Shown in pieces: positions 1 to 45,300 of a DNA stretch of 45,300 nucleotides. Made by a program: the position numbers and the translations under genes. Below the pieces are notes generated by a model, which was not told the origin of the DNA, did not search any database, and worked only from the letters and a program-made list of their open reading frames with translations. The stretch's first letter is position 1. Each line of letters opens with the position of its first letter. The stretch is from an uncultured Bacteroidales bacterium (GTDB lineage Bacteria; Bacteroidota; Bacteroidia; Bacteroidales; Bacteroidaceae): positions 1 through 45,300 of the forward strand of contig CACZBC010000014.1 in the NCBI GenBank assembly GCA_902779315.1, written 5' to 3'.

Positions 1-664
1 GAATTTCCTTCTTTTTCTTAAAGGATAAAATACTCTTGTTCTTCATAAGTTAATACATTTATTGTTCCTAAATGTGTCAACCTATTTCAGTATAAGACAC
101 GAAAACGAGACAGGCATTGTGTCTTATATATATAATAAATTATCACAATGACTTAATAATAAAGTATAAAAAATGCACTTCTAGTTCTCTCAAAAACTGG
201 TGTTGCTTTTGTTGCATTTGTTGCATTTGTGGAAAATACGAAAATTCGACTCTTTTTCATGCCAAATAGAATTGCCTGTCTTGGTACGAAATCCAGAACC
301 CCCGGGAAACCCCTCTAATTTGCCCCAGAATCGCTTCAAATGTCTCCGACGTACATTTATACCACCGAGGCAAAAACTTGCGCTCTACGGCGCCTTAAAA
401 CGAGCCTTTAAAATTCATGAATTTTACTATTCGCATTTTGCCCCATCCTGCAGACTGATAAACTGACAAATCCGACAAGTGGTCCGGAAACGGCAAATTA
501 CACATTATGCATACAATATGCATGTTTTATGCAAGATTCTTCTTCCCGCAAAATGCAAGTTCCCCCAAAAAGAATCCGAATGGGATGAATTATTTCGATA
601 CGAAAGTATAGTAGATATTGTATAAATTAATAAATTTGCATATCGAACTGAAAAAAACATAGTC
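1..664. other. Left-edge non-coding region with palindromes and short repeats
   Basis: I see no convincing gene here. Visible structure: a perfect 10-bp inverted repeat TATAAGACAC/GTGTCTTATA (91-100 and 119-128, 18-nt loop) followed by an AT-rich tract, possibly a terminator of a gene beyond the left edge; three tandem copies of a 9-bp unit TGTTGCWTT (201-227); a 9-bp direct repeat TTTGCCCCA (319-327 and 437-445); an 18-bp perfect palindrome centred on TTCATGAA (409-426); and ATGCATA/TATGCAT (507-513 and 517-523, 3-nt spacer). An 88-codon open frame at 200-466 looks fortuitous. The last part holds the promoter of the downstream lipoprotein gene. Confidence 0.5.
631..638 (+). promoter_or_regulatory. 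Bacteroidetes -7 box upstream of the DUF4251 gene
   Basis: TAAATTTG fits the Bacteroidetes -7 consensus TAnnTTTG, 26 nt before the ATG at 665. No good -33 TTTG is present at the expected 19-21 nt spacing, so this is a half-supported promoter. Confidence 0.4.
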
Positions 665-1144
665 ATGAAACTGTACAAGATTATAGTCGGGGCATTTTTT
701 GTGCTGTTAGCCGTGGGATGTGCCAGCCCCAAGTCTGCTGAAAAGGCTGCAGAGACTCAAAAAGCTGTGGCGGAAGCACTTGCGAACAGGCATCTGCGCA
801 TAGAAATCCGCTCGATGAATCCGTTCCGCTATGCCTCCAGGACGGTTTCCTACGGCTTCTATCTGGCCATCAATGGCGACACATTGGAGAGCCGTCTGCC
901 CTATATGGGACAAGTGCATCAGTCGACTGCCATCTCCTCTGACGGACTGAACTTCGATGCGACAATCATCGGCTACAACGAGACGCGCCCCAAGAAGGAC
1001 CTGACGCGAATAGAACTGAATGTACGGACGCGCGAGGACCTATACCACTACATCGTGGAGGTTTACGACTCAGGTTCGGCCTACATCCGCGTTCGCGCCC
1101 AAAATCGCGACAGCATCAGCTTCGACGGCAATGTCAGCCTGTAA
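665..1144 (+). CDS. DUF4251 family lipoprotein
   Basis: A 159-residue predicted lipoprotein. A short basic start and hydrophobic stretch lead to the lipobox LAVGC, with lipidation Cys19. A helical Ala/Glu/Lys-rich linker (about 20-40) follows, then a beta-rich domain with the family-like pattern R..Y..Y.F.L.INGD.L.S.LPYMG (about 55-83). This resembles DUF4251, a Bacteroidetes family of unknown function that probably faces the periplasm or outer-membrane inner leaflet. The gene is monocistronic and converges on the MFS gene with only 7 bp between the stops, so no room exists for a classical terminator. Its molecular role cannot be read from the sequence. Confidence 0.8.
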   Translation: MKLYKIIVGAFFVLLAVGCASPKSAEKAAETQKAVAEALANRHLRIEIRSMNPFRYASRTVSYGFYLAINGDTLESRLPYMGQVHQSTAISSDGLNFDATIIGYNETRPKKDLTRIELNVRTREDLYHYIVEVYDSGSAYIRVRAQNRDSISFDGNVSL

Positions 1145-1151
1145 GAGGGGG

Positions 1152-2324
1152 TTATCGGAGACGATTGCGAAGGAAATGCTGGCGAGCAAGGGCAAAATAG
1201 AGCACAACTCCGCCCAAATTACCTATCCAAGCCAGCCAAAATGCCGCTCCATAAGAGAAAAACTCGGCTACTACACCACCCAAAATGATGCCAAGACCAA
1301 CACCTGTCTCCCAAGCTGTGAAGAGTGTACTGTTGGCCGTTCCCCGTTGTGAATTTGGAGCCAGATTGATGAACATAGTCTGGAAGGCCGGGAACATGTG
1401 TCCGTTGCCCAAACCCACGATGAATGCGGCTCCGTAGAAGCCCCATGCATTGTGGAATGCTGCGAAGACGAGATATCCGATGAGCGAGATGATGACTCCG
1501 CTGGTAGCGTTCTCAGTAACCCTGCCTTTCCTCAGTCCTCGCGCTCCAACAAGTCGGCTCGAAATGAGGCCCACACATAGCAGGGTGAAGAAGAGTCCTG
1601 TGCCTGTTGTGATGCCAAGTTCTTCCTTCGCATAGATGGCGATATAGGTGCTCACAACACCATAGGAGAAGCTGTAGAGCGCGATGCAGAGCGCTTCTGG
1701 CATGCCCTTGAGCAGAATGAAACGGTCGAGGGAGACAGGCGTTTTGAGCTCAACAAGCGGACGATGCTTGAGCTTCAAAGTGCTGTTGATGAAAAAGCCG
1801 ATGCTGGCTGTCAGAAGCGAGATGAGGAAGATAAGGTCGTAGTTGTGCGTCCATTGATAGATGAGCATTCCGATGGTGGGAGCGATGGCAGTACCCAGAT
1901 TGTTGCTCAAACCGTAATAGCCTATACCTTCTGCTCTTCTGCTCGAAGGCAGCACATCGATGGCGACAGTACTGTTGGCAACCGTTGTGGCCCCCATGGG
2001 AGCGCCGTGAAGGGTGCGTAGGATGCAGAAAAAGAGTAGGGAACCTGCCACCAGATAACCTCCGAAGAACAAGGCAAAAAGGCCGTAGCAGACGAGCAAC
2101 ACAAGCTTGCGAGGGAAGGAATCGACAAGAAAGCCGCTGAAGGGACGAATCAGCAAAGCCGTCAAAGCATAACCGCTCAGCACCATTCCTGTCTGGTCTT
2201 TCGTAGCGCCAAACACTTCGCTCAGATAAAGCGGAAAGAGGGGAGTGACAACCATGAAAGAGAAGTAGAGCGTGAAATTGGCGCTCCAGGCTTTCAGGTA
2301 GTTGGCATTCCAGAGTTTATCCAT
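1152..2324 (-). CDS. MFS transporter (12-TM, probable exporter)
   Basis: A 390-residue major facilitator superfamily protein with about 12 hydrophobic segments. The N-terminal half carries an MFS-like loop after TM2 (SGFLVDSFPRKLV, about 63-75), and the central basic loop (about 182-200) separates the two six-helix bundles. The substrate cannot be told from the sequence. Its ATG overlaps the stop of thrA by one base (TAATG), which implies translational coupling. An inference from context is export of an aspartate-family amino acid or an intermediate, but drug- or sugar-efflux members of the superfamily look similar. It stands where thrB/thrC are often found in relatives; neither is present here. 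Confidence 0.85.
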   Translation of the reverse strand: MDKLWNANYLKAWSANFTLYFSFMVVTPLFPLYLSEVFGATKDQTGMVLSGYALTALLIRPFSGFLVDSFPRKLVLLVCYGLFALFFGGYLVAGSLLFFCILRTLHGAPMGATTVANSTVAIDVLPSSRRAEGIGYYGLSNNLGTAIAPTIGMLIYQWTHNYDLIFLISLLTASIGFFINSTLKLKHRPLVELKTPVSLDRFILLKGMPEALCIALYSFSYGVVSTYIAIYAKEELGITTGTGLFFTLLCVGLISSRLVGARGLRKGRVTENATSGVIISLIGYLVFAAFHNAWGFYGAAFIVGLGNGHMFPAFQTMFINLAPNSQRGTANSTLFTAWETGVGLGIILGGVVAEFFSYGAAFWLAWIGNLGGVVLYFALARQHFLRNRLR

Positions 2325-4747
2325 TACGCCAAACTCATGATATCGGCAAATACGCCTGCAGCCGTTACGCTGGCTCCAGCTCCGTAGCCCTGAATGAGCA
2401 TCGGATATTCGCGATAGCGCTCTGTTGTGAGCAGAACAATGTTGTTGCTGCCCTCAAGCTTGTAGAAGGAATGGTCGCTGTCAAACTCCTGGAGCGAAAC
2501 GCTGGCTTTCCCGTTCTCCAGCTTGGCTACGAAACGCCAAACTTTCTTCTGTGCCTCGAGTTGCTGACGACGCGACTCGAATTCAGCATCGAGGGAAGGC
2601 AGGTTCTGCCAGAACGCTTCGAGCGATCCGTCGAAGAACGACTGAGGAATGAAGAGCTTGGCCTCCACATCTTCCTGGCTGATTTCATAACCAGCCTCGC
2701 GCGACAGGATAACGAGCTTGCGGATAACATCCTTTCCGCTCAAATCGATGCGAGGATCAGGCTCGCTATAACCTCTTTCCTTAGCCAGACGAACTGTTTC
2801 GCTGAAAGGAATGTCGCGACTGATTGTGTTAAAGATAAAGTTTAATGTTCCACTCAGAACCGCCTCAATCTTAAGTATTTTATCGCCAGAGTTACAGAGG
2901 TCATTGATGGTTCGGATGATGGGAAGTCCTGCTCCGACATTCGTCTCGAAGAGGAACTTGACGCCTCGTTTCTGGCTCGTCTCTTTCAGGAGCCTGTAGT
3001 TGGCAAAGTCGCTACTTGCAGCAATCTTGTTGGCGGCGACGACATTGATGTTGTGGTCCAGGAAATCGGCATAGAGGCTGGCAACTTCAGGACTCGCTGT
3101 GCAATCGACGAAGACGCTGTTGAAGATGTTCATGCCGATGACTTCATCGTGAAGGCGCTGGATATTGCTCTTGGGCGAAGCGGCAAGTTGCTCGCGATAG
3201 TTCTCCAGATTGATGCCTTCGCGCGTGAACATAGCATTGTGTCCGCTTGCAATACCCACAACATTGAGCTTAAGCCGCAATTCCTGCTTCAGCTTTTCCT
3301 GTTGTTGACGAATCTGCTCCAAAAGGCTTCCGCCAACAGTTCCGACACCACAAACGAAGAGGTTAAGCACCTGATATTCAGAGAGGAAGAAGGAGTCGTG
3401 AATGACATTGAGGGCTTTGCGAAGGAAGTCCTGCTTGATGACGAAGGAGATGTTGGTCTCGCTGGCACCCTGAGCAAAAGCTATGACGCTAATACCCGAA
3501 CGGCCCAAGGTTCCGAAGAGCTTGCCCGCAATACCAGGAACATGCTTCATGTTCTCGCCCACGATGGCGACTGTGGCAAGACCTCTGTCGGTATGCATGG
3601 GGAACATCGAACCGTCCTCGATTTCCTTCTGAAACTCAAGGTTAAGAACGCGACAAGCTTCGTCTGCATCTTCGTCCTGAACACCAAGAGTGGTGCTGTT
3701 TTCACTGGATGCCTGGCTGACCATAAAGACGCTGATTCCGTTGTCTGCGAGGCAAGTGAAGATGCGACGGTTGACACCAATCACACCCACCATAGACAGA
3801 CCTGCAACTGTGATGAGCGTAGTGCCCTTGATGCTGGAGATGCCTTTGATGCTCCTCGAATCGTTCTTCACCTCGTCCTTGATGATAGAACCTGGTGCAT
3901 CAGGGTTGAAGGTGTTCTTGACGAGAATGGGGATGTGCTTGATGCAGACAGGATAAATCGTTGGAGGATAGATGACTTTCGCTCCGAAGTTGCAGAGCTC
4001 CATCGCTTCGACATAACTCAGCTCTGGAATGACATAAGCGGAACTGATGACCTTGGGGTCTGCTGTCATGAAGCCGTCCACATCAGTCCAAATCTCCAAA
4101 ACGCTTGCTTCCAAAGCCGCTGCAATAATGCTGGCAGTATAGTCGCTGCCACCCCTTCCCAGGTTCGTCGTCTCGCCACTCTCGACATCGGTACTGATGA
4201 AACCTCCAACGACGCTAACCTTCGGCATTTTCTGCCAAGTCTTGCGAACAAGATTGTTGGTCAGCTCACGAACCAAACGGTTCTTTCCTGCCTTGAACTC
4301 GGTCTTGATGAACTCGCGGCTGTCAAACCACTCTGCATCCTCGATGAGTGCAGCAACTATCTGGCTGCTAATGCGTTCGCCATAAGAAACAATGGCAGCT
4401 TGCGTCTTTGGACTAAGGTCGTGAATGAGATAAACGCCCTGATAAATGCTGCGCAACTCTTCGAGCAGGCTGCATACTGCAGCCGAGAGTTTGTCGCGCT
4501 TCTCGCCAGCAGGAATGATGCCGTTTATCATCTCTTCATGGCGCGCCTTTATCTCCTCGAACGACTCTTGATAGAGAGGATTGCCCTCAACAGCCATCAA
4601 GCTCGTCCTGATGAGTTTATCTGTGATTCCGCCAAGAGCGCTAACCACGACGATAACGGGCTCTGATTGTCTTTCGACAATCTTCTTCACACTCAGTATG
4701 CTATCTACAGAACCGACTGAAGTTCCGCCAAACTTTATTACTTTCAT
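2324..4747 (-). CDS. thrA: Bifunctional aspartokinase / homoserine dehydrogenase
   Basis: This 807-residue cytosolic enzyme catalyses the first and third steps of the aspartate pathway: phosphorylation of L-aspartate, and NAD(P)H reduction of aspartate semialdehyde to homoserine. The aspartokinase domain (about 1-290) shows KFGGTSVGS (5-13), VVSALGGITD (34-43) and NLGRGGSDYTA (195-205). Two ACT-type regulatory domains occupy about 305-455 (QASSENSTTLGV, QGASETNISFVI), so feedback inhibition, probably by threonine, is expected from the family. The homoserine dehydrogenase starts with the Rossmann motif GVGTVG (467-472) and carries NVVAANKIA and the L.GTLNFI..T segment downstream. The length matches the usual fused form (about 810). 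It is the first gene of a two-gene operon with the MFS transporter and has a TACCTTTG promoter box upstream. Confidence 0.96.
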   Translation of the reverse strand: MKVIKFGGTSVGSVDSILSVKKIVERQSEPVIVVVSALGGITDKLIRTSLMAVEGNPLYQESFEEIKARHEEMINGIIPAGEKRDKLSAAVCSLLEELRSIYQGVYLIHDLSPKTQAAIVSYGERISSQIVAALIEDAEWFDSREFIKTEFKAGKNRLVRELTNNLVRKTWQKMPKVSVVGGFISTDVESGETTNLGRGGSDYTASIIAAALEASVLEIWTDVDGFMTADPKVISSAYVIPELSYVEAMELCNFGAKVIYPPTIYPVCIKHIPILVKNTFNPDAPGSIIKDEVKNDSRSIKGISSIKGTTLITVAGLSMVGVIGVNRRIFTCLADNGISVFMVSQASSENSTTLGVQDEDADEACRVLNLEFQKEIEDGSMFPMHTDRGLATVAIVGENMKHVPGIAGKLFGTLGRSGISVIAFAQGASETNISFVIKQDFLRKALNVIHDSFFLSEYQVLNLFVCGVGTVGGSLLEQIRQQQEKLKQELRLKLNVVGIASGHNAMFTREGINLENYREQLAASPKSNIQRLHDEVIGMNIFNSVFVDCTASPEVASLYADFLDHNINVVAANKIAASSDFANYRLLKETSQKRGVKFLFETNVGAGLPIIRTINDLCNSGDKILKIEAVLSGTLNFIFNTISRDIPFSETVRLAKERGYSEPDPRIDLSGKDVIRKLVILSREAGYEISQEDVEAKLFIPQSFFDGSLEAFWQNLPSLDAEFESRRQQLEAQKKVWRFVAKLENGKASVSLQEFDSDHSFYKLEGSNNIVLLTTERYREYPMLIQGYGAGASVTAAGVFADIMSLA

Positions 4748-4771
4748 CCTTGTCTATTAGCAATTCGCGTG

Positions 4772-4779
4772 CAAAGGTA
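4772..4779 (-). promoter_or_regulatory. -7 promoter box of thrA
   Basis: On the minus strand the sequence reads TACCTTTG, a good match to TAnnTTTG, 25 nt before the thrA ATG. The position where a -33 element would lie falls inside the CATAATT heptamer repeat, and no clear TTTG is seen there. The extended context GTACCTTTGCACGC also occurs before nusB. Confidence 0.6.
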
Positions 4780-4782
4780 CAA

Positions 4783-4817
4783 AATAATTCATAATTCATA
4801 ATTCATAATTCATAAAT
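4783..4817. repeat. Heptanucleotide tandem repeat (CATAATT)
   Basis: Five consecutive 7-bp units, AATAATT, three times CATAATT, and CATAAAT, lie between the divergent thrA and COG2509 promoters. The expected -33 positions of both promoters fall inside this tract, so a change of copy number would alter sequence upstream of both -7 boxes. Whether it varies is unknown. Confidence 0.8.
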
Positions 4818-4823
4818 ATTTTA

Positions 4824-4831
4824 TACTTTTG
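4824..4831 (+). promoter_or_regulatory. -7 promoter box of the COG2509 dehydrogenase gene
   Basis: TACTTTTG matches TAnnTTTG and lies 29 nt before the chosen ATG at 4860. The -33 region lies in the heptamer repeat and is not well conserved. Confidence 0.5.
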
Positions 4832-4840
4832 CACTGAAAT

Positions 4841-4868
4841 GGTCAATGGTCAATGGTGAATGGTCAAT
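4841..4868 (+). repeat. Heptanucleotide tandem repeat (GGTCAAT) across the start codon
   Basis: Four 7-bp units (GGTCAAT, GGTCAAT, GGTGAAT, GGTCAAT) span the 5' UTR and start codon of the following gene. Each junction creates an ATG (4839, 4846, 4853, 4860). Only the last opens the long reading frame; the 4839 ATG is in the same frame but stops at a TGA after six codons. No Shine-Dalgarno sequence is recognisable. Confidence 0.75.
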
Positions 4869-6473
4869 GAATTGAACTTGCGAATTCTGCCGCAACAAGC
4901 ATACAACGAGCAGAGCATCCTGGCTTACCTTCGACAGGAAAAAGGCATCAAAGCCGATGCTGTTCGAGTGGTTCGACGCAGCATAGACGCCCGTCAACGC
5001 ACCATTTTCGTCAACCTGACCATAAGGGCTTATGTTGGCGAAGAACCTCCTTTGACGGACTTCGAACCCTATATCTACAAAGATGTTAGCGAGCGTCCTT
5101 CTGTCATAGTGGTCGGGGCTGGTCCAGGCGGATTGTTTGCGGCTCTGCGTCTCATAGAACTTGGCTTCAAACCTATTGTTGTGGAGCGAGGAAAGGATGT
5201 TCGCGAGCGCAAGAAAGACATTGCCCGCATCAGGCCAGAGCAGCGAGTCGACCCGGAAAGCAACTACAGCTTTGGCGAGGGTGGGGCAGGAGCTTATAGC
5301 GACGGAAAGCTTTACACCAGAAGCAAGAAGCGAGGCAATACAGACCGCATCCTGCAAATCTTCGTCCAGCACGGAGCCAGCCCGTCCATCCTCTCCGATG
5401 CCCATCCTCATATAGGCACAGACCGCCTTCCTCGCGTCATTGAGAATATGCGCAACACCATTCTAAGTTGTGGCGGCGAGGTCCACTTCCAGACAAAGAT
5501 GACGAGACTCTTGATTGAAAATTCAAAATCGAATATTGAAAGGCGCATCGTTGGCATTGAGGTAATGAAACAAGACAATTCTCAATCTTCAACTTTCAAT
5601 ATTCAATCTTCTGCCGTCATCCTTGCAACAGGTCATTCGGCCAGAGATGTTTATCGCCATCTTGCAGAAAATGGCATAGAGATTGAAGCGAAAGGACTCG
5701 CAATAGGTGTCCGTCTGGAGCATCCAGCTCACCTCATCGACCAGATACAATATCACTCCAAACAAGGGCGGGGAAAATGGTTGCCTGCAGCGGAATACAG
5801 TCTTGTCACACAAGTTCAAGGTCGAGGCGTATACAGCTTCTGCATGTGTCCAGGAGGTTTCGTAGTCCCAGCTGCAAGCGGTCCTGAGCAAGTTGTCGTG
5901 AACGGCATGAGCCCTTCGAATCGGAATGGCCGTTGGAGCAATAGCGGAATGGTAGTGGAGATCAGACCTGAAGACTATAAAGAATTCAAAATTGATAAAT
6001 TCAAAAATCAAAATCCGTCCCTTTCCCTTCTTTATCTTCAAGAGGAACTCGAACGCCAATGTTGGCTGCAGGCAAATCGTTTGCAAACTGCTCCGGCACA
6101 AAGGATGACGGACTTCGTGAATGGCAGGCTCTCGGCCGACCTGAACGAGTCCTCCTATGCTCCAGGTTTGATTGCAAGCCCGCTCCACTTCTGGATGCCA
6201 GAGTTCATCAGCAGCCGACTTCGCGAAGCTTTCAAGTTGTGGGGAAAGCAGAAGCACGGCTTCCTGACTAGCGAAGCTACCGTCATCGGAATCGAGACGC
6301 GAACCAGCAGTCCCGTCCGCATTCTTCGCGACAATGAGACCTTGCAGCACATTCGCATCGAAGGCCTCTTCCCTTGTGGCGAAGGAGCAGGTTATGCAGG
6401 AGGCATAGTTAGTGCAGGCGTCGATGGAGAGCGCTGTGCCGAATCCGCTGCAACTTACCTGACAAGACGCTAA
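4860..6473 (+). CDS. FAD-dependent dehydrogenase (COG2509 family)
   Basis: A 537-residue predicted cytosolic flavoprotein. After an N-terminal region of about 80 residues comes a Rossmann FAD-binding motif VVGAGPGGLFAALRLIE (about 84-100), a VVERG motif, and the family signature YSFGEGGAGAYSDGKLYTR (about 136-154). A second dinucleotide-binding segment AVILATGHSARDVY lies near 250-263, and the C-terminal motif LFPCGEGAGYAGGIVSAGVDGERCAE closes the fold. This is the uncharacterised NAD(FAD)-utilising dehydrogenase family COG2509; its substrate is unknown. Three AT-rich low-complexity insertions interrupt the protein in frame (about residues 219-227, 239-250 and 375-388), giving Asn/Ser/Lys-rich loops unlike the GC-richer flanks. 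The start at 4860 is the first ATG in the heptamer repeat that opens the frame; a later start is possible. Confidence 0.85.
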   Translation: MVNELNLRILPQQAYNEQSILAYLRQEKGIKADAVRVVRRSIDARQRTIFVNLTIRAYVGEEPPLTDFEPYIYKDVSERPSVIVVGAGPGGLFAALRLIELGFKPIVVERGKDVRERKKDIARIRPEQRVDPESNYSFGEGGAGAYSDGKLYTRSKKRGNTDRILQIFVQHGASPSILSDAHPHIGTDRLPRVIENMRNTILSCGGEVHFQTKMTRLLIENSKSNIERRIVGIEVMKQDNSQSSTFNIQSSAVILATGHSARDVYRHLAENGIEIEAKGLAIGVRLEHPAHLIDQIQYHSKQGRGKWLPAAEYSLVTQVQGRGVYSFCMCPGGFVVPAASGPEQVVVNGMSPSNRNGRWSNSGMVVEIRPEDYKEFKIDKFKNQNPSLSLLYLQEELERQCWLQANRLQTAPAQRMTDFVNGRLSADLNESSYAPGLIASPLHFWMPEFISSRLREAFKLWGKQKHGFLTSEATVIGIETRTSSPVRILRDNETLQHIRIEGLFPCGEGAGYAGGIVSAGVDGERCAESAATYLTRR

Positions 6474-6490
6474 CCCATCACATCCGAGAA

Positions 6491-6620
6491 CATCACACTA
6501 GTAAATTGCAAACGTCACACTAGTAAATCGCAAACGTCACACTAGTAAATCGCAAACGTCGCACTAGTAAATTGCAAACGTCGCACTAGTAAATCGCCAA
6601 CGTCACACTAGATGTTTTGC
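6491..6620. repeat. 22-bp tandem array 1 (six units)
   Basis: ACTAGT or ACTAGA begins at 6497, 6519, 6541, 6563, 6585 and 6607, exactly 22 bp apart. On + each unit reads ACTAGTAAAT, then YGCAAACGTC, then RC; the last copy diverges. The array fills the gap between the convergent COG2509 gene and the sialate O-acetylesterase gene and ends 3 bp from the latter's stop. Positions 6510-6557 are identical, in inverted orientation, to 14276-14323 in array 2. It has no coding potential and no CRISPR-like unique spacers. Confidence 0.92.
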
Positions 6621-6623
6621 TTC

Positions 6624-8717
6624 TTACTTAATGTCGTTCCAATCGTCGGTTCTGAATGGGCCTACAGGAAGCCCTGAAACAGTCCTGAGAGTGCATTCAG
6701 GATTGTCGGCCCAACCATAGCGAACGGCAACAGGATGGGACACTTCAGGACTCTCCACAACTACAGGCCAACCGAAACGAATATTGTTGTCGTTTTGCGT
6801 ATAATAAGCCTTTGCAACGTGCCAAACATGGTCTGGACCTGCAATCGAAAAGCCCTTGATGTCCGAGTTCTCTGCCAACATATCGCTACCATAAGTGGGC
6901 ATGAACATGAGATGGGCTTTACCATCAACCACATTCATCTGACGGAACTCAGGAGCAGCACAGAACTCTTGTTCACCATAGGTTCTGTTGAGCGCAAGCA
7001 AAGCCAATCGGCGACCAACTTCTTGTTTGTTCTTCGGATGGATGTCATTTGCCATACCGATGTCGATGTTCACAGCCATTCCAACTCCATCGAGCCGTAA
7101 AGCCTTTCGTTGTGCTTCGCGAATAGCAGCCCAACCGGATTGAGGTTGCAGGTCTTTCCTTTGCAAGTAATTGGCAATCTGCACAAAGTAGAAGGGGATG
7201 GCTTTCGAATTGTACTGATAGAAACGGCGAGGTCCTTCTGGGGCTGGCTTGGGATAGGGAGTTACCTCAGAGTTCTTGTTGAAGCGAGCTTGCCAATCGA
7301 GAATCAAAGCCTGGAAGAGGCTCTCATACTGCACAGCTCTGCCCACATTCGAACATCCTTGATACCAAAGGAAACCACGAATGGGCATCGAGAGGAACGG
7401 AGCAACCATACTGTTGTAGAGACCGGCAGGATACCAGGCATTGTTGGGTGCCACTGGTTCCGTCATCTTCGGAGAACTGGTAATGTCTGCAGCAGCGACA
7501 CTGGCCCTCCACTTCCAATCGCCCGCAAGCGAGAGGACTGTGCTGCCGTTGTTAACGAGGAAATCCTTTGCATCCTTATAGAAGCCGCCATCGCCACCAG
7601 TATCATATACGCGAATAGTAAGTACATTCTTGCCGGCCTTCACCAACTTTCCTGGAACGGTATAGTTGCGATCGCGATTCCAGCCAGAATTCATACCGAT
7701 GCGCTGTCCATTCCAATAAGTGACGTCCTCGTCGTCGATGGCACCAAGCTCAAGCTTCAGGTCCTTGCCGGCAAGCGAAGCAGGAATGTCCACTTCCTTT
7801 CGCATCCAGACAATACCGTCGAAGTCCTTCAGTTCCTCAATCTTGCTCCAAGAACGCGGTTGTGTTGTTGACTTCCAACCGGAATCATTGAAATCCCTTG
7901 CAGCCCAAAGTGCTTTGTCGATTTGGCCTTTCTCGAGGCCTGCATCATTTCTATACACTTCCTGCATCCATTCGCGACGTTCGTCTTGATAGAGTTGATT
8001 GATTTTATCCTCATCGAAGCCTGTTGCAAAGAGCCTCTTGGCATGATCTTGGAAACCTATTACATTCTGCAGGGCCTCGAGGCTTGGCCAACTTTCGGCA
8101 GGCGTTCCACCCCAAGAACTGTTGACCACGCCAACTGCGATACCCAACTTCTCCGATACCTCGCGAGCAAAGAAATAAGCGGCAGCCGAGAACTCCGCAA
8201 CCATCTCAGGCGAGCAGACTGCCCAGCCTTTCGTATGGCCAAGGGGAACCTTTGTCTGAGGTGTATGGGCAACAACTTTCTCCACTTGGAACAAGCGAAT
8301 GAGAGGGTGATTGGCGTTGGCAACCTCCTGTTCGAAGTTGTTCACCATACCCCAACCTTTGACAGGCATTTCCATATTCGACTGACCACTGCAGAACCAC
8401 ACTTCGCCAGCCATCACATTCTCCAGCAGGAGCTTCTTACCATCGTCGAAGGTCAATGTGTAAGGTCCGCCAGCAGAAGGCACATTGAGGTCAAACTCAA
8501 AGGTTCCAGAGTTCTTGTCGGCAACAGCTTTCACAGTTTTCTTGTCCCACGATGCAGTTATCTTCACTGTAGCACCCTTCTTGGCCGTAGCCTGAAGGTG
8601 AACCTTGGTTTTCTGTTGAAGAACCATGTTCGAGGTCATCCATCCAGGCAGAACGACGTCGGCCCAGGTCATAGCAGCACAGAAAGCTGCTGTAAGGAAT
8701 AAAGAAAGACGTTTCAT
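6624..8717 (-). CDS. Secreted sialate O-acetylesterase (SGNH family)
   Basis: A 697-residue secreted or periplasmic esterase with a signal peptide (MKRLSLFLTAAFCAAMTWA). Block I of the SGNH fold is WFCSGQSNME with nucleophile Ser113; GVVNSSWGGTPAESW follows, and the catalytic Asp/His pair is in NDIHP (Asp558, His560). A galactose-binding-like jelly-roll domain is inserted at about 270-400 (WMRKEVDIPASLAGKDL, YWNGQRIG), which is the usual layout of bacterial sialic-acid-specific 9-O-acetylesterases. The family removes O-acetyl groups from sialic acids, although related enzymes act on other acetylated sugars. It is the last gene of the operon, 4 nt after the acyltransferase stop. No sialidase or nan genes are in the window, so the true substrate is open. 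Confidence 0.88.
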   Translation of the reverse strand: MKRLSLFLTAAFCAAMTWADVVLPGWMTSNMVLQQKTKVHLQATAKKGATVKITASWDKKTVKAVADKNSGTFEFDLNVPSAGGPYTLTFDDGKKLLLENVMAGEVWFCSGQSNMEMPVKGWGMVNNFEQEVANANHPLIRLFQVEKVVAHTPQTKVPLGHTKGWAVCSPEMVAEFSAAAYFFAREVSEKLGIAVGVVNSSWGGTPAESWPSLEALQNVIGFQDHAKRLFATGFDEDKINQLYQDERREWMQEVYRNDAGLEKGQIDKALWAARDFNDSGWKSTTQPRSWSKIEELKDFDGIVWMRKEVDIPASLAGKDLKLELGAIDDEDVTYWNGQRIGMNSGWNRDRNYTVPGKLVKAGKNVLTIRVYDTGGDGGFYKDAKDFLVNNGSTVLSLAGDWKWRASVAAADITSSPKMTEPVAPNNAWYPAGLYNSMVAPFLSMPIRGFLWYQGCSNVGRAVQYESLFQALILDWQARFNKNSEVTPYPKPAPEGPRRFYQYNSKAIPFYFVQIANYLQRKDLQPQSGWAAIREAQRKALRLDGVGMAVNIDIGMANDIHPKNKQEVGRRLALLALNRTYGEQEFCAAPEFRQMNVVDGKAHLMFMPTYGSDMLAENSDIKGFSIAGPDHVWHVAKAYYTQNDNNIRFGWPVVVESPEVSHPVAVRYGWADNPECTLRTVSGLPVGPFRTDDWNDIK

Positions 8718-8721
8718 ATCG

Positions 8722-9843
8722 TTATGATTTAGAATTAAATTTTCCGGTTAACCACTTTCGCAAAGGCTCGTCGTAGAAGAGCATGCAAAGTGTCGCTATA
8801 AGCAAGGAAGCCACAAGCGCGATGACAGCAGCCAGCCAAGGATGGGAATGACCGATGTATGTGTATCCGCTCTTTTGTACCCATGCGATATAAAGATAAA
8901 TGAACGGGAAATGGATGGCATAAAGAGGGTAGGAGAGTCTGCCCAGGAAGGAAACAACCTTCTGCCTCCAACCAGACACCATACCGCGAGCCCCAAACCA
9001 AACAATCGTCGGGAACAGGGACAAAATGCAGACAAGTTGGTATATCGTTTCCATGTCCTTACTGCCTAAAAACGGGAATCCTAATAAAACGATTAACGCA
9101 AGACTACACAAGAGAAACATGTGTCCCTTTATAGGCTTGGGCTGACGCTCACGAAAGACTCTTGCCATCAACAGTCCCATCGGATAGGCATAGAGCATCC
9201 TAAGGGCTCCACCCAGGAAATTCCTCGGTTCGGACGACCATCCGTAAGCAATGCCGCCATCCTCCGCCAAAAGTGCAAAACCAGCAATCGAGATAATGCT
9301 GCAAGCCACCCAAACCCGAAGCCACTTTGTAGAAAGCTTGTGCAACAACAACACATATAACAAACTGCCGATGTACTCGAAGAAAAGCGACCAATGCGGA
9401 CCATTGAGCGGAAAGGCTTCAGTATTGCCGCGAACTTCCATACTGGCTGGCGATGGAATAAGGAACAGCCCCAGCAAGGTTGCATACATCAAAGCTTGAG
9501 TGGCGACCTGAGTACCGTCCCACTTCGTAAAGCCCTGAACAGCGAAGGCAATTGCTCCTATCAGGACACCCATCACAACCATAGGATGCAATCGGATGAG
9601 TCGTCGCTTGATGAAACCGCCAGTTGTCAGCGTACCCTCGAGAGCTTTGTCATACGCATAGCCCATCACAAATCCGGAGAGGATGAAGAAGAAGTCCACA
9701 CCAAGGAAGCTGTGATAGAACTCATTGACAACAGTAGGCCAAACAATGAAACTCTTTGCATCATTGAAGACGTGGTAAAACAGAATCATCATGGCTGCCA
9801 CTCCTCGCAACCCATCCAGGATGTCGTATCTTGGTCTATTCAT
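8722..9843 (-). CDS. Acyltransferase 3 family membrane protein (OafA/YrhL-like)
   Basis: A 373-residue integral membrane protein with about 10 hydrophobic helices. The N-terminus has the family hallmark R..ILDGLRGVAAMMILFYHV, whose Arg and the His of YHV are the conserved residues, followed by FLGVDFFFILSGFVMGYAY. Such proteins transfer acyl groups, usually acetyl, across the inner membrane to sugars of surface or secreted polysaccharides. Its ATG overlaps the end of the preceding 1413-residue gene by 8 nt and its stop lies 4 nt before the esterase start, so the three genes are very likely one translationally coupled unit. An O-acetyl transferase next to an O-acetyl esterase is notable. Substrate unknown. 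Confidence 0.9.
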   Translation of the reverse strand: MNRPRYDILDGLRGVAAMMILFYHVFNDAKSFIVWPTVVNEFYHSFLGVDFFFILSGFVMGYAYDKALEGTLTTGGFIKRRLIRLHPMVVMGVLIGAIAFAVQGFTKWDGTQVATQALMYATLLGLFLIPSPASMEVRGNTEAFPLNGPHWSLFFEYIGSLLYVLLLHKLSTKWLRVWVACSIISIAGFALLAEDGGIAYGWSSEPRNFLGGALRMLYAYPMGLLMARVFRERQPKPIKGHMFLLCSLALIVLLGFPFLGSKDMETIYQLVCILSLFPTIVWFGARGMVSGWRQKVVSFLGRLSYPLYAIHFPFIYLYIAWVQKSGYTYIGHSHPWLAAVIALVASLLIATLCMLFYDEPLRKWLTGKFNSKS

Positions 9844-12800
9844 AAACTATTTTCTTTCCATTGATAATATAGATGCCTTTTTGCAATTTACCCGTTACCA
9901 TTCTACCGCTGAGGTCATAAATCCGATTGTTGCTCCTTGATTCCCGACTCTCTATGACCTGAATACCATCGGGGTTTTCTTTCTCGCCAAGCATTTGCTC
10001 GCGGAAGTTGTCTATAGCTTCATCGCTCAAGCCAAATTCCGTAGTCAGGTAAGTACGGAACTTCTGCTCCAGAGTCTCTCCATCCAATGCCTCAATCATA
10101 GCGAACATAGCATCAAGTTGACCTTTGCTGCAAGGCGTATTGAAGTACGAGAAGTTGGTCAACTCGTAGTCCTTGTAGATGTCGCTCTTGCTCATTCCCA
10201 GCACACCTTCGAGCAGGAAGGCCAGGGTGCCAGTTCGGTCTCTGCCGATAGCACAATGGAAATATACGGGCTTGTTATTCTTCACACATGTCAATACGAA
10301 CTGCAATGCTGTCTTATACGTACTCTTAGAGTTGGTCAGACCTTCCATATGGCTGGCTGTCTGTCCAAGAGGTGTGCGCTTGTAGGTAATATCATTACCA
10401 AGAACTGACTTCGTGATATTCTTTGCCTCACTGTCGCTTCGCAAATCCAACTCGGCTTTTATGCCTGCTTGACGAAGTGCCTCGATGGCTTCAGACTCCA
10501 GGTTGTGGCCGCCATTCCATTCGGCTCCTCGGAATATCTTGCCGTACTTTACCACTTTGCCACTTTCTGTAGTCCAACCACCTAGGTCACGCACATTTGC
10601 AGTACCCTCAGCCTTGAGGTGGCGCATCTGGCCAGATGTGATGAACGAGAAGTTGGCAAGTTCTGATGTGCCTTCTCCGTTTTCCGCTGTCACTTTGCAG
10701 TAATATTTGCGACCTGGGATAAGGTTGTATATCTCGTATGAAGCGGATTCTGTGGGCACACTTTGAGTCACTGCATTGGCAAAGTCAGAACTTTCGCTCC
10801 AGGTTATATACTGTGCTTCTGCAGTGCTGTCTTGTGTCCAGAAGACCTCTACAGGCAAGGGCCAGTCGCGGCGAGTTGGGGGTCCGACATTGTAGACACT
10901 TACCTTGCTGACATCGCTCTCAGTGTACTCAAAGTCATGAACAAAGCCACGAACTCTCTCATTCTCCAGGTTGTAGTCCATGCTGAACATGCCCGCCGTT
11001 GCTGGATGCATATGCCACATCTGACGACGTTCGAAGCTGCCTCCAGACGGATAGTTGTACACTCTGACTCGAGTGCCTGTATAAGCATAAGGGAATGTAG
11101 CTGTTCCCTGTATCTTGAAGTGGCCGCCACCAACCCAAGTTATCATCTGTTCGTAAGTTGCATCCTCAGTAAGCGATATAGGCTTAGCGTTAACGTTACC
11201 GCCTATCACTGTTCCCACATACATTCCATTGTCGACACATTGCATCAACCAATTGCCATTCCTACGAATCAGCTTGAAGTAGGGAGGAGTCTCTAACTCT
11301 TCCAGAGCCACAGCCTTCAGTCCGTCTCTGTTTGCGTTGGCAGCATCTCCCCTCAGAACAAAGCCGGGGAAGGCCACATTCTCCAAGTAATAGTAGCCTT
11401 CATGAAGTGGATAAGAGTAGAGGCTTTCGTGGGCAATCATGATGCCATTGATGGCATTGTTGAGTTGTTCTAATGAAGCGCTCTCATCCAACGCTTGTGC
11501 CTCAGTAATCGCATCGCTGAATGCCTGGGCAGAACTTACGGAATAACAGCCAGGATCAGTACCTACAGCATCTCCTGTAGGAAGTTTCGCACCATATTCA
11601 TTAAGTACATTCTGCAAATCGGCAAAGTTGTACTCTTTCCAAAGATCACCTATAATGTCGTAAGTACTCCATACTGCATCTGCCAAGAATGCATTGTACA
11701 TTGTCGGCCGGACATGGACGTTTGCCCCGGTAAAGTCGAAGGTATAGCTGCGGAGCTTGGGCACAGCGTCGCAGTTCATATAGACTTCGTACTTCTTTCC
11801 GCCATAGATGCAGAGTTTGTCGCCCCAAGTATTGGCTGCGATGTTCTCTCCGAATGTGATTTTCCCCAGTACCTTATTATATCCAAGGGCTTCATAGTCC
11901 ATCAACGTAACTGAGTTGGGCACAACAATTTCCGTGAGTTGGGTTTGATAGATGGCTTTGTAACCAAGCTTTGTTATGCCCTCAGGCAGGTTGAGAGCCG
12001 TGATATTGGCAAAATGGAAGGCATAGTCTCCGATGGCAGTCACATTGTATGTCTTGCCTTTTATCGTTACTGTTGCCGGAATTGTAATTTCTCCGCTATA
12101 AGTGCAGGGGTTGCTTTGTGAGGGTTGTTCTGCATTGGGATAGGTCACAGACACAGTGTTGTGACCTGTTATTTCGTATTTGATGCCGTTTACCACCAGT
12201 TCGTCTTCAGCAATTGTCCCTTCTCTGTCCTGAGGAATGGGGTATTCTGTGCCTTGAGCCCAGTTGTTGGCATCGAGTTTCTCAGGTAATGTGCCATCCG
12301 TGAGTTGAGCTGAAGTCACCTCGACGACAGCAGGAATCTTTGTGGATGCAGTGGAGCTACCTGTTATGGGAAGACCTTGAAGTATGTAATTATTGCTGAA
12401 GACTGAGGCATCAGAGGTACTGCTTCCCACCAAAGCACCACTTCTGGTTGCACCACTTGAGTTGCTTAAGCTGCCGATGCTCAAGTTGTTAGCGATGCTT
12501 ACACCACTTCTGGCGCTACTGCTATAACCTACGATTCCACCCATATAAGCACTGTTGCTGCTGGTTCCAGTAGAGGAGAGCGAACCAGCGAATAGGCAGT
12601 TGCTTACAGTTGTATTGTTTGCATCTGGCCAACCCAGAATGCCTGCCACTTGCAGATTTGTGGCGACACCCTTTATTGTACCATCATAGACACATCGGTT
12701 TATAGTGCTTCCTTCAGCTCTGACAACTACGCCAGCCATTCGAAGCGAAACTCTGGCAGTAGAAGCATTGGTGATGTCGACTGAACACCAAACATCCTGT

Positions 12801-14077
12801 ATCTTGTGAGCACCATTGGATGAAGCGACTACGCCAGAAGCGAAATGGTCAACAGTAGTACCCGAAGCTGTCACAGAACCCATGATTTTGAAGTTGTGGA
12901 CATCCTTCGTTCCGCTGTGATAGCCGATGAAAGCTGCGTATTGAGTGGAGGCATCAGCCACAACCTTGAAGTTCCTGATGGTATAGTTCTGGCCGTCAAA
13001 CTCGCCACTATGCTTGCTGGCATTGTTTCCCATAGGTGTCCAAGAACGGTTCTCGAGGTCGATGTCGGCTGTGAGTCGGGCATTTACAGAGGGATTTCCG
13101 TTGTTTACCATACGAGCAAGCCAGAAAAGTTTGCCTCCATTGTCTATCTCGTAATAGCCTTCATCGTCTTTCTTGGCTGGCTCGAATGGTGCTGAAGCAC
13201 AAGTGCAGAAGCCATTTACGTATTCATGTTCATGCGAGCTGGGAGTGGCTATGACAATGTTGGGAACAGTTCTGACAGAGCCTCCACTAGGTGTGTTGAC
13301 GACTCCAGTTCCAGTCACCCAAAGCGTAGAAGAGCCTCCACCATCCAGATTGATGGCATCCGTCATTCCCAAGTCCTCTGCAAGACGCAGCAGGTTCGCC
13401 AACGAGAAACCAGTCGCGCCATCCATTCGACCTTCCGTAATTACCATATATACAGTGCCGTCAGCACATTTTCCAAGCATTGTGCGAGGATGCGGACCAT
13501 AGAAACCTTCGCCTCCGATATTGACATTCTGGCTTATACCATTTCTTCTGATTATCGGTCCGGAAACTATGTAGCTGTCGTACTTCGCTCCCCAAGCTGC
13601 ATGATCGGCAGCCGTATTCGAATTGCTGTAAGGCTCTATCGTGAAGCCTCCATCCTTGAAGCCCAAAACGCCATTGCATCTGGCATATTCTTCCGGAGCA
13701 GTAGTTGCAATCTCTGTGCCGTCAACCCAAAGCGCAGTAGTCGAGGTGAGGTTCGACATGTTGAAATAACTGCCGTTGATTGCAGCTGTAGCTCCTGCTT
13801 CCACAGCTAGTCCGTTTGTTCCCAAAGTAGAGTGCTCCTTGACATAGAGGGTGGTGTTCATCGTCGATTGGGCATATTTGGCAATCGAAACCCTTTGCGG
13901 AGAGCCGTAGAGGTCAGTAAAGCTCGCTTTGCCGTAAATGACACCATCGCGGCTTTGCCAGCCCCAATCGGCATTGGCAAGTATCGCAGTATAATCTGTT
14001 TGGCCCAGGACTGTCGCCGATATGGCGAAGAGAACAAACAGAAAAGACAATCTGAATTTGAGAACAGTTGATTTCAT
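9836..14077 (-). CDS. Secreted chimera: phosphodiester glycosidase, GLUG-like, LRR, FN3 and tyrosine-phosphatase-like domains
   Basis: A 1413-residue secreted protein with a signal peptide (about 1-25). Domains in order: phosphodiester glycosidase (NAGPA/DUF2233-like, about 30-280, with AAINGSYFN at 98-106, PHPRTMLG at 195-202 and AINLDGGGSSTLWV at 241-254); a GLUG-like repeat region (about 305-570, e.g. GGIVGYSSS); a BspA-like leucine-rich repeat segment (about 640-790, ITIPATV, AIGDYAF, IVVPNSV); a helical FIVAR-like stretch (about 810-885); an unassigned beta-rich domain (about 890-1025); fibronectin type III (about 1055-1150); and a tyrosine/serine-phosphatase-like domain (about 1150-1365) with NVRDLGGW, ELDLRSD and the P-loop HCAIGRDRT (Cys1275, Arg1281). 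The C-terminus (1384-1413) is a YDLSGR...KGIYIINGKK tail resembling a type IX sorting tail. All catalytic motifs look intact. I infer stepwise removal of a phosphodiester-linked sugar and then the phosphate from a glycan. First gene of a three-gene operon with a strong promoter. Confidence 0.82.
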   Translation of the reverse strand: MKSTVLKFRLSFLFVLFAISATVLGQTDYTAILANADWGWQSRDGVIYGKASFTDLYGSPQRVSIAKYAQSTMNTTLYVKEHSTLGTNGLAVEAGATAAINGSYFNMSNLTSTTALWVDGTEIATTAPEEYARCNGVLGFKDGGFTIEPYSNSNTAADHAAWGAKYDSYIVSGPIIRRNGISQNVNIGGEGFYGPHPRTMLGKCADGTVYMVITEGRMDGATGFSLANLLRLAEDLGMTDAINLDGGGSSTLWVTGTGVVNTPSGGSVRTVPNIVIATPSSHEHEYVNGFCTCASAPFEPAKKDDEGYYEIDNGGKLFWLARMVNNGNPSVNARLTADIDLENRSWTPMGNNASKHSGEFDGQNYTIRNFKVVADASTQYAAFIGYHSGTKDVHNFKIMGSVTASGTTVDHFASGVVASSNGAHKIQDVWCSVDITNASTARVSLRMAGVVVRAEGSTINRCVYDGTIKGVATNLQVAGILGWPDANNTTVSNCLFAGSLSSTGTSSNSAYMGGIVGYSSSARSGVSIANNLSIGSLSNSSGATRSGALVGSSTSDASVFSNNYILQGLPITGSSTASTKIPAVVEVTSAQLTDGTLPEKLDANNWAQGTEYPIPQDREGTIAEDELVVNGIKYEITGHNTVSVTYPNAEQPSQSNPCTYSGEITIPATVTIKGKTYNVTAIGDYAFHFANITALNLPEGITKLGYKAIYQTQLTEIVVPNSVTLMDYEALGYNKVLGKITFGENIAANTWGDKLCIYGGKKYEVYMNCDAVPKLRSYTFDFTGANVHVRPTMYNAFLADAVWSTYDIIGDLWKEYNFADLQNVLNEYGAKLPTGDAVGTDPGCYSVSSAQAFSDAITEAQALDESASLEQLNNAINGIMIAHESLYSYPLHEGYYYLENVAFPGFVLRGDAANANRDGLKAVALEELETPPYFKLIRRNGNWLMQCVDNGMYVGTVIGGNVNAKPISLTEDATYEQMITWVGGGHFKIQGTATFPYAYTGTRVRVYNYPSGGSFERRQMWHMHPATAGMFSMDYNLENERVRGFVHDFEYTESDVSKVSVYNVGPPTRRDWPLPVEVFWTQDSTAEAQYITWSESSDFANAVTQSVPTESASYEIYNLIPGRKYYCKVTAENGEGTSELANFSFITSGQMRHLKAEGTANVRDLGGWTTESGKVVKYGKIFRGAEWNGGHNLESEAIEALRQAGIKAELDLRSDSEAKNITKSVLGNDITYKRTPLGQTASHMEGLTNSKSTYKTALQFVLTCVKNNKPVYFHCAIGRDRTGTLAFLLEGVLGMSKSDIYKDYELTNFSYFNTPCSKGQLDAMFAMIEALDGETLEQKFRTYLTTEFGLSDEAIDNFREQMLGEKENPDGIQVIESRESRSNNRIYDLSGRMVTGKLQKGIYIINGKKIVYE

Positions 14078-14105
14078 GATAATAGTTGTTTTGTTTTATT
14101 TCCCG

Positions 14106-14136
14106 CAAAATTACGATTTTTAATCCACAATTCAAA
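14106..14136 (-). promoter_or_regulatory. Promoter of the chimera-acyltransferase-esterase operon
   Basis: On the minus strand TTTG (14136-14133) is followed after exactly 19 nt by TAATTTTG (14113-14106), a near-perfect Bacteroidetes -33/-7 pair. It lies 29 nt before the ATG at 14077. Confidence 0.8.
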
Positions 14137-14235
14137 AAAATAAAAGATTTTTTTGGAAAGGGGTCTGTATTTTGCGCGACATTATATGATTACAAAGTTC
14201 CCCAGTCACGCTTTCAAACATCACCAAGGTAAAAG

Positions 14236-14326
14236 TCAAACGACTAGTGTGACGATTGCGATTTACTAGTGTGAAGTTTGCGATTTACTAGTGTGACGTT
14301 TGCGATTTACTAGTGTGACGTTTGGG
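14236..14326. repeat. 22-bp tandem array 2 (four units)
   Basis: ACTAGT begins at 14243, 14265, 14287 and 14309, exactly 22 bp apart. The units are the reverse complement of array 1 units: ACTAGTGTGA, then CGTTTGCG, then ATTT on +. The array abuts the stop of the gate-domain gene (TTA at 14328) and lies upstream of the chimera operon promoter. Positions 14276-14323 are a 48-bp perfect inverted copy of 6510-6557. Confidence 0.92.
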
Positions 14327-14327
14327 T

Positions 14328-15230
14328 TTATACAATGGCTCGTTTCAAAAGCTTGCGTCCCCAAACAAGAACGAAGGCAAAGAGTAGGCGAGTTGACAGA
14401 ATCCAAAGCGCTGATACTCCGGCAGTTGCAAAGACTAAAGTGTCCTCCAACATCGAGTGGTTCATGATTAGATGGTAGTTCACCTCATCCGCTTCTTGAC
14501 GCGTTATTTTGCCTTCTTCTTCCAGTTGAAGCATTACAGCCGAACCGTAACTGATGCCCAAAACATTCCCAACAAGCCACAAATAAGCGGCATTTCTAGG
14601 CAAACCGAAGAACTGCATCAAAGGCTCGAGAGGCTTCGTCAACTTCTGCATCAATCCGAATTTCTCCATGAATCTTTGTATAAACATCAAGGCATAAATG
14701 ATGGCAAAGATCATGATTATCAACTTCATAGAAGAAATCAGCCAACCCTTCAACACCTCTATCAACGAGGCTTCTGCAGATGAAAGGGGTAGGGCAGAGA
14801 AGGGATTGGAAAGTTCAGGCAAGACGAGATTCAGATAGACGGCTGCCAATAAGGCTCCAAAAATCCGCAGAAACCCCATTCGGAAAGGCTTTGAGCCAAC
14901 TTTCTTGTTGACTGTGCACTCAAGGGGTAAAGCATGGCAAATGAGTACCATGATAGCTATGATAGTAGCTTGTCGCAGCGTTAGTTCCATACTCAGCATA
15001 ACTGCCAAAGCGGCATAAGTTGTCGAAGTTGCTCCAGTCAGGAAAGCTATCGAAGATGCTCCAGGTAAACCGATGTGACAAAACAAAGGATTGAGCCATC
15101 CAGCACACCATTCAATCAAACCAAAATATTGAGCCAGACAAACTGCAAAAGATATGGGAATCATTATCTTAAGCAGCCACAAAGTCGTCTTGACTGTTGG
15201 CTTCAGACTATCCTTGAGTATCTTGAGCAT
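14328..15230 (-). CDS. Nucleoside recognition (Gate) domain membrane protein
   Basis: A 300-residue integral membrane protein with about eight hydrophobic segments arranged as two related halves. Each half resembles the Gate/nucleoside-recognition domain found in concentrative nucleoside transporters and spore-maturation proteins (first half LPGASSIAFLTGATSTTYAALAV at about 54-76; second half LPRNAAYLWLVGNVLGISYGSAVML, about 210-234). Bacteroidetes homologues are annotated only by this domain, and the transported substrate, if any, is unknown. It lies 128 bp downstream of trmN6 on the same strand. That gap holds a run of seven C (15321-15327, + strand) but no clear promoter, so cotranscription is possible. 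Array 2 forms its 3' end. Confidence 0.8.
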   Translation of the reverse strand: MLKILKDSLKPTVKTTLWLLKIMIPISFAVCLAQYFGLIEWCAGWLNPLFCHIGLPGASSIAFLTGATSTTYAALAVMLSMELTLRQATIIAIMVLICHALPLECTVNKKVGSKPFRMGFLRIFGALLAAVYLNLVLPELSNPFSALPLSSAEASLIEVLKGWLISSMKLIIMIFAIIYALMFIQRFMEKFGLMQKLTKPLEPLMQFFGLPRNAAYLWLVGNVLGISYGSAVMLQLEEEGKITRQEADEVNYHLIMNHSMLEDTLVFATAGVSALWILSTRLLFAFVLVWGRKLLKRAIV

Positions 15231-15358
15231 TTCCTAGCGTTTCCTTTCTTTTTATTATTCATTCAATCGAGTAGGAAAATAGCCCTTAAATCCATACAAC
15301 TAATGGCTTTCCCACATTCACCCCCCCTTCTTACTAAACATAATTGCCATTATAGTTG

Positions 15359-16057
15359 TTAAAGGTAAAAGTCTTTGGTCAGTTCTTGATATTGCACACT
15401 TCTGCTTCCGTCCTTATCCATCAAACAAAGCACTTGTTCATCACATTTCATATTTTGTCGCGAAAAAGCGAGCAAAGTTCTTCGAGGCGGCTTTTGTGCA
15501 GTTGTGTGGACTTGGCAACGACGGACAAGATGCAAACCATTCTCCAGACAAAGTCCTACAATCTCTTGAACAAGACCGCTTGGAACCACAAGCGAAAAGA
15601 CGCCATCCTCAGCAAGCAATTCTGCGACTTTCTTGATGAGCAAAGGAAAAGGCAGGTTCTTGTTATTGCGAGCCAAAGCGCGACTTTTATCGTCAGGCAA
15701 AGTGTCTTCCGTAAAGAATGGCGGATTGCAGAGAATTGCATCAAAAAGTTCTTCCGTTTCAAACGTCAGAACATCCTGTAGAATGCACTCTATTCGGCTA
15801 CAGAAAGGACTTTCGGCAATGTTCTCTTGTGCCTGAAGAACTGCTTCCTCATCAATATCTATGCCCCAAACCTTGGCTTCAGGATTTCTTTGAGCAGCCA
15901 TCAAAGCAATCAAGCCTGTTCCAGTTCCGATATCCAGGATTCTGCGCCCCTCAACACACCCCCAAGCACCAAGCAAAACACCATCAGTACCAACTTTCAT
16001 AGCACATCGGTCATGATGGATGCAAAATTGCTTGAAACGGAAGTAATCGTTACTCAT
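15359..16057 (-). CDS. trmN6: tRNA1(Val) (adenine(37)-N6)-methyltransferase
   Basis: A 232-residue SAM-dependent methyltransferase. It has the family N-terminus FRFKQFCIHHDRCAMKVGTDGVLLGAW, SAM-binding motif I DIGTGTGLIALMAAQR (about 41-56), an acidic motif II GIDID, and the N6-adenine catalytic motif NPPFF (about 109-113). This matches the YfiC/TrmN6 family, which methylates A37 of tRNA1(Val), and the length is normal. It is divergent from lon and followed by the gate-domain gene. Other N6-adenine methyltransferases share NPPF, but the N-terminal signature favours TrmN6. Confidence 0.88.
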   Translation of the reverse strand: MSNDYFRFKQFCIHHDRCAMKVGTDGVLLGAWGCVEGRRILDIGTGTGLIALMAAQRNPEAKVWGIDIDEEAVLQAQENIAESPFCSRIECILQDVLTFETEELFDAILCNPPFFTEDTLPDDKSRALARNNKNLPFPLLIKKVAELLAEDGVFSLVVPSGLVQEIVGLCLENGLHLVRRCQVHTTAQKPPRRTLLAFSRQNMKCDEQVLCLMDKDGSRSVQYQELTKDFYL

Positions 16058-16127
16058 ATTTGGGTTTTGAAGTTGACGAATCGAGATTCAGGACACTTGT
16101 TTTGCGGTTCTTTTGTTCTTTAGGCTG

Positions 16128-16135
16128 CAAATTTA
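16128..16135 (-). promoter_or_regulatory. -7 promoter box of trmN6
   Basis: TAAATTTG on the minus strand, 70 nt before the trmN6 ATG. No clear -33 partner. A 10-bp palindrome ATGCGCGCAT (16150-16159) sits between this box and the lon box and could bind a regulator shared by the divergent pair. Confidence 0.45.
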
Positions 16136-16179
16136 CAATATTTAATTGTATGCGCGCATGAAATATGGCTTTTTTTTTG

Positions 16180-16187
16180 TACTTTTG
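16180..16187 (+). promoter_or_regulatory. -7 promoter box of lon
   Basis: TACTTTTG matches TAnnTTTG and lies 37 nt before the lon ATG (16225), just after a T-tract. No good -33 is visible. No obvious CIRCE-like heat-shock operator is seen. Confidence 0.5.
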
Positions 16188-16224
16188 CCGCGCTTTTGCA
16201 TGAATAAAGATAGAATAATGACCA

Positions 16225-18699
16225 ATGAAATATATGTTTGAGAACAACAAGAAAACCTTTTCCTTCGTAGCTGAAGTGTCTGGAGAAACCGATAAGCTGA
16301 TGCATGCGAATCATGATGGCGATATGCCCGTCCTCATGCTTCGCGACAACATCTTCTTCCCTGGAACCGTCTCCCCTATCACTGTTGGTCGCAAGCGTAG
16401 CATAAAGACTTTGAACAAGCTGGAGCGAACAACAGATGGTTTGGTAGCACTTCTGACTCAGAAAGTTCCTGATACAGAAACCCCACTCATCGATGAACTC
16501 TATCCTATCGGAGTTGTGGCTAAGCTGGTCCACTCGATGAAGATGCCAGATGGCTCATACAATGCTCTCTTCCAAGCCTTCAATCGCATACAGATACAAG
16601 ACTTGCGATTGGTTGCAGGAGGTTACGAGGGAACAGTTGTGAACATGACCGATGTGATGCCCGACAGCCTTGAAGAAACAGAATACAAGGCTATGCTCTC
16701 TCTCCTCAAGGAACGCACACAAAAGCTTATGGGCATCCTTGATGACTATCCTGACGAGTTAATCCAGTACATCAACAACATGGAGCCAACCACCTTCATG
16801 CTCAATACGATATGCAGTTACTTGCCACTTACCATCGAGCAGAAGTACCAACTCCTCTCCTCCAAGACTGAATTGGACAGATTACAACTGGCCATTCAGT
16901 ACACCAACAACATCATCGAGCTGATGAAGCTCAAGCGCAAAATCGAGAACAAGACTCGAAGCGACCTCGACCAGCAGCAACGCGAATACTTCCTCCGCCA
17001 GCAAGTCCAGAACATACAAAGCGAACTTGGGGACAAGGACGAGTCGAGTGTAAAACAGGAAGATGTCTCGAACCTCAGGAAGAAAGCCGAAGCAAAGCAT
17101 TGGAGCAAAGAAACAGCCGAGATCTTCAACAAAGAACTTGCCAAGCTGAACAGAATCAACATCCAATCGCCTGACTACAATGTACAACTGCAATATCTTC
17201 AGACAGTTGTGGGACTGCCTTGGGATGAATGCACAAAAGACAACACCGACATAAAAAGGGCTGAGAAGAAACTCAATCGCGACCATTATGGTATGGAGAA
17301 AGTCAAGGAACGCATCCTCGAACACCTTGCTGTCTTGAAGATGCGCAAAGACCGCCAAAGCCCTATCATTTGCCTTTACGGCCCTCCAGGAGTAGGTAAA
17401 ACCAGTCTGGGCAAAAGTATTGCCGAATCTCTTGGCCGCAAGTATGTCAGGATGAGTCTGGGTGGCGTTCATGACGAAAGCGAGATTCGCGGACACAGAC
17501 GCACTTATATAGGAGCAATGCCAGGTCGTATCATTCAAGGAATGCAAAGGGCAGGCAGTTCGAATCCTGTCTTCATCCTCGACGAGATAGACAAAGTCAC
17601 AGAAGGTTCTGTTCATGGGAACCCATCTTCTGCCCTGCTCGAAGTGCTCGATCCGGAACAGAATGTGGCCTTCCACGACAACTATGTGGATCTGGATTAT
17701 GACCTCAGCAAAGTCATGTTCATCGCCACAGCTAACGACACAAGCACTATTCCTCGCCCCCTACTCGACCGTATGGAACTCATTGAGGTTGACGGGTATA
17801 TCACAGAAGAAAAGATTGAGATTGCCCGTCGTCATCTTGTCCCAAAGAACCGCGAAAAGAACGGATTGGAGGAACACACGGCTCTCAAAATAAGTAAGCC
17901 TGCTTTGGAGTTCATCATCGAACGCTACACTCGCGAAAGTGGCGTGCGTGGATTGGAAAAACAAATAGACAAACTCTTCCGCCGTGTTGCTCTCAGAGTA
18001 GCAAAAGGAGAAATGAAGAACGAGCACAGCATCTCGAAGGAAGAGGCTGAGGAACTACTCGGAAAGCCTTTTTTCAGTCGTGACACATATCAAGGCAACG
18101 GCTATGCTGGTGTTGTGACGGGTTTGGCTTGGACCAGTGTAGGTGGAGAGATCCTCTTCATCGAAACCAGCCTTAGCAAAGGAAAAGGAAGCAAGATAAC
18201 CCTTACTGGCAATCTTGGCGACATCATGAAAGAGAGCGCTTTGCTCGCCCTCGAATACATTCGTGCTCATGCCGATCGTCTGAACATCGACAGCCGAATC
18301 TTCGAGAACTACAACCTGCACATTCATGTTCCTGAAGGTGCTGTTCCGAAAGATGGACCAAGTGCCGGCATCACAATGGCAACAAGCATCGCCTCTGCCC
18401 TAACCCAGAGGAAAGTTCGTCAGGAACTGGCTATGACAGGCGAGATAACACTTCGCGGCAAAGTGCTTCCTGTAGGTGGAATCCGCGAAAAGATACTTGC
18501 AGCCAAACGAGCTGGCATCAAGGACATCATCCTATGCAAGGACAACAAGAAGGACATTGAAGAGATTCCAGCAGAATATCTGAAAGGCGTGACTTTTCAC
18601 TATGCTGCAGACATACAGGATGTCCTTGACTTTGCTTTGCTCGATGAGAAAGTGAAAAACCCAATTACATTTACCTTTGACGAAGAGAAAGAGAAATGA
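16225..18699 (+). CDS. lon: ATP-dependent Lon protease
   Basis: An 824-residue cytosolic AAA+ serine protease that degrades misfolded and selected regulatory proteins. The N-terminal substrate-binding domain ([17 protein letters not shown], about 36-52) is followed by a coiled-coil region ([20 protein letters not shown]). The AAA+ module has Walker A GPPGVGKT (386-393) and Walker [10 protein letters not shown]. The protease domain carries the Ser-Lys dyad: Ser713 in PKDGPSAG and Lys756 in [11 protein letters not shown], 43 residues apart as in E. coli Lon. Length is typical. A second ATG (16234) is possible. It heads a six-gene run: its stop overlaps the tgt start (ATGA). Confidence 0.97.
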
Positions 18700-19826
18700 C
18701 GTTTGAGATAAAGCAGACAGATAAACTTTCCAATGCCAGAGCAGGTATCATCACAACCGATCACGGACAAATAGAAACACCCATCTTCATGCCTGTCGGT
18801 ACTGTTGGCAGCGTGAAAGGTGTTACTGATCGTGACCTCCACAACGAAGTCAAGGCACAGATAATACTTGGCAACACCTATCATCTCTACCTTCGTCCAG
18901 GCACAGAAATACTGGAAAAGGCTGGCGGACTGCATCGCTTCAACGGTTGGGACAGACCAATTCTGACCGATAGCGGCGGCTTTCAAGTCTTTTCTCTTGC
19001 TGGTATTCGCAAATTGACGGAAGAGGGTTGCACCTTCCAAAGCCACATTGACGGCAGCAGACACACTTTCACACCCGAAAAGGTGATGGATATTGAGCGC
19101 AGCATTGGTGCCGATATCATCATGGCGCTCGACGAGTGTCCTCCTGGAACCAGCGACTATAACTATGCCAAGAAGAGTCTCGGATTGACCCATCGTTGGC
19201 TGGACCGTTGCATCAAACGCCTCGAAGAAACAGAGCCGCTCTATGGATACAGTCAGAGCCTCTTCCCTATCGTTCAAGGCTGCACTTACAAAGACCTCAG
19301 AGAACAAAGTGCTGAATTTGTGGCTTCGAAAGGTGCTGACGGCAATGCAATAGGTGGTCTTGCAGTGGGAGAACCAACGGAAATCATGTACGAAATGATT
19401 GAGGTTGTCAATGCCATCCTTCCAAAAGACAAGCCACGCTACTTGATGGGTGTCGGCACTCCAGCCAATCTGCTCGAGGCAATAGAGCGAGGAGTTGATA
19501 TGTTCGACTGCGTAATGCCAACAAGAAACGGCAGAAACGCTATGCTCTTCACCAGTCAGGGCATCATGAACATGCGTAACAAGAAATGGGAAGACGACTT
19601 CTCGCCTATCGACCCAGCAGGAACGGCTTGGGTGGACACGTTCTATAGCAGAGCATACCTGCATCATCTCTTCAAGGCACAGGAGTTGCTTGCCCTGCAA
19701 ATAGGCAGCATCCACAACCTTGCCTTCTATCTTTGGCTTGTTGGAGAAGCCCGCAAGCATATCATTTCAGGAGATTTCTCAACATGGAAAGTCGGAATGT
19801 TGAAACAAGTAACGCAGAGAATATAA
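18696..19826 (+). CDS. tgt: tRNA-guanine transglycosylase (queuine/preQ1 insertion)
   Basis: A 376-residue cytosolic enzyme that exchanges G34 of GUN-anticodon tRNAs for preQ1 in queuosine synthesis. Family motifs are present: GNTYHLYLRPG, LTDSGGFQVFSL, the tRNA-binding FTPEKVMDIERSIGADI, and the catalytic segment GVDMFDCVMPTRNGRNAM. Oddly, the usual zinc site (CxCxxC ... H) is not intact: between DP (306-307) and YSRAYLHH the three cysteine positions are Gly309, Ala311 and Asp314, while the histidine of SIHNL (His340) is kept. This may be a lineage trait. The gene overlaps lon by 4 nt, and the next start codon (GTG) directly follows its stop, so it is embedded in the lon operon. Confidence 0.93.
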   Translation: MTFEIKQTDKLSNARAGIITTDHGQIETPIFMPVGTVGSVKGVTDRDLHNEVKAQIILGNTYHLYLRPGTEILEKAGGLHRFNGWDRPILTDSGGFQVFSLAGIRKLTEEGCTFQSHIDGSRHTFTPEKVMDIERSIGADIIMALDECPPGTSDYNYAKKSLGLTHRWLDRCIKRLEETEPLYGYSQSLFPIVQGCTYKDLREQSAEFVASKGADGNAIGGLAVGEPTEIMYEMIEVVNAILPKDKPRYLMGVGTPANLLEAIERGVDMFDCVMPTRNGRNAMLFTSQGIMNMRNKKWEDDFSPIDPAGTAWVDTFYSRAYLHHLFKAQELLALQIGSIHNLAFYLWLVGEARKHIISGDFSTWKVGMLKQVTQRI

Positions 19827-20915
19827 GTGAAGAGGATTGACCGCTACATAATCGCTAAGTTCCTTGGAACCTACTTCTTTTCCATCGTGCTGATCATAAG
19901 CATCGGTGTGGTATTCGATTACAATGAGAACATCGACCGCTTCACTGAGTCACAAGCACCTTGGAAGGCGATTATAATGCAGTACTACCTCAACTTCATC
20001 CCCTACTACGCCAATCTTTTTAGCGCTCTTTTCGTCTTCATCAGCGTCATTTTCTTCACCACAAAGTTAGCTGACCGCAGCGAAATCATTGCGATGATAA
20101 GTGCTGGAATCAGCCGAAGACGCCTTTTGATGCCCTATATGATTAGTGCTGCCATCATTGCAGGTATGACATTCTATCTTGGTGCAGAAGTCATTCCTCG
20201 AAGCAGTGTGAAGCGTCTTGCCTTCGAGAACACCTATAAGAAACGCGTCAAGAACCCGACATATGCCGAGAAAGTTCAGTTACAGGTCGATACTGGTGTG
20301 ATTGCCTATATGGAGCACTTTGATGGCATGAGTAAAACAGGTATGCATTTTTCGCTCGACAAGTTTGAAAACAAGAAACTGGTATCGCATCTTTCGGCTA
20401 ATACGGCAATTTATGACACTTTGAGTGACGTCCGTTATCAATGGCATTTGAGGGATGTGACTATTCGCGAACTACGAGGAATGAGGGAGAAGATCACGAA
20501 TTACAATCAGATTGATTCCATCATCCGAATGGAACCTCGAGATTTCCTCTTCATTCGCAACCAACAAGAGACGATGACAAATGCCGAACTTAAGGACTAC
20601 ATAGAGAAGCAACGCAACAGAGGAAGCGGCAACCTCAGCATCTTCGAAGTAGAGTACTACAAACGTTTCGCTTCGCCTTTTGCCGCTTTCATTCTTTCCA
20701 CAATCGGCATGTCACTTTCGTCGAGAAAACGTAAAGGCGGCATGGGTTTCTCGCTCGGTATAGGTATCGCCTTGAGTGCTACTTATATCCTACTGCAAGG
20801 CATATCGGCAACCTTCTCCACTAATGCAGGCATGCATCCTGCTCTAGCGGCTTGGATGCCAAACATATTATATTCCCTCATCGCAATCTACCTCTATAGA
20901 AAGGCACCACAATAG
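19827..20915 (+). CDS. LptF/LptG family lipopolysaccharide export permease (YjgP/YjgQ)
   Basis: A 362-residue inner-membrane protein starting with GTG immediately after the tgt stop (the start begins MKRIDRYIIAKFLGTYFFSI, a very typical family N-terminus). Three TM helices in the N-terminal part (about 10-30, 48-75, 98-120), a periplasmic beta-jellyroll (about 125-270) and three C-terminal TM helices (about 280-358) reproduce the LptF/LptG layout. These proteins pair with LptB to move lipopolysaccharide from the inner membrane to the LptC/A bridge. Bacteroidetes often have two such genes; only one is here, so F versus G cannot be settled. Confidence 0.9.
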   Translation: MKRIDRYIIAKFLGTYFFSIVLIISIGVVFDYNENIDRFTESQAPWKAIIMQYYLNFIPYYANLFSALFVFISVIFFTTKLADRSEIIAMISAGISRRRLLMPYMISAAIIAGMTFYLGAEVIPRSSVKRLAFENTYKKRVKNPTYAEKVQLQVDTGVIAYMEHFDGMSKTGMHFSLDKFENKKLVSHLSANTAIYDTLSDVRYQWHLRDVTIRELRGMREKITNYNQIDSIIRMEPRDFLFIRNQQETMTNAELKDYIEKQRNRGSGNLSIFEVEYYKRFASPFAAFILSTIGMSLSSRKRKGGMGFSLGIGIALSATYILLQGISATFSTNAGMHPALAAWMPNILYSLIAIYLYRKAPQ

Positions 20916-20918
20916 TAT

Positions 20919-22151
20919 ATGGATTTCTACGACTTAGACCTCAATGATTATGTCCTCGACGCGCTCGACGACATGAACTTCACCGACACGACCCCTATTC
21001 AAGAGCACGCTATCCCTCCCATCTTGGAAGGTCGCGATGTGATGGGTGTCGCCCAAACTGGTACAGGCAAGACTGCTGCCTATCTTCTTCCGGTCTTGAG
21101 CAAGTTGGCTGATGGAGGATATCCGAAGGATGCCATCAATTGCGTCATCATGTCCCCTACTCGTGAGCTTGCACAGCAGATTGACAGCGCGATGCAGGGG
21201 TTTGCCTACTATCTTGAAGATATCAGTAGTGTAGCGGTTTATGGAGGAAACGATGGCGTTCGATATGAGCAAGAGAAGCGAGCCATGCAGAGTGGAGCAG
21301 ATGTGGTGATTGCCACTCCTGGCCGTCTCATCAGCCATTTGAGTTTGGGCAATATCGACCTGAGTCGAGTTTCGTTCTTTATCCTTGACGAAGCAGACAG
21401 AATGCTCGATATGGGTTTCTGCGATGACATCCTTCTCATAGCTAAAGCTTTGCCGAAAGAGCACCAGACAATCATGTTCAGTGCAACGATGCCTGGAGAC
21501 ATATTGAGCTTGGCACACAGCATCTTACGCAATCCTGTTGAAGTAAAACTTGCAGTAAGTAAGCCTGCAGACAACATCAAACAGAGTGCTTACCTTTGCT
21601 ATGAACCGCAGAAACTCATGGTGGTCAAACATTTGTTCGAGCAAGAGCCACCTCATCGAGTCATCATCTTCGTAGGTTCCAAAAAGAAAACAAAGGAATT
21701 GGCAATAAGCATCATTCGTGCAGGCTACAATGCAAGAGCCATGCACAGCGACTTGAATCAGGCAGAAAGGGATGAGGTGATGTACCTGTTCCGCAGTGGG
21801 AAGATAGACATTCTTGTTGCTACTGATATTGTGGCTCGAGGTATAGATATCGACGACATTGCCCTCGTCATCAACTTTGATGTGCCAAAAGATGAAGAAG
21901 ACTATGTGCATCGAATCGGCAGAACTGCCAGAGCTGGTCGAGGTGGTAGGGCTGTCACTTTCGTCAACGACAAGGACATGCTCTTTTTCAGACAGATAGA
22001 ACGATTCTTAGGCAAAGAAATCTATAAGGAAAAGATGCCTGAAGAGTTTGGTGAGACTCCTGCCTATCACTCAAAACCCAAGCAAAAGAAGAACTTCAAA
22101 CACCATCATAATAAAAGAAAACCGAAGAATGGCACGAAACCTAACAGGTGA
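20919..22151 (+). CDS. DEAD-box RNA helicase (RhlE-like)
   Basis: A 410-residue ATP-dependent RNA helicase, cytosolic, likely involved in ribosome assembly or RNA decay. All core motifs are visible: Q motif TPIQEHAIP (about 25-33), motif I AQTGTGKTAAY (about 46-56), Ia PTRELAQQ, GG, Ib TPGRL, motif II DEAD, motif III SAT, motif IV VIIFVGS, motif V ATDIVARGIDIDDIALVINFD and motif VI HRIGRTARAGR. The C-terminal tail is Lys/His/Asn-rich and basic, as usual for RhlE-type proteins. It begins 3 nt after the lptF/G-like stop, and its 3' end overlaps the next gene by 23 nt. Confidence 0.95.
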   Translation: MDFYDLDLNDYVLDALDDMNFTDTTPIQEHAIPPILEGRDVMGVAQTGTGKTAAYLLPVLSKLADGGYPKDAINCVIMSPTRELAQQIDSAMQGFAYYLEDISSVAVYGGNDGVRYEQEKRAMQSGADVVIATPGRLISHLSLGNIDLSRVSFFILDEADRMLDMGFCDDILLIAKALPKEHQTIMFSATMPGDILSLAHSILRNPVEVKLAVSKPADNIKQSAYLCYEPQKLMVVKHLFEQEPPHRVIIFVGSKKKTKELAISIIRAGYNARAMHSDLNQAERDEVMYLFRSGKIDILVATDIVARGIDIDDIALVINFDVPKDEEDYVHRIGRTARAGRGGRAVTFVNDKDMLFFRQIERFLGKEIYKEKMPEEFGETPAYHSKPKQKKNFKHHHNKRKPKNGTKPNR

Positions 22152-23076
22152 GCAATATGCTGCCAGCAAATATATAAAGCTCGAAGTCACAGAGCCTATG
22201 CCGCTTATGGAATTCCTGATGAAGGAGATGAGTGGCATTAGTCGCAACAAGGTCAAGGATTTGTTGCAAGGTCACGGCATTATGGTCGACAGAAAACTCG
22301 TCACACAATACGACTTCATGCTTTCGCCTGGGCAAACCGTTCTTGTGAGTCGCCACAAACGAAGCACAGAGCTCTTGAACAAATATGTGAAAATCATTTA
22401 CGAAGACAAAGACCTTATCGTCATCGAGAAGTCGGAAGGCATCCTCAGTATGGCTTCTGCTCCAGGTCAGTATTGCGTTAAAACCATTCTCGACGAGTAC
22501 TTTAAGAAGCGTCATTTCAAGTGTACGGCTCATGTTGTCCATCGTCTTGACAGGGACACAAGCGGGTTGATGATTTACGCCAAGAGCCTTGAAATCAGAA
22601 AGATATTCGAGGAAGATTGGCACAATATCGTTTTTGACCGCAGATATGTGGCTGTTCTTTGTGGCGAGATGAAGCAGGAAGGCGGCACAGTTCACTCGTG
22701 GCTCAAGGACAACAAGGCTTACATCACTTATAGCAGCCCTACCGATAATGGCGGAAAAGAAGCGATTACGCATTACCGTCGAATTGCCACGAATGGCCGT
22801 TACACGTTGGCTGAGATGCGACTTGAAACGGGACGCAAGAACCAAATCCGTGTTCACATGAAAGACTTGGGCTATCCTGTTGCTGGAGACGACAAGTATG
22901 GAAATGGCTTTAACCCTCTTCATCGATTGGCTCTTCATGCTTTCCGACTCTATTTCTATCACCCAAGGACAGGAGAGCAGATGAAGTTCGAAACGCCCCA
23001 CCCCACCAGTTTCACAAGACTTTTCACTAATCTCAATACTAATCCTATAAACAAAGAAGAAGATGAAGAAGTTTAA
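22129..23076 (+). CDS. RluA-family rRNA/tRNA pseudouridine synthase
   Basis: A 315-residue enzyme converting uridine to pseudouridine in RNA. An N-terminal S4-like RNA-binding domain (about 20-80, ISRNKVKDLLQGHGIMVDRKLV) precedes the catalytic domain with HRLDRDTSGLMIYAKS (catalytic Asp in HRLDRD) and LETGRKNQIRVHM. I chose ATG 22129 (MARNLTGEQYAAS) because an upstream ATG at 22048 would add 27 basic residues fully inside the helicase gene. The chosen start overlaps the helicase by 23 nt. The target uridine cannot be deduced; RluD- and RluC-type enzymes look alike at this level. Confidence 0.88.
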   Translation: MARNLTGEQYAASKYIKLEVTEPMPLMEFLMKEMSGISRNKVKDLLQGHGIMVDRKLVTQYDFMLSPGQTVLVSRHKRSTELLNKYVKIIYEDKDLIVIEKSEGILSMASAPGQYCVKTILDEYFKKRHFKCTAHVVHRLDRDTSGLMIYAKSLEIRKIFEEDWHNIVFDRRYVAVLCGEMKQEGGTVHSWLKDNKAYITYSSPTDNGGKEAITHYRRIATNGRYTLAEMRLETGRKNQIRVHMKDLGYPVAGDDKYGNGFNPLHRLALHAFRLYFYHPRTGEQMKFETPHPTSFTRLFTNLNTNPINKEEDEEV

Positions 23077-23722
23077 ATCTTTCGCAGCCATTATTGCTGC
23101 AAGTCTGACACTCGCTTCCTGTGGTTTCGGCACAACTGGCACAACAGCTCCCAGAACTGGCACAACTGCCCAAACTGATGCTCTTGGCGCTATCCTTGGA
23201 GGCGCTATCGGACAGAATGGAACAGGCATTCTTGGCACCATTCTCGGCAATATCTTGAATGGAGCCACAACTCAGCAGAGCCTTGTAGGCAGTTGGACAT
23301 ATGCTGGTCCCAAGTTGGTCTTCGAGAGCGAGAACATTCTGTCTCAGATTGGAGGTCAAGTACTTAGCAACAATCTCGAGCAAAAACTTGGCACTTATCT
23401 CGAGAAGATGGGCTTCAAGGCAGGCAAGTCTGTCCTGACTTTCGCTAATGACGGCAAATGCTCGCTCGTTCTTGGTTCGAAGACTATGCCTGGAACTTAC
23501 ACTTACGACCCAAGTTCGAACAAACTGACTTTGACTGGAGTATTCCTTACAGGACAGCTTCCTTGCACAGTTACCGTTCAGAACGGACAATTGCTCATGC
23601 TTTTCGATGCTGACAAACTGTTGAGTATCGCAACTGCAGTTGGTGCAAAAGGCTCGAGTTCACTTGGTTCACTACTTGGCAGCTACTCTGGTTTGAAGCT
23701 TGGTTGGGCTATGACGAGATAA
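23063..23722 (+). CDS. DUF4923 family lipoprotein
   Basis: A 219-residue predicted lipoprotein with signal peptide and lipobox LASC (Cys20). A low-complexity Gly/Thr-rich segment (about 21-75, with ILGGAIGQNGTGILGTILGNIL) resembles a glycine-zipper and may contact membrane. The following beta-rich domain begins with LVGSWTYAGP (about 74-83) and FES.NILSQIGG, typical of DUF4923. Function unknown. It overlaps the pseudouridine synthase gene by 14 nt and ends the lon run, followed by an intrinsic terminator. Confidence 0.82.
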   Translation: MKKFKSFAAIIAASLTLASCGFGTTGTTAPRTGTTAQTDALGAILGGAIGQNGTGILGTILGNILNGATTQQSLVGSWTYAGPKLVFESENILSQIGGQVLSNNLEQKLGTYLEKMGFKAGKSVLTFANDGKCSLVLGSKTMPGTYTYDPSSNKLTLTGVFLTGQLPCTVTVQNGQLLMLFDADKLLSIATAVGAKGSSSLGSLLGSYSGLKLGWAMTR

Positions 23723-23743
23723 GTCCGACTTGACAAAACAGTT

Positions 23744-23790
23744 AAGGCGACAAGCTCTTGTTCAAGGGTTTTGCCGCCTTTCTTTTTATT
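23744..23790 (+). terminator. Intrinsic terminator after the DUF4923 gene
   Basis: AAGGCG (23744-23749) pairs with CGCCTT (23775-23780), with an inner CAAG/CTTG hairpin, followed by the T-rich run TCTTTTTATT. It begins 21 nt after the stop of the last gene of the lon operon. Confidence 0.75.
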
Positions 23791-23810
23791 ATAATAAGGT
23801 ATAAGGGAAA

Positions 23811-23913
23811 ACGTCACACAGTTAAGTTTAAAACGTAACACTATACGTTTGCGATCGTAACACTATACAATTGCGATCGTAACACTATACGTTTGCATTT
23901 TAACTACGTTAAC
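23811..23913. repeat. 22-bp tandem array 3 (three clear and two degenerate units)
   Basis: ACACTA or ACACAG cores start at 23816, 23838, 23860 and 23882, each 22 bp apart. Clear units read CGTAACACTA, then TACGTTTGCG, then AT. The end is the palindromic TTAACTACGTTAA (23900-23912), which also closes array 5. The array lies between the convergent DUF4923 and ABC genes and abuts the stop of the ABC gene (TTA at 23917). Confidence 0.88.
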
Positions 23914-23916
23914 TTT

Positions 23917-25353
23917 TTACGAGCCTAAATGGAGACTGTGAGTGATACAATCAGGCAGTTCCTCCTGATAGTGTGTCACCATCACCAAAGTCTTGTGCTT
24001 TCTGAGGCAGAACTGCTTGATTATCTGACGGACAAGACTGCGATTCCGATCATCGAGGCCATGAAGAGGTTCGTCCAAAATCAGCAGTTCCGGGTCTTTT
24101 ACAAAGGCTCGAGCCAAAAGGCAGAGTCTTTGCTCTCCACTACTCAACTGCAGGAAAGACCTGTCTGCCACACCATCCACACCAAAGACACGCATCCAAT
24201 CGAGGCACGTCTGCTTTTGCTCTGGCTTAGGTCGCACATAAAGTCCGACCGAATCGCTTAACCCACTGGCTACCACGTCGATAGATGGGATGTCTTTAAG
24301 GTAAGCTCTATGCATCTCAGGACTGACATAACCGATGTGTTTCTTGATTTGCCAGATGCTTTCACCCGTTCCTCTCCGATGCCCGAAAAGTTCGATGTTG
24401 CAGGCATATGCTTGTGGATTGTCCGCACAAACCAGGCTTAGCAAAGTGCTTTTACCAGAACCGTTTGGTCCGCTCAAAGCCCATCTCTCGCCTTCATGAA
24501 CAGTCCAATTCAAGGGCTGGAGTATTGTTCTTTCCCCATACCTGATGCTCACATCCTTGAAACGCAGGATTTCCCCACCATTATGAGGATAGAAATCGCT
24601 CTCTTTAAGCTCTCGAACGGGCAAATCCGCAATCCAATCCATAATTTCTTCACTCAGTTCTGGTCGAGGAATGGCAGCATATTGCTTCCTGTATTCCTCG
24701 AGTCTCATCTTAGACAAGAGTCGTAAACCCTCTACAGGAAGGACATGCGTGATGAAGTCAGGAATATCGTCTCGCTTACTCAAGACAAGGATGACGAGCA
24801 TGTTTGCCTCGCGAGTCAGCGTTTCAAGCAGGTTTCGGAAGTCCTTTCTGGTTTGGGCATCAAGGCCTATAAAAGGGTTGTCGAGGATGAGAATGCGAGG
24901 ATTCGTAGCAAGCGCCTTTGCCATCTGGAACTTGCGTAACTCGCCAGAACTCAACGAGATAATGTATTTGTCGGCAAGTTCGTCCAGATGAAACATCTGG
25001 GAGAAAGTGTTGCTTCTCAAGAGCTGACCAACCTTAGGAGTGTCTTCAGCAATATCATGTTGGTTCCAACGTAGCTGATAATAGTAGGTTCCGTCTTGCT
25101 CGCCATACGAATCGCGAAAGGAAATGTACTTCAGATTGTCGCTTACAAGACTGGATTTGCTTGGTGAAAAATCGAATTGGACCTCGTTTAGAAGCAAAGG
25201 ATAATGGCCCGTCAAGACCTCTACAAGACGCGATTTGCCTGCAGCATTATCGCCGACAATCGCGATTTGCTCGCCTTTCTCAATATGAAGATTGATGGGC
25301 TCAGCCATTCTCCAAAGCGGATGACGGGCCACACCATTTGTTATCCTAATCAT
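23917..25353 (-). CDS. Tandem ABC ATPase (ModF/PhrA-like)
   Basis: A 478-residue cytosolic protein with two ABC nucleotide-binding domains and no membrane segment. Domain 1 has Walker A GDNAAGKSR, signature LSSGELRKFQMAKAL and Walker B ILILDNPFIGLD; the Asn after Asp in Walker B replaces the catalytic Glu, so this site may hydrolyse poorly. Domain 2 has GPNGSGKSTLL, LSSGEQRLCLLARAF and the full LLILDEPLHGLD. The arrangement resembles ModF, once described as photorepair protein PhrA, whose function is unclear. Its start overlaps the end of ruvC by 8 nt, so the two are cotranscribed. Confidence 0.85.
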   Translation of the reverse strand: MIRITNGVARHPLWRMAEPINLHIEKGEQIAIVGDNAAGKSRLVEVLTGHYPLLLNEVQFDFSPSKSSLVSDNLKYISFRDSYGEQDGTYYYQLRWNQHDIAEDTPKVGQLLRSNTFSQMFHLDELADKYIISLSSGELRKFQMAKALATNPRILILDNPFIGLDAQTRKDFRNLLETLTREANMLVILVLSKRDDIPDFITHVLPVEGLRLLSKMRLEEYRKQYAAIPRPELSEEIMDWIADLPVRELKESDFYPHNGGEILRFKDVSIRYGERTILQPLNWTVHEGERWALSGPNGSGKSTLLSLVCADNPQAYACNIELFGHRRGTGESIWQIKKHIGYVSPEMHRAYLKDIPSIDVVASGLSDSVGLYVRPKPEQKQTCLDWMRVFGVDGVADRSFLQLSSGEQRLCLLARAFVKDPELLILDEPLHGLDDRNRSLVRQIIKQFCLRKHKTLVMVTHYQEELPDCITHSLHLGS

Positions 25354-25900
25354 TGATTCTATCTTTATTTTTCCTCACAAAGTCGGCCCAACCTCGATAT
25401 TTATGGTCGCTTTCAGGCTTGCCCAACTGAAGGAAATGACAATAAGCAGCCCCCAATGCATCAGTTGCATCGAGGAATTTGCCCATCTCCTCTTTCTCGA
25501 CATGAAGCATCCTTCGCAGCATATCCGCAACCTGCTCTTTGCTGGCATTTCCATTACCAGTTATCGCCATCTTTATCTTTGAAGGAGCGTACTCCGTAAT
25601 CGGCACTTGTCTCTGGATGGCAGCAGCTATGGCAACACCTTGAGCACGCCCCAACTTGAGCATACTCTGGATATTCTTGCCAAAGAAAGGTGCTTCAATA
25701 GCCATACAATCAGGGAGATAGCCCTCGATGATGCTGCAAACGCGTTCGTGAATATGTCCCAGTTTCAGGTAAGGATCAGCAAACTTGCGAAGGTCAATCA
25801 CGCCCAAAGCCAGCATTTCAGCCTTCTTTCCGTCAACTCGTAGCACGCCATAACCCATAATGCTCGTGCCTGGATCTATGCCAAGAATGATTTGCTCCAT
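25346..25900 (-). CDS. ruvC: Crossover junction endodeoxyribonuclease RuvC
   Basis: A 184-residue Holliday-junction resolvase. The RNase H-like fold shows the first catalytic Asp in ILGIDPGTSIMGYGVL (Asp9), the Glu of MAIEAPFFGKN with LKLGRAQGVA, and the C-terminal acidic pair in FLDATDALGAAYCH. Length matches the family. RuvC resolves junctions processed by RuvAB; ruvA/ruvB are not in the window. It is coupled to the ABC ATPase gene downstream and divergent from the DUF1573 gene. Confidence 0.95.
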   Translation of the reverse strand: MEQIILGIDPGTSIMGYGVLRVDGKKAEMLALGVIDLRKFADPYLKLGHIHERVCSIIEGYLPDCMAIEAPFFGKNIQSMLKLGRAQGVAIAAAIQRQVPITEYAPSKIKMAITGNGNASKEQVADMLRRMLHVEKEEMGKFLDATDALGAAYCHFLQLGKPESDHKYRGWADFVRKNKDRIND

Positions 25901-26007
25901 CTCCTATCCTTGCCTTTTTGGTATGCAAAAGTACGAAATAAATGTCAAAAACACGGCATAAAGGTAAAAAAATGCTATCTAAGGAAAGGCTTTTTGGAAA
26001 TAAGTGT

Positions 26008-26015
26008 TAACTTTG
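26008..26015 (+). promoter_or_regulatory. -7 promoter box of the DUF1573-GH31-SusE/F-like operon
   Basis: TAACTTTG, 33 nt before the ATG at 26048. The same octamer precedes the aquaporin gene. No convincing -33 partner at normal spacing. Confidence 0.55.
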
Positions 26016-26047
26016 CAAAGCAAATACGTGAACAAAACAACAGAAAG

Positions 26048-26485
26048 ATGAAAAAGATACTCATACTTGCTTTGGCTGCATTCTTCGGCATGCAAGCTCA
26101 GGCACAAACTTTGAAACAGAAAGTTAACGTCAGCGATGTGAAAGCTGTCGCCACTACAAAAGCAGAGAATTACGCAGAAATCACCTTCGACACACTTCGT
26201 TACGATTTCGGCAAATTCTCGAAGGACGAACCTGTAGTACATTGCACGTTCCCCTTCAAAAACACAGGAACGGCTCCCCTCATTATTCATCAGGCTTTTG
26301 CAAGCTGCGGATGTACCATTCCGACCTATACAAAGGAACCAATCAAGCCAGGTGAAAAGGGTGTAATTGATGTGACATACGACGGCACAGACAAGTTCCC
26401 AGGTCATTTCCAGAAGACCATCACGATTCGTTCCAACGCCGTCAACGAAGTGGTTCGCCTCACCATCGAAGGCATGATGGAATGA
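26048..26485 (+). CDS. DUF1573 secreted protein
   Basis: A 145-residue exported protein: signal peptide MKKILILALAAFFGMQAQAQ, then an Ig-like beta-sandwich with YDFGKFSKDEPV (about 53-64), FKNTGTAPL, and the conserved SCGCTIP motif (about 91-97). DUF1573 proteins are common in Bacteroidetes and are thought to be periplasmic or surface Ig-like (ASPM-SPD-2-Hydin-type) domains of unknown role. I chose ATG 26048 because upstream codons lack a signal peptide and overlap the promoter. Its stop overlaps the GH31 start (ATGA), so it leads a coupled operon. Confidence 0.9.
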   Translation: MKKILILALAAFFGMQAQAQTLKQKVNVSDVKAVATTKAENYAEITFDTLRYDFGKFSKDEPVVHCTFPFKNTGTAPLIIHQAFASCGCTIPTYTKEPIKPGEKGVIDVTYDGTDKFPGHFQKTITIRSNAVNEVVRLTIEGMME

Positions 26486-28950
26486 GGTCCTTCCGTCCCC
26501 ATCAAGCCTCTCTCATATCACTCTTCCTTGTGCAAAACGCAGGAAGAGTGTTCTTGTTTTTACTCTTTCCGCTCTTCTCCTTATTTATAAAAGCAGCAGA
26601 CGAGTGGAACCCTTTGGCTCAGGAAGAAGCTATTGTGACGAGCGGAAATGCCCGTTTCACGGTTCTCACGCCTAGACTCATTCGCATACAATACAGCAAC
26701 TCAGGCCTTTTCGAGGATCGAGCCACTTTTGCTGTTGTCAATCGTCGTCTTCCTGTTCCTGATTTCACAAGTAATGAAGAAGACGGTTACCTTGTTATTC
26801 GCACAGATTCATTGACCTTGCGATATAAAATTGGCTCCAGAATTCAAAAGCAACACAAGAACAGTACCATTCTTGGCATCACCTTTCAAATGAATGGACG
26901 CCAGATTCTTTGGTATCCAGGCAAGGACGATGCCCTGAATCTGCTTGGCACACAACGAACCCTGGATGGCAACATAGGCGACACACATCGCGTTTCGCTC
27001 GAAAAAGGCTTGCTCTCTCGAGACGGATGGGCCATTCTCGATGAGTCACCAAGCACGCAAAGAGGCGATGGAAGCCGTTCGTTCCCATTCGACAAAGAAG
27101 TTGACGGCATTCCTTGGGTCGGCTCACCTCTTGACGCAAACGCAATCGACTGGTACTTCTTCGGCTATGGTCATCAATATAAAGACGCTCTTGGCGACTA
27201 TGTTCGAATTGCTGGCAGACAACCTTTGCCTCCGAAATATATGTTCGGATATTGGTATAGCAAGTATCAGGCATATTCGCAAAATGACATCCAAAACTTG
27301 TTGCGAGACATGGAGAGCAAGGATGTGCCACATGATGTCTTGATGATTGATTGTGACTGGCATCAGAATTCCTGGACAGGATGGACTTGGAACAAATCCC
27401 TCTTCCCCACCCCTGCCACGCTTCTCAACTGGATGCACTCCCACAACACAAAGACTGCGCTCAATCTTCATCCAGCAGATGGCATCGGATCAAGCGATGA
27501 GAACTTTGCCAAAATCCGAAATGAAATGGGGTTAGACGCAAGTGTTACGACCATTCCATGGCAGCTTGAAGACTCCACATTCTATCGTGCTTTCTTCAAG
27601 AACCTGATGCGAGTCAGAGAGAAACAAGGCGTCGACTTTTGGTGGCTCGATTGGCAGCAAGACCTTACCAGCAGCTACATTGCAGGACTTGGGCAGACGT
27701 TCTGGCTCAACCACGTCTTCTATAATGACATGAGGCTGAACCGAACTGACCGTCGTCCCGTTATCTTCCATCGTTGGGGAGGAATGGGAAGCCATCGCTA
27801 CCCTATAGGTTTCTCTGGAGACACCTTCGCAACATATGGCACTTTACAGTTCGAGAGCTACATCACTGCAACAGCCGCAAATGTCTGCTTCGGCTATTGG
27901 GGGCACGATGGGGGTGGATATCTTCAACCAAACAACATCAGTACTGACCCAGAACTAGTGTTGCGATGGATGCAGTTCTGCGTCTTCCAACCCATCTTCC
28001 GAACTCATGGCTCCAGTCAAAGCGGCTGTGAGCGTCGCATCTGGAAGTTCAGCAATCTCGACCTTCAAAGAGAGGCCTTCAAACTCCGCTACACCCTTGT
28101 ACCTTATATATATACTGCAGCTCGACATGCCTACGATACTGGAGTTTCCATTTGCCGTCCTCTTTATTACGAATGGCCAGAAGAAAACAAGGCTTACACT
28201 GTCGAGGACGAATATCTTTTCGGCAATGACATCCTCGTTTCGCCCATCTCAACTCCAGCTTGCAGCGATGGAACAAGCGAACGTAAAACTTGGCTGCCAA
28301 AAGGATATTGGTACGATGTTTGTCGCAACAGAATACTTGCAGGAGAGCATACCATCGTAGACCAATACGGAATGAACGAGATTCCCTATTTCATTCGAGT
28401 TGGCAGTATCATTCCCTGCAACCCACCTCTTTCGCATCTGAAAGCAGAGCCTTCCTCGCTCGTGCTTTGGGTTATTCCCGGAGCTGATGGTCAGAGCAAA
28501 CTGTATGAGGACCAAGGTGATAGCGAAGCCTATAAGGATGGTGAATTTGCCACAACACACTTCACTCAAACGCGTTCCTCTGAAGGCATAACAATCACCA
28601 TCAATCCTCGCGAAGGCAGCTACGAAGGGATGCTTCAAGAGCGTGCTTGGCAGGTTGTCTTCTTCTCAGTTGAAGAGCCGAGTTACGTTCGCATTAATGG
28701 CGAAGAGACAAATGACTGGACTTACGATGAACAATTGCGCCACCTTACAGTCAACATATCCACCCGCCCTTGCTCTGAAACCATTATCATCAATGTTAAG
28801 GAAAAAGAGACAGCTATAGATAACGTAAACGCCATTAATTATAGCCAAGACATATATGACTTGCAAGGCAGGAAATGGACAAACAGAAAACTACAAAAGG
28901 GCGTTTATATTCAGAACGGAAAGAAAATCCTTAATACCCTCAAGCCATGA
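26482..28950 (+). CDS. Glycoside hydrolase family 31 (alpha-glucosidase/xylosidase type) with C-terminal sorting-like tail
   Basis: An 822-residue secreted glycosidase. A long n-region and hydrophobic stretch (about 20-38) form the signal peptide. A GH31 N-terminal beta-sandwich (about 45-245) precedes the TIM barrel, with FGYWYSKYQAY, the nucleophile in WWLDWQQD (Asp390) and the acid/base in GFSGDTFATYG (Asp447), then a C-terminal beta region. GH31 enzymes hydrolyse alpha-glucosidic or alpha-xylosidic bonds; exact specificity is not readable. The C-terminus ends with IYDLQGR...KGVYIQNGKK, resembling a type IX sorting tail, plus six extra residues. It overlaps both neighbours by 4 nt (ATGA twice), so DUF1573, GH31 and the SusE/F-like protein are tightly coupled. 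Confidence 0.92.
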   Translation: MRSFRPHQASLISLFLVQNAGRVFLFLLFPLFSLFIKAADEWNPLAQEEAIVTSGNARFTVLTPRLIRIQYSNSGLFEDRATFAVVNRRLPVPDFTSNEEDGYLVIRTDSLTLRYKIGSRIQKQHKNSTILGITFQMNGRQILWYPGKDDALNLLGTQRTLDGNIGDTHRVSLEKGLLSRDGWAILDESPSTQRGDGSRSFPFDKEVDGIPWVGSPLDANAIDWYFFGYGHQYKDALGDYVRIAGRQPLPPKYMFGYWYSKYQAYSQNDIQNLLRDMESKDVPHDVLMIDCDWHQNSWTGWTWNKSLFPTPATLLNWMHSHNTKTALNLHPADGIGSSDENFAKIRNEMGLDASVTTIPWQLEDSTFYRAFFKNLMRVREKQGVDFWWLDWQQDLTSSYIAGLGQTFWLNHVFYNDMRLNRTDRRPVIFHRWGGMGSHRYPIGFSGDTFATYGTLQFESYITATAANVCFGYWGHDGGGYLQPNNISTDPELVLRWMQFCVFQPIFRTHGSSQSGCERRIWKFSNLDLQREAFKLRYTLVPYIYTAARHAYDTGVSICRPLYYEWPEENKAYTVEDEYLFGNDILVSPISTPACSDGTSERKTWLPKGYWYDVCRNRILAGEHTIVDQYGMNEIPYFIRVGSIIPCNPPLSHLKAEPSSLVLWVIPGADGQSKLYEDQGDSEAYKDGEFATTHFTQTRSSEGITITINPREGSYEGMLQERAWQVVFFSVEEPSYVRINGEETNDWTYDEQLRHLTVNISTRPCSETIIINVKEKETAIDNVNAINYSQDIYDLQGRKWTNRKLQKGVYIQNGKKILNTLKP

Positions 28951-29831
28951 AACACCTATTGCTCTTACTTTCATTCCTTCATCCTTTCATTTCATTTGCC
29001 CAGGACTTGACACATTTCTGGGCAGTCGGAACTGCTGTGCCTGGAGGCATTCAGGAGATGACGCCCTTCCCCAACAAGCAATTCAAATATACAGGTCGTC
29101 TCATCGAAGGAGGCACTTTGTGTTTTCGCAACAAAGAACTGCCTACAGCTACTGGGATTCGTTACCTAAAGCCTACTTGCGAAGATGCCTATGCCGTCAC
29201 AAATGCCACACCTTTTACGCTTGCAATGGCTAGAGACTCTTTGGAAAGCCTCTGGGTTGTTCCTCTGACGGAAGACACCTATCGCATCACTCTTGACCTC
29301 AACAAAAAGACTCTGACAGGCGAACTTTTCCGTCCTTGGAACGAGCTCTTTATCGTTGGAGGCGCTACTGAATGCGGTTGGGTGACCTATACCTTCCTGC
29401 CTTTTACAAGAGATGAAAGTGAAGTCTGTGCTTGGGACTGGACTGGAGAACTGAAAGAGCGTCAAGAGTTTGGCGAACCTCGCCGCTTCAAGTTCGAAGG
29501 GCAAAATGCTTGGGAGCCTAAAGTGTTGCATCCATTCACGCAGGATGAAGACATCTTGCAGAGTACGCAATTGATGGCAGGAACCAGCATCGACAACAAA
29601 TGGAGCATTCGTCAAGAAGGCTACTATCACATCCGCGTCGATGTCTTTCGCGAGACTGTTCGGGCCGAATATCTTGGTCTTGCACCAACCAACGAAGAAC
29701 CTACAGCCGTCGAAGAAATTGCAAATCGTCAACCATCAAACGGCCAATTGTACGACCTTAGTGGTCGCAAAGTTGGCCATCCCACGAAAGGAATCTATAT
29801 AAAAGGCGGTCGCAAATTCATTGTAAAGTAA
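28947..29831 (+). CDS. SusE/SusF-like secreted carbohydrate-binding protein
   Basis: A 294-residue secreted protein with signal peptide (MKHLLLLLSFLHPFISFAQ) and no lipobox cysteine. The region at about 130-240 (ELFIVGGATECGWV, W.G.LKERQEFGEPRRFKFEGQ) resembles the tandem starch-binding domains of SusE/SusF outer-membrane lipoproteins. A preceding domain (about 20-125) could be a divergent copy. The C-terminus is LYDLSGRKV...KGIYIKGGRK, a sorting-like tail shared with the GH31 neighbour and the 1413-residue chimera. I infer a surface or secreted glycan-binding partner of the GH31 enzyme. No SusC/SusD pair accompanies it. Start overlaps GH31 by 4 nt. Confidence 0.72.
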   Translation: MKHLLLLLSFLHPFISFAQDLTHFWAVGTAVPGGIQEMTPFPNKQFKYTGRLIEGGTLCFRNKELPTATGIRYLKPTCEDAYAVTNATPFTLAMARDSLESLWVVPLTEDTYRITLDLNKKTLTGELFRPWNELFIVGGATECGWVTYTFLPFTRDESEVCAWDWTGELKERQEFGEPRRFKFEGQNAWEPKVLHPFTQDEDILQSTQLMAGTSIDNKWSIRQEGYYHIRVDVFRETVRAEYLGLAPTNEEPTAVEEIANRQPSNGQLYDLSGRKVGHPTKGIYIKGGRKFIVK

Positions 29832-29845
29832 CTCGACAATAAACG

Positions 29846-29955
29846 ACTACAGTGACGTTTGCAATTTACTAACGTGATGATTGCAATTTACTAACGTGAT
29901 GTTTGGCATTTACTAACGTGACGTTTGTGAACTACTCTGGCGAAGTTTCTGAAAC
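29846..29955. repeat. 22-bp tandem array 4 (four clear and one degenerate unit)
   Basis: GTGAYG cores begin at 29852, 29874, 29896 and 29918, each 22 bp apart, with a weak fifth copy at 29940. Clear units read GTGACGTTTG, then CAATTTACTA, then AC on +. This is the array 1 type in reverse orientation, with ACTAGT changed to ACTAAC. It starts about 15 nt after the stop of the SusE/F-like gene. Confidence 0.88.
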
Positions 29956-29971
29956 TTTTTTGTCGAAAAAC

Positions 29972-30002
29972 TTGGAGCGAACTGAAATAAATGCTAACTT
30001 TG
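29972..30002 (+). promoter_or_regulatory. Promoter of the aquaporin gene
   Basis: TTG (29972-29974) and, after 20 nt, TAACTTTG (29995-30002) form a plausible -33/-7 pair, 42 nt before the ATG at 30045. Confidence 0.6.
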
Positions 30003-30044
30003 CGCTATGAAGAACCATTATGTTTAACCCTAAACATTAACTCT

Positions 30045-30710
30045 ATGAAAAAGTACATTGCTGAATGCCTCGGTACATTTGTACTGACATTCTTGGGCTG
30101 CGGTGCAGCTGTCAGTCTTGGTTGTGCAGAAGCAAACACAGCCGCAGTAGTTGGAACGGCCATTGCCTTTGGTCTCTCTGTAGTTGCTATGGCTTACACC
30201 ATCGGCGGAATCTCTGGTTGCCACATCAATCCAGCCATCACGCTTGGCTGCCTCGTAACAGGTCGCATCAGTTTTAAGGACTGCTGCGGTTATATGTGCG
30301 GTCAGGTCATTGGCGGTATTCTTGCAGGTGCTCTTTTGGCTTTCCTCTATGCAGGTTCTGGTCTGGGAGCAAACGGCATTGCAGGTTGCGACAACAATGT
30401 TGTGACAGCTCTGATTGTCGAAGGCGTGCTGACGGCTCTCTTCGTTCTGGTAGTGCTTGGTTCTACGCACAAGACAAATGGCGCAACCAACAACTTCGCA
30501 GGTCTTGCCATCGGTCTGTCTCTGATTCTCATCCACTTGGTAGGCATTCACTTCACAGGCACAAGCGTGAATCCAGCTCGTTCTATCGGTCCTGCTATCT
30601 TTGCTGGTGGCGACGCTCTTGCAAACGTTTGGGTCTTCATCGTAGGCCCCTTCGTTGGTGCCCTCGTTGCAGCTATCCTCTGGAAGATTGTCGAGCCTTG
30701 CGAGAAATAA
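30045..30710 (+). CDS. aqpZ: Aquaporin Z-like MIP channel
   Basis: A 221-residue inner-membrane water channel with six TM helices and two NPA half-helices: GCHINPAITLG (about 61-71) and GTSVNPARSIG (about 174-184). The selectivity-filter His (VGIHFTG), the Thr of GTS and the Arg after the second NPA match water-specific AqpZ rather than glycerol facilitators. The start at 30045 (MKKYIAECLGTF) fits the family; an ATG at 29991 would extend into the promoter. Monocistronic with its own promoter; a strong hairpin follows 24 nt downstream. Confidence 0.93.
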   Translation: MKKYIAECLGTFVLTFLGCGAAVSLGCAEANTAAVVGTAIAFGLSVVAMAYTIGGISGCHINPAITLGCLVTGRISFKDCCGYMCGQVIGGILAGALLAFLYAGSGLGANGIAGCDNNVVTALIVEGVLTALFVLVVLGSTHKTNGATNNFAGLAIGLSLILIHLVGIHFTGTSVNPARSIGPAIFAGGDALANVWVFIVGPFVGALVAAILWKIVEPCEK

Positions 30711-30733
30711 CATAACACATCTCTTATAACACG

Positions 30734-30768
30734 AGAAACCGCCTACGTTCCAAGCGTAGGCGGTTTCT
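30734..30768 (+). terminator. Perfect 14-bp hairpin between aqpZ and greA
   Basis: AGAAACCGCCTACG (30734-30747) pairs perfectly with CGTAGGCGGTTTCT (30755-30768) around a 7-nt loop. It resembles an intrinsic terminator but lacks a U-tract, and it ends only 8 nt before the greA ATG. It may terminate aqpZ, or act in the greA leader by masking the ribosome-binding region. Confidence 0.7.
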
Positions 30769-30776
30769 ATGATAAT

Positions 30777-31241
30777 ATGGAATATATGTCACAAGAAGGC
30801 TACGACAAGATTGTAGCCGAACTACACGAACTCGAAACTGTTGAACTGCCTCGAGTAAAAGAAGCCATTGCAGAAGCTCGCGACAAAGGTGATCTGAGCG
30901 AGAACTTCGAGTATCATGCTGCAAAGCGAGAGCAAGGAAAGCTTCTCGGCAGGATTCGTTTCATGCAAAGAGTATTGGAGTTTGCCAGAGTGATAGACAC
31001 ATCGAAGCTTCGCAGCGATGGTATCGGCTTATTGAACAAGGTGGAGATGGTCAACCTGAGCAACAACACCAAGATGACTTACACTATTGTCAGCCCTCAC
31101 GAAGCAAACATGAGCGAAGGAAAACTCTCCATCAAATCGCCCATCGCACAAGCTCTTTTGGGAAAGAACGAAGGTGATGAGGTCGAGGTTAAAGTTCCTG
31201 TAGGCGTCCTAAAACTCCGTATCGAAAGTGTTACACGTTGA
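30777..31241 (+). CDS. greA: Transcription elongation factor GreA
   Basis: A 154-residue factor that rescues backtracked RNA polymerase by stimulating transcript cleavage. The N-terminal coiled coil has ARDKGDLSENFEYHAAKREQ, which contains the acidic tip (Asp and Glu) that reaches the polymerase active site. The C-terminal FKBP-like domain has IVSPHEANMSEGKLSIKSPIAQALLGKNEGDEV. The length is normal. ATG 30777 is used; a second in-frame ATG lies three codons later. Its 3' end overlaps the convergent HAD gene by 11 bp. A perfect hairpin sits immediately upstream. Confidence 0.96.
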   Translation: MEYMSQEGYDKIVAELHELETVELPRVKEAIAEARDKGDLSENFEYHAAKREQGKLLGRIRFMQRVLEFARVIDTSKLRSDGIGLLNKVEMVNLSNNTKMTYTIVSPHEANMSEGKLSIKSPIAQALLGKNEGDEVEVKVPVGVLKLRIESVTR

Positions 31242-32034
31242 CGAACTTTATGACGGCATGAGCAACGCCATCGCGGTCGTTACTTTCTGTGACAAAAGAT
31301 GCTGCTTCTTTAACGGGTTTCTTGGCATTTCGAGGGGCACATGAAATGCCTGCCAAACGCATCATATTCAGGTCGTTGTAACCATCACCACAGCAAAGCA
31401 ATTCATCTGTCTTACCTTTTAGTTTTGCAAGAAGCTCGCGAAGGGCATCGGCTTTGTCAATTCCATTCGGCATAACTTCAAGTAGAAAACTCTCGCTTCG
31501 GCAAATGCTGAAGTTCGTTTCAAACTGCTTCTTAAGTCTTTTCTCCAGATGCCAAAGCTTGCGAGGCGGGCCTGTAATGATGCATTTGTGTTGAGCTTCA
31601 GTGATTGTACTTGTGAAGTTCGTTGTTTCAAGCAGTTGCATCTTGTTGGCACTAGAGATATATTTCGACCAATTATCTGGTTCGCCTTGAATGACGATGT
31701 TGTTGCCTTTGTATCCATGAATGTGAAAGTCGTCATTGAGGGCAGCTACGAGTTCAGGAATGACATGAAGAGGAATAGTTTTCTGCTTGACAACTTCCTT
31801 TTTTGAACAGTCCCAAACGAGACTGCCATTGAAGGCGATGATGAAGCCATGATGCTTCTGCAATTCCAGCTGCTCGGCAAAAGGGAGAATGCTATATAGG
31901 GGACGACCACTTGCAAGAATAATTGTGAGTCCTCGCTGCTGGGCATCTATCAGAACTTGCCTGGTGTGAGGCGTTATTGTCTTGCTTGAAGTGAGCAAAG
32001 TTCCGTCGAGATCTGCAGCAAGGAAACGTATCAT
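31231..32034 (-). CDS. Cof-type HAD-IIB family sugar phosphatase
   Basis: A 267-residue cytosolic phosphatase. Motif I DLDGTLL (about 8-14, nucleophile Asp8, acid Asp10), motif II SGRP, a C2B cap domain in the middle, the motif III lysine near KADALRELL, and motif IV GDGYNDLNMMRLAG identify the HAD-IIB Cof/YbiV-like class, which acts on sugar phosphates or flavin mononucleotide. I chose ATG 32034 (MIRFLAADLDGT) because the upstream extension to 32217 lies inside the FHA gene and lacks family sequence. Its ATG overlaps the FHA stop (ATGA). Last gene of a four-gene operon. Confidence 0.9.
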   Translation of the reverse strand: MIRFLAADLDGTLLTSSKTITPHTRQVLIDAQQRGLTIILASGRPLYSILPFAEQLELQKHHGFIIAFNGSLVWDCSKKEVVKQKTIPLHVIPELVAALNDDFHIHGYKGNNIVIQGEPDNWSKYISSANKMQLLETTNFTSTITEAQHKCIITGPPRKLWHLEKRLKKQFETNFSICRSESFLLEVMPNGIDKADALRELLAKLKGKTDELLCCGDGYNDLNMMRLAGISCAPRNAKKPVKEAASFVTESNDRDGVAHAVIKFVNV

Positions 32035-32537
32035 TCGTCTTGAAGTTTTAGGATGAGTGTTGTCGCGCCAATCGTGATGACAGATCCGTCTTGCAGTCGA
32101 ATCCGGTCTTGATCGCGAAGAATCTCGTTCATGTAAAAGGTTCCTGTTCCTGAAGGGGCATCGCGAAGGATGTATTGAAGCTGCCCATCCTTTCCTCTTT
32201 GCACTCGGATGATGCAATGACGGGTGTCGACACTTGGGTCGACTGTCTCGATAGGTTTGTTGATGTTCGTGCCATGAACGTATCGGCCAAAGACGTTATC
32301 GCCCATTTCTAGCATGATTTCCTGCTTGAAGTGGAACGCGTTCTCAACAATTATGACTGAGCCGAGATTCTCTTGCGGCTCTTCTTGTTCCTCGTCTTCC
32401 TTCTTCGGCTCAGGCAATCTGATTGCAAATTGCTTGTTGCATTCGCTGCAAACGAAGACGAGACGTTGACCTGGTTGGTAGCGCGTCTCGTCGAAGACTG
32501 TATAGCTGTTGCATTTGGGGCAACGAACTTTCTTCAT
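32031..32537 (-). CDS. Zinc-ribbon and FHA domain protein
   Basis: A 168-residue cytosolic protein. The N-terminus is a zinc ribbon with CPKC (6-9) and CSEC (about 30-33), similar to MJ0042-type fingers. An acidic Glu-rich linker (about 46-57) leads to an FHA domain (about 75-165) with FGRYVHG, SVDTRHC (the S..H phosphothreonine-binding pair) and the C-terminal GSVITIGATTLIL. FHA domains bind phosphothreonine peptides, so a Ser/Thr kinase partner is implied by family knowledge, but none is in the window. It lies 12 nt after the HU/SPOR gene. Confidence 0.85.
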   Translation of the reverse strand: MKKVRCPKCNSYTVFDETRYQPGQRLVFVCSECNKQFAIRLPEPKKEDEEQEEPQENLGSVIIVENAFHFKQEIMLEMGDNVFGRYVHGTNINKPIETVDPSVDTRHCIIRVQRGKDGQLQYILRDAPSGTGTFYMNEILRDQDRIRLQDGSVITIGATTLILKLQDE

Positions 32538-32549
32538 GATGATGTCTTT

Positions 32550-33542
32550 TTATTCAAGTGTATTCACTTCGCCTTTAAGTTTCAGAGGCCATGCTTGAGC
32601 AAAGTCGCTACATTCTGCTTTGTACTGACGGATCTTTTCTGCAGCTTCATCTTCGCTCGCGAAGCCTGGTACGATGACGCGAACCATTTTTCCTATTGTG
32701 CAAGCCTGGGCATTATAACCCTTTTCCTGGAGTTGTGCGGCATAGTTGAGGGCACGCTTCGGACTGATGGCACTAGCTAGAACTATTGCGTAGTCTTTGG
32801 GTGCGGCCTGTACTGGAGCTGCTTGCGGTTCTTCCTTTACAACGGGTTGTGCTTCAACGGCTTTCGGTTCAGGTTTTACTGAAGGCAGGAACTTTGTGGC
32901 AAAGAACATTTCCGCTTGCTGACTTACTCCAGATGTGATGGATTTGCCGAAAGGTGAGGTTATGGCGAAGAAGAGTAGAACTGAAGCCGCTACTGCAGAA
33001 GCGTAGTTGAAGGCACGACGGTTGATGCGGATTGTTATCGTGTCCTGATCGGCCTGGATGCTGGTCAGCCTTACTTTGTTGGCAGCCTGTTTCTTCGCTC
33101 TTTGCTGGCGAACTTCGTGGCTCAGCTTCGCGAAGGGAACTGCATCGAGTCCATAAAATGACGGAGATGCGATTCCTGACTGTTGCGGTATGAAGCTGAC
33201 CTGGCCCGTTTCGGCATTTCGAGTCATATAACCCATGCTGCCAAAGCTGACGGTTCCGTCTTCTTCGAGTGTTTGAAGGAGTTCGTCGACGTACTCGACA
33301 CACATCATTCGCGAGTCGTTGCGCGACAGATTGTGCAGTTTCGAGAACGAAAGGATGAAGTCCTCTCCCGTTTCGAGTTCGTTCCACTTGAAGGAGACGG
33401 TTCGATAGGGAGGCAGGAAGATGCCCTCTTCATCCACTCGTTTACTGCTCATCTCCCTGACTGTGAAGGTTCCCAACCCTGGGACACTCACTTCGTCATG
33501 ATGGAGAAGCAGATATTCGATATGTGTTGACAGTTCTATCAT
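32550..33542 (-). CDS. HU-CCDC81-like and SPOR domain membrane protein
   Basis: A 330-residue protein. An N-terminal HU/CCDC81-like region (about 1-140, HIEYLLLHHDEVSVPGLGTF) is followed by a cytosolic linker, one TM helix (about 178-197, AVAASVLLFFAI), a Pro/Ala/Glu-rich spacer and a C-terminal SPOR domain (about 245-325, DYAIVLASAISPKRALNYAAQLQEKG). SPOR domains bind denuded peptidoglycan at division sites, so this bitopic protein probably links the cytoplasm to septal cell wall. It starts at the stop of the OmpH-like gene (1-nt overlap). Confidence 0.85.
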   Translation of the reverse strand: MIELSTHIEYLLLHHDEVSVPGLGTFTVREMSSKRVDEEGIFLPPYRTVSFKWNELETGEDFILSFSKLHNLSRNDSRMMCVEYVDELLQTLEEDGTVSFGSMGYMTRNAETGQVSFIPQQSGIASPSFYGLDAVPFAKLSHEVRQQRAKKQAANKVRLTSIQADQDTITIRINRRAFNYASAVAASVLLFFAITSPFGKSITSGVSQQAEMFFATKFLPSVKPEPKAVEAQPVVKEEPQAAPVQAAPKDYAIVLASAISPKRALNYAAQLQEKGYNAQACTIGKMVRVIVPGFASEDEAAEKIRQYKAECSDFAQAWPLKLKGEVNTLE

Positions 33543-34165
33543 TATTCTTTGTTAGCCTTAATTTGCTCAGCCACTTCGGGTTTAATCTTGTATCGTTTGT
33601 TCAATCCTTTAACGATATCGTTGGTGATGTTGAACTTGGGATTGGCGATGAGAAGGTTGTCTCCGGCCTTGACAAGAACGTAATCGTACTTCTTGGTCTT
33701 GTTGTAGCGCTTCAGGAACGACTGGATACTGTCGCGAGCTTCCTCGTTGATGCGGGCCTGTTCCATAGCGAACTCGTTCTGCAGACGGTCGGCCAGTTCA
33801 GCCAGATCGCTTTGTTCCTTCTGGATGGAGGCTTGAGCGCGTTCCAACTCGTCGCGAGTGGTGAACTCGTTGCTCTCGTACTTCTTCTGGACGGAAGCAG
33901 CGTGGTTTTCCAGCGCCCTTTGCTTCTGGGCCAGAGTTTTCTGGATGTTATTGCCTTTGCGGGTAAGCACCTCGCTATAGTCCTTGTAGAGCTGGTACTG
34001 GCTCATCAGTGTGTCGAGCTCGACGTAGGCAATCTTGAGTTCCGTTGGCTCTTCCGTCTGAGCGGTTTCCTTAGTCGTTTCCACATCGTTTTTGCTGCCA
34101 CAAGCGCAGAAGAGAAGTGTTGCAGCGGCAAATCCGCAATAGGTCAGATACTTTTTCATAATCAT
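33542..34165 (-). CDS. OmpH/Skp-like lipoprotein
   Basis: A 207-residue predicted lipoprotein: signal sequence, FCAC lipobox (Cys22), Thr/Glu-rich linker, then IAYVELDTLMSQYQLYKDYSEVL (about 44-66), a long charged coiled coil (about 70-150) and a C-terminal strand YDYVLVKAGDNLLIANPKFNITNDIVKGLN. This is the OmpH/Skp chaperone pattern, although classical Skp is soluble. It likely helps outer-membrane protein folding. A downstream in-frame ATG (34159) is an alternative start. It heads the OmpH-HU/SPOR-FHA-HAD operon with a good promoter. Confidence 0.82.
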   Translation of the reverse strand: MIMKKYLTYCGFAAATLLFCACGSKNDVETTKETAQTEEPTELKIAYVELDTLMSQYQLYKDYSEVLTRKGNNIQKTLAQKQRALENHAASVQKKYESNEFTTRDELERAQASIQKEQSDLAELADRLQNEFAMEQARINEEARDSIQSFLKRYNKTKKYDYVLVKAGDNLLIANPKFNITNDIVKGLNKRYKIKPEVAEQIKANKE

Positions 34166-34185
34166 ATTTTATTGTTTATTTTGTG

Positions 34186-34216
34186 CAAAGATACTGCTTT
34201 TTTCTGGAAATTGAAA
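34186..34216 (-). promoter_or_regulatory. Promoter of the OmpH-like operon
   Basis: On the minus strand TTTC (34216-34213), then 19 nt, then TATCTTTG (34193-34186), ending 20 nt before the ATG at 34165. Confidence 0.65.
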
Positions 34217-34275
34217 GTATTTTGGCAGAAAAGAATTTCAAGGGGTCAACATCTCGCTGTAAAAGACGGGCTGGC

Positions 34276-34370
34276 GTGATTCGAAACGTAACACTATACG
34301 TTTGCAATCGTCACACTAGATGTTTGCGAACGTCACACTAGATGTTTGCGATTTAACAACGTTAACTTTT
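34276..34370. repeat. 22-bp tandem array 5 (three clear units plus end palindrome)
   Basis: ACACTA cores start at 34291, 34313 and 34335, each 22 bp apart. Units mix the array 3 form (TATACGTTTG) and a TAGATGTTTG form. The end is TTAACAACGTTAA (34353-34365), matching array 3. A 22-bp stretch (34284-34305) is identical to 23831-23852. It lies downstream of the DUF3276 gene, whose stop is about 36 nt to the right, and upstream of the OmpH-like promoter. Confidence 0.87.
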
Positions 34371-34405
34371 GCATCTTCACTGCAGTCGTTTCCCGTCCTG
34401 AAGTT

Positions 34406-34741
34406 TCAGAAGTCCAAATCTATCTTGATGGGGTCGGCATCTTCCTGGCTTTCAGGCGTTTCCGGCTGACCTTCCTTGACGAACTTAAAGGCGTCGGCCA
34501 AAGCATCGCCGAACTTCTCGAAATCCTCCTGGAAGAGGAAAATCTTGTGCTTCTCGTAGCTCACTTGAGGCATATCCTGAGGTCCGCTCAGCATCTTCTT
34601 GCTTTCCGTGATGCTGAGGTACATTTCACCCTTGCGGTTCTGCTTCACATCGATGTAATAGATACGCTGCCCCGCCTTCACTGTCCGCGAGAATAGGATT
34701 TCGGCATCTCTGCCCTCGATAGGTTTCTTCTCTGTTTCCAT
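34406..34741 (-). CDS. DUF3276 / PUR family DNA- and RNA-binding protein
   Basis: A 111-residue protein with the PUR-like fold pattern: ILFSRTVKAGQRIYYIDVKQNRKGEMYLSITESKK (about 15-49), then YEKHKIFLFQEDFEKFGDALADAFKFV (about 62-88) and an acidic C-terminal tail. Bacteroidetes DUF3276 proteins are small homologues of eukaryotic PUR-alpha and bind single-stranded nucleic acids. It is monocistronic with its own promoter box and divergent from nusB. Confidence 0.88.
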   Translation of the reverse strand: METEKKPIEGRDAEILFSRTVKAGQRIYYIDVKQNRKGEMYLSITESKKMLSGPQDMPQVSYEKHKIFLFQEDFEKFGDALADAFKFVKEGQPETPESQEDADPIKIDLDF

Positions 34742-34766
34742 AAGTACTCAAAGTGCTTTTGTTTGA

Positions 34767-34774
34767 CAAAAGTA
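34767..34774 (-). promoter_or_regulatory. -7 promoter box of the DUF3276 gene
   Basis: TACTTTTG on the minus strand, 26 nt before the ATG; the -33 is weak. Confidence 0.55.
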
Positions 34775-34815
34775 CAAAATAATTATGAAATATGAAGCAT
34801 TTCATTCTCTCATTT

Positions 34816-34846
34816 TTTCATTCTTTCATTTTTTTTCGTACCTTTG
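34816..34846 (+). promoter_or_regulatory. Promoter of the nusB operon
   Basis: TTTC (34816-34819), 19 nt, TACCTTTG (34839-34846), 26 nt before the nusB ATG. The -33/-7 spacer is a T-rich tract with repeated TTTCATTC. The extended box GTACCTTTGCACGC is the same as before thrA. Confidence 0.65.
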
Positions 34847-34872
34847 CACGCAAATAAAGATAAAAGCGCTCT

Positions 34873-35817
34873 ATGATAAACCGAGAATTGATACGAATTA
34901 AACTTGTGCAAGTGCTCTACTCCTATCTGCAGAAGGGAACTCACAACCCGGATGTAGCCGAGAAGGAACTGCTGCTCAGTCTGGACAAAGCATACGACCT
35001 CTATAACTACCTTTTGCTGCTTATGGTCGAGCTTAGCCGCATGTCGGTCCGCATGCTGGAAGTGCACGAAAACCGCAGCAAGAAACTCAAGGACGGCATC
35101 GTCTGGAGCCATAAGTTCGTAGACAACCGCTTCATCATTCAGCTCGAATCGAACCGGCAGCTTCGCGATTACTGCTCAGAACACGAACTCAGCTGGGCCG
35201 ACCATGAAACCTTCGTACGCAACCTATATAATAAGGTAGAGGAAAGCGACTTCTACAAGAACTACATGGCCAGCGAAACCTCCAGCTACGAAGAGGATCG
35301 CGAGGTTTGGCGAGTCATCTACCGCCAGCTCATCGTGGGCAACGAGGAACTCTCCGAACTGCTGGAAGACAAGAACGTCTATTGGAACGACGACAAAGCG
35401 ATAGTCGACACATTTGTGCTCAAGACCATCAATCGCTTTTCCGCAGACAGCACTCCCACGCATCCGCTGATGCCCGAATACAAGAGCGATGCCGACCTCG
35501 ACTTCGCAAAGAAACTCCTCTATCGAGCCATAATGGGTCAGGAACACTTCAACGAACTCATCACCAGCACAACTCGCAAGTGGGACTTCAAGCGAATCGC
35601 ACTCATGGACCGCATCATACTGCAGCTCGGACTCGCGGAAATAACGACGTTCCCCAACATTCCATTAAGCGTCAGCATAAACGAATATGTCGATCTTGCC
35701 AAGATGTACAGCACCCCCAAAAGCGACAAATACATCAACGCCACACTCGACGCCATCGCCAAGAAACTGATAGAAGAGGGAAAACTCGTAAAGGAAGACA
35801 CAAACAACCAACAATAA
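34873..35817 (+). CDS. nusB: Transcription antitermination factor NusB (long form)
   Basis: A 314-residue protein. The C-terminal part (about 205-305) matches NusB (LYRAIMGQEHFNELI, WDFKRIALMDRIILQLGLAEITTFPNIPLSVSINEYVDLAKMYS, KYINATLDAIAKKL). The N-terminal helical extension (MINRELIRIKLVQVLYSYLQKG) is typical of Bacteroidetes NusB, which is about twice the length of the E. coli protein. NusB with S10 promotes antitermination on rRNA operons and rRNA processing. First gene of a five-gene operon; yajC starts 4 nt after its stop. Confidence 0.92.
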   Translation: MINRELIRIKLVQVLYSYLQKGTHNPDVAEKELLLSLDKAYDLYNYLLLLMVELSRMSVRMLEVHENRSKKLKDGIVWSHKFVDNRFIIQLESNRQLRDYCSEHELSWADHETFVRNLYNKVEESDFYKNYMASETSSYEEDREVWRVIYRQLIVGNEELSELLEDKNVYWNDDKAIVDTFVLKTINRFSADSTPTHPLMPEYKSDADLDFAKKLLYRAIMGQEHFNELITSTTRKWDFKRIALMDRIILQLGLAEITTFPNIPLSVSINEYVDLAKMYSTPKSDKYINATLDAIAKKLIEEGKLVKEDTNNQQ

Positions 35818-35821
35818 AACT

Positions 35822-36124
35822 ATGATTACATTACTTCAAGCTCAAGGTGGAGGCAACATGTCGTTCCTCCTGATGATGGTGATCATCTTCGCCATTATGT
35901 GGTTCTTCATGATTCGTCCACAGCAAAAGAGACAGAAAGAAATCCAGAACTTCCGTGCAAGCATTACCCGCGGCTCGAAAATCGTCACAGCTGGAGGCAT
36001 CTACGGAACCGTAAAGGACATCGACGAAGCAGCCAACACGCTCAAGGTTGAGATTGCAAACGGCATCTGCATCACAGTCGACAAAGGCAGCGTCTTTGCT
36101 TCCCCACAGGCAACAATACAGTAA
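35822..36124 (+). CDS. yajC: Preprotein translocase subunit YajC
   Basis: A 100-residue protein with one TM helix (about 15-36, MSFLLMMVIIFAIMWFFMI), the signature RPQQKRQKEIQNFRASITRGSKIVTAGGIYGTV (about 37-69) and a small cytosolic beta domain. YajC associates with SecDF in the Sec export machinery. Length and motif are typical. It sits 4 nt after nusB and 6 nt before the YbbR-like gene. Confidence 0.94.
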   Translation: MITLLQAQGGGNMSFLLMMVIIFAIMWFFMIRPQQKRQKEIQNFRASITRGSKIVTAGGIYGTVKDIDEAANTLKVEIANGICITVDKGSVFASPQATIQ

Positions 36125-36130
36125 AAGAAG

Positions 36131-37138
36131 ATGGCGAAAGGCAAGAAAACATTCAAGCAAATGGAGGAGAAACTGTTCGGACACAAGAGTCACGAACTGC
36201 TCGTCTTTTGCTTCTTTCTTGCCGTCTCGTTCGGATTCTGGATCCTTCAAGCCCTGAATGAAACCCTTCAAAGGGAAGTGCAAGTCCATCTGGAACTCGA
36301 GAACGTCCCCTCCGATGTCGTCATCATCGACTCGCTCCCTCCCACCCTCAGCGTCACGCTGCAGAACAGAGGTCTGGCCCTTGCGCGACACAGCTTCTCG
36401 AGCCTGTTCAGACCAAACCGTTTGGAACTGGATTTCACAAAATTCGACACAAAAAAGAACGACGGCGAGGTCTATATCACATCTGCCGACATACAAAGAA
36501 TGTTGGGACGCATCTTCGTGCCTTCGATGAAGATACAGTCCTTCAGGCCCGATACGCTTCGCTTCGCCTACAATCACGGCCTTTCGCGAATGCTGCCAGT
36601 CAAGCTTGCGGGCAAATTCAAGGCACACCAGCAGAACTACATTCAGAGCATTCGCGTGGAACCGGACTCAGTCAAAGTCTTTGCTCCAGCAGCAATCCTC
36701 GACACCATGCATGCCGCATATACCGAACAGTACCTCTTCGAGGGACTTCACGAAGCAGGCAGTTTCCAGGTTCCCATGCGAGGGCAAAAACTCGTGAAAT
36801 ACGATCCGTCGCTGGTCAAAATCAAAGTCGGAGTCGGTTATTACACGGAGAAAACAGTCGTGGTGCCTGTGATAGGGCTCAACTTCCCGGCAGAAAAGAA
36901 GCTTCGAACCTTCCCTGCTCAGGTCAACATCACTTTCAGAATCGAGTCTGGACGCTATCACAAAATCTCTTCCGAAGACTTTGTGCTCTCCACGACCTAC
37001 GAGGACTTGCTCGACAACACAGAAAACAGCAAGCTGACCCTGCATCTGAAAACCGTTCCCGAAGGCGTCTCGAACGTCAGGATATCACCCAAACAAGTCG
37101 ATTATCTCATCGAACAAGTCGCTCAGGAAGAACAATAA
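36131..37138 (+). CDS. YbbR-like domain protein (CdaR-like)
   Basis: A 335-residue protein anchored by one N-terminal TM helix (about 24-43, LLVFCFFLAVSFGFWILQAL), followed by an extracytoplasmic region of beta-rich YbbR-like repeats (LPPTLSVTLQNRG at about 65-77; VEPDSVKVFAPAAILDTM at about 176-193). In Firmicutes the related CdaR controls a diadenylate cyclase; here no cdaA is adjacent, so a c-di-AMP role is only inference. The order nusB-yajC-ybbR-coaE places it in a housekeeping operon. Confidence 0.82.
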   Translation: MAKGKKTFKQMEEKLFGHKSHELLVFCFFLAVSFGFWILQALNETLQREVQVHLELENVPSDVVIIDSLPPTLSVTLQNRGLALARHSFSSLFRPNRLELDFTKFDTKKNDGEVYITSADIQRMLGRIFVPSMKIQSFRPDTLRFAYNHGLSRMLPVKLAGKFKAHQQNYIQSIRVEPDSVKVFAPAAILDTMHAAYTEQYLFEGLHEAGSFQVPMRGQKLVKYDPSLVKIKVGVGYYTEKTVVVPVIGLNFPAEKKLRTFPAQVNITFRIESGRYHKISSEDFVLSTTYEDLLDNTENSKLTLHLKTVPEGVSNVRISPKQVDYLIEQVAQEEQ

Positions 37139-37152
37139 ATTAATAATGTATA

Positions 37153-37755
37153 ATGGCAAAAACGCTCGGCATAACAGGTGGCATAGGTAGCGGAAAGAGT
37201 TACGTCTCTACCCTACTCCAGCAACAATTCGGCATTCCCGTCTATGACTGTGATGCCGAAGCAAAGCGACTTACAGCCACAAACGAGGAGATTCGCCAAA
37301 AACTCATCGCTCTGGTCGGTCCTGAAGTGTTCGAGGGCGGAGAACTCAACAAGCCCCTCCTTGCCGAATATCTCTTTGCCGATGTCGAGAATGCCAGCCA
37401 CGTTAATGCCATCATCCATCCTGTCGTCTTAGAAGACTTCGTCAAATGGTCTTCTGCAAAAGGGGATCAGGAACTTGTTGGCTTGGAGAGTGCAATACTC
37501 TACGAAAGCGGTTTCAACGAAAAGGTTGATTACGTCCTCTTCGTTGACGCGCCAAAAGAAGTCCGCCTCCACAGAGCAACACTTCGAGACTCTGCCTCCG
37601 AAAAACAGATTGAAGCGCGAATGAAGATGCAACAACCTGAAATTCATCGCCTTCAGGCTGACTTCATCATCGATAACGGCACGAATGACGACACAAGATT
37701 ACAGGAACAATTGAAACACATAATTAATAAAATAACATGCTCGAAACAATCTTAG
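37153..37755 (+). CDS. coaE: Dephospho-CoA kinase
   Basis: A 200-residue cytosolic kinase for the last step of coenzyme A synthesis. P-loop GITGGIGSGKSYVS (about 6-19), VYDCDAEAKRL (substrate Asp), and the lid region VRLHRATLRD with ARMKMQQP are visible. Length is normal. It starts 14 nt after the YbbR-like gene, and its 3' end overlaps the next gene by 19 nt. Confidence 0.95.
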   Translation: MAKTLGITGGIGSGKSYVSTLLQQQFGIPVYDCDAEAKRLTATNEEIRQKLIALVGPEVFEGGELNKPLLAEYLFADVENASHVNAIIHPVVLEDFVKWSSAKGDQELVGLESAILYESGFNEKVDYVLFVDAPKEVRLHRATLRDSASEKQIEARMKMQQPEIHRLQADFIIDNGTNDDTRLQEQLKHIINKITCSKQS

Positions 37756-38177
37756 CAATCTCCGGAAAACCCGGACTTTACAAACTCGTATCTAGAGGTA
37801 ACCACAACCTCATCGTTGAAACGCTCGACACACAGAAGAAACGTTTCCCTGCTTTCGCAGCAGACAAAATCATTTCACTTGCCGACATCGCAATGTACAC
37901 AGATGAGAAGGAAGTTCCTCTTCGCGAAGTCTTGAACAACATCAAGGCAAAGGAAAACGGCAAAACGACCTCCATCGACTACCGCAAAGCATCAAAAGAC
38001 GAACTCTTTGCTTTTCTTGGCGAAGTTTTGCCCGATTTCGACCGCGATCGTATCTACCCAAGCGACGTCAAGAAGCTCATCCAATGGTACAACATCCTCA
38101 TCGAAAACGGCTTGACCGACTTTGATGAAGCCCTTAAGGAAACAGAGGGCAACAACATCGACGACAGGAAGGAGTAA
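37737..38177 (+). CDS. DUF5606 domain protein
   Basis: A 146-residue cytosolic protein. The N-terminal SH3-like part (MLETILAISGKPGLYKLVSRGNHNLIVETLD) and RFPAFAADKIISLADIAMYT match DUF5606, a Bacteroidetes family of unknown function usually found next to coaE. The C-terminal helices (about 85-135) contain DRDRIYPSDVKKLIQWYNILIENG. Last gene of the nusB operon; array 6 begins 23 nt after its stop. Confidence 0.85.
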   Translation: MLETILAISGKPGLYKLVSRGNHNLIVETLDTQKKRFPAFAADKIISLADIAMYTDEKEVPLREVLNNIKAKENGKTTSIDYRKASKDELFAFLGEVLPDFDRDRIYPSDVKKLIQWYNILIENGLTDFDEALKETEGNNIDDRKE

Positions 38178-38200
38178 TAATCCGACTCGTCAGAATATAA

Positions 38201-38352
38201 AACATGACGTGCTGCGTTCTACAACGTGGCACGTCATGTTTGTAAACTTGGCACGTGTCGTTTGCAAATTACACACGTGTCGTTTGCGAATTACACACGT
38301 GAAGTTTGTGAATTACACACGTGATGTTTGCGAATTACACACGTGATGTTTG
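38201..38352. repeat. 22-bp tandem array 6 (six units) with 12-bp hairpin
   Basis: ACGT cores lie at 38231, 38253, 38275, 38297, 38319 and 38341, exactly 22 bp apart. Later units read ACACACGTGATG, then TTTGCGAATT. At the left end AACATGACGTGC (38201-38212) pairs perfectly with GCACGTCATGTT (38229-38240), so the first unit forms the right arm of a 12-bp stem with a 16-nt loop. The array fills the gap between the convergent DUF5606 and GH35 genes and could also end transcription. Confidence 0.92.
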
Positions 38353-38363
38353 ACAGAACGACA

Positions 38364-40826
38364 TTAGTACACGAACACCCTCACGTTCTTCGCGCTCCCG
38401 GGAGCACCTTGTTCTGCTCGAGGAAGATACTCAATGCCCCTAAGTTGCTGCTCCGAGCCAAGGTCGATGACCAGCAGGTGGGGAGTCTCGGCTCCCTTTT
38501 CTGTCTGCCAATAAGTGCTTTCCTGAAGGTCGTAAACCTTGTCGCCAAGGTGGTTGCCGTTCTCGTCTTCGCTATCTGCATACTTAACTGTCCAAGGCTC
38601 ACGGCTGATACGTTTGCCCTCACCATCAAGAGCATATAGCTCCGCAACAGCCGTCACATCGTTCTCTTTCTGTGTGCTCAGCACCTCGAAGGCAAGATAT
38701 CGGCCACGACGGGGCCATTTGAATTCAAGCCTCTGCCAGCCGTTGCCAGCCTTCAATTCACCCTCGAAAACAGGAGATTTCGAGTTGAGATCGGGTTTGT
38801 CACCAGGGTTGTTGTGCTTGTTATTCTTCTCGAGTTGCAGTTTATTCAGCTCAGGTTCTGCCTGACCCCACACGACACGCTCTGTAGGCCCTGCAATATC
38901 GAGGACTATCACTTCGTTCTTTCCCTTCTTGAGCCAGCAGCCGGGCACATAGAGTGTTTGCTGCGGACCAATCGACCAAATGCGACCCATCGCATGACCG
39001 TTCACCCAAACCTGTCCTTTGCCCCACTTCTCGAGGTTGAGGAACGTGTCGCCCACCTTCTTCAGGTTGAAGTAACCACGATAGTAGCCACGTCCGAAGA
39101 TGAGGTCATCTGATTCCCGGGCGAACCTGAAACCGCGACCAATAACTGGCTCGTTAAGATATTCGCGAGTGGTCGGCTTTTCTCTTTCCAACTCTCCATT
39201 CTGCGTCTTGAAAGCCTGCACAGCCACTTCGTAACCGTCAGGAATACGAATGCTCTCCCATTGATTGGGCGTATAAGTGATTCCCGTTTTATCTACACCG
39301 CCAAGATGCGAACTGATTGAGGTCGTGATGGTCGGCTTGCTTACTAATCCCTTGAAGTCTTTGATGGCACGTCCGAAGTTGATGCGCCCCATGCCTTCTA
39401 CAAGTATCTGCAACTCCTGTCCCTGCTTAAGGGGCGGCAAAGTGAGCGTCTTCTCATTCTTCACGCGGTCAATCTTGCCCATATACTTGCCGTCGATGAA
39501 GACCTGTGCGAAGTCGTGGGCATCGATGGTAAGCGTAGATTGTGCGGCAGATAAATAGCTTCCCGATTGCGGTATCTCAGGCAAACGGGTGCAATAGAGC
39601 ATAGCGCCCCACCCCATGTCAAGCTCTTCGAAGGTCTTTGGACGGTCTCCATGAGCTTCTTCTTCGTGTTCCCACCAAGTGTATTTCCAGTCGAAGCCAT
39701 TGAAGAGCGGAGCAAACTCGGTCAGCTCGAACTTAGGAATGGTAATGATAGGCATGGGAGCCTTTGGAACTGAAGGGAGTTTCTTGTCGTTATACTTCTC
39801 CATCATCTTGCGGAGCTCCCAGAACTTAGGCGTAGGCAAGCCCCATTCGTTGATAGGTGCATCATAGTCGTAGCTCGTCACATCTGGAGCAAAGCCAGGA
39901 CTGTTGGCACCTGCCCAATGCCCGAAACTCGTGCCGCCATGCGTCATGTAGAGCGAAAAACTGATGCCTTTCGAGAGCATTTCGTCCATGCCCTCCACCA
40001 TATCCTTTGCAGGACGTGTCTCGTGCTGTGCTCCCCACTTGTCGAACCAACCGCTCCAGAACTCGGAGCACATCTTGGGAGCATCAGGACGCAGTTCGCC
40101 AAGCCTGCGGAACTGCTGGTCAATGTTAGCGCCCGTGCCGAAGTTCATCGTCCAAGTGAGGTCGTCGAGGCCGTTCTTCTCGAAGTTTGACGCCCAATCG
40201 CATTGGAACAAAGCCAACTCCTTGCCATAAATACCACGCAAACAGTCGCGAATCTCGCTAACATACGGTTTGTCTTCACCATAGCTGCCATATTCGTTCT
40301 CGACCTGCATCATGATGATAGGGCCGCCGTTCTGTATGGTAAGGGGCTTCAACTGCTCGCCTACCTTCTCCTCGAAAAGCTTTACGCGCTCCATAAAGTA
40401 AGGGTCGCGCTCACGCAACTTGATGTCTTTCTTCTTGAGAAGCCACCAAGGCAGTCCGCCCATCTCCCATTCAGCACATACATAGGGACCGGGACGAACA
40501 ATGACATACATACCGTTCTTCTGCGCGATACGGCAGAACTCGGCCACATCATTGTTGTCTGTAAAGTTGAACTCGCCTTCCTTCTGCTCGTGGATATTCC
40601 AGAAGATGTAAATGCACACGGAGTTCATGCCCAATGCCTTGCACATCTGTATACGATGCTCCCAATAAGGCCGAGGGATGCGAGGGTAATGCAGTTCGGC
40701 TGCCTTCACGATAAAAGGCTGTCCGTTCAAGAGGAATGTCTTGTTACCTATGGTGAAATCGTCTGCAGTAATACTTGCAGAGAATAGCATCAAGGCAATG
40801 AATGTCAGAAGTTTAAATAGTTTCAT
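38364..40826 (-). CDS. Glycoside hydrolase family 35 beta-galactosidase
   Basis: An 820-residue secreted enzyme with a signal peptide (about 1-21). The GH35 TIM barrel (about 30-340) shows GQPFIVKAAELHYPRIPRPYW, RPGPYVCAEWEMGGLPWWL, the acid/base in MMQVENEYGSYG (Glu178) and the nucleophile in CSEFWSGWFDKWG (Glu255). Beta-sandwich galactose-binding domains follow (about 400-680; GQVWVNGHAMGRIWSIGPQQTLYVPG), and a C-terminal discoidin-like F5/8 domain (about 690-820) may bind carbohydrate. It removes terminal beta-galactose. It lies only 3 nt after rlmD, so it is probably cotranscribed with that gene, an unusual pairing. Confidence 0.94.
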   Translation of the reverse strand: MKLFKLLTFIALMLFSASITADDFTIGNKTFLLNGQPFIVKAAELHYPRIPRPYWEHRIQMCKALGMNSVCIYIFWNIHEQKEGEFNFTDNNDVAEFCRIAQKNGMYVIVRPGPYVCAEWEMGGLPWWLLKKKDIKLRERDPYFMERVKLFEEKVGEQLKPLTIQNGGPIIMMQVENEYGSYGEDKPYVSEIRDCLRGIYGKELALFQCDWASNFEKNGLDDLTWTMNFGTGANIDQQFRRLGELRPDAPKMCSEFWSGWFDKWGAQHETRPAKDMVEGMDEMLSKGISFSLYMTHGGTSFGHWAGANSPGFAPDVTSYDYDAPINEWGLPTPKFWELRKMMEKYNDKKLPSVPKAPMPIITIPKFELTEFAPLFNGFDWKYTWWEHEEEAHGDRPKTFEELDMGWGAMLYCTRLPEIPQSGSYLSAAQSTLTIDAHDFAQVFIDGKYMGKIDRVKNEKTLTLPPLKQGQELQILVEGMGRINFGRAIKDFKGLVSKPTITTSISSHLGGVDKTGITYTPNQWESIRIPDGYEVAVQAFKTQNGELEREKPTTREYLNEPVIGRGFRFARESDDLIFGRGYYRGYFNLKKVGDTFLNLEKWGKGQVWVNGHAMGRIWSIGPQQTLYVPGCWLKKGKNEVIVLDIAGPTERVVWGQAEPELNKLQLEKNNKHNNPGDKPDLNSKSPVFEGELKAGNGWQRLEFKWPRRGRYLAFEVLSTQKENDVTAVAELYALDGEGKRISREPWTVKYADSEDENGNHLGDKVYDLQESTYWQTEKGAETPHLLVIDLGSEQQLRGIEYLPRAEQGAPGSAKNVRVFVY

Positions 40827-40829
40827 GGT

Positions 40830-42278
40830 TTATTCGTTTAAGGGTTTCTTTTCTAATAGTACAACATTTTCGACATGTTGTGTATGTGGGAACATATCGA
40901 CGGGCTGAATGCGTTTGACTTCATATTTCTCGGAAAGTAATTGCAGATCTCTTGCTTGTGTGGCTGGATTGCAACTGACATACACGATACGCCTAGGGTC
41001 GGCAAAGAGAATCGTGTCAATAACATCTTGATGCATTCCTGCTCTTGGCGGGTCGGTAATGATGATGTCTGGCTTGCCGTGCTTTTCGATGAAGTCTCGA
41101 TTAAGGATGTCCTTCATATCACCCGCGAAGAACTCTATGTTCTCAATGCCATTTATCTTTGAGTTAACTTTGGCATCTTCAATGGCTTCAGGAACATACT
41201 CTATTCCAATGACTTTACGGGCCTTGCTTGCCACGAAGTTAGCGATTGTACCGGTCCCTGTATAAAGGTCATATACAAGTTCATTACCTGTCAATCCTGC
41301 AAACTCACGCGCTACCTTATATAATATATAAGCTTGTTCTGTGTTAGTTTGGTAGAAACTCTTCGGTCCTACTTTGAACTTAAGGCCCTCCATCTCGAGG
41401 AAGATGTAATCTGTACCACTGAAGAGTTGCACATCAAGGTCTCCTATGGTATCGTTGAACTTCTCGTTGTTCACCCAAAGCAGACTGGACACCTCCGGGA
41501 ACTCATCATGCATCCACTTCAGCATCTCGAGGGCTTGCTCCTTTAATTCTGGGGCAGAAAGCGCGTCGAATGGCACGAAGCAGAACTGCATCAGAACCAT
41601 CAACTCCTTGGTATTCGAGAGGCGAATCATCATGTTTCGCAGCAAACCACGATGCTCGCGGGCATTGAAGAAGGTAAGTCCGTGCTCGTAGGCATACGCT
41701 TGGGCTCCATTGCGAAGGCGATTGTTGATGTCTTCCATAAGCTTGCAGTCATGAATGGGCAGAATCTTGTCGAAGGCTCCTGAGGTATGGAAGCCGACTG
41801 CTCCGGGTTGTTCAAACTTCTTGCCCGATTTGATTTCCTCTTCTGTCAGCCAAATCTTGTCGGCAAACCCGAATTCAAGCTTGTTTCGATAGCATTGTGT
41901 CTTCTCTGAACCAAGAATGGAGTCACATTCGGGCAAGGGAATCTTGCCGATTCGCTCCAAGTTGTCCATCACTTGTTTCTGTTTATATCGCAATTGGTCC
42001 TCGTATGGAAGTATCTGCCATTTGCAACCTCCGCAAACGCCATAATGTGGGCAGAAAGGTTCTGAACGATGTTCACTTTTCTTGTGGATGCAAGTGCAAA
42101 CTGCTTCGGCATAATGGTGTTTCTTGCGCGTGACACGCAAATCGACCACATCTCCAGGCACGACATACGGCACAAAGACTACCAGGTCATCTATTCTCAC
42201 AAGTGCTTTGCCTTCTGCTGCAACATCCTGTATTTCCACCTCTTGGTAAATGGGCAATTCTTTCTTTTTTCTCGACAT
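40830..42278 (-). CDS. rlmD: 23S rRNA (uracil-C5)-methyltransferase RlmD/RumA-type
   Basis: A 482-residue SAM-dependent RNA methyltransferase. An N-terminal TRAM domain (about 10-65), an iron-sulfur cysteine cluster (FCPHYGVCGGCKWQ, with further Cys upstream in VCTC), then the methyltransferase domain with DLYTGTGTIANFVA, IITDPPRAGMH and the catalytic-Cys motif VYVSCNPATQARDL identify the TrmA/RlmC/RlmD family. RlmD methylates U1939; the homologue RlmCD in Gram-positives also methylates U747, so the exact position is not certain. The promoter region is shared divergently with ppdK. Confidence 0.9.
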   Translation of the reverse strand: MSRKKKELPIYQEVEIQDVAAEGKALVRIDDLVVFVPYVVPGDVVDLRVTRKKHHYAEAVCTCIHKKSEHRSEPFCPHYGVCGGCKWQILPYEDQLRYKQKQVMDNLERIGKIPLPECDSILGSEKTQCYRNKLEFGFADKIWLTEEEIKSGKKFEQPGAVGFHTSGAFDKILPIHDCKLMEDINNRLRNGAQAYAYEHGLTFFNAREHRGLLRNMMIRLSNTKELMVLMQFCFVPFDALSAPELKEQALEMLKWMHDEFPEVSSLLWVNNEKFNDTIGDLDVQLFSGTDYIFLEMEGLKFKVGPKSFYQTNTEQAYILYKVAREFAGLTGNELVYDLYTGTGTIANFVASKARKVIGIEYVPEAIEDAKVNSKINGIENIEFFAGDMKDILNRDFIEKHGKPDIIITDPPRAGMHQDVIDTILFADPRRIVYVSCNPATQARDLQLLSEKYEVKRIQPVDMFPHTQHVENVVLLEKKPLNE

Positions 42279-42308
42279 ATTAAAGTCTGTTTCTTATGTT
42301 TTCGAATG

Positions 42309-42316
42309 CAAATGTA
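42309..42316 (-). promoter_or_regulatory. -7 promoter box of rlmD
   Basis: TACATTTG on the minus strand, 30 nt before the rlmD ATG; no clear -33. Confidence 0.5.
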
Positions 42317-42345
42317 AGCATTTTCTTATAATTTTCCATGATTTT

Positions 42346-42377
42346 TTTGTATTAATAGAGAAAATAGAATATCTTTG
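42346..42377 (+). promoter_or_regulatory. Promoter of ppdK
   Basis: TTTG (42346-42349), 20 nt, TATCTTTG (42370-42377), a near-consensus pair, 39 nt before the ATG at 42417. Confidence 0.75.
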
Positions 42378-42416
42378 CAAAATTGTAAATCATATAATAC
42401 AAAGATATATAAGATT

Positions 42417-45137
42417 ATGAGTCAAAAACGTGTTTACACCTTCGGTAATGGACAAGCTGAAGGTAATGCGCAGATGCGCGAACTGCTGGGCGGCAAGGGT
42501 GCCAACCTGGCAGAGATGAATCACATTGGTGTCCCAGTACCTCCTGGTTTTACTATTACAACCGACACATGCAACGAGTACTATAAGGTTGGCCAGGAGA
42601 AGATTGTTGAAATTCTTCAAAAGGACGTAGATGCAGCCGTAGCTCACACTGAGAACCTGATGCGCTGTAAGTTTGGCGACCCGAAGAACCCACTGCTCGT
42701 CAGCGTTCGTTCAGGTGCACGTGCTTCTATGCCTGGCATGATGGATACGATTCTGAACCTCGGTCTTAATGATGAGGTGGCAGAAGGCATGGTAGCTAAG
42801 ACTGGCAATCCTCACTTCGTATACGACAGCTATCGTCGTTTTGTTCAGATGTATGGCGACGTTGTGCTCGGCATGAAGCCTGAGAACAAGGAAGATATCG
42901 ATCCGTTCGAGGCTATCATCGAAAAGGTGAAGGAAGAGCAAGGCGTAACCCTCGACAAGGACCTCTCTGTTGAGTCTCTGAAGAAACTCGTTGAGCTCTT
43001 CAAGAAGGCCATCAAGGAACAGACTGGTCAGGACTTCCCCACCGACCCGAAGGAACAGCTTTGGGGCGCCATCTGTGCTGTGTTCCGCAGCTGGATGAAC
43101 GAACGCGCTATCCTCTATCGTAAGATGGAAGGCATTCCCGACGAATGGGGAACTGCAGTTAGCGTGATGGCAATGGTATTCGGTAACATGGGCGACACCT
43201 CAGCTACCGGCGTTTGCTTCAGCCGTGATGCAGGTAATGGTGAGAACCTCTTCAATGGTGAGTACCTGATTAATGCACAAGGCGAGGACGTTGTGGCTGG
43301 TATCCGTACTCCTCAGCAAATCACAAAGATTGGTTCTCAGCGCTGGGCACAGCGTGCTGGCATCAGCGAAGAAGAGCGCGTAGCCAAGTATCCTTCTATG
43401 GAAGAGGCAATGCCTGAACTCTACAAAGAGTTGGATGCTCTGCAGGACAAGCTCGAGAAGCACTACCACGACATGCAGGACATGGAGTTCACCGTTCAGG
43501 AAGGCAAACTTTGGTTCCTCCAGACTCGTAATGGTAAGCGTACAGGTACAGCAATGGTCAAGATTGCTATGGACCTGCTCCACGAAGGCATGATTGACGA
43601 GAAGACTGCTATCCTTCGTTGCGAGCCTCAGAAGCTCGACGAACTGCTTCACCCCGTATTCGACAAACTCGCCCTCAGCAAGGCAAAGCCCATCACGCAA
43701 GGTCTGCCAGCATCTCCTGGTGCAGCTTGTGGTCAGATTGTCTTCCATGCTGATGATGCAGAAGCATGGCATGAAGACGGACACAAGGTTATCATGGTTC
43801 GTATCGAGACCAGCCCCGAAGACCTCGCAGGTATGTCTGCTGCAGAAGGTATCCTGACTGCTCGCGGAGGCATGACCAGTCACGCAGCTGTTGTGGCTCG
43901 TGGTATGGGCAAGTGCTGCGTTAGTGGTGCAGGCGCTATCAACGTGAACTACAAGAACAAGACTGTCGAGATTGACGGTGTTGTCTATAAGGAAGGTGAT
44001 TATCTCTCTCTGAACGGCACAACCGGTCAGGTCTTCGCTGGTGAAATTCCCACAAAGGCTGCTGAACTGAGTGGTGACTTCAAGGAGCTGATGGACCTTT
44101 GCGACAAGTACACCAAGATGGAGATTCGCACCAATGCCGACACACCTCACGATGCACAGGTTGCTCGCGACTTCGGTGCTAAGGGTATCGGCCTGACCCG
44201 TACGGAGCACATGTTCTTCGATGGCCAGAAGATTATCGCCATGCGTGAGATGATTCTTGCCGACTCTGTTGAGGGTCGCGAGAAAGCTCTCGCCAAGCTC
44301 CTCCCCTATCAGAAGGCTGACTTCTACGGCATCCTGAAGGCAATGGACGGACTGCATGTGAACATCCGTCTGCTCGATCCCCCATTGCACGAGTTCGTGC
44401 CCCACGATGAGGCTGGTCAGCAGACGATGGCTAAGGAGATGGGCGTCAGCGTAGAGGAAATCCAGAAGCGCGTTCACTCTCTTGCAGAGAACAACCCAAT
44501 GCTCGGCCATCGCGGTTGCCGTCTGGGCATCACATTCCCCGAAATCACAGCTATGCAGACACGCGCCATACTTGGTGCTGCTTGCCAGTTGAAGAAGGAA
44601 GGTTACGATCCTCATCCCGAAATCATGGTTCCCCTCATCGGTATTCTCTATGAGTTGAAGCAGCAGAAGGAAATCATTCAGCGTGTTGCTGAAGAAGTCT
44701 TCGCTGAAGAAGGCGTTCGCATCGAATTCGAGATTGGCACAATGATTGAGATTCCTCGTGCTGCCCTCACAGCCGATCGTATCGCTACCGAAGCTGAGTA
44801 CTTCTCATTCGGCACAAACGACTTGACACAGATGACCTTCGGCTATAGCCGCGACGACATCGCAAGCTTCCTTCCCGCTTATCTCGAGAAGAAGATTCTG
44901 AAGGTCGATCCGTTCCAGGTTCTCGACCAGAACGGCGTAGGTCAGCTCATCAAGATGGCTGTCGAGAATGGCCGCAAGGTTCGTCCGAACCTGCGTACTG
45001 GTATTTGTGGCGAGCATGGTGGCGAACCCAGCTCAGTTAAGTTCTGTGCTAAGGTTGGCATGAACTATGCATCCTGCTCACCCTTCCGCGTTCCCATCGC
45101 ACGTCTCGCCGCCGCCCAGGCCGCTGTTGAGGAGTAA
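42417..45137 (+). CDS. ppdK: Pyruvate, phosphate dikinase
   Basis: A 906-residue cytosolic enzyme that interconverts pyruvate, ATP and phosphate with phosphoenolpyruvate, AMP and pyrophosphate. The N-terminal ATP-grasp domain has LLGGKGANLAEM and VSVRSGARASMPGMMDTILNLG. The central phosphohistidine domain has the phosphorylated His489 in GGMTSHAAVVARG. The C-terminal TIM barrel has GTNDLTQMTFGYSRDD and the Cys864 motif GICGEHGG. Length is normal. ATG 42417 (MSQKRVYTFGNGQAEGN) is chosen; a 14-codon extension would run into the -7 box. Codon choice is visibly more biased (CGT/CGC, AAG, CTC/CTG) than in neighbours, consistent with high expression. Confidence 0.97.
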   Translation: MSQKRVYTFGNGQAEGNAQMRELLGGKGANLAEMNHIGVPVPPGFTITTDTCNEYYKVGQEKIVEILQKDVDAAVAHTENLMRCKFGDPKNPLLVSVRSGARASMPGMMDTILNLGLNDEVAEGMVAKTGNPHFVYDSYRRFVQMYGDVVLGMKPENKEDIDPFEAIIEKVKEEQGVTLDKDLSVESLKKLVELFKKAIKEQTGQDFPTDPKEQLWGAICAVFRSWMNERAILYRKMEGIPDEWGTAVSVMAMVFGNMGDTSATGVCFSRDAGNGENLFNGEYLINAQGEDVVAGIRTPQQITKIGSQRWAQRAGISEEERVAKYPSMEEAMPELYKELDALQDKLEKHYHDMQDMEFTVQEGKLWFLQTRNGKRTGTAMVKIAMDLLHEGMIDEKTAILRCEPQKLDELLHPVFDKLALSKAKPITQGLPASPGAACGQIVFHADDAEAWHEDGHKVIMVRIETSPEDLAGMSAAEGILTARGGMTSHAAVVARGMGKCCVSGAGAINVNYKNKTVEIDGVVYKEGDYLSLNGTTGQVFAGEIPTKAAELSGDFKELMDLCDKYTKMEIRTNADTPHDAQVARDFGAKGIGLTRTEHMFFDGQKIIAMREMILADSVEGREKALAKLLPYQKADFYGILKAMDGLHVNIRLLDPPLHEFVPHDEAGQQTMAKEMGVSVEEIQKRVHSLAENNPMLGHRGCRLGITFPEITAMQTRAILGAACQLKKEGYDPHPEIMVPLIGILYELKQQKEIIQRVAEEVFAEEGVRIEFEIGTMIEIPRAALTADRIATEAEYFSFGTNDLTQMTFGYSRDDIASFLPAYLEKKILKVDPFQVLDQNGVGQLIKMAVENGRKVRPNLRTGICGEHGGEPSSVKFCAKVGMNYASCSPFRVPIARLAAAQAAVEE

Positions 45138-45159
45138 TCATCACTCTAACATAATTTGC

Positions 45160-45195
45160 AAAGGGACCTGTCCGTTTGGGCAGGTCCCTTTTTGT
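45160..45195 (+). terminator. Intrinsic terminator of ppdK
   Basis: AAAGGGACCTG (45160-45170) pairs with CAGGTCCCTTT (45181-45191) and continues into a T-run, a textbook rho-independent terminator 22 nt after the stop. Confidence 0.93.
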
Positions 45196-45226
45196 ATCTC
45201 TAAGTTTCTACTAAAAGCAGTGTTCA

Positions 45227-45298
45227 TATCGGAATAAACCATGATAATATTGTGTATCTTATCGGAATTCAACAAAAATAATACTGCATTTTATCGGA
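45227..45298. repeat. Three spaced TATCGGA direct repeats at the right edge
   Basis: TATCGGA occurs at 45227-45233, 45260-45266 and 45292-45298, spaced 33 and 32 bp. The first two extend to TATCGGAAT. The surrounding sequence is AT-rich and beyond the ppdK terminator; these may be regulator sites of the next gene. The window ends here. Confidence 0.5.
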
Positions 45299-45300
45299 GT

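What the first reader, a model, noticed from the sequence alone, without database searches (positions are those of the whole stretch)
6491..38352. A family of six intergenic arrays with a strict 22-bp period, each just after a stop codon
Seen directly: arrays at 6491-6620, 14236-14326, 23811-23913, 29846-29955, 34276-34370 and 38201-38352. In each, the core motif recurs at exactly 22 bp for 3 to 6 units (for example 6497, 6519, 6541, 6563, 6585, 6607). All are intergenic, three between convergent genes and three between codirectional genes; none is in a divergent gap or inside an operon. Each lies within roughly 0-40 nt of a stop codon. Units have no unique spacers, so they are not CRISPR. Twenty-two bp is about two helical turns, so a protein bound to each unit would line up on one DNA face. 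I know of no named element of this form; terminator, nucleoid-organising or RNA-stability roles are inference.
Basis: partly seen in the sequence, partly recalled or inferred. Interest (0 to 1): 0.78.

Follow-up and report, generated by a model that had tools for sequence, protein, structure and literature searches.

The report
Palindromic 22-bp arrays at gene ends
A gut bacterium carries short DNA sequences repeated head to tail every 22 letters just after many of its genes, and its relatives keep the 22-letter spacing while using quite different sequences, which points to an unknown protein or enzyme that measures DNA at gene ends.

Summary
The six arrays are real, with a period of exactly 22 bp. 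They are not confined to the window: a motif-free scan of 445 kb of the same genome finds 49 period-22 arrays against 0-4 at any other period from 12 to 40, about 300 per genome by extrapolation. Of the 49, 34 have their centre within 120 nt after a stop, against 17% expected. Other species of the genus, four of nine sampled genomes of other genera, and named isolates (Phocaeicola massiliensis, Parabacteroides distasonis, weakly Bacteroides finegoldii) also have 22-bp arrays, with unrelated units. The pitch and a tendency to dyad symmetry are shared, not the sequence. Orthologous arrays change length in 22-bp steps. Half-units vary independently and there is no strand bias, which favours a double-stranded DNA site over an RNA hairpin, though edge T-runs in one relative favour a terminator. 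Best guess: sites for dimeric DNA-binding protein(s) insulating gene ends; protein and function are inferred. BrickBuilt, REP/RAYT and CRISPR are not matched.

The parts
6489..6620 (.). Array 1: about 6 units (AACGTCACACTAGTAAATCGCA type) in the convergent gap between the FAD-dependent protein gene (stop 6473, +) and the SASA/GH2-like gene (stop 6624, -)
   Evidence: the orthologous gap in G005 (flanking protein 93% identical) and in G008 is short and has no array
14236..14326 (.). Array 2: 4 units, codirectional gap, next to the stop (14328) of the Gate-domain gene on the minus strand
23810..23913 (.). Array 3: 3-4 units (AACGTAACACTATACGTTTGCG type), convergent gap between the DUF4923 gene (stop 23722) and the ABC ATPase gene (stop 23917)
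   Evidence: the orthologous gap in G012 (L188) and G024 (L191) holds a 22-bp array of a different unit, GGTTAACC type
29846..29955 (.). Array 4: 4-5 units, codirectional gap, 14 nt after the stop at 29831, upstream of an aquaporin-like (MIP) gene
   Evidence: orthologous array in L150 is two units (44 bp) longer
34276..34370 (.). Array 5: 3 core units (AACGTCACACTAGATGTTTGCG type), codirectional gap, downstream of the DUF3276 gene (minus strand, stop 34406)
38201..38352 (.). Array 6: 6-7 units (AACATCACGTGTGTAATTCGCA type), convergent gap between the DUF5606/DUF6852 gene (stop 38177) and the GH35 gene (stop 38364)

Best explanation
These are tandem arrays of roughly palindromic 22-bp sites in double-stranded DNA. 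Each unit is two inverted 11-bp half-sites, so the array is a run of alternating half-sites every 11 bp. I propose that each unit is occupied by a dimer of a sequence-specific DNA-binding protein, or of several related proteins since one genome holds several unit families. Three or more adjacent dimers then form a short cooperative coat at the 3' end of a transcription unit, which blocks or insulates transcription, and its supercoiling, from the neighbouring gene. Shown here: the arrays, the fixed pitch across unrelated sequences, the dyad tendency, independent variation of the two halves, no strand preference, placement after stop codons, and unit-wise gain and loss. Inferred: the protein, the dimer, the cooperative coat and the transcription-end role.
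For: Fixed pitch: 49 arrays at period 22 in 445 kb of the own genome against 0-4 at other periods, 45 in 475 kb of G012 against 0-4 at other periods up to 43, 8 in 238 kb of nine genomes of other genera (four genomes have any) against 0-1 at the others apart from the harmonic 44, 14 in 525 kb of three named isolates. Unrelated units, same pitch; one G012 array mixes two unit families in register (L204). Consensus units are more palindromic than shuffles at p<0.05 in 53 of 137 arrays. Half-units vary independently: compensatory doubles do not exceed shuffled halves in any of four groups. No strand bias: 15 sense, 15 antisense of 30 codirectional own arrays. Gene ends: 34 of 49 (own) and 23 of 45 (G012) centres within 120 nt after a stop against 17% and 19% expected. 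Own gaps of 60 bp or more with an array: convergent 11 of 24, divergent 5 of 36 (p 0.008). Own convergent gene ends with an array have fewer intrinsic terminators outside it, 5 of 22 against 16 of 26 (p 0.009). In 18 orthologous pairs substitutions spare the most conserved unit positions, 3.5% against 11.5% overall.
Against: No binding protein was identified, and several unit families per genome would need several proteins or a promiscuous one. The terminator deficit is not seen in G012 (6 of 13 against 33 of 65) nor at codirectional own ends (4 of 25 against 14 of 77), and weakens if terminators overlapping the array are counted (9 of 22, p 0.25); in G012 counting those gives an excess. In G012 arrays are not nearer to stops than to starts (23 of 45, p 0.37). 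Convergent against codirectional gaps: p 0.15. 5 of 47 own arrays and 13 of 41 G012 arrays were called divergent, and 2 of 9 in annotated isolates. Only 11 of 49 own arrays are individually palindromic beyond chance. 22 bp is not exactly two B-DNA turns. The spared positions could also reflect exchange of units between arrays.
Confidence: 0.34

Rival explanations
1. Ruler-made minisatellites: an enzyme that cuts or copies DNA in 22-bp steps at palindromic sites (for example a dimeric nuclease or recombinase with a 22-nt stagger, followed by fill-in) builds tandem duplications. They accumulate at gene 3' ends because insertions are tolerated there; the arrays themselves do nothing.
For: Length differences between orthologous arrays are exact multiples of 22 in 22 of 25 rows (two of them zero), and 21, 21 and 89 in the rest. 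A five-unit array corresponds to a single unit in a near relative. Unrelated sequences share only length and dyad. The window's array 1 place is empty in G005.
Against: One family of units dominates the sampled genome (47 of 49 arrays hold three or more units of it), which local duplication alone would not give. Substitutions are unevenly distributed over unit positions. The gene-end placement does not decide, since it could be tolerance.
Confidence: 0.25
2. RNA elements: each unit or pair of boxes is a hairpin in the 3' end of the transcript and the array acts as a (bidirectional) intrinsic terminator or as a barrier to 3' exonucleases.
For: Many single units can be written as a stem of 8-9 bp with a 6-nt loop. 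Folding of 49 arrays gives mean z of -2.2 and -2.0 on the two strands. G012 array edges have T-runs downstream and A-runs upstream (16 and 13 of 41) far more often than the reverse (4 and 3 of 41). In G012, terminator-like sites, those overlapping the array included, are commoner at ends with an array: convergent 11 of 13 against 33 of 65 (p 0.03), codirectional 7 of 20 against 13 of 94 (p 0.046).
Against: Only 23 and 17 of 49 arrays fold better than z -2. No compensatory changes; the best-varying stem positions pair below expectation (0.23 against 0.43 in 82 G012 units; 0.38 against 0.49 in 247 own units). In the own genome the edge T-runs are weak (8 and 8 of 47 against 2 and 7) and terminator-like sites are not commoner with an array. 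No Rfam match in the window.
Confidence: 0.2
3. Miniature transposable element with an internal minisatellite, as BrickBuilt of Porphyromonas gingivalis.
For: Same order, intergenic, tandem units without spacers that expand and contract by whole units (BrickBuilt: abstract, found passages and section 9 of PMC4596501).
Against: Unit 22, not 23. Flanks of the 49 sampled own arrays are not shared as a leader or tail: besides two arrays in one gap, three pairs of loci share more than 50 bp (294, 75 and 62 bp) and four more pairs share 24-31 bp. Unit sequences differ between species.
Confidence: 0.06
4. A REP/BIME-like element spread by a RAYT transposase.
For: Palindromic, intergenic, after genes, as recalled for E. 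coli REPs (not tested against a REP sequence).
Against: No Y1_Tnp (PF01797) match in the own assembly, 84% complete, while the same search rings in 5 of 14 control genomes, E. coli among them. Strict 22-bp head-to-tail register.
Confidence: 0.05

Closest known systems
BrickBuilt minisatellite-MITE of Porphyromonas gingivalis (PMC4596501; abstract, found passages and section 9 seen)
   Same: Bacteroidales; intergenic tandem units without spacers; whole-unit expansion and contraction; many copies per genome
   Different: 23-nt unit, leader/tail with inverted ends resembling IS ends, known from P. gingivalis and P. gulae; here 22 bp, no shared flanks, many unrelated unit families across genera. 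A passage of that paper notes that 22-nt tandem repeats were reported for strain W83 without locations, which may be the same phenomenon.
Abundant intergenic heptamer arrays (TAACTGA) of Beggiatoaceae, Cyanobacteria and some Bacteroidetes (PMC4679880; abstract and section 12 seen)
   Same: genome-wide intergenic direct repeats in short sets
   Different: 7-nt unit of fixed sequence, in the best-studied genome mostly just before start codons; here 22 bp, free sequence, mostly after stops
REP/BIME elements with RAYT (recalled)
   Same: palindromic, 3' ends of genes, repeated hundreds of times
   Different: no RAYT found; strict tandem 22-bp register; sequence not conserved between species
Plasmid iterons, some 22 bp (recalled)
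   Same: tandem sites for a dimerising DNA-binding protein at about two helical turns
   Different: dispersed at gene ends over chromosomal contigs, about one per 9 kb

Membership tests
BrickBuilt / MITE | 23-nt tandem unit | tested here: not met
   the arrays have period 22; period 23 gives 0 stretches in the own, G012 and other-genera samples, 2 in other families, 1 in L198 and 1 in Parabacteroides
BrickBuilt / MITE | conserved leader and tail flanking the units | tested here: not met
   all-against-all comparison of 300-bp flanks of 49 own arrays finds no common flank
BrickBuilt / MITE | terminal inverted repeats matching IS ends and target-site duplication | not tested
   no clean empty/filled pair at close distance was found; the one empty site looked at (G005) is too diverged to read a junction
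REP / RAYT | RAYT (Y1_Tnp) gene in the genome | tested here: not met
   0 matches to PF01797 in G000, which is 84% complete
REP / RAYT | conserved REP hairpin with its foot tetranucleotide | not tested
   recalled feature, no REP model was run
CRISPR | unique spacers between repeats | tested here: not met
   units abut without spacers
Intrinsic terminator | GC-rich hairpin followed by a T-run | tested here: inconclusive
   T-runs and overlapping terminator-like sites in G012, weak or absent in the own genome; no compensatory pairing
Known RNA family | Rfam gathering score | tested here: not met
   0 matches in the window

The most novel reading that the evidence does not exclude
Gut Bacteroidales share an undescribed 22-bp ruler, a protein coat or a DNA-processing enzyme. 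It builds or reads palindromic tandem sites at gene ends almost regardless of their sequence, and its sequence dialect turns over between species while the pitch persists.
Probability: 0.4. Interest if true: 0.88.

Novelty: new variant of a known kind. Interest (0 to 1): 0.72.

Why it matters
Intergenic tandem repeats are usually written off as noise. A repeat length held at exactly 22 bp while the sequence changes completely between species, at an estimated 300 places in one genome, calls for a physical ruler. If that is a protein, it would be an unknown transcription-end or chromosome-organising factor of gut bacteria; if an enzyme, an unknown source of tandem duplications. Named isolates carry such arrays, so it can be tested at the bench.

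Tried and rejected
Per-unit RNA hairpins: attractive at first reading, but pair counts and compensatory tests did not support them, and folding only in part. In own units one pair of positions (5 and 12) pairs clearly above expectation, 0.70 against 0.50; the others are within 0.05 of it or below.

Mobile element with shared flanks: not supported. RAYT: none. Search of annotated phages with the consensus array: no match. IMG/VR: two stretches with one array, read as the same phage from two metagenomes because their gene calls and array coincide at one offset; the G012-type pattern had none. The G012-type query found nothing in 151 family genomes, but that answer has no positive control. Pfam of seven genes beside four divergent own arrays and three window genes beside arrays gave no shared DNA-binding candidate.

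Conservation of array places over a long distance: only 25 conserved adjacencies between own and G012 samples could be compared; own has arrays in 3, G012 in 3, both in 2. Suggestive only.

Bias to tell: the loci of near relatives were fetched because they contain the array pattern, so presence in 23 of 25 rows overstates retention. Those rows cover 17 different own arrays; four rows repeat a comparison under a second locus name. Both 'absent' rows keep one or two units, and one 'present' place (L058:3564) holds a replaced array. Gaps under 60 bp were left out of the terminator and gap counts, and arrays at stretch ends of the context counts. The own sample comes from six of 107 contigs, 445 of 2826 kb. 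Contexts were not checked for arrays of other same-genus species and other genera apart from one in L226, and some may be coding. The 'other families' sample is 249 kb in 18 stretches, some very short, with 0 arrays, yet Parabacteroides (Tannerellaceae) has them, so the taxonomic limit is open. In B. finegoldii period 22 gives 2 stretches and four other periods 1 each, weak on its own. Prevotella oral taxon 299 had 0 in 100 kb (1 at a relaxed threshold), Monoglobus and a Hymenobacter plasmid 0 in 100 kb each. The gene table of the plasmid collection is incomplete by its own description.

Literature: nine searches of the held open-access library; none of their listings showed a description of this pattern. 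PMC5771137 was seen in passages only; it says short repeats of 3 to 31 bp were not annotated. Subscription papers, including the W83 genome paper, were not seen.
Full report
OBSERVATION. The six arrays exist at the stated places with a period of exactly 22 bp. The pattern is far beyond chance: 11 two-box matches in the window against none in 100 shuffles, and a motif-free self-comparison of the window gives six stretches at period 22 and none at the other periods from 8 to 43 except one at period 9. Three gaps are convergent and three codirectional, and each array lies close to at least one stop.

WHERE IT IS. The window belongs to an assembly of 2.83 Mb in 107 contigs, 84% complete. A scan of the 84,980-species collection for a 28-base pattern (a unit and a quarter) finds 48 stretches in five assemblies, named Bacteroidaceae bacterium RGIG9745, RGIG10220 and Tb.RUG.125, Prevotella sp. 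RGIG1061 and Prevotellaceae RUG606; three titles give yak omasum, yak rumen and dairy-cattle reticulum, and that RUG means rumen is recalled. So this is most likely a ruminant-gut member of the Bacteroidales. The window's genes include lon, thrA and pyruvate phosphate dikinase by NCBIfam.

GENOME-WIDE. I took 20 stretches of 20 kb. With the window this is 445,300 bp; it contains 49 period-22 arrays against 0 to 4 at any other period from 12 to 40, one per 9 kb, or about 300 in the genome by extrapolation. In 47 of 49, three or more units belong to one loose family, of which AACGTCACACTAGTAAATCGCA is a common form. Unit words change in blocks: the box CACACTAG alternates with CACACGTG, AACACTAT, CACGTGTG and GGCACGCC, and the flanking arm occurs in either orientation.

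POSITION. With a home-made gene caller, 34 of 49 array centres lie within 120 nt after a stop (17% expected for non-coding positions, p 3e-16) and 7 of 49 within 120 nt before a start (19% expected); 39 of 49 are nearer to a stop than to a start (50% expected, p 4e-5). Of gaps of at least 60 bp, 11 of 24 convergent, 29 of 98 codirectional and 5 of 36 divergent hold an array (convergent against divergent p 0.008, against codirectional p 0.15). In G012, 23 of 45 centres lie within 120 nt after a stop (19% expected, p 9e-7), but 23 of 45 nearer to a stop than to a start is no excess (p 0.37), and 13 of 41 were called divergent.

OTHER SPECIES, SAME PITCH, OTHER WORDS. In 475 kb of a relative, G012, there are 45 period-22 arrays against 0 to 4 at other periods up to 43. 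29 are built on GGTTAACC-like boxes with AT-rich arms; some resemble the own family, others are different again. One array (L204) has units of two families in one 22-bp register. In the 22 same-genus stretches first sampled, period 22 gives 16 (the next being heptad harmonics, 10 at 21 and 8 at 14); with eight more stretches 25 in 561 kb (this set overlaps the G012 sample by one stretch with four arrays). Consensus units include GTAACTCCCCTAGGGGAGTTAC and CGATGAAGCAATTGCTTCATCG, both perfect palindromes. Nine genomes of other genera of the family have 8 in 238 kb, in four of the nine, against 0 or 1 at other periods apart from the harmonic 44. Named isolates: Phocaeicola massiliensis 5 in 150 kb, Bacteroides finegoldii 2 in 175 kb (four other periods give 1 each, so weak alone), Parabacteroides distasonis 7 in 200 kb; Prevotella oral taxon 299, Monoglobus and a Hymenobacter plasmid 0 in 100 kb each. 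With the collection's gene table, the 9 arrays of B. finegoldii and P. distasonis lie as follows: 5 in convergent gaps, 2 codirectional 20-34 nt after a stop, 2 divergent (tables).

EVOLUTION. At 84-96% nucleotide identity orthologous arrays change length by whole units: 22 of 25 comparison rows differ by an exact multiple of 22 bp (two by zero), the others by 21, 21 and 89 (21 different comparisons once repeats are removed, 18 of them exact). This set is biased towards presence, since the loci were found by the pattern. In the eight places aligned (one showed flank only) caps and flanks mostly stay put, but at L058:3564 the array itself is replaced. A five-unit array of another family is a single unit in a near relative. 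Array 1 of the window is missing from the same gap in G005, whose flanking protein is 93% identical. The gap of array 3 holds a GGTTAACC-type 22-bp array in G012 and G024. In 18 orthologous pairs, aligned array bases differ at 11.5% against 6.8% in the 300-bp flanks; positions 0, 2, 4, 7 and 17 of the unit differ at only 3.5%, position 18 at 35%. That is constraint on the unit, or exchange of units drawn from the same pool.

WHAT LEVEL DOES IT ACT ON? Consensus units are more palindromic than their shuffles at p<0.05 in 11 of 49 own, 24 of 45 G012, 14 of 35 other same-genus and 4 of 8 other-genus arrays. A hairpin should keep its pairs; this is not seen. In 247 own units one pair is clearly above expectation and the others are within 0.05 of it or below; in 82 G012 units the two most variable pairs are far below it. 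Among arrays with a clear dyad, double compensatory changes do not exceed shuffled halves in any of four groups (12 vs 11.5, 16 vs 19.2, 13 vs 14.0, 8 vs 11.3). Folding is only moderately better than shuffles. Codirectional own arrays are 15 sense and 15 antisense. This favours recognition of double-stranded half-sites, as by a dimeric protein, over RNA. The pitch is a caveat: 22 bp is one more than two turns at 10.5 bp, so sites rotate slowly around the helix.

ROLE. Own convergent ends with an array have an intrinsic terminator outside it in 5 of 22 cases against 16 of 26 without one (p 0.009; 9 of 22, p 0.25, if sites overlapping the array count); G012 shows no such deficit (6 of 13 against 33 of 65), pooled p 0.03, and codirectional ends show none. 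In G012 the opposite holds once overlapping sites are counted: convergent 11 of 13 against 33 of 65 (p 0.03), codirectional 7 of 20 against 13 of 94 (p 0.046). G012 arrays also have T-runs at their downstream and A-runs at their upstream edge (16 and 13 of 41 against 4 and 3 for the reverse), own arrays hardly (8 and 8 of 47 against 2 and 7). A stopping or insulating role at gene ends is therefore my best guess, by a protein coat at 0.34, with a ruler-made minisatellite next (0.25) and RNA terminators third (0.20).

KNOWN KINDS. BrickBuilt of P. gingivalis is the nearest named element: 23-nt units with leader and tail ending in IS-like inverted repeats. Here the unit is 22 and no flank is shared as a leader or tail. 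The same paper mentions 22-nt tandem repeats in strain W83 without places (passage); I did not see the original. REP/RAYT: no RAYT domain found in the assembly. CRISPR: no spacers. Rfam: nothing in the window. The nine searches of the held library listed no description of a length-conserved array with free sequence. I file it as a new variant of intergenic minisatellite, with a constant length that I know no explanation for.

Noticed in passing
window 4784-4869: Two heptamer arrays (ATAATTC x4.6 and AATGGTC x4.6) in and at the edge of the divergent gap between thrA and the FAD-dependent protein gene; periods 14 and 21 (heptad harmonics) are also raised in other species of the genus.
   Followed up: no
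L219:12843-12945 and L220:7663-7765: Two IMG/VR contigs, apparently the same phage from two metagenomes, carry one array of the own dialect.
   Followed up: partly
L049:13475-13579 and L061:16513-16639: Arrays of two further 22-bp unit families in the own genome, one lying directly beside an array of the main family.
   Followed up: partly
L056:18906 and L057:6226: Two array loci share about 290 bp of right flank at 89% identity, including a terminator-like hairpin: a duplicated segment carrying an array end.
   Followed up: no
L058:3564-3704: At this place the near relatives L151 and L119 have an array of opposite orientation and different caps between the same flanks: replacement of a whole array.
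   Followed up: partly
window 34800-34834: Short array of TTTCATTC units, period 8/16, between the genes at 34406-34741 and 34873-35817.
   Followed up: no
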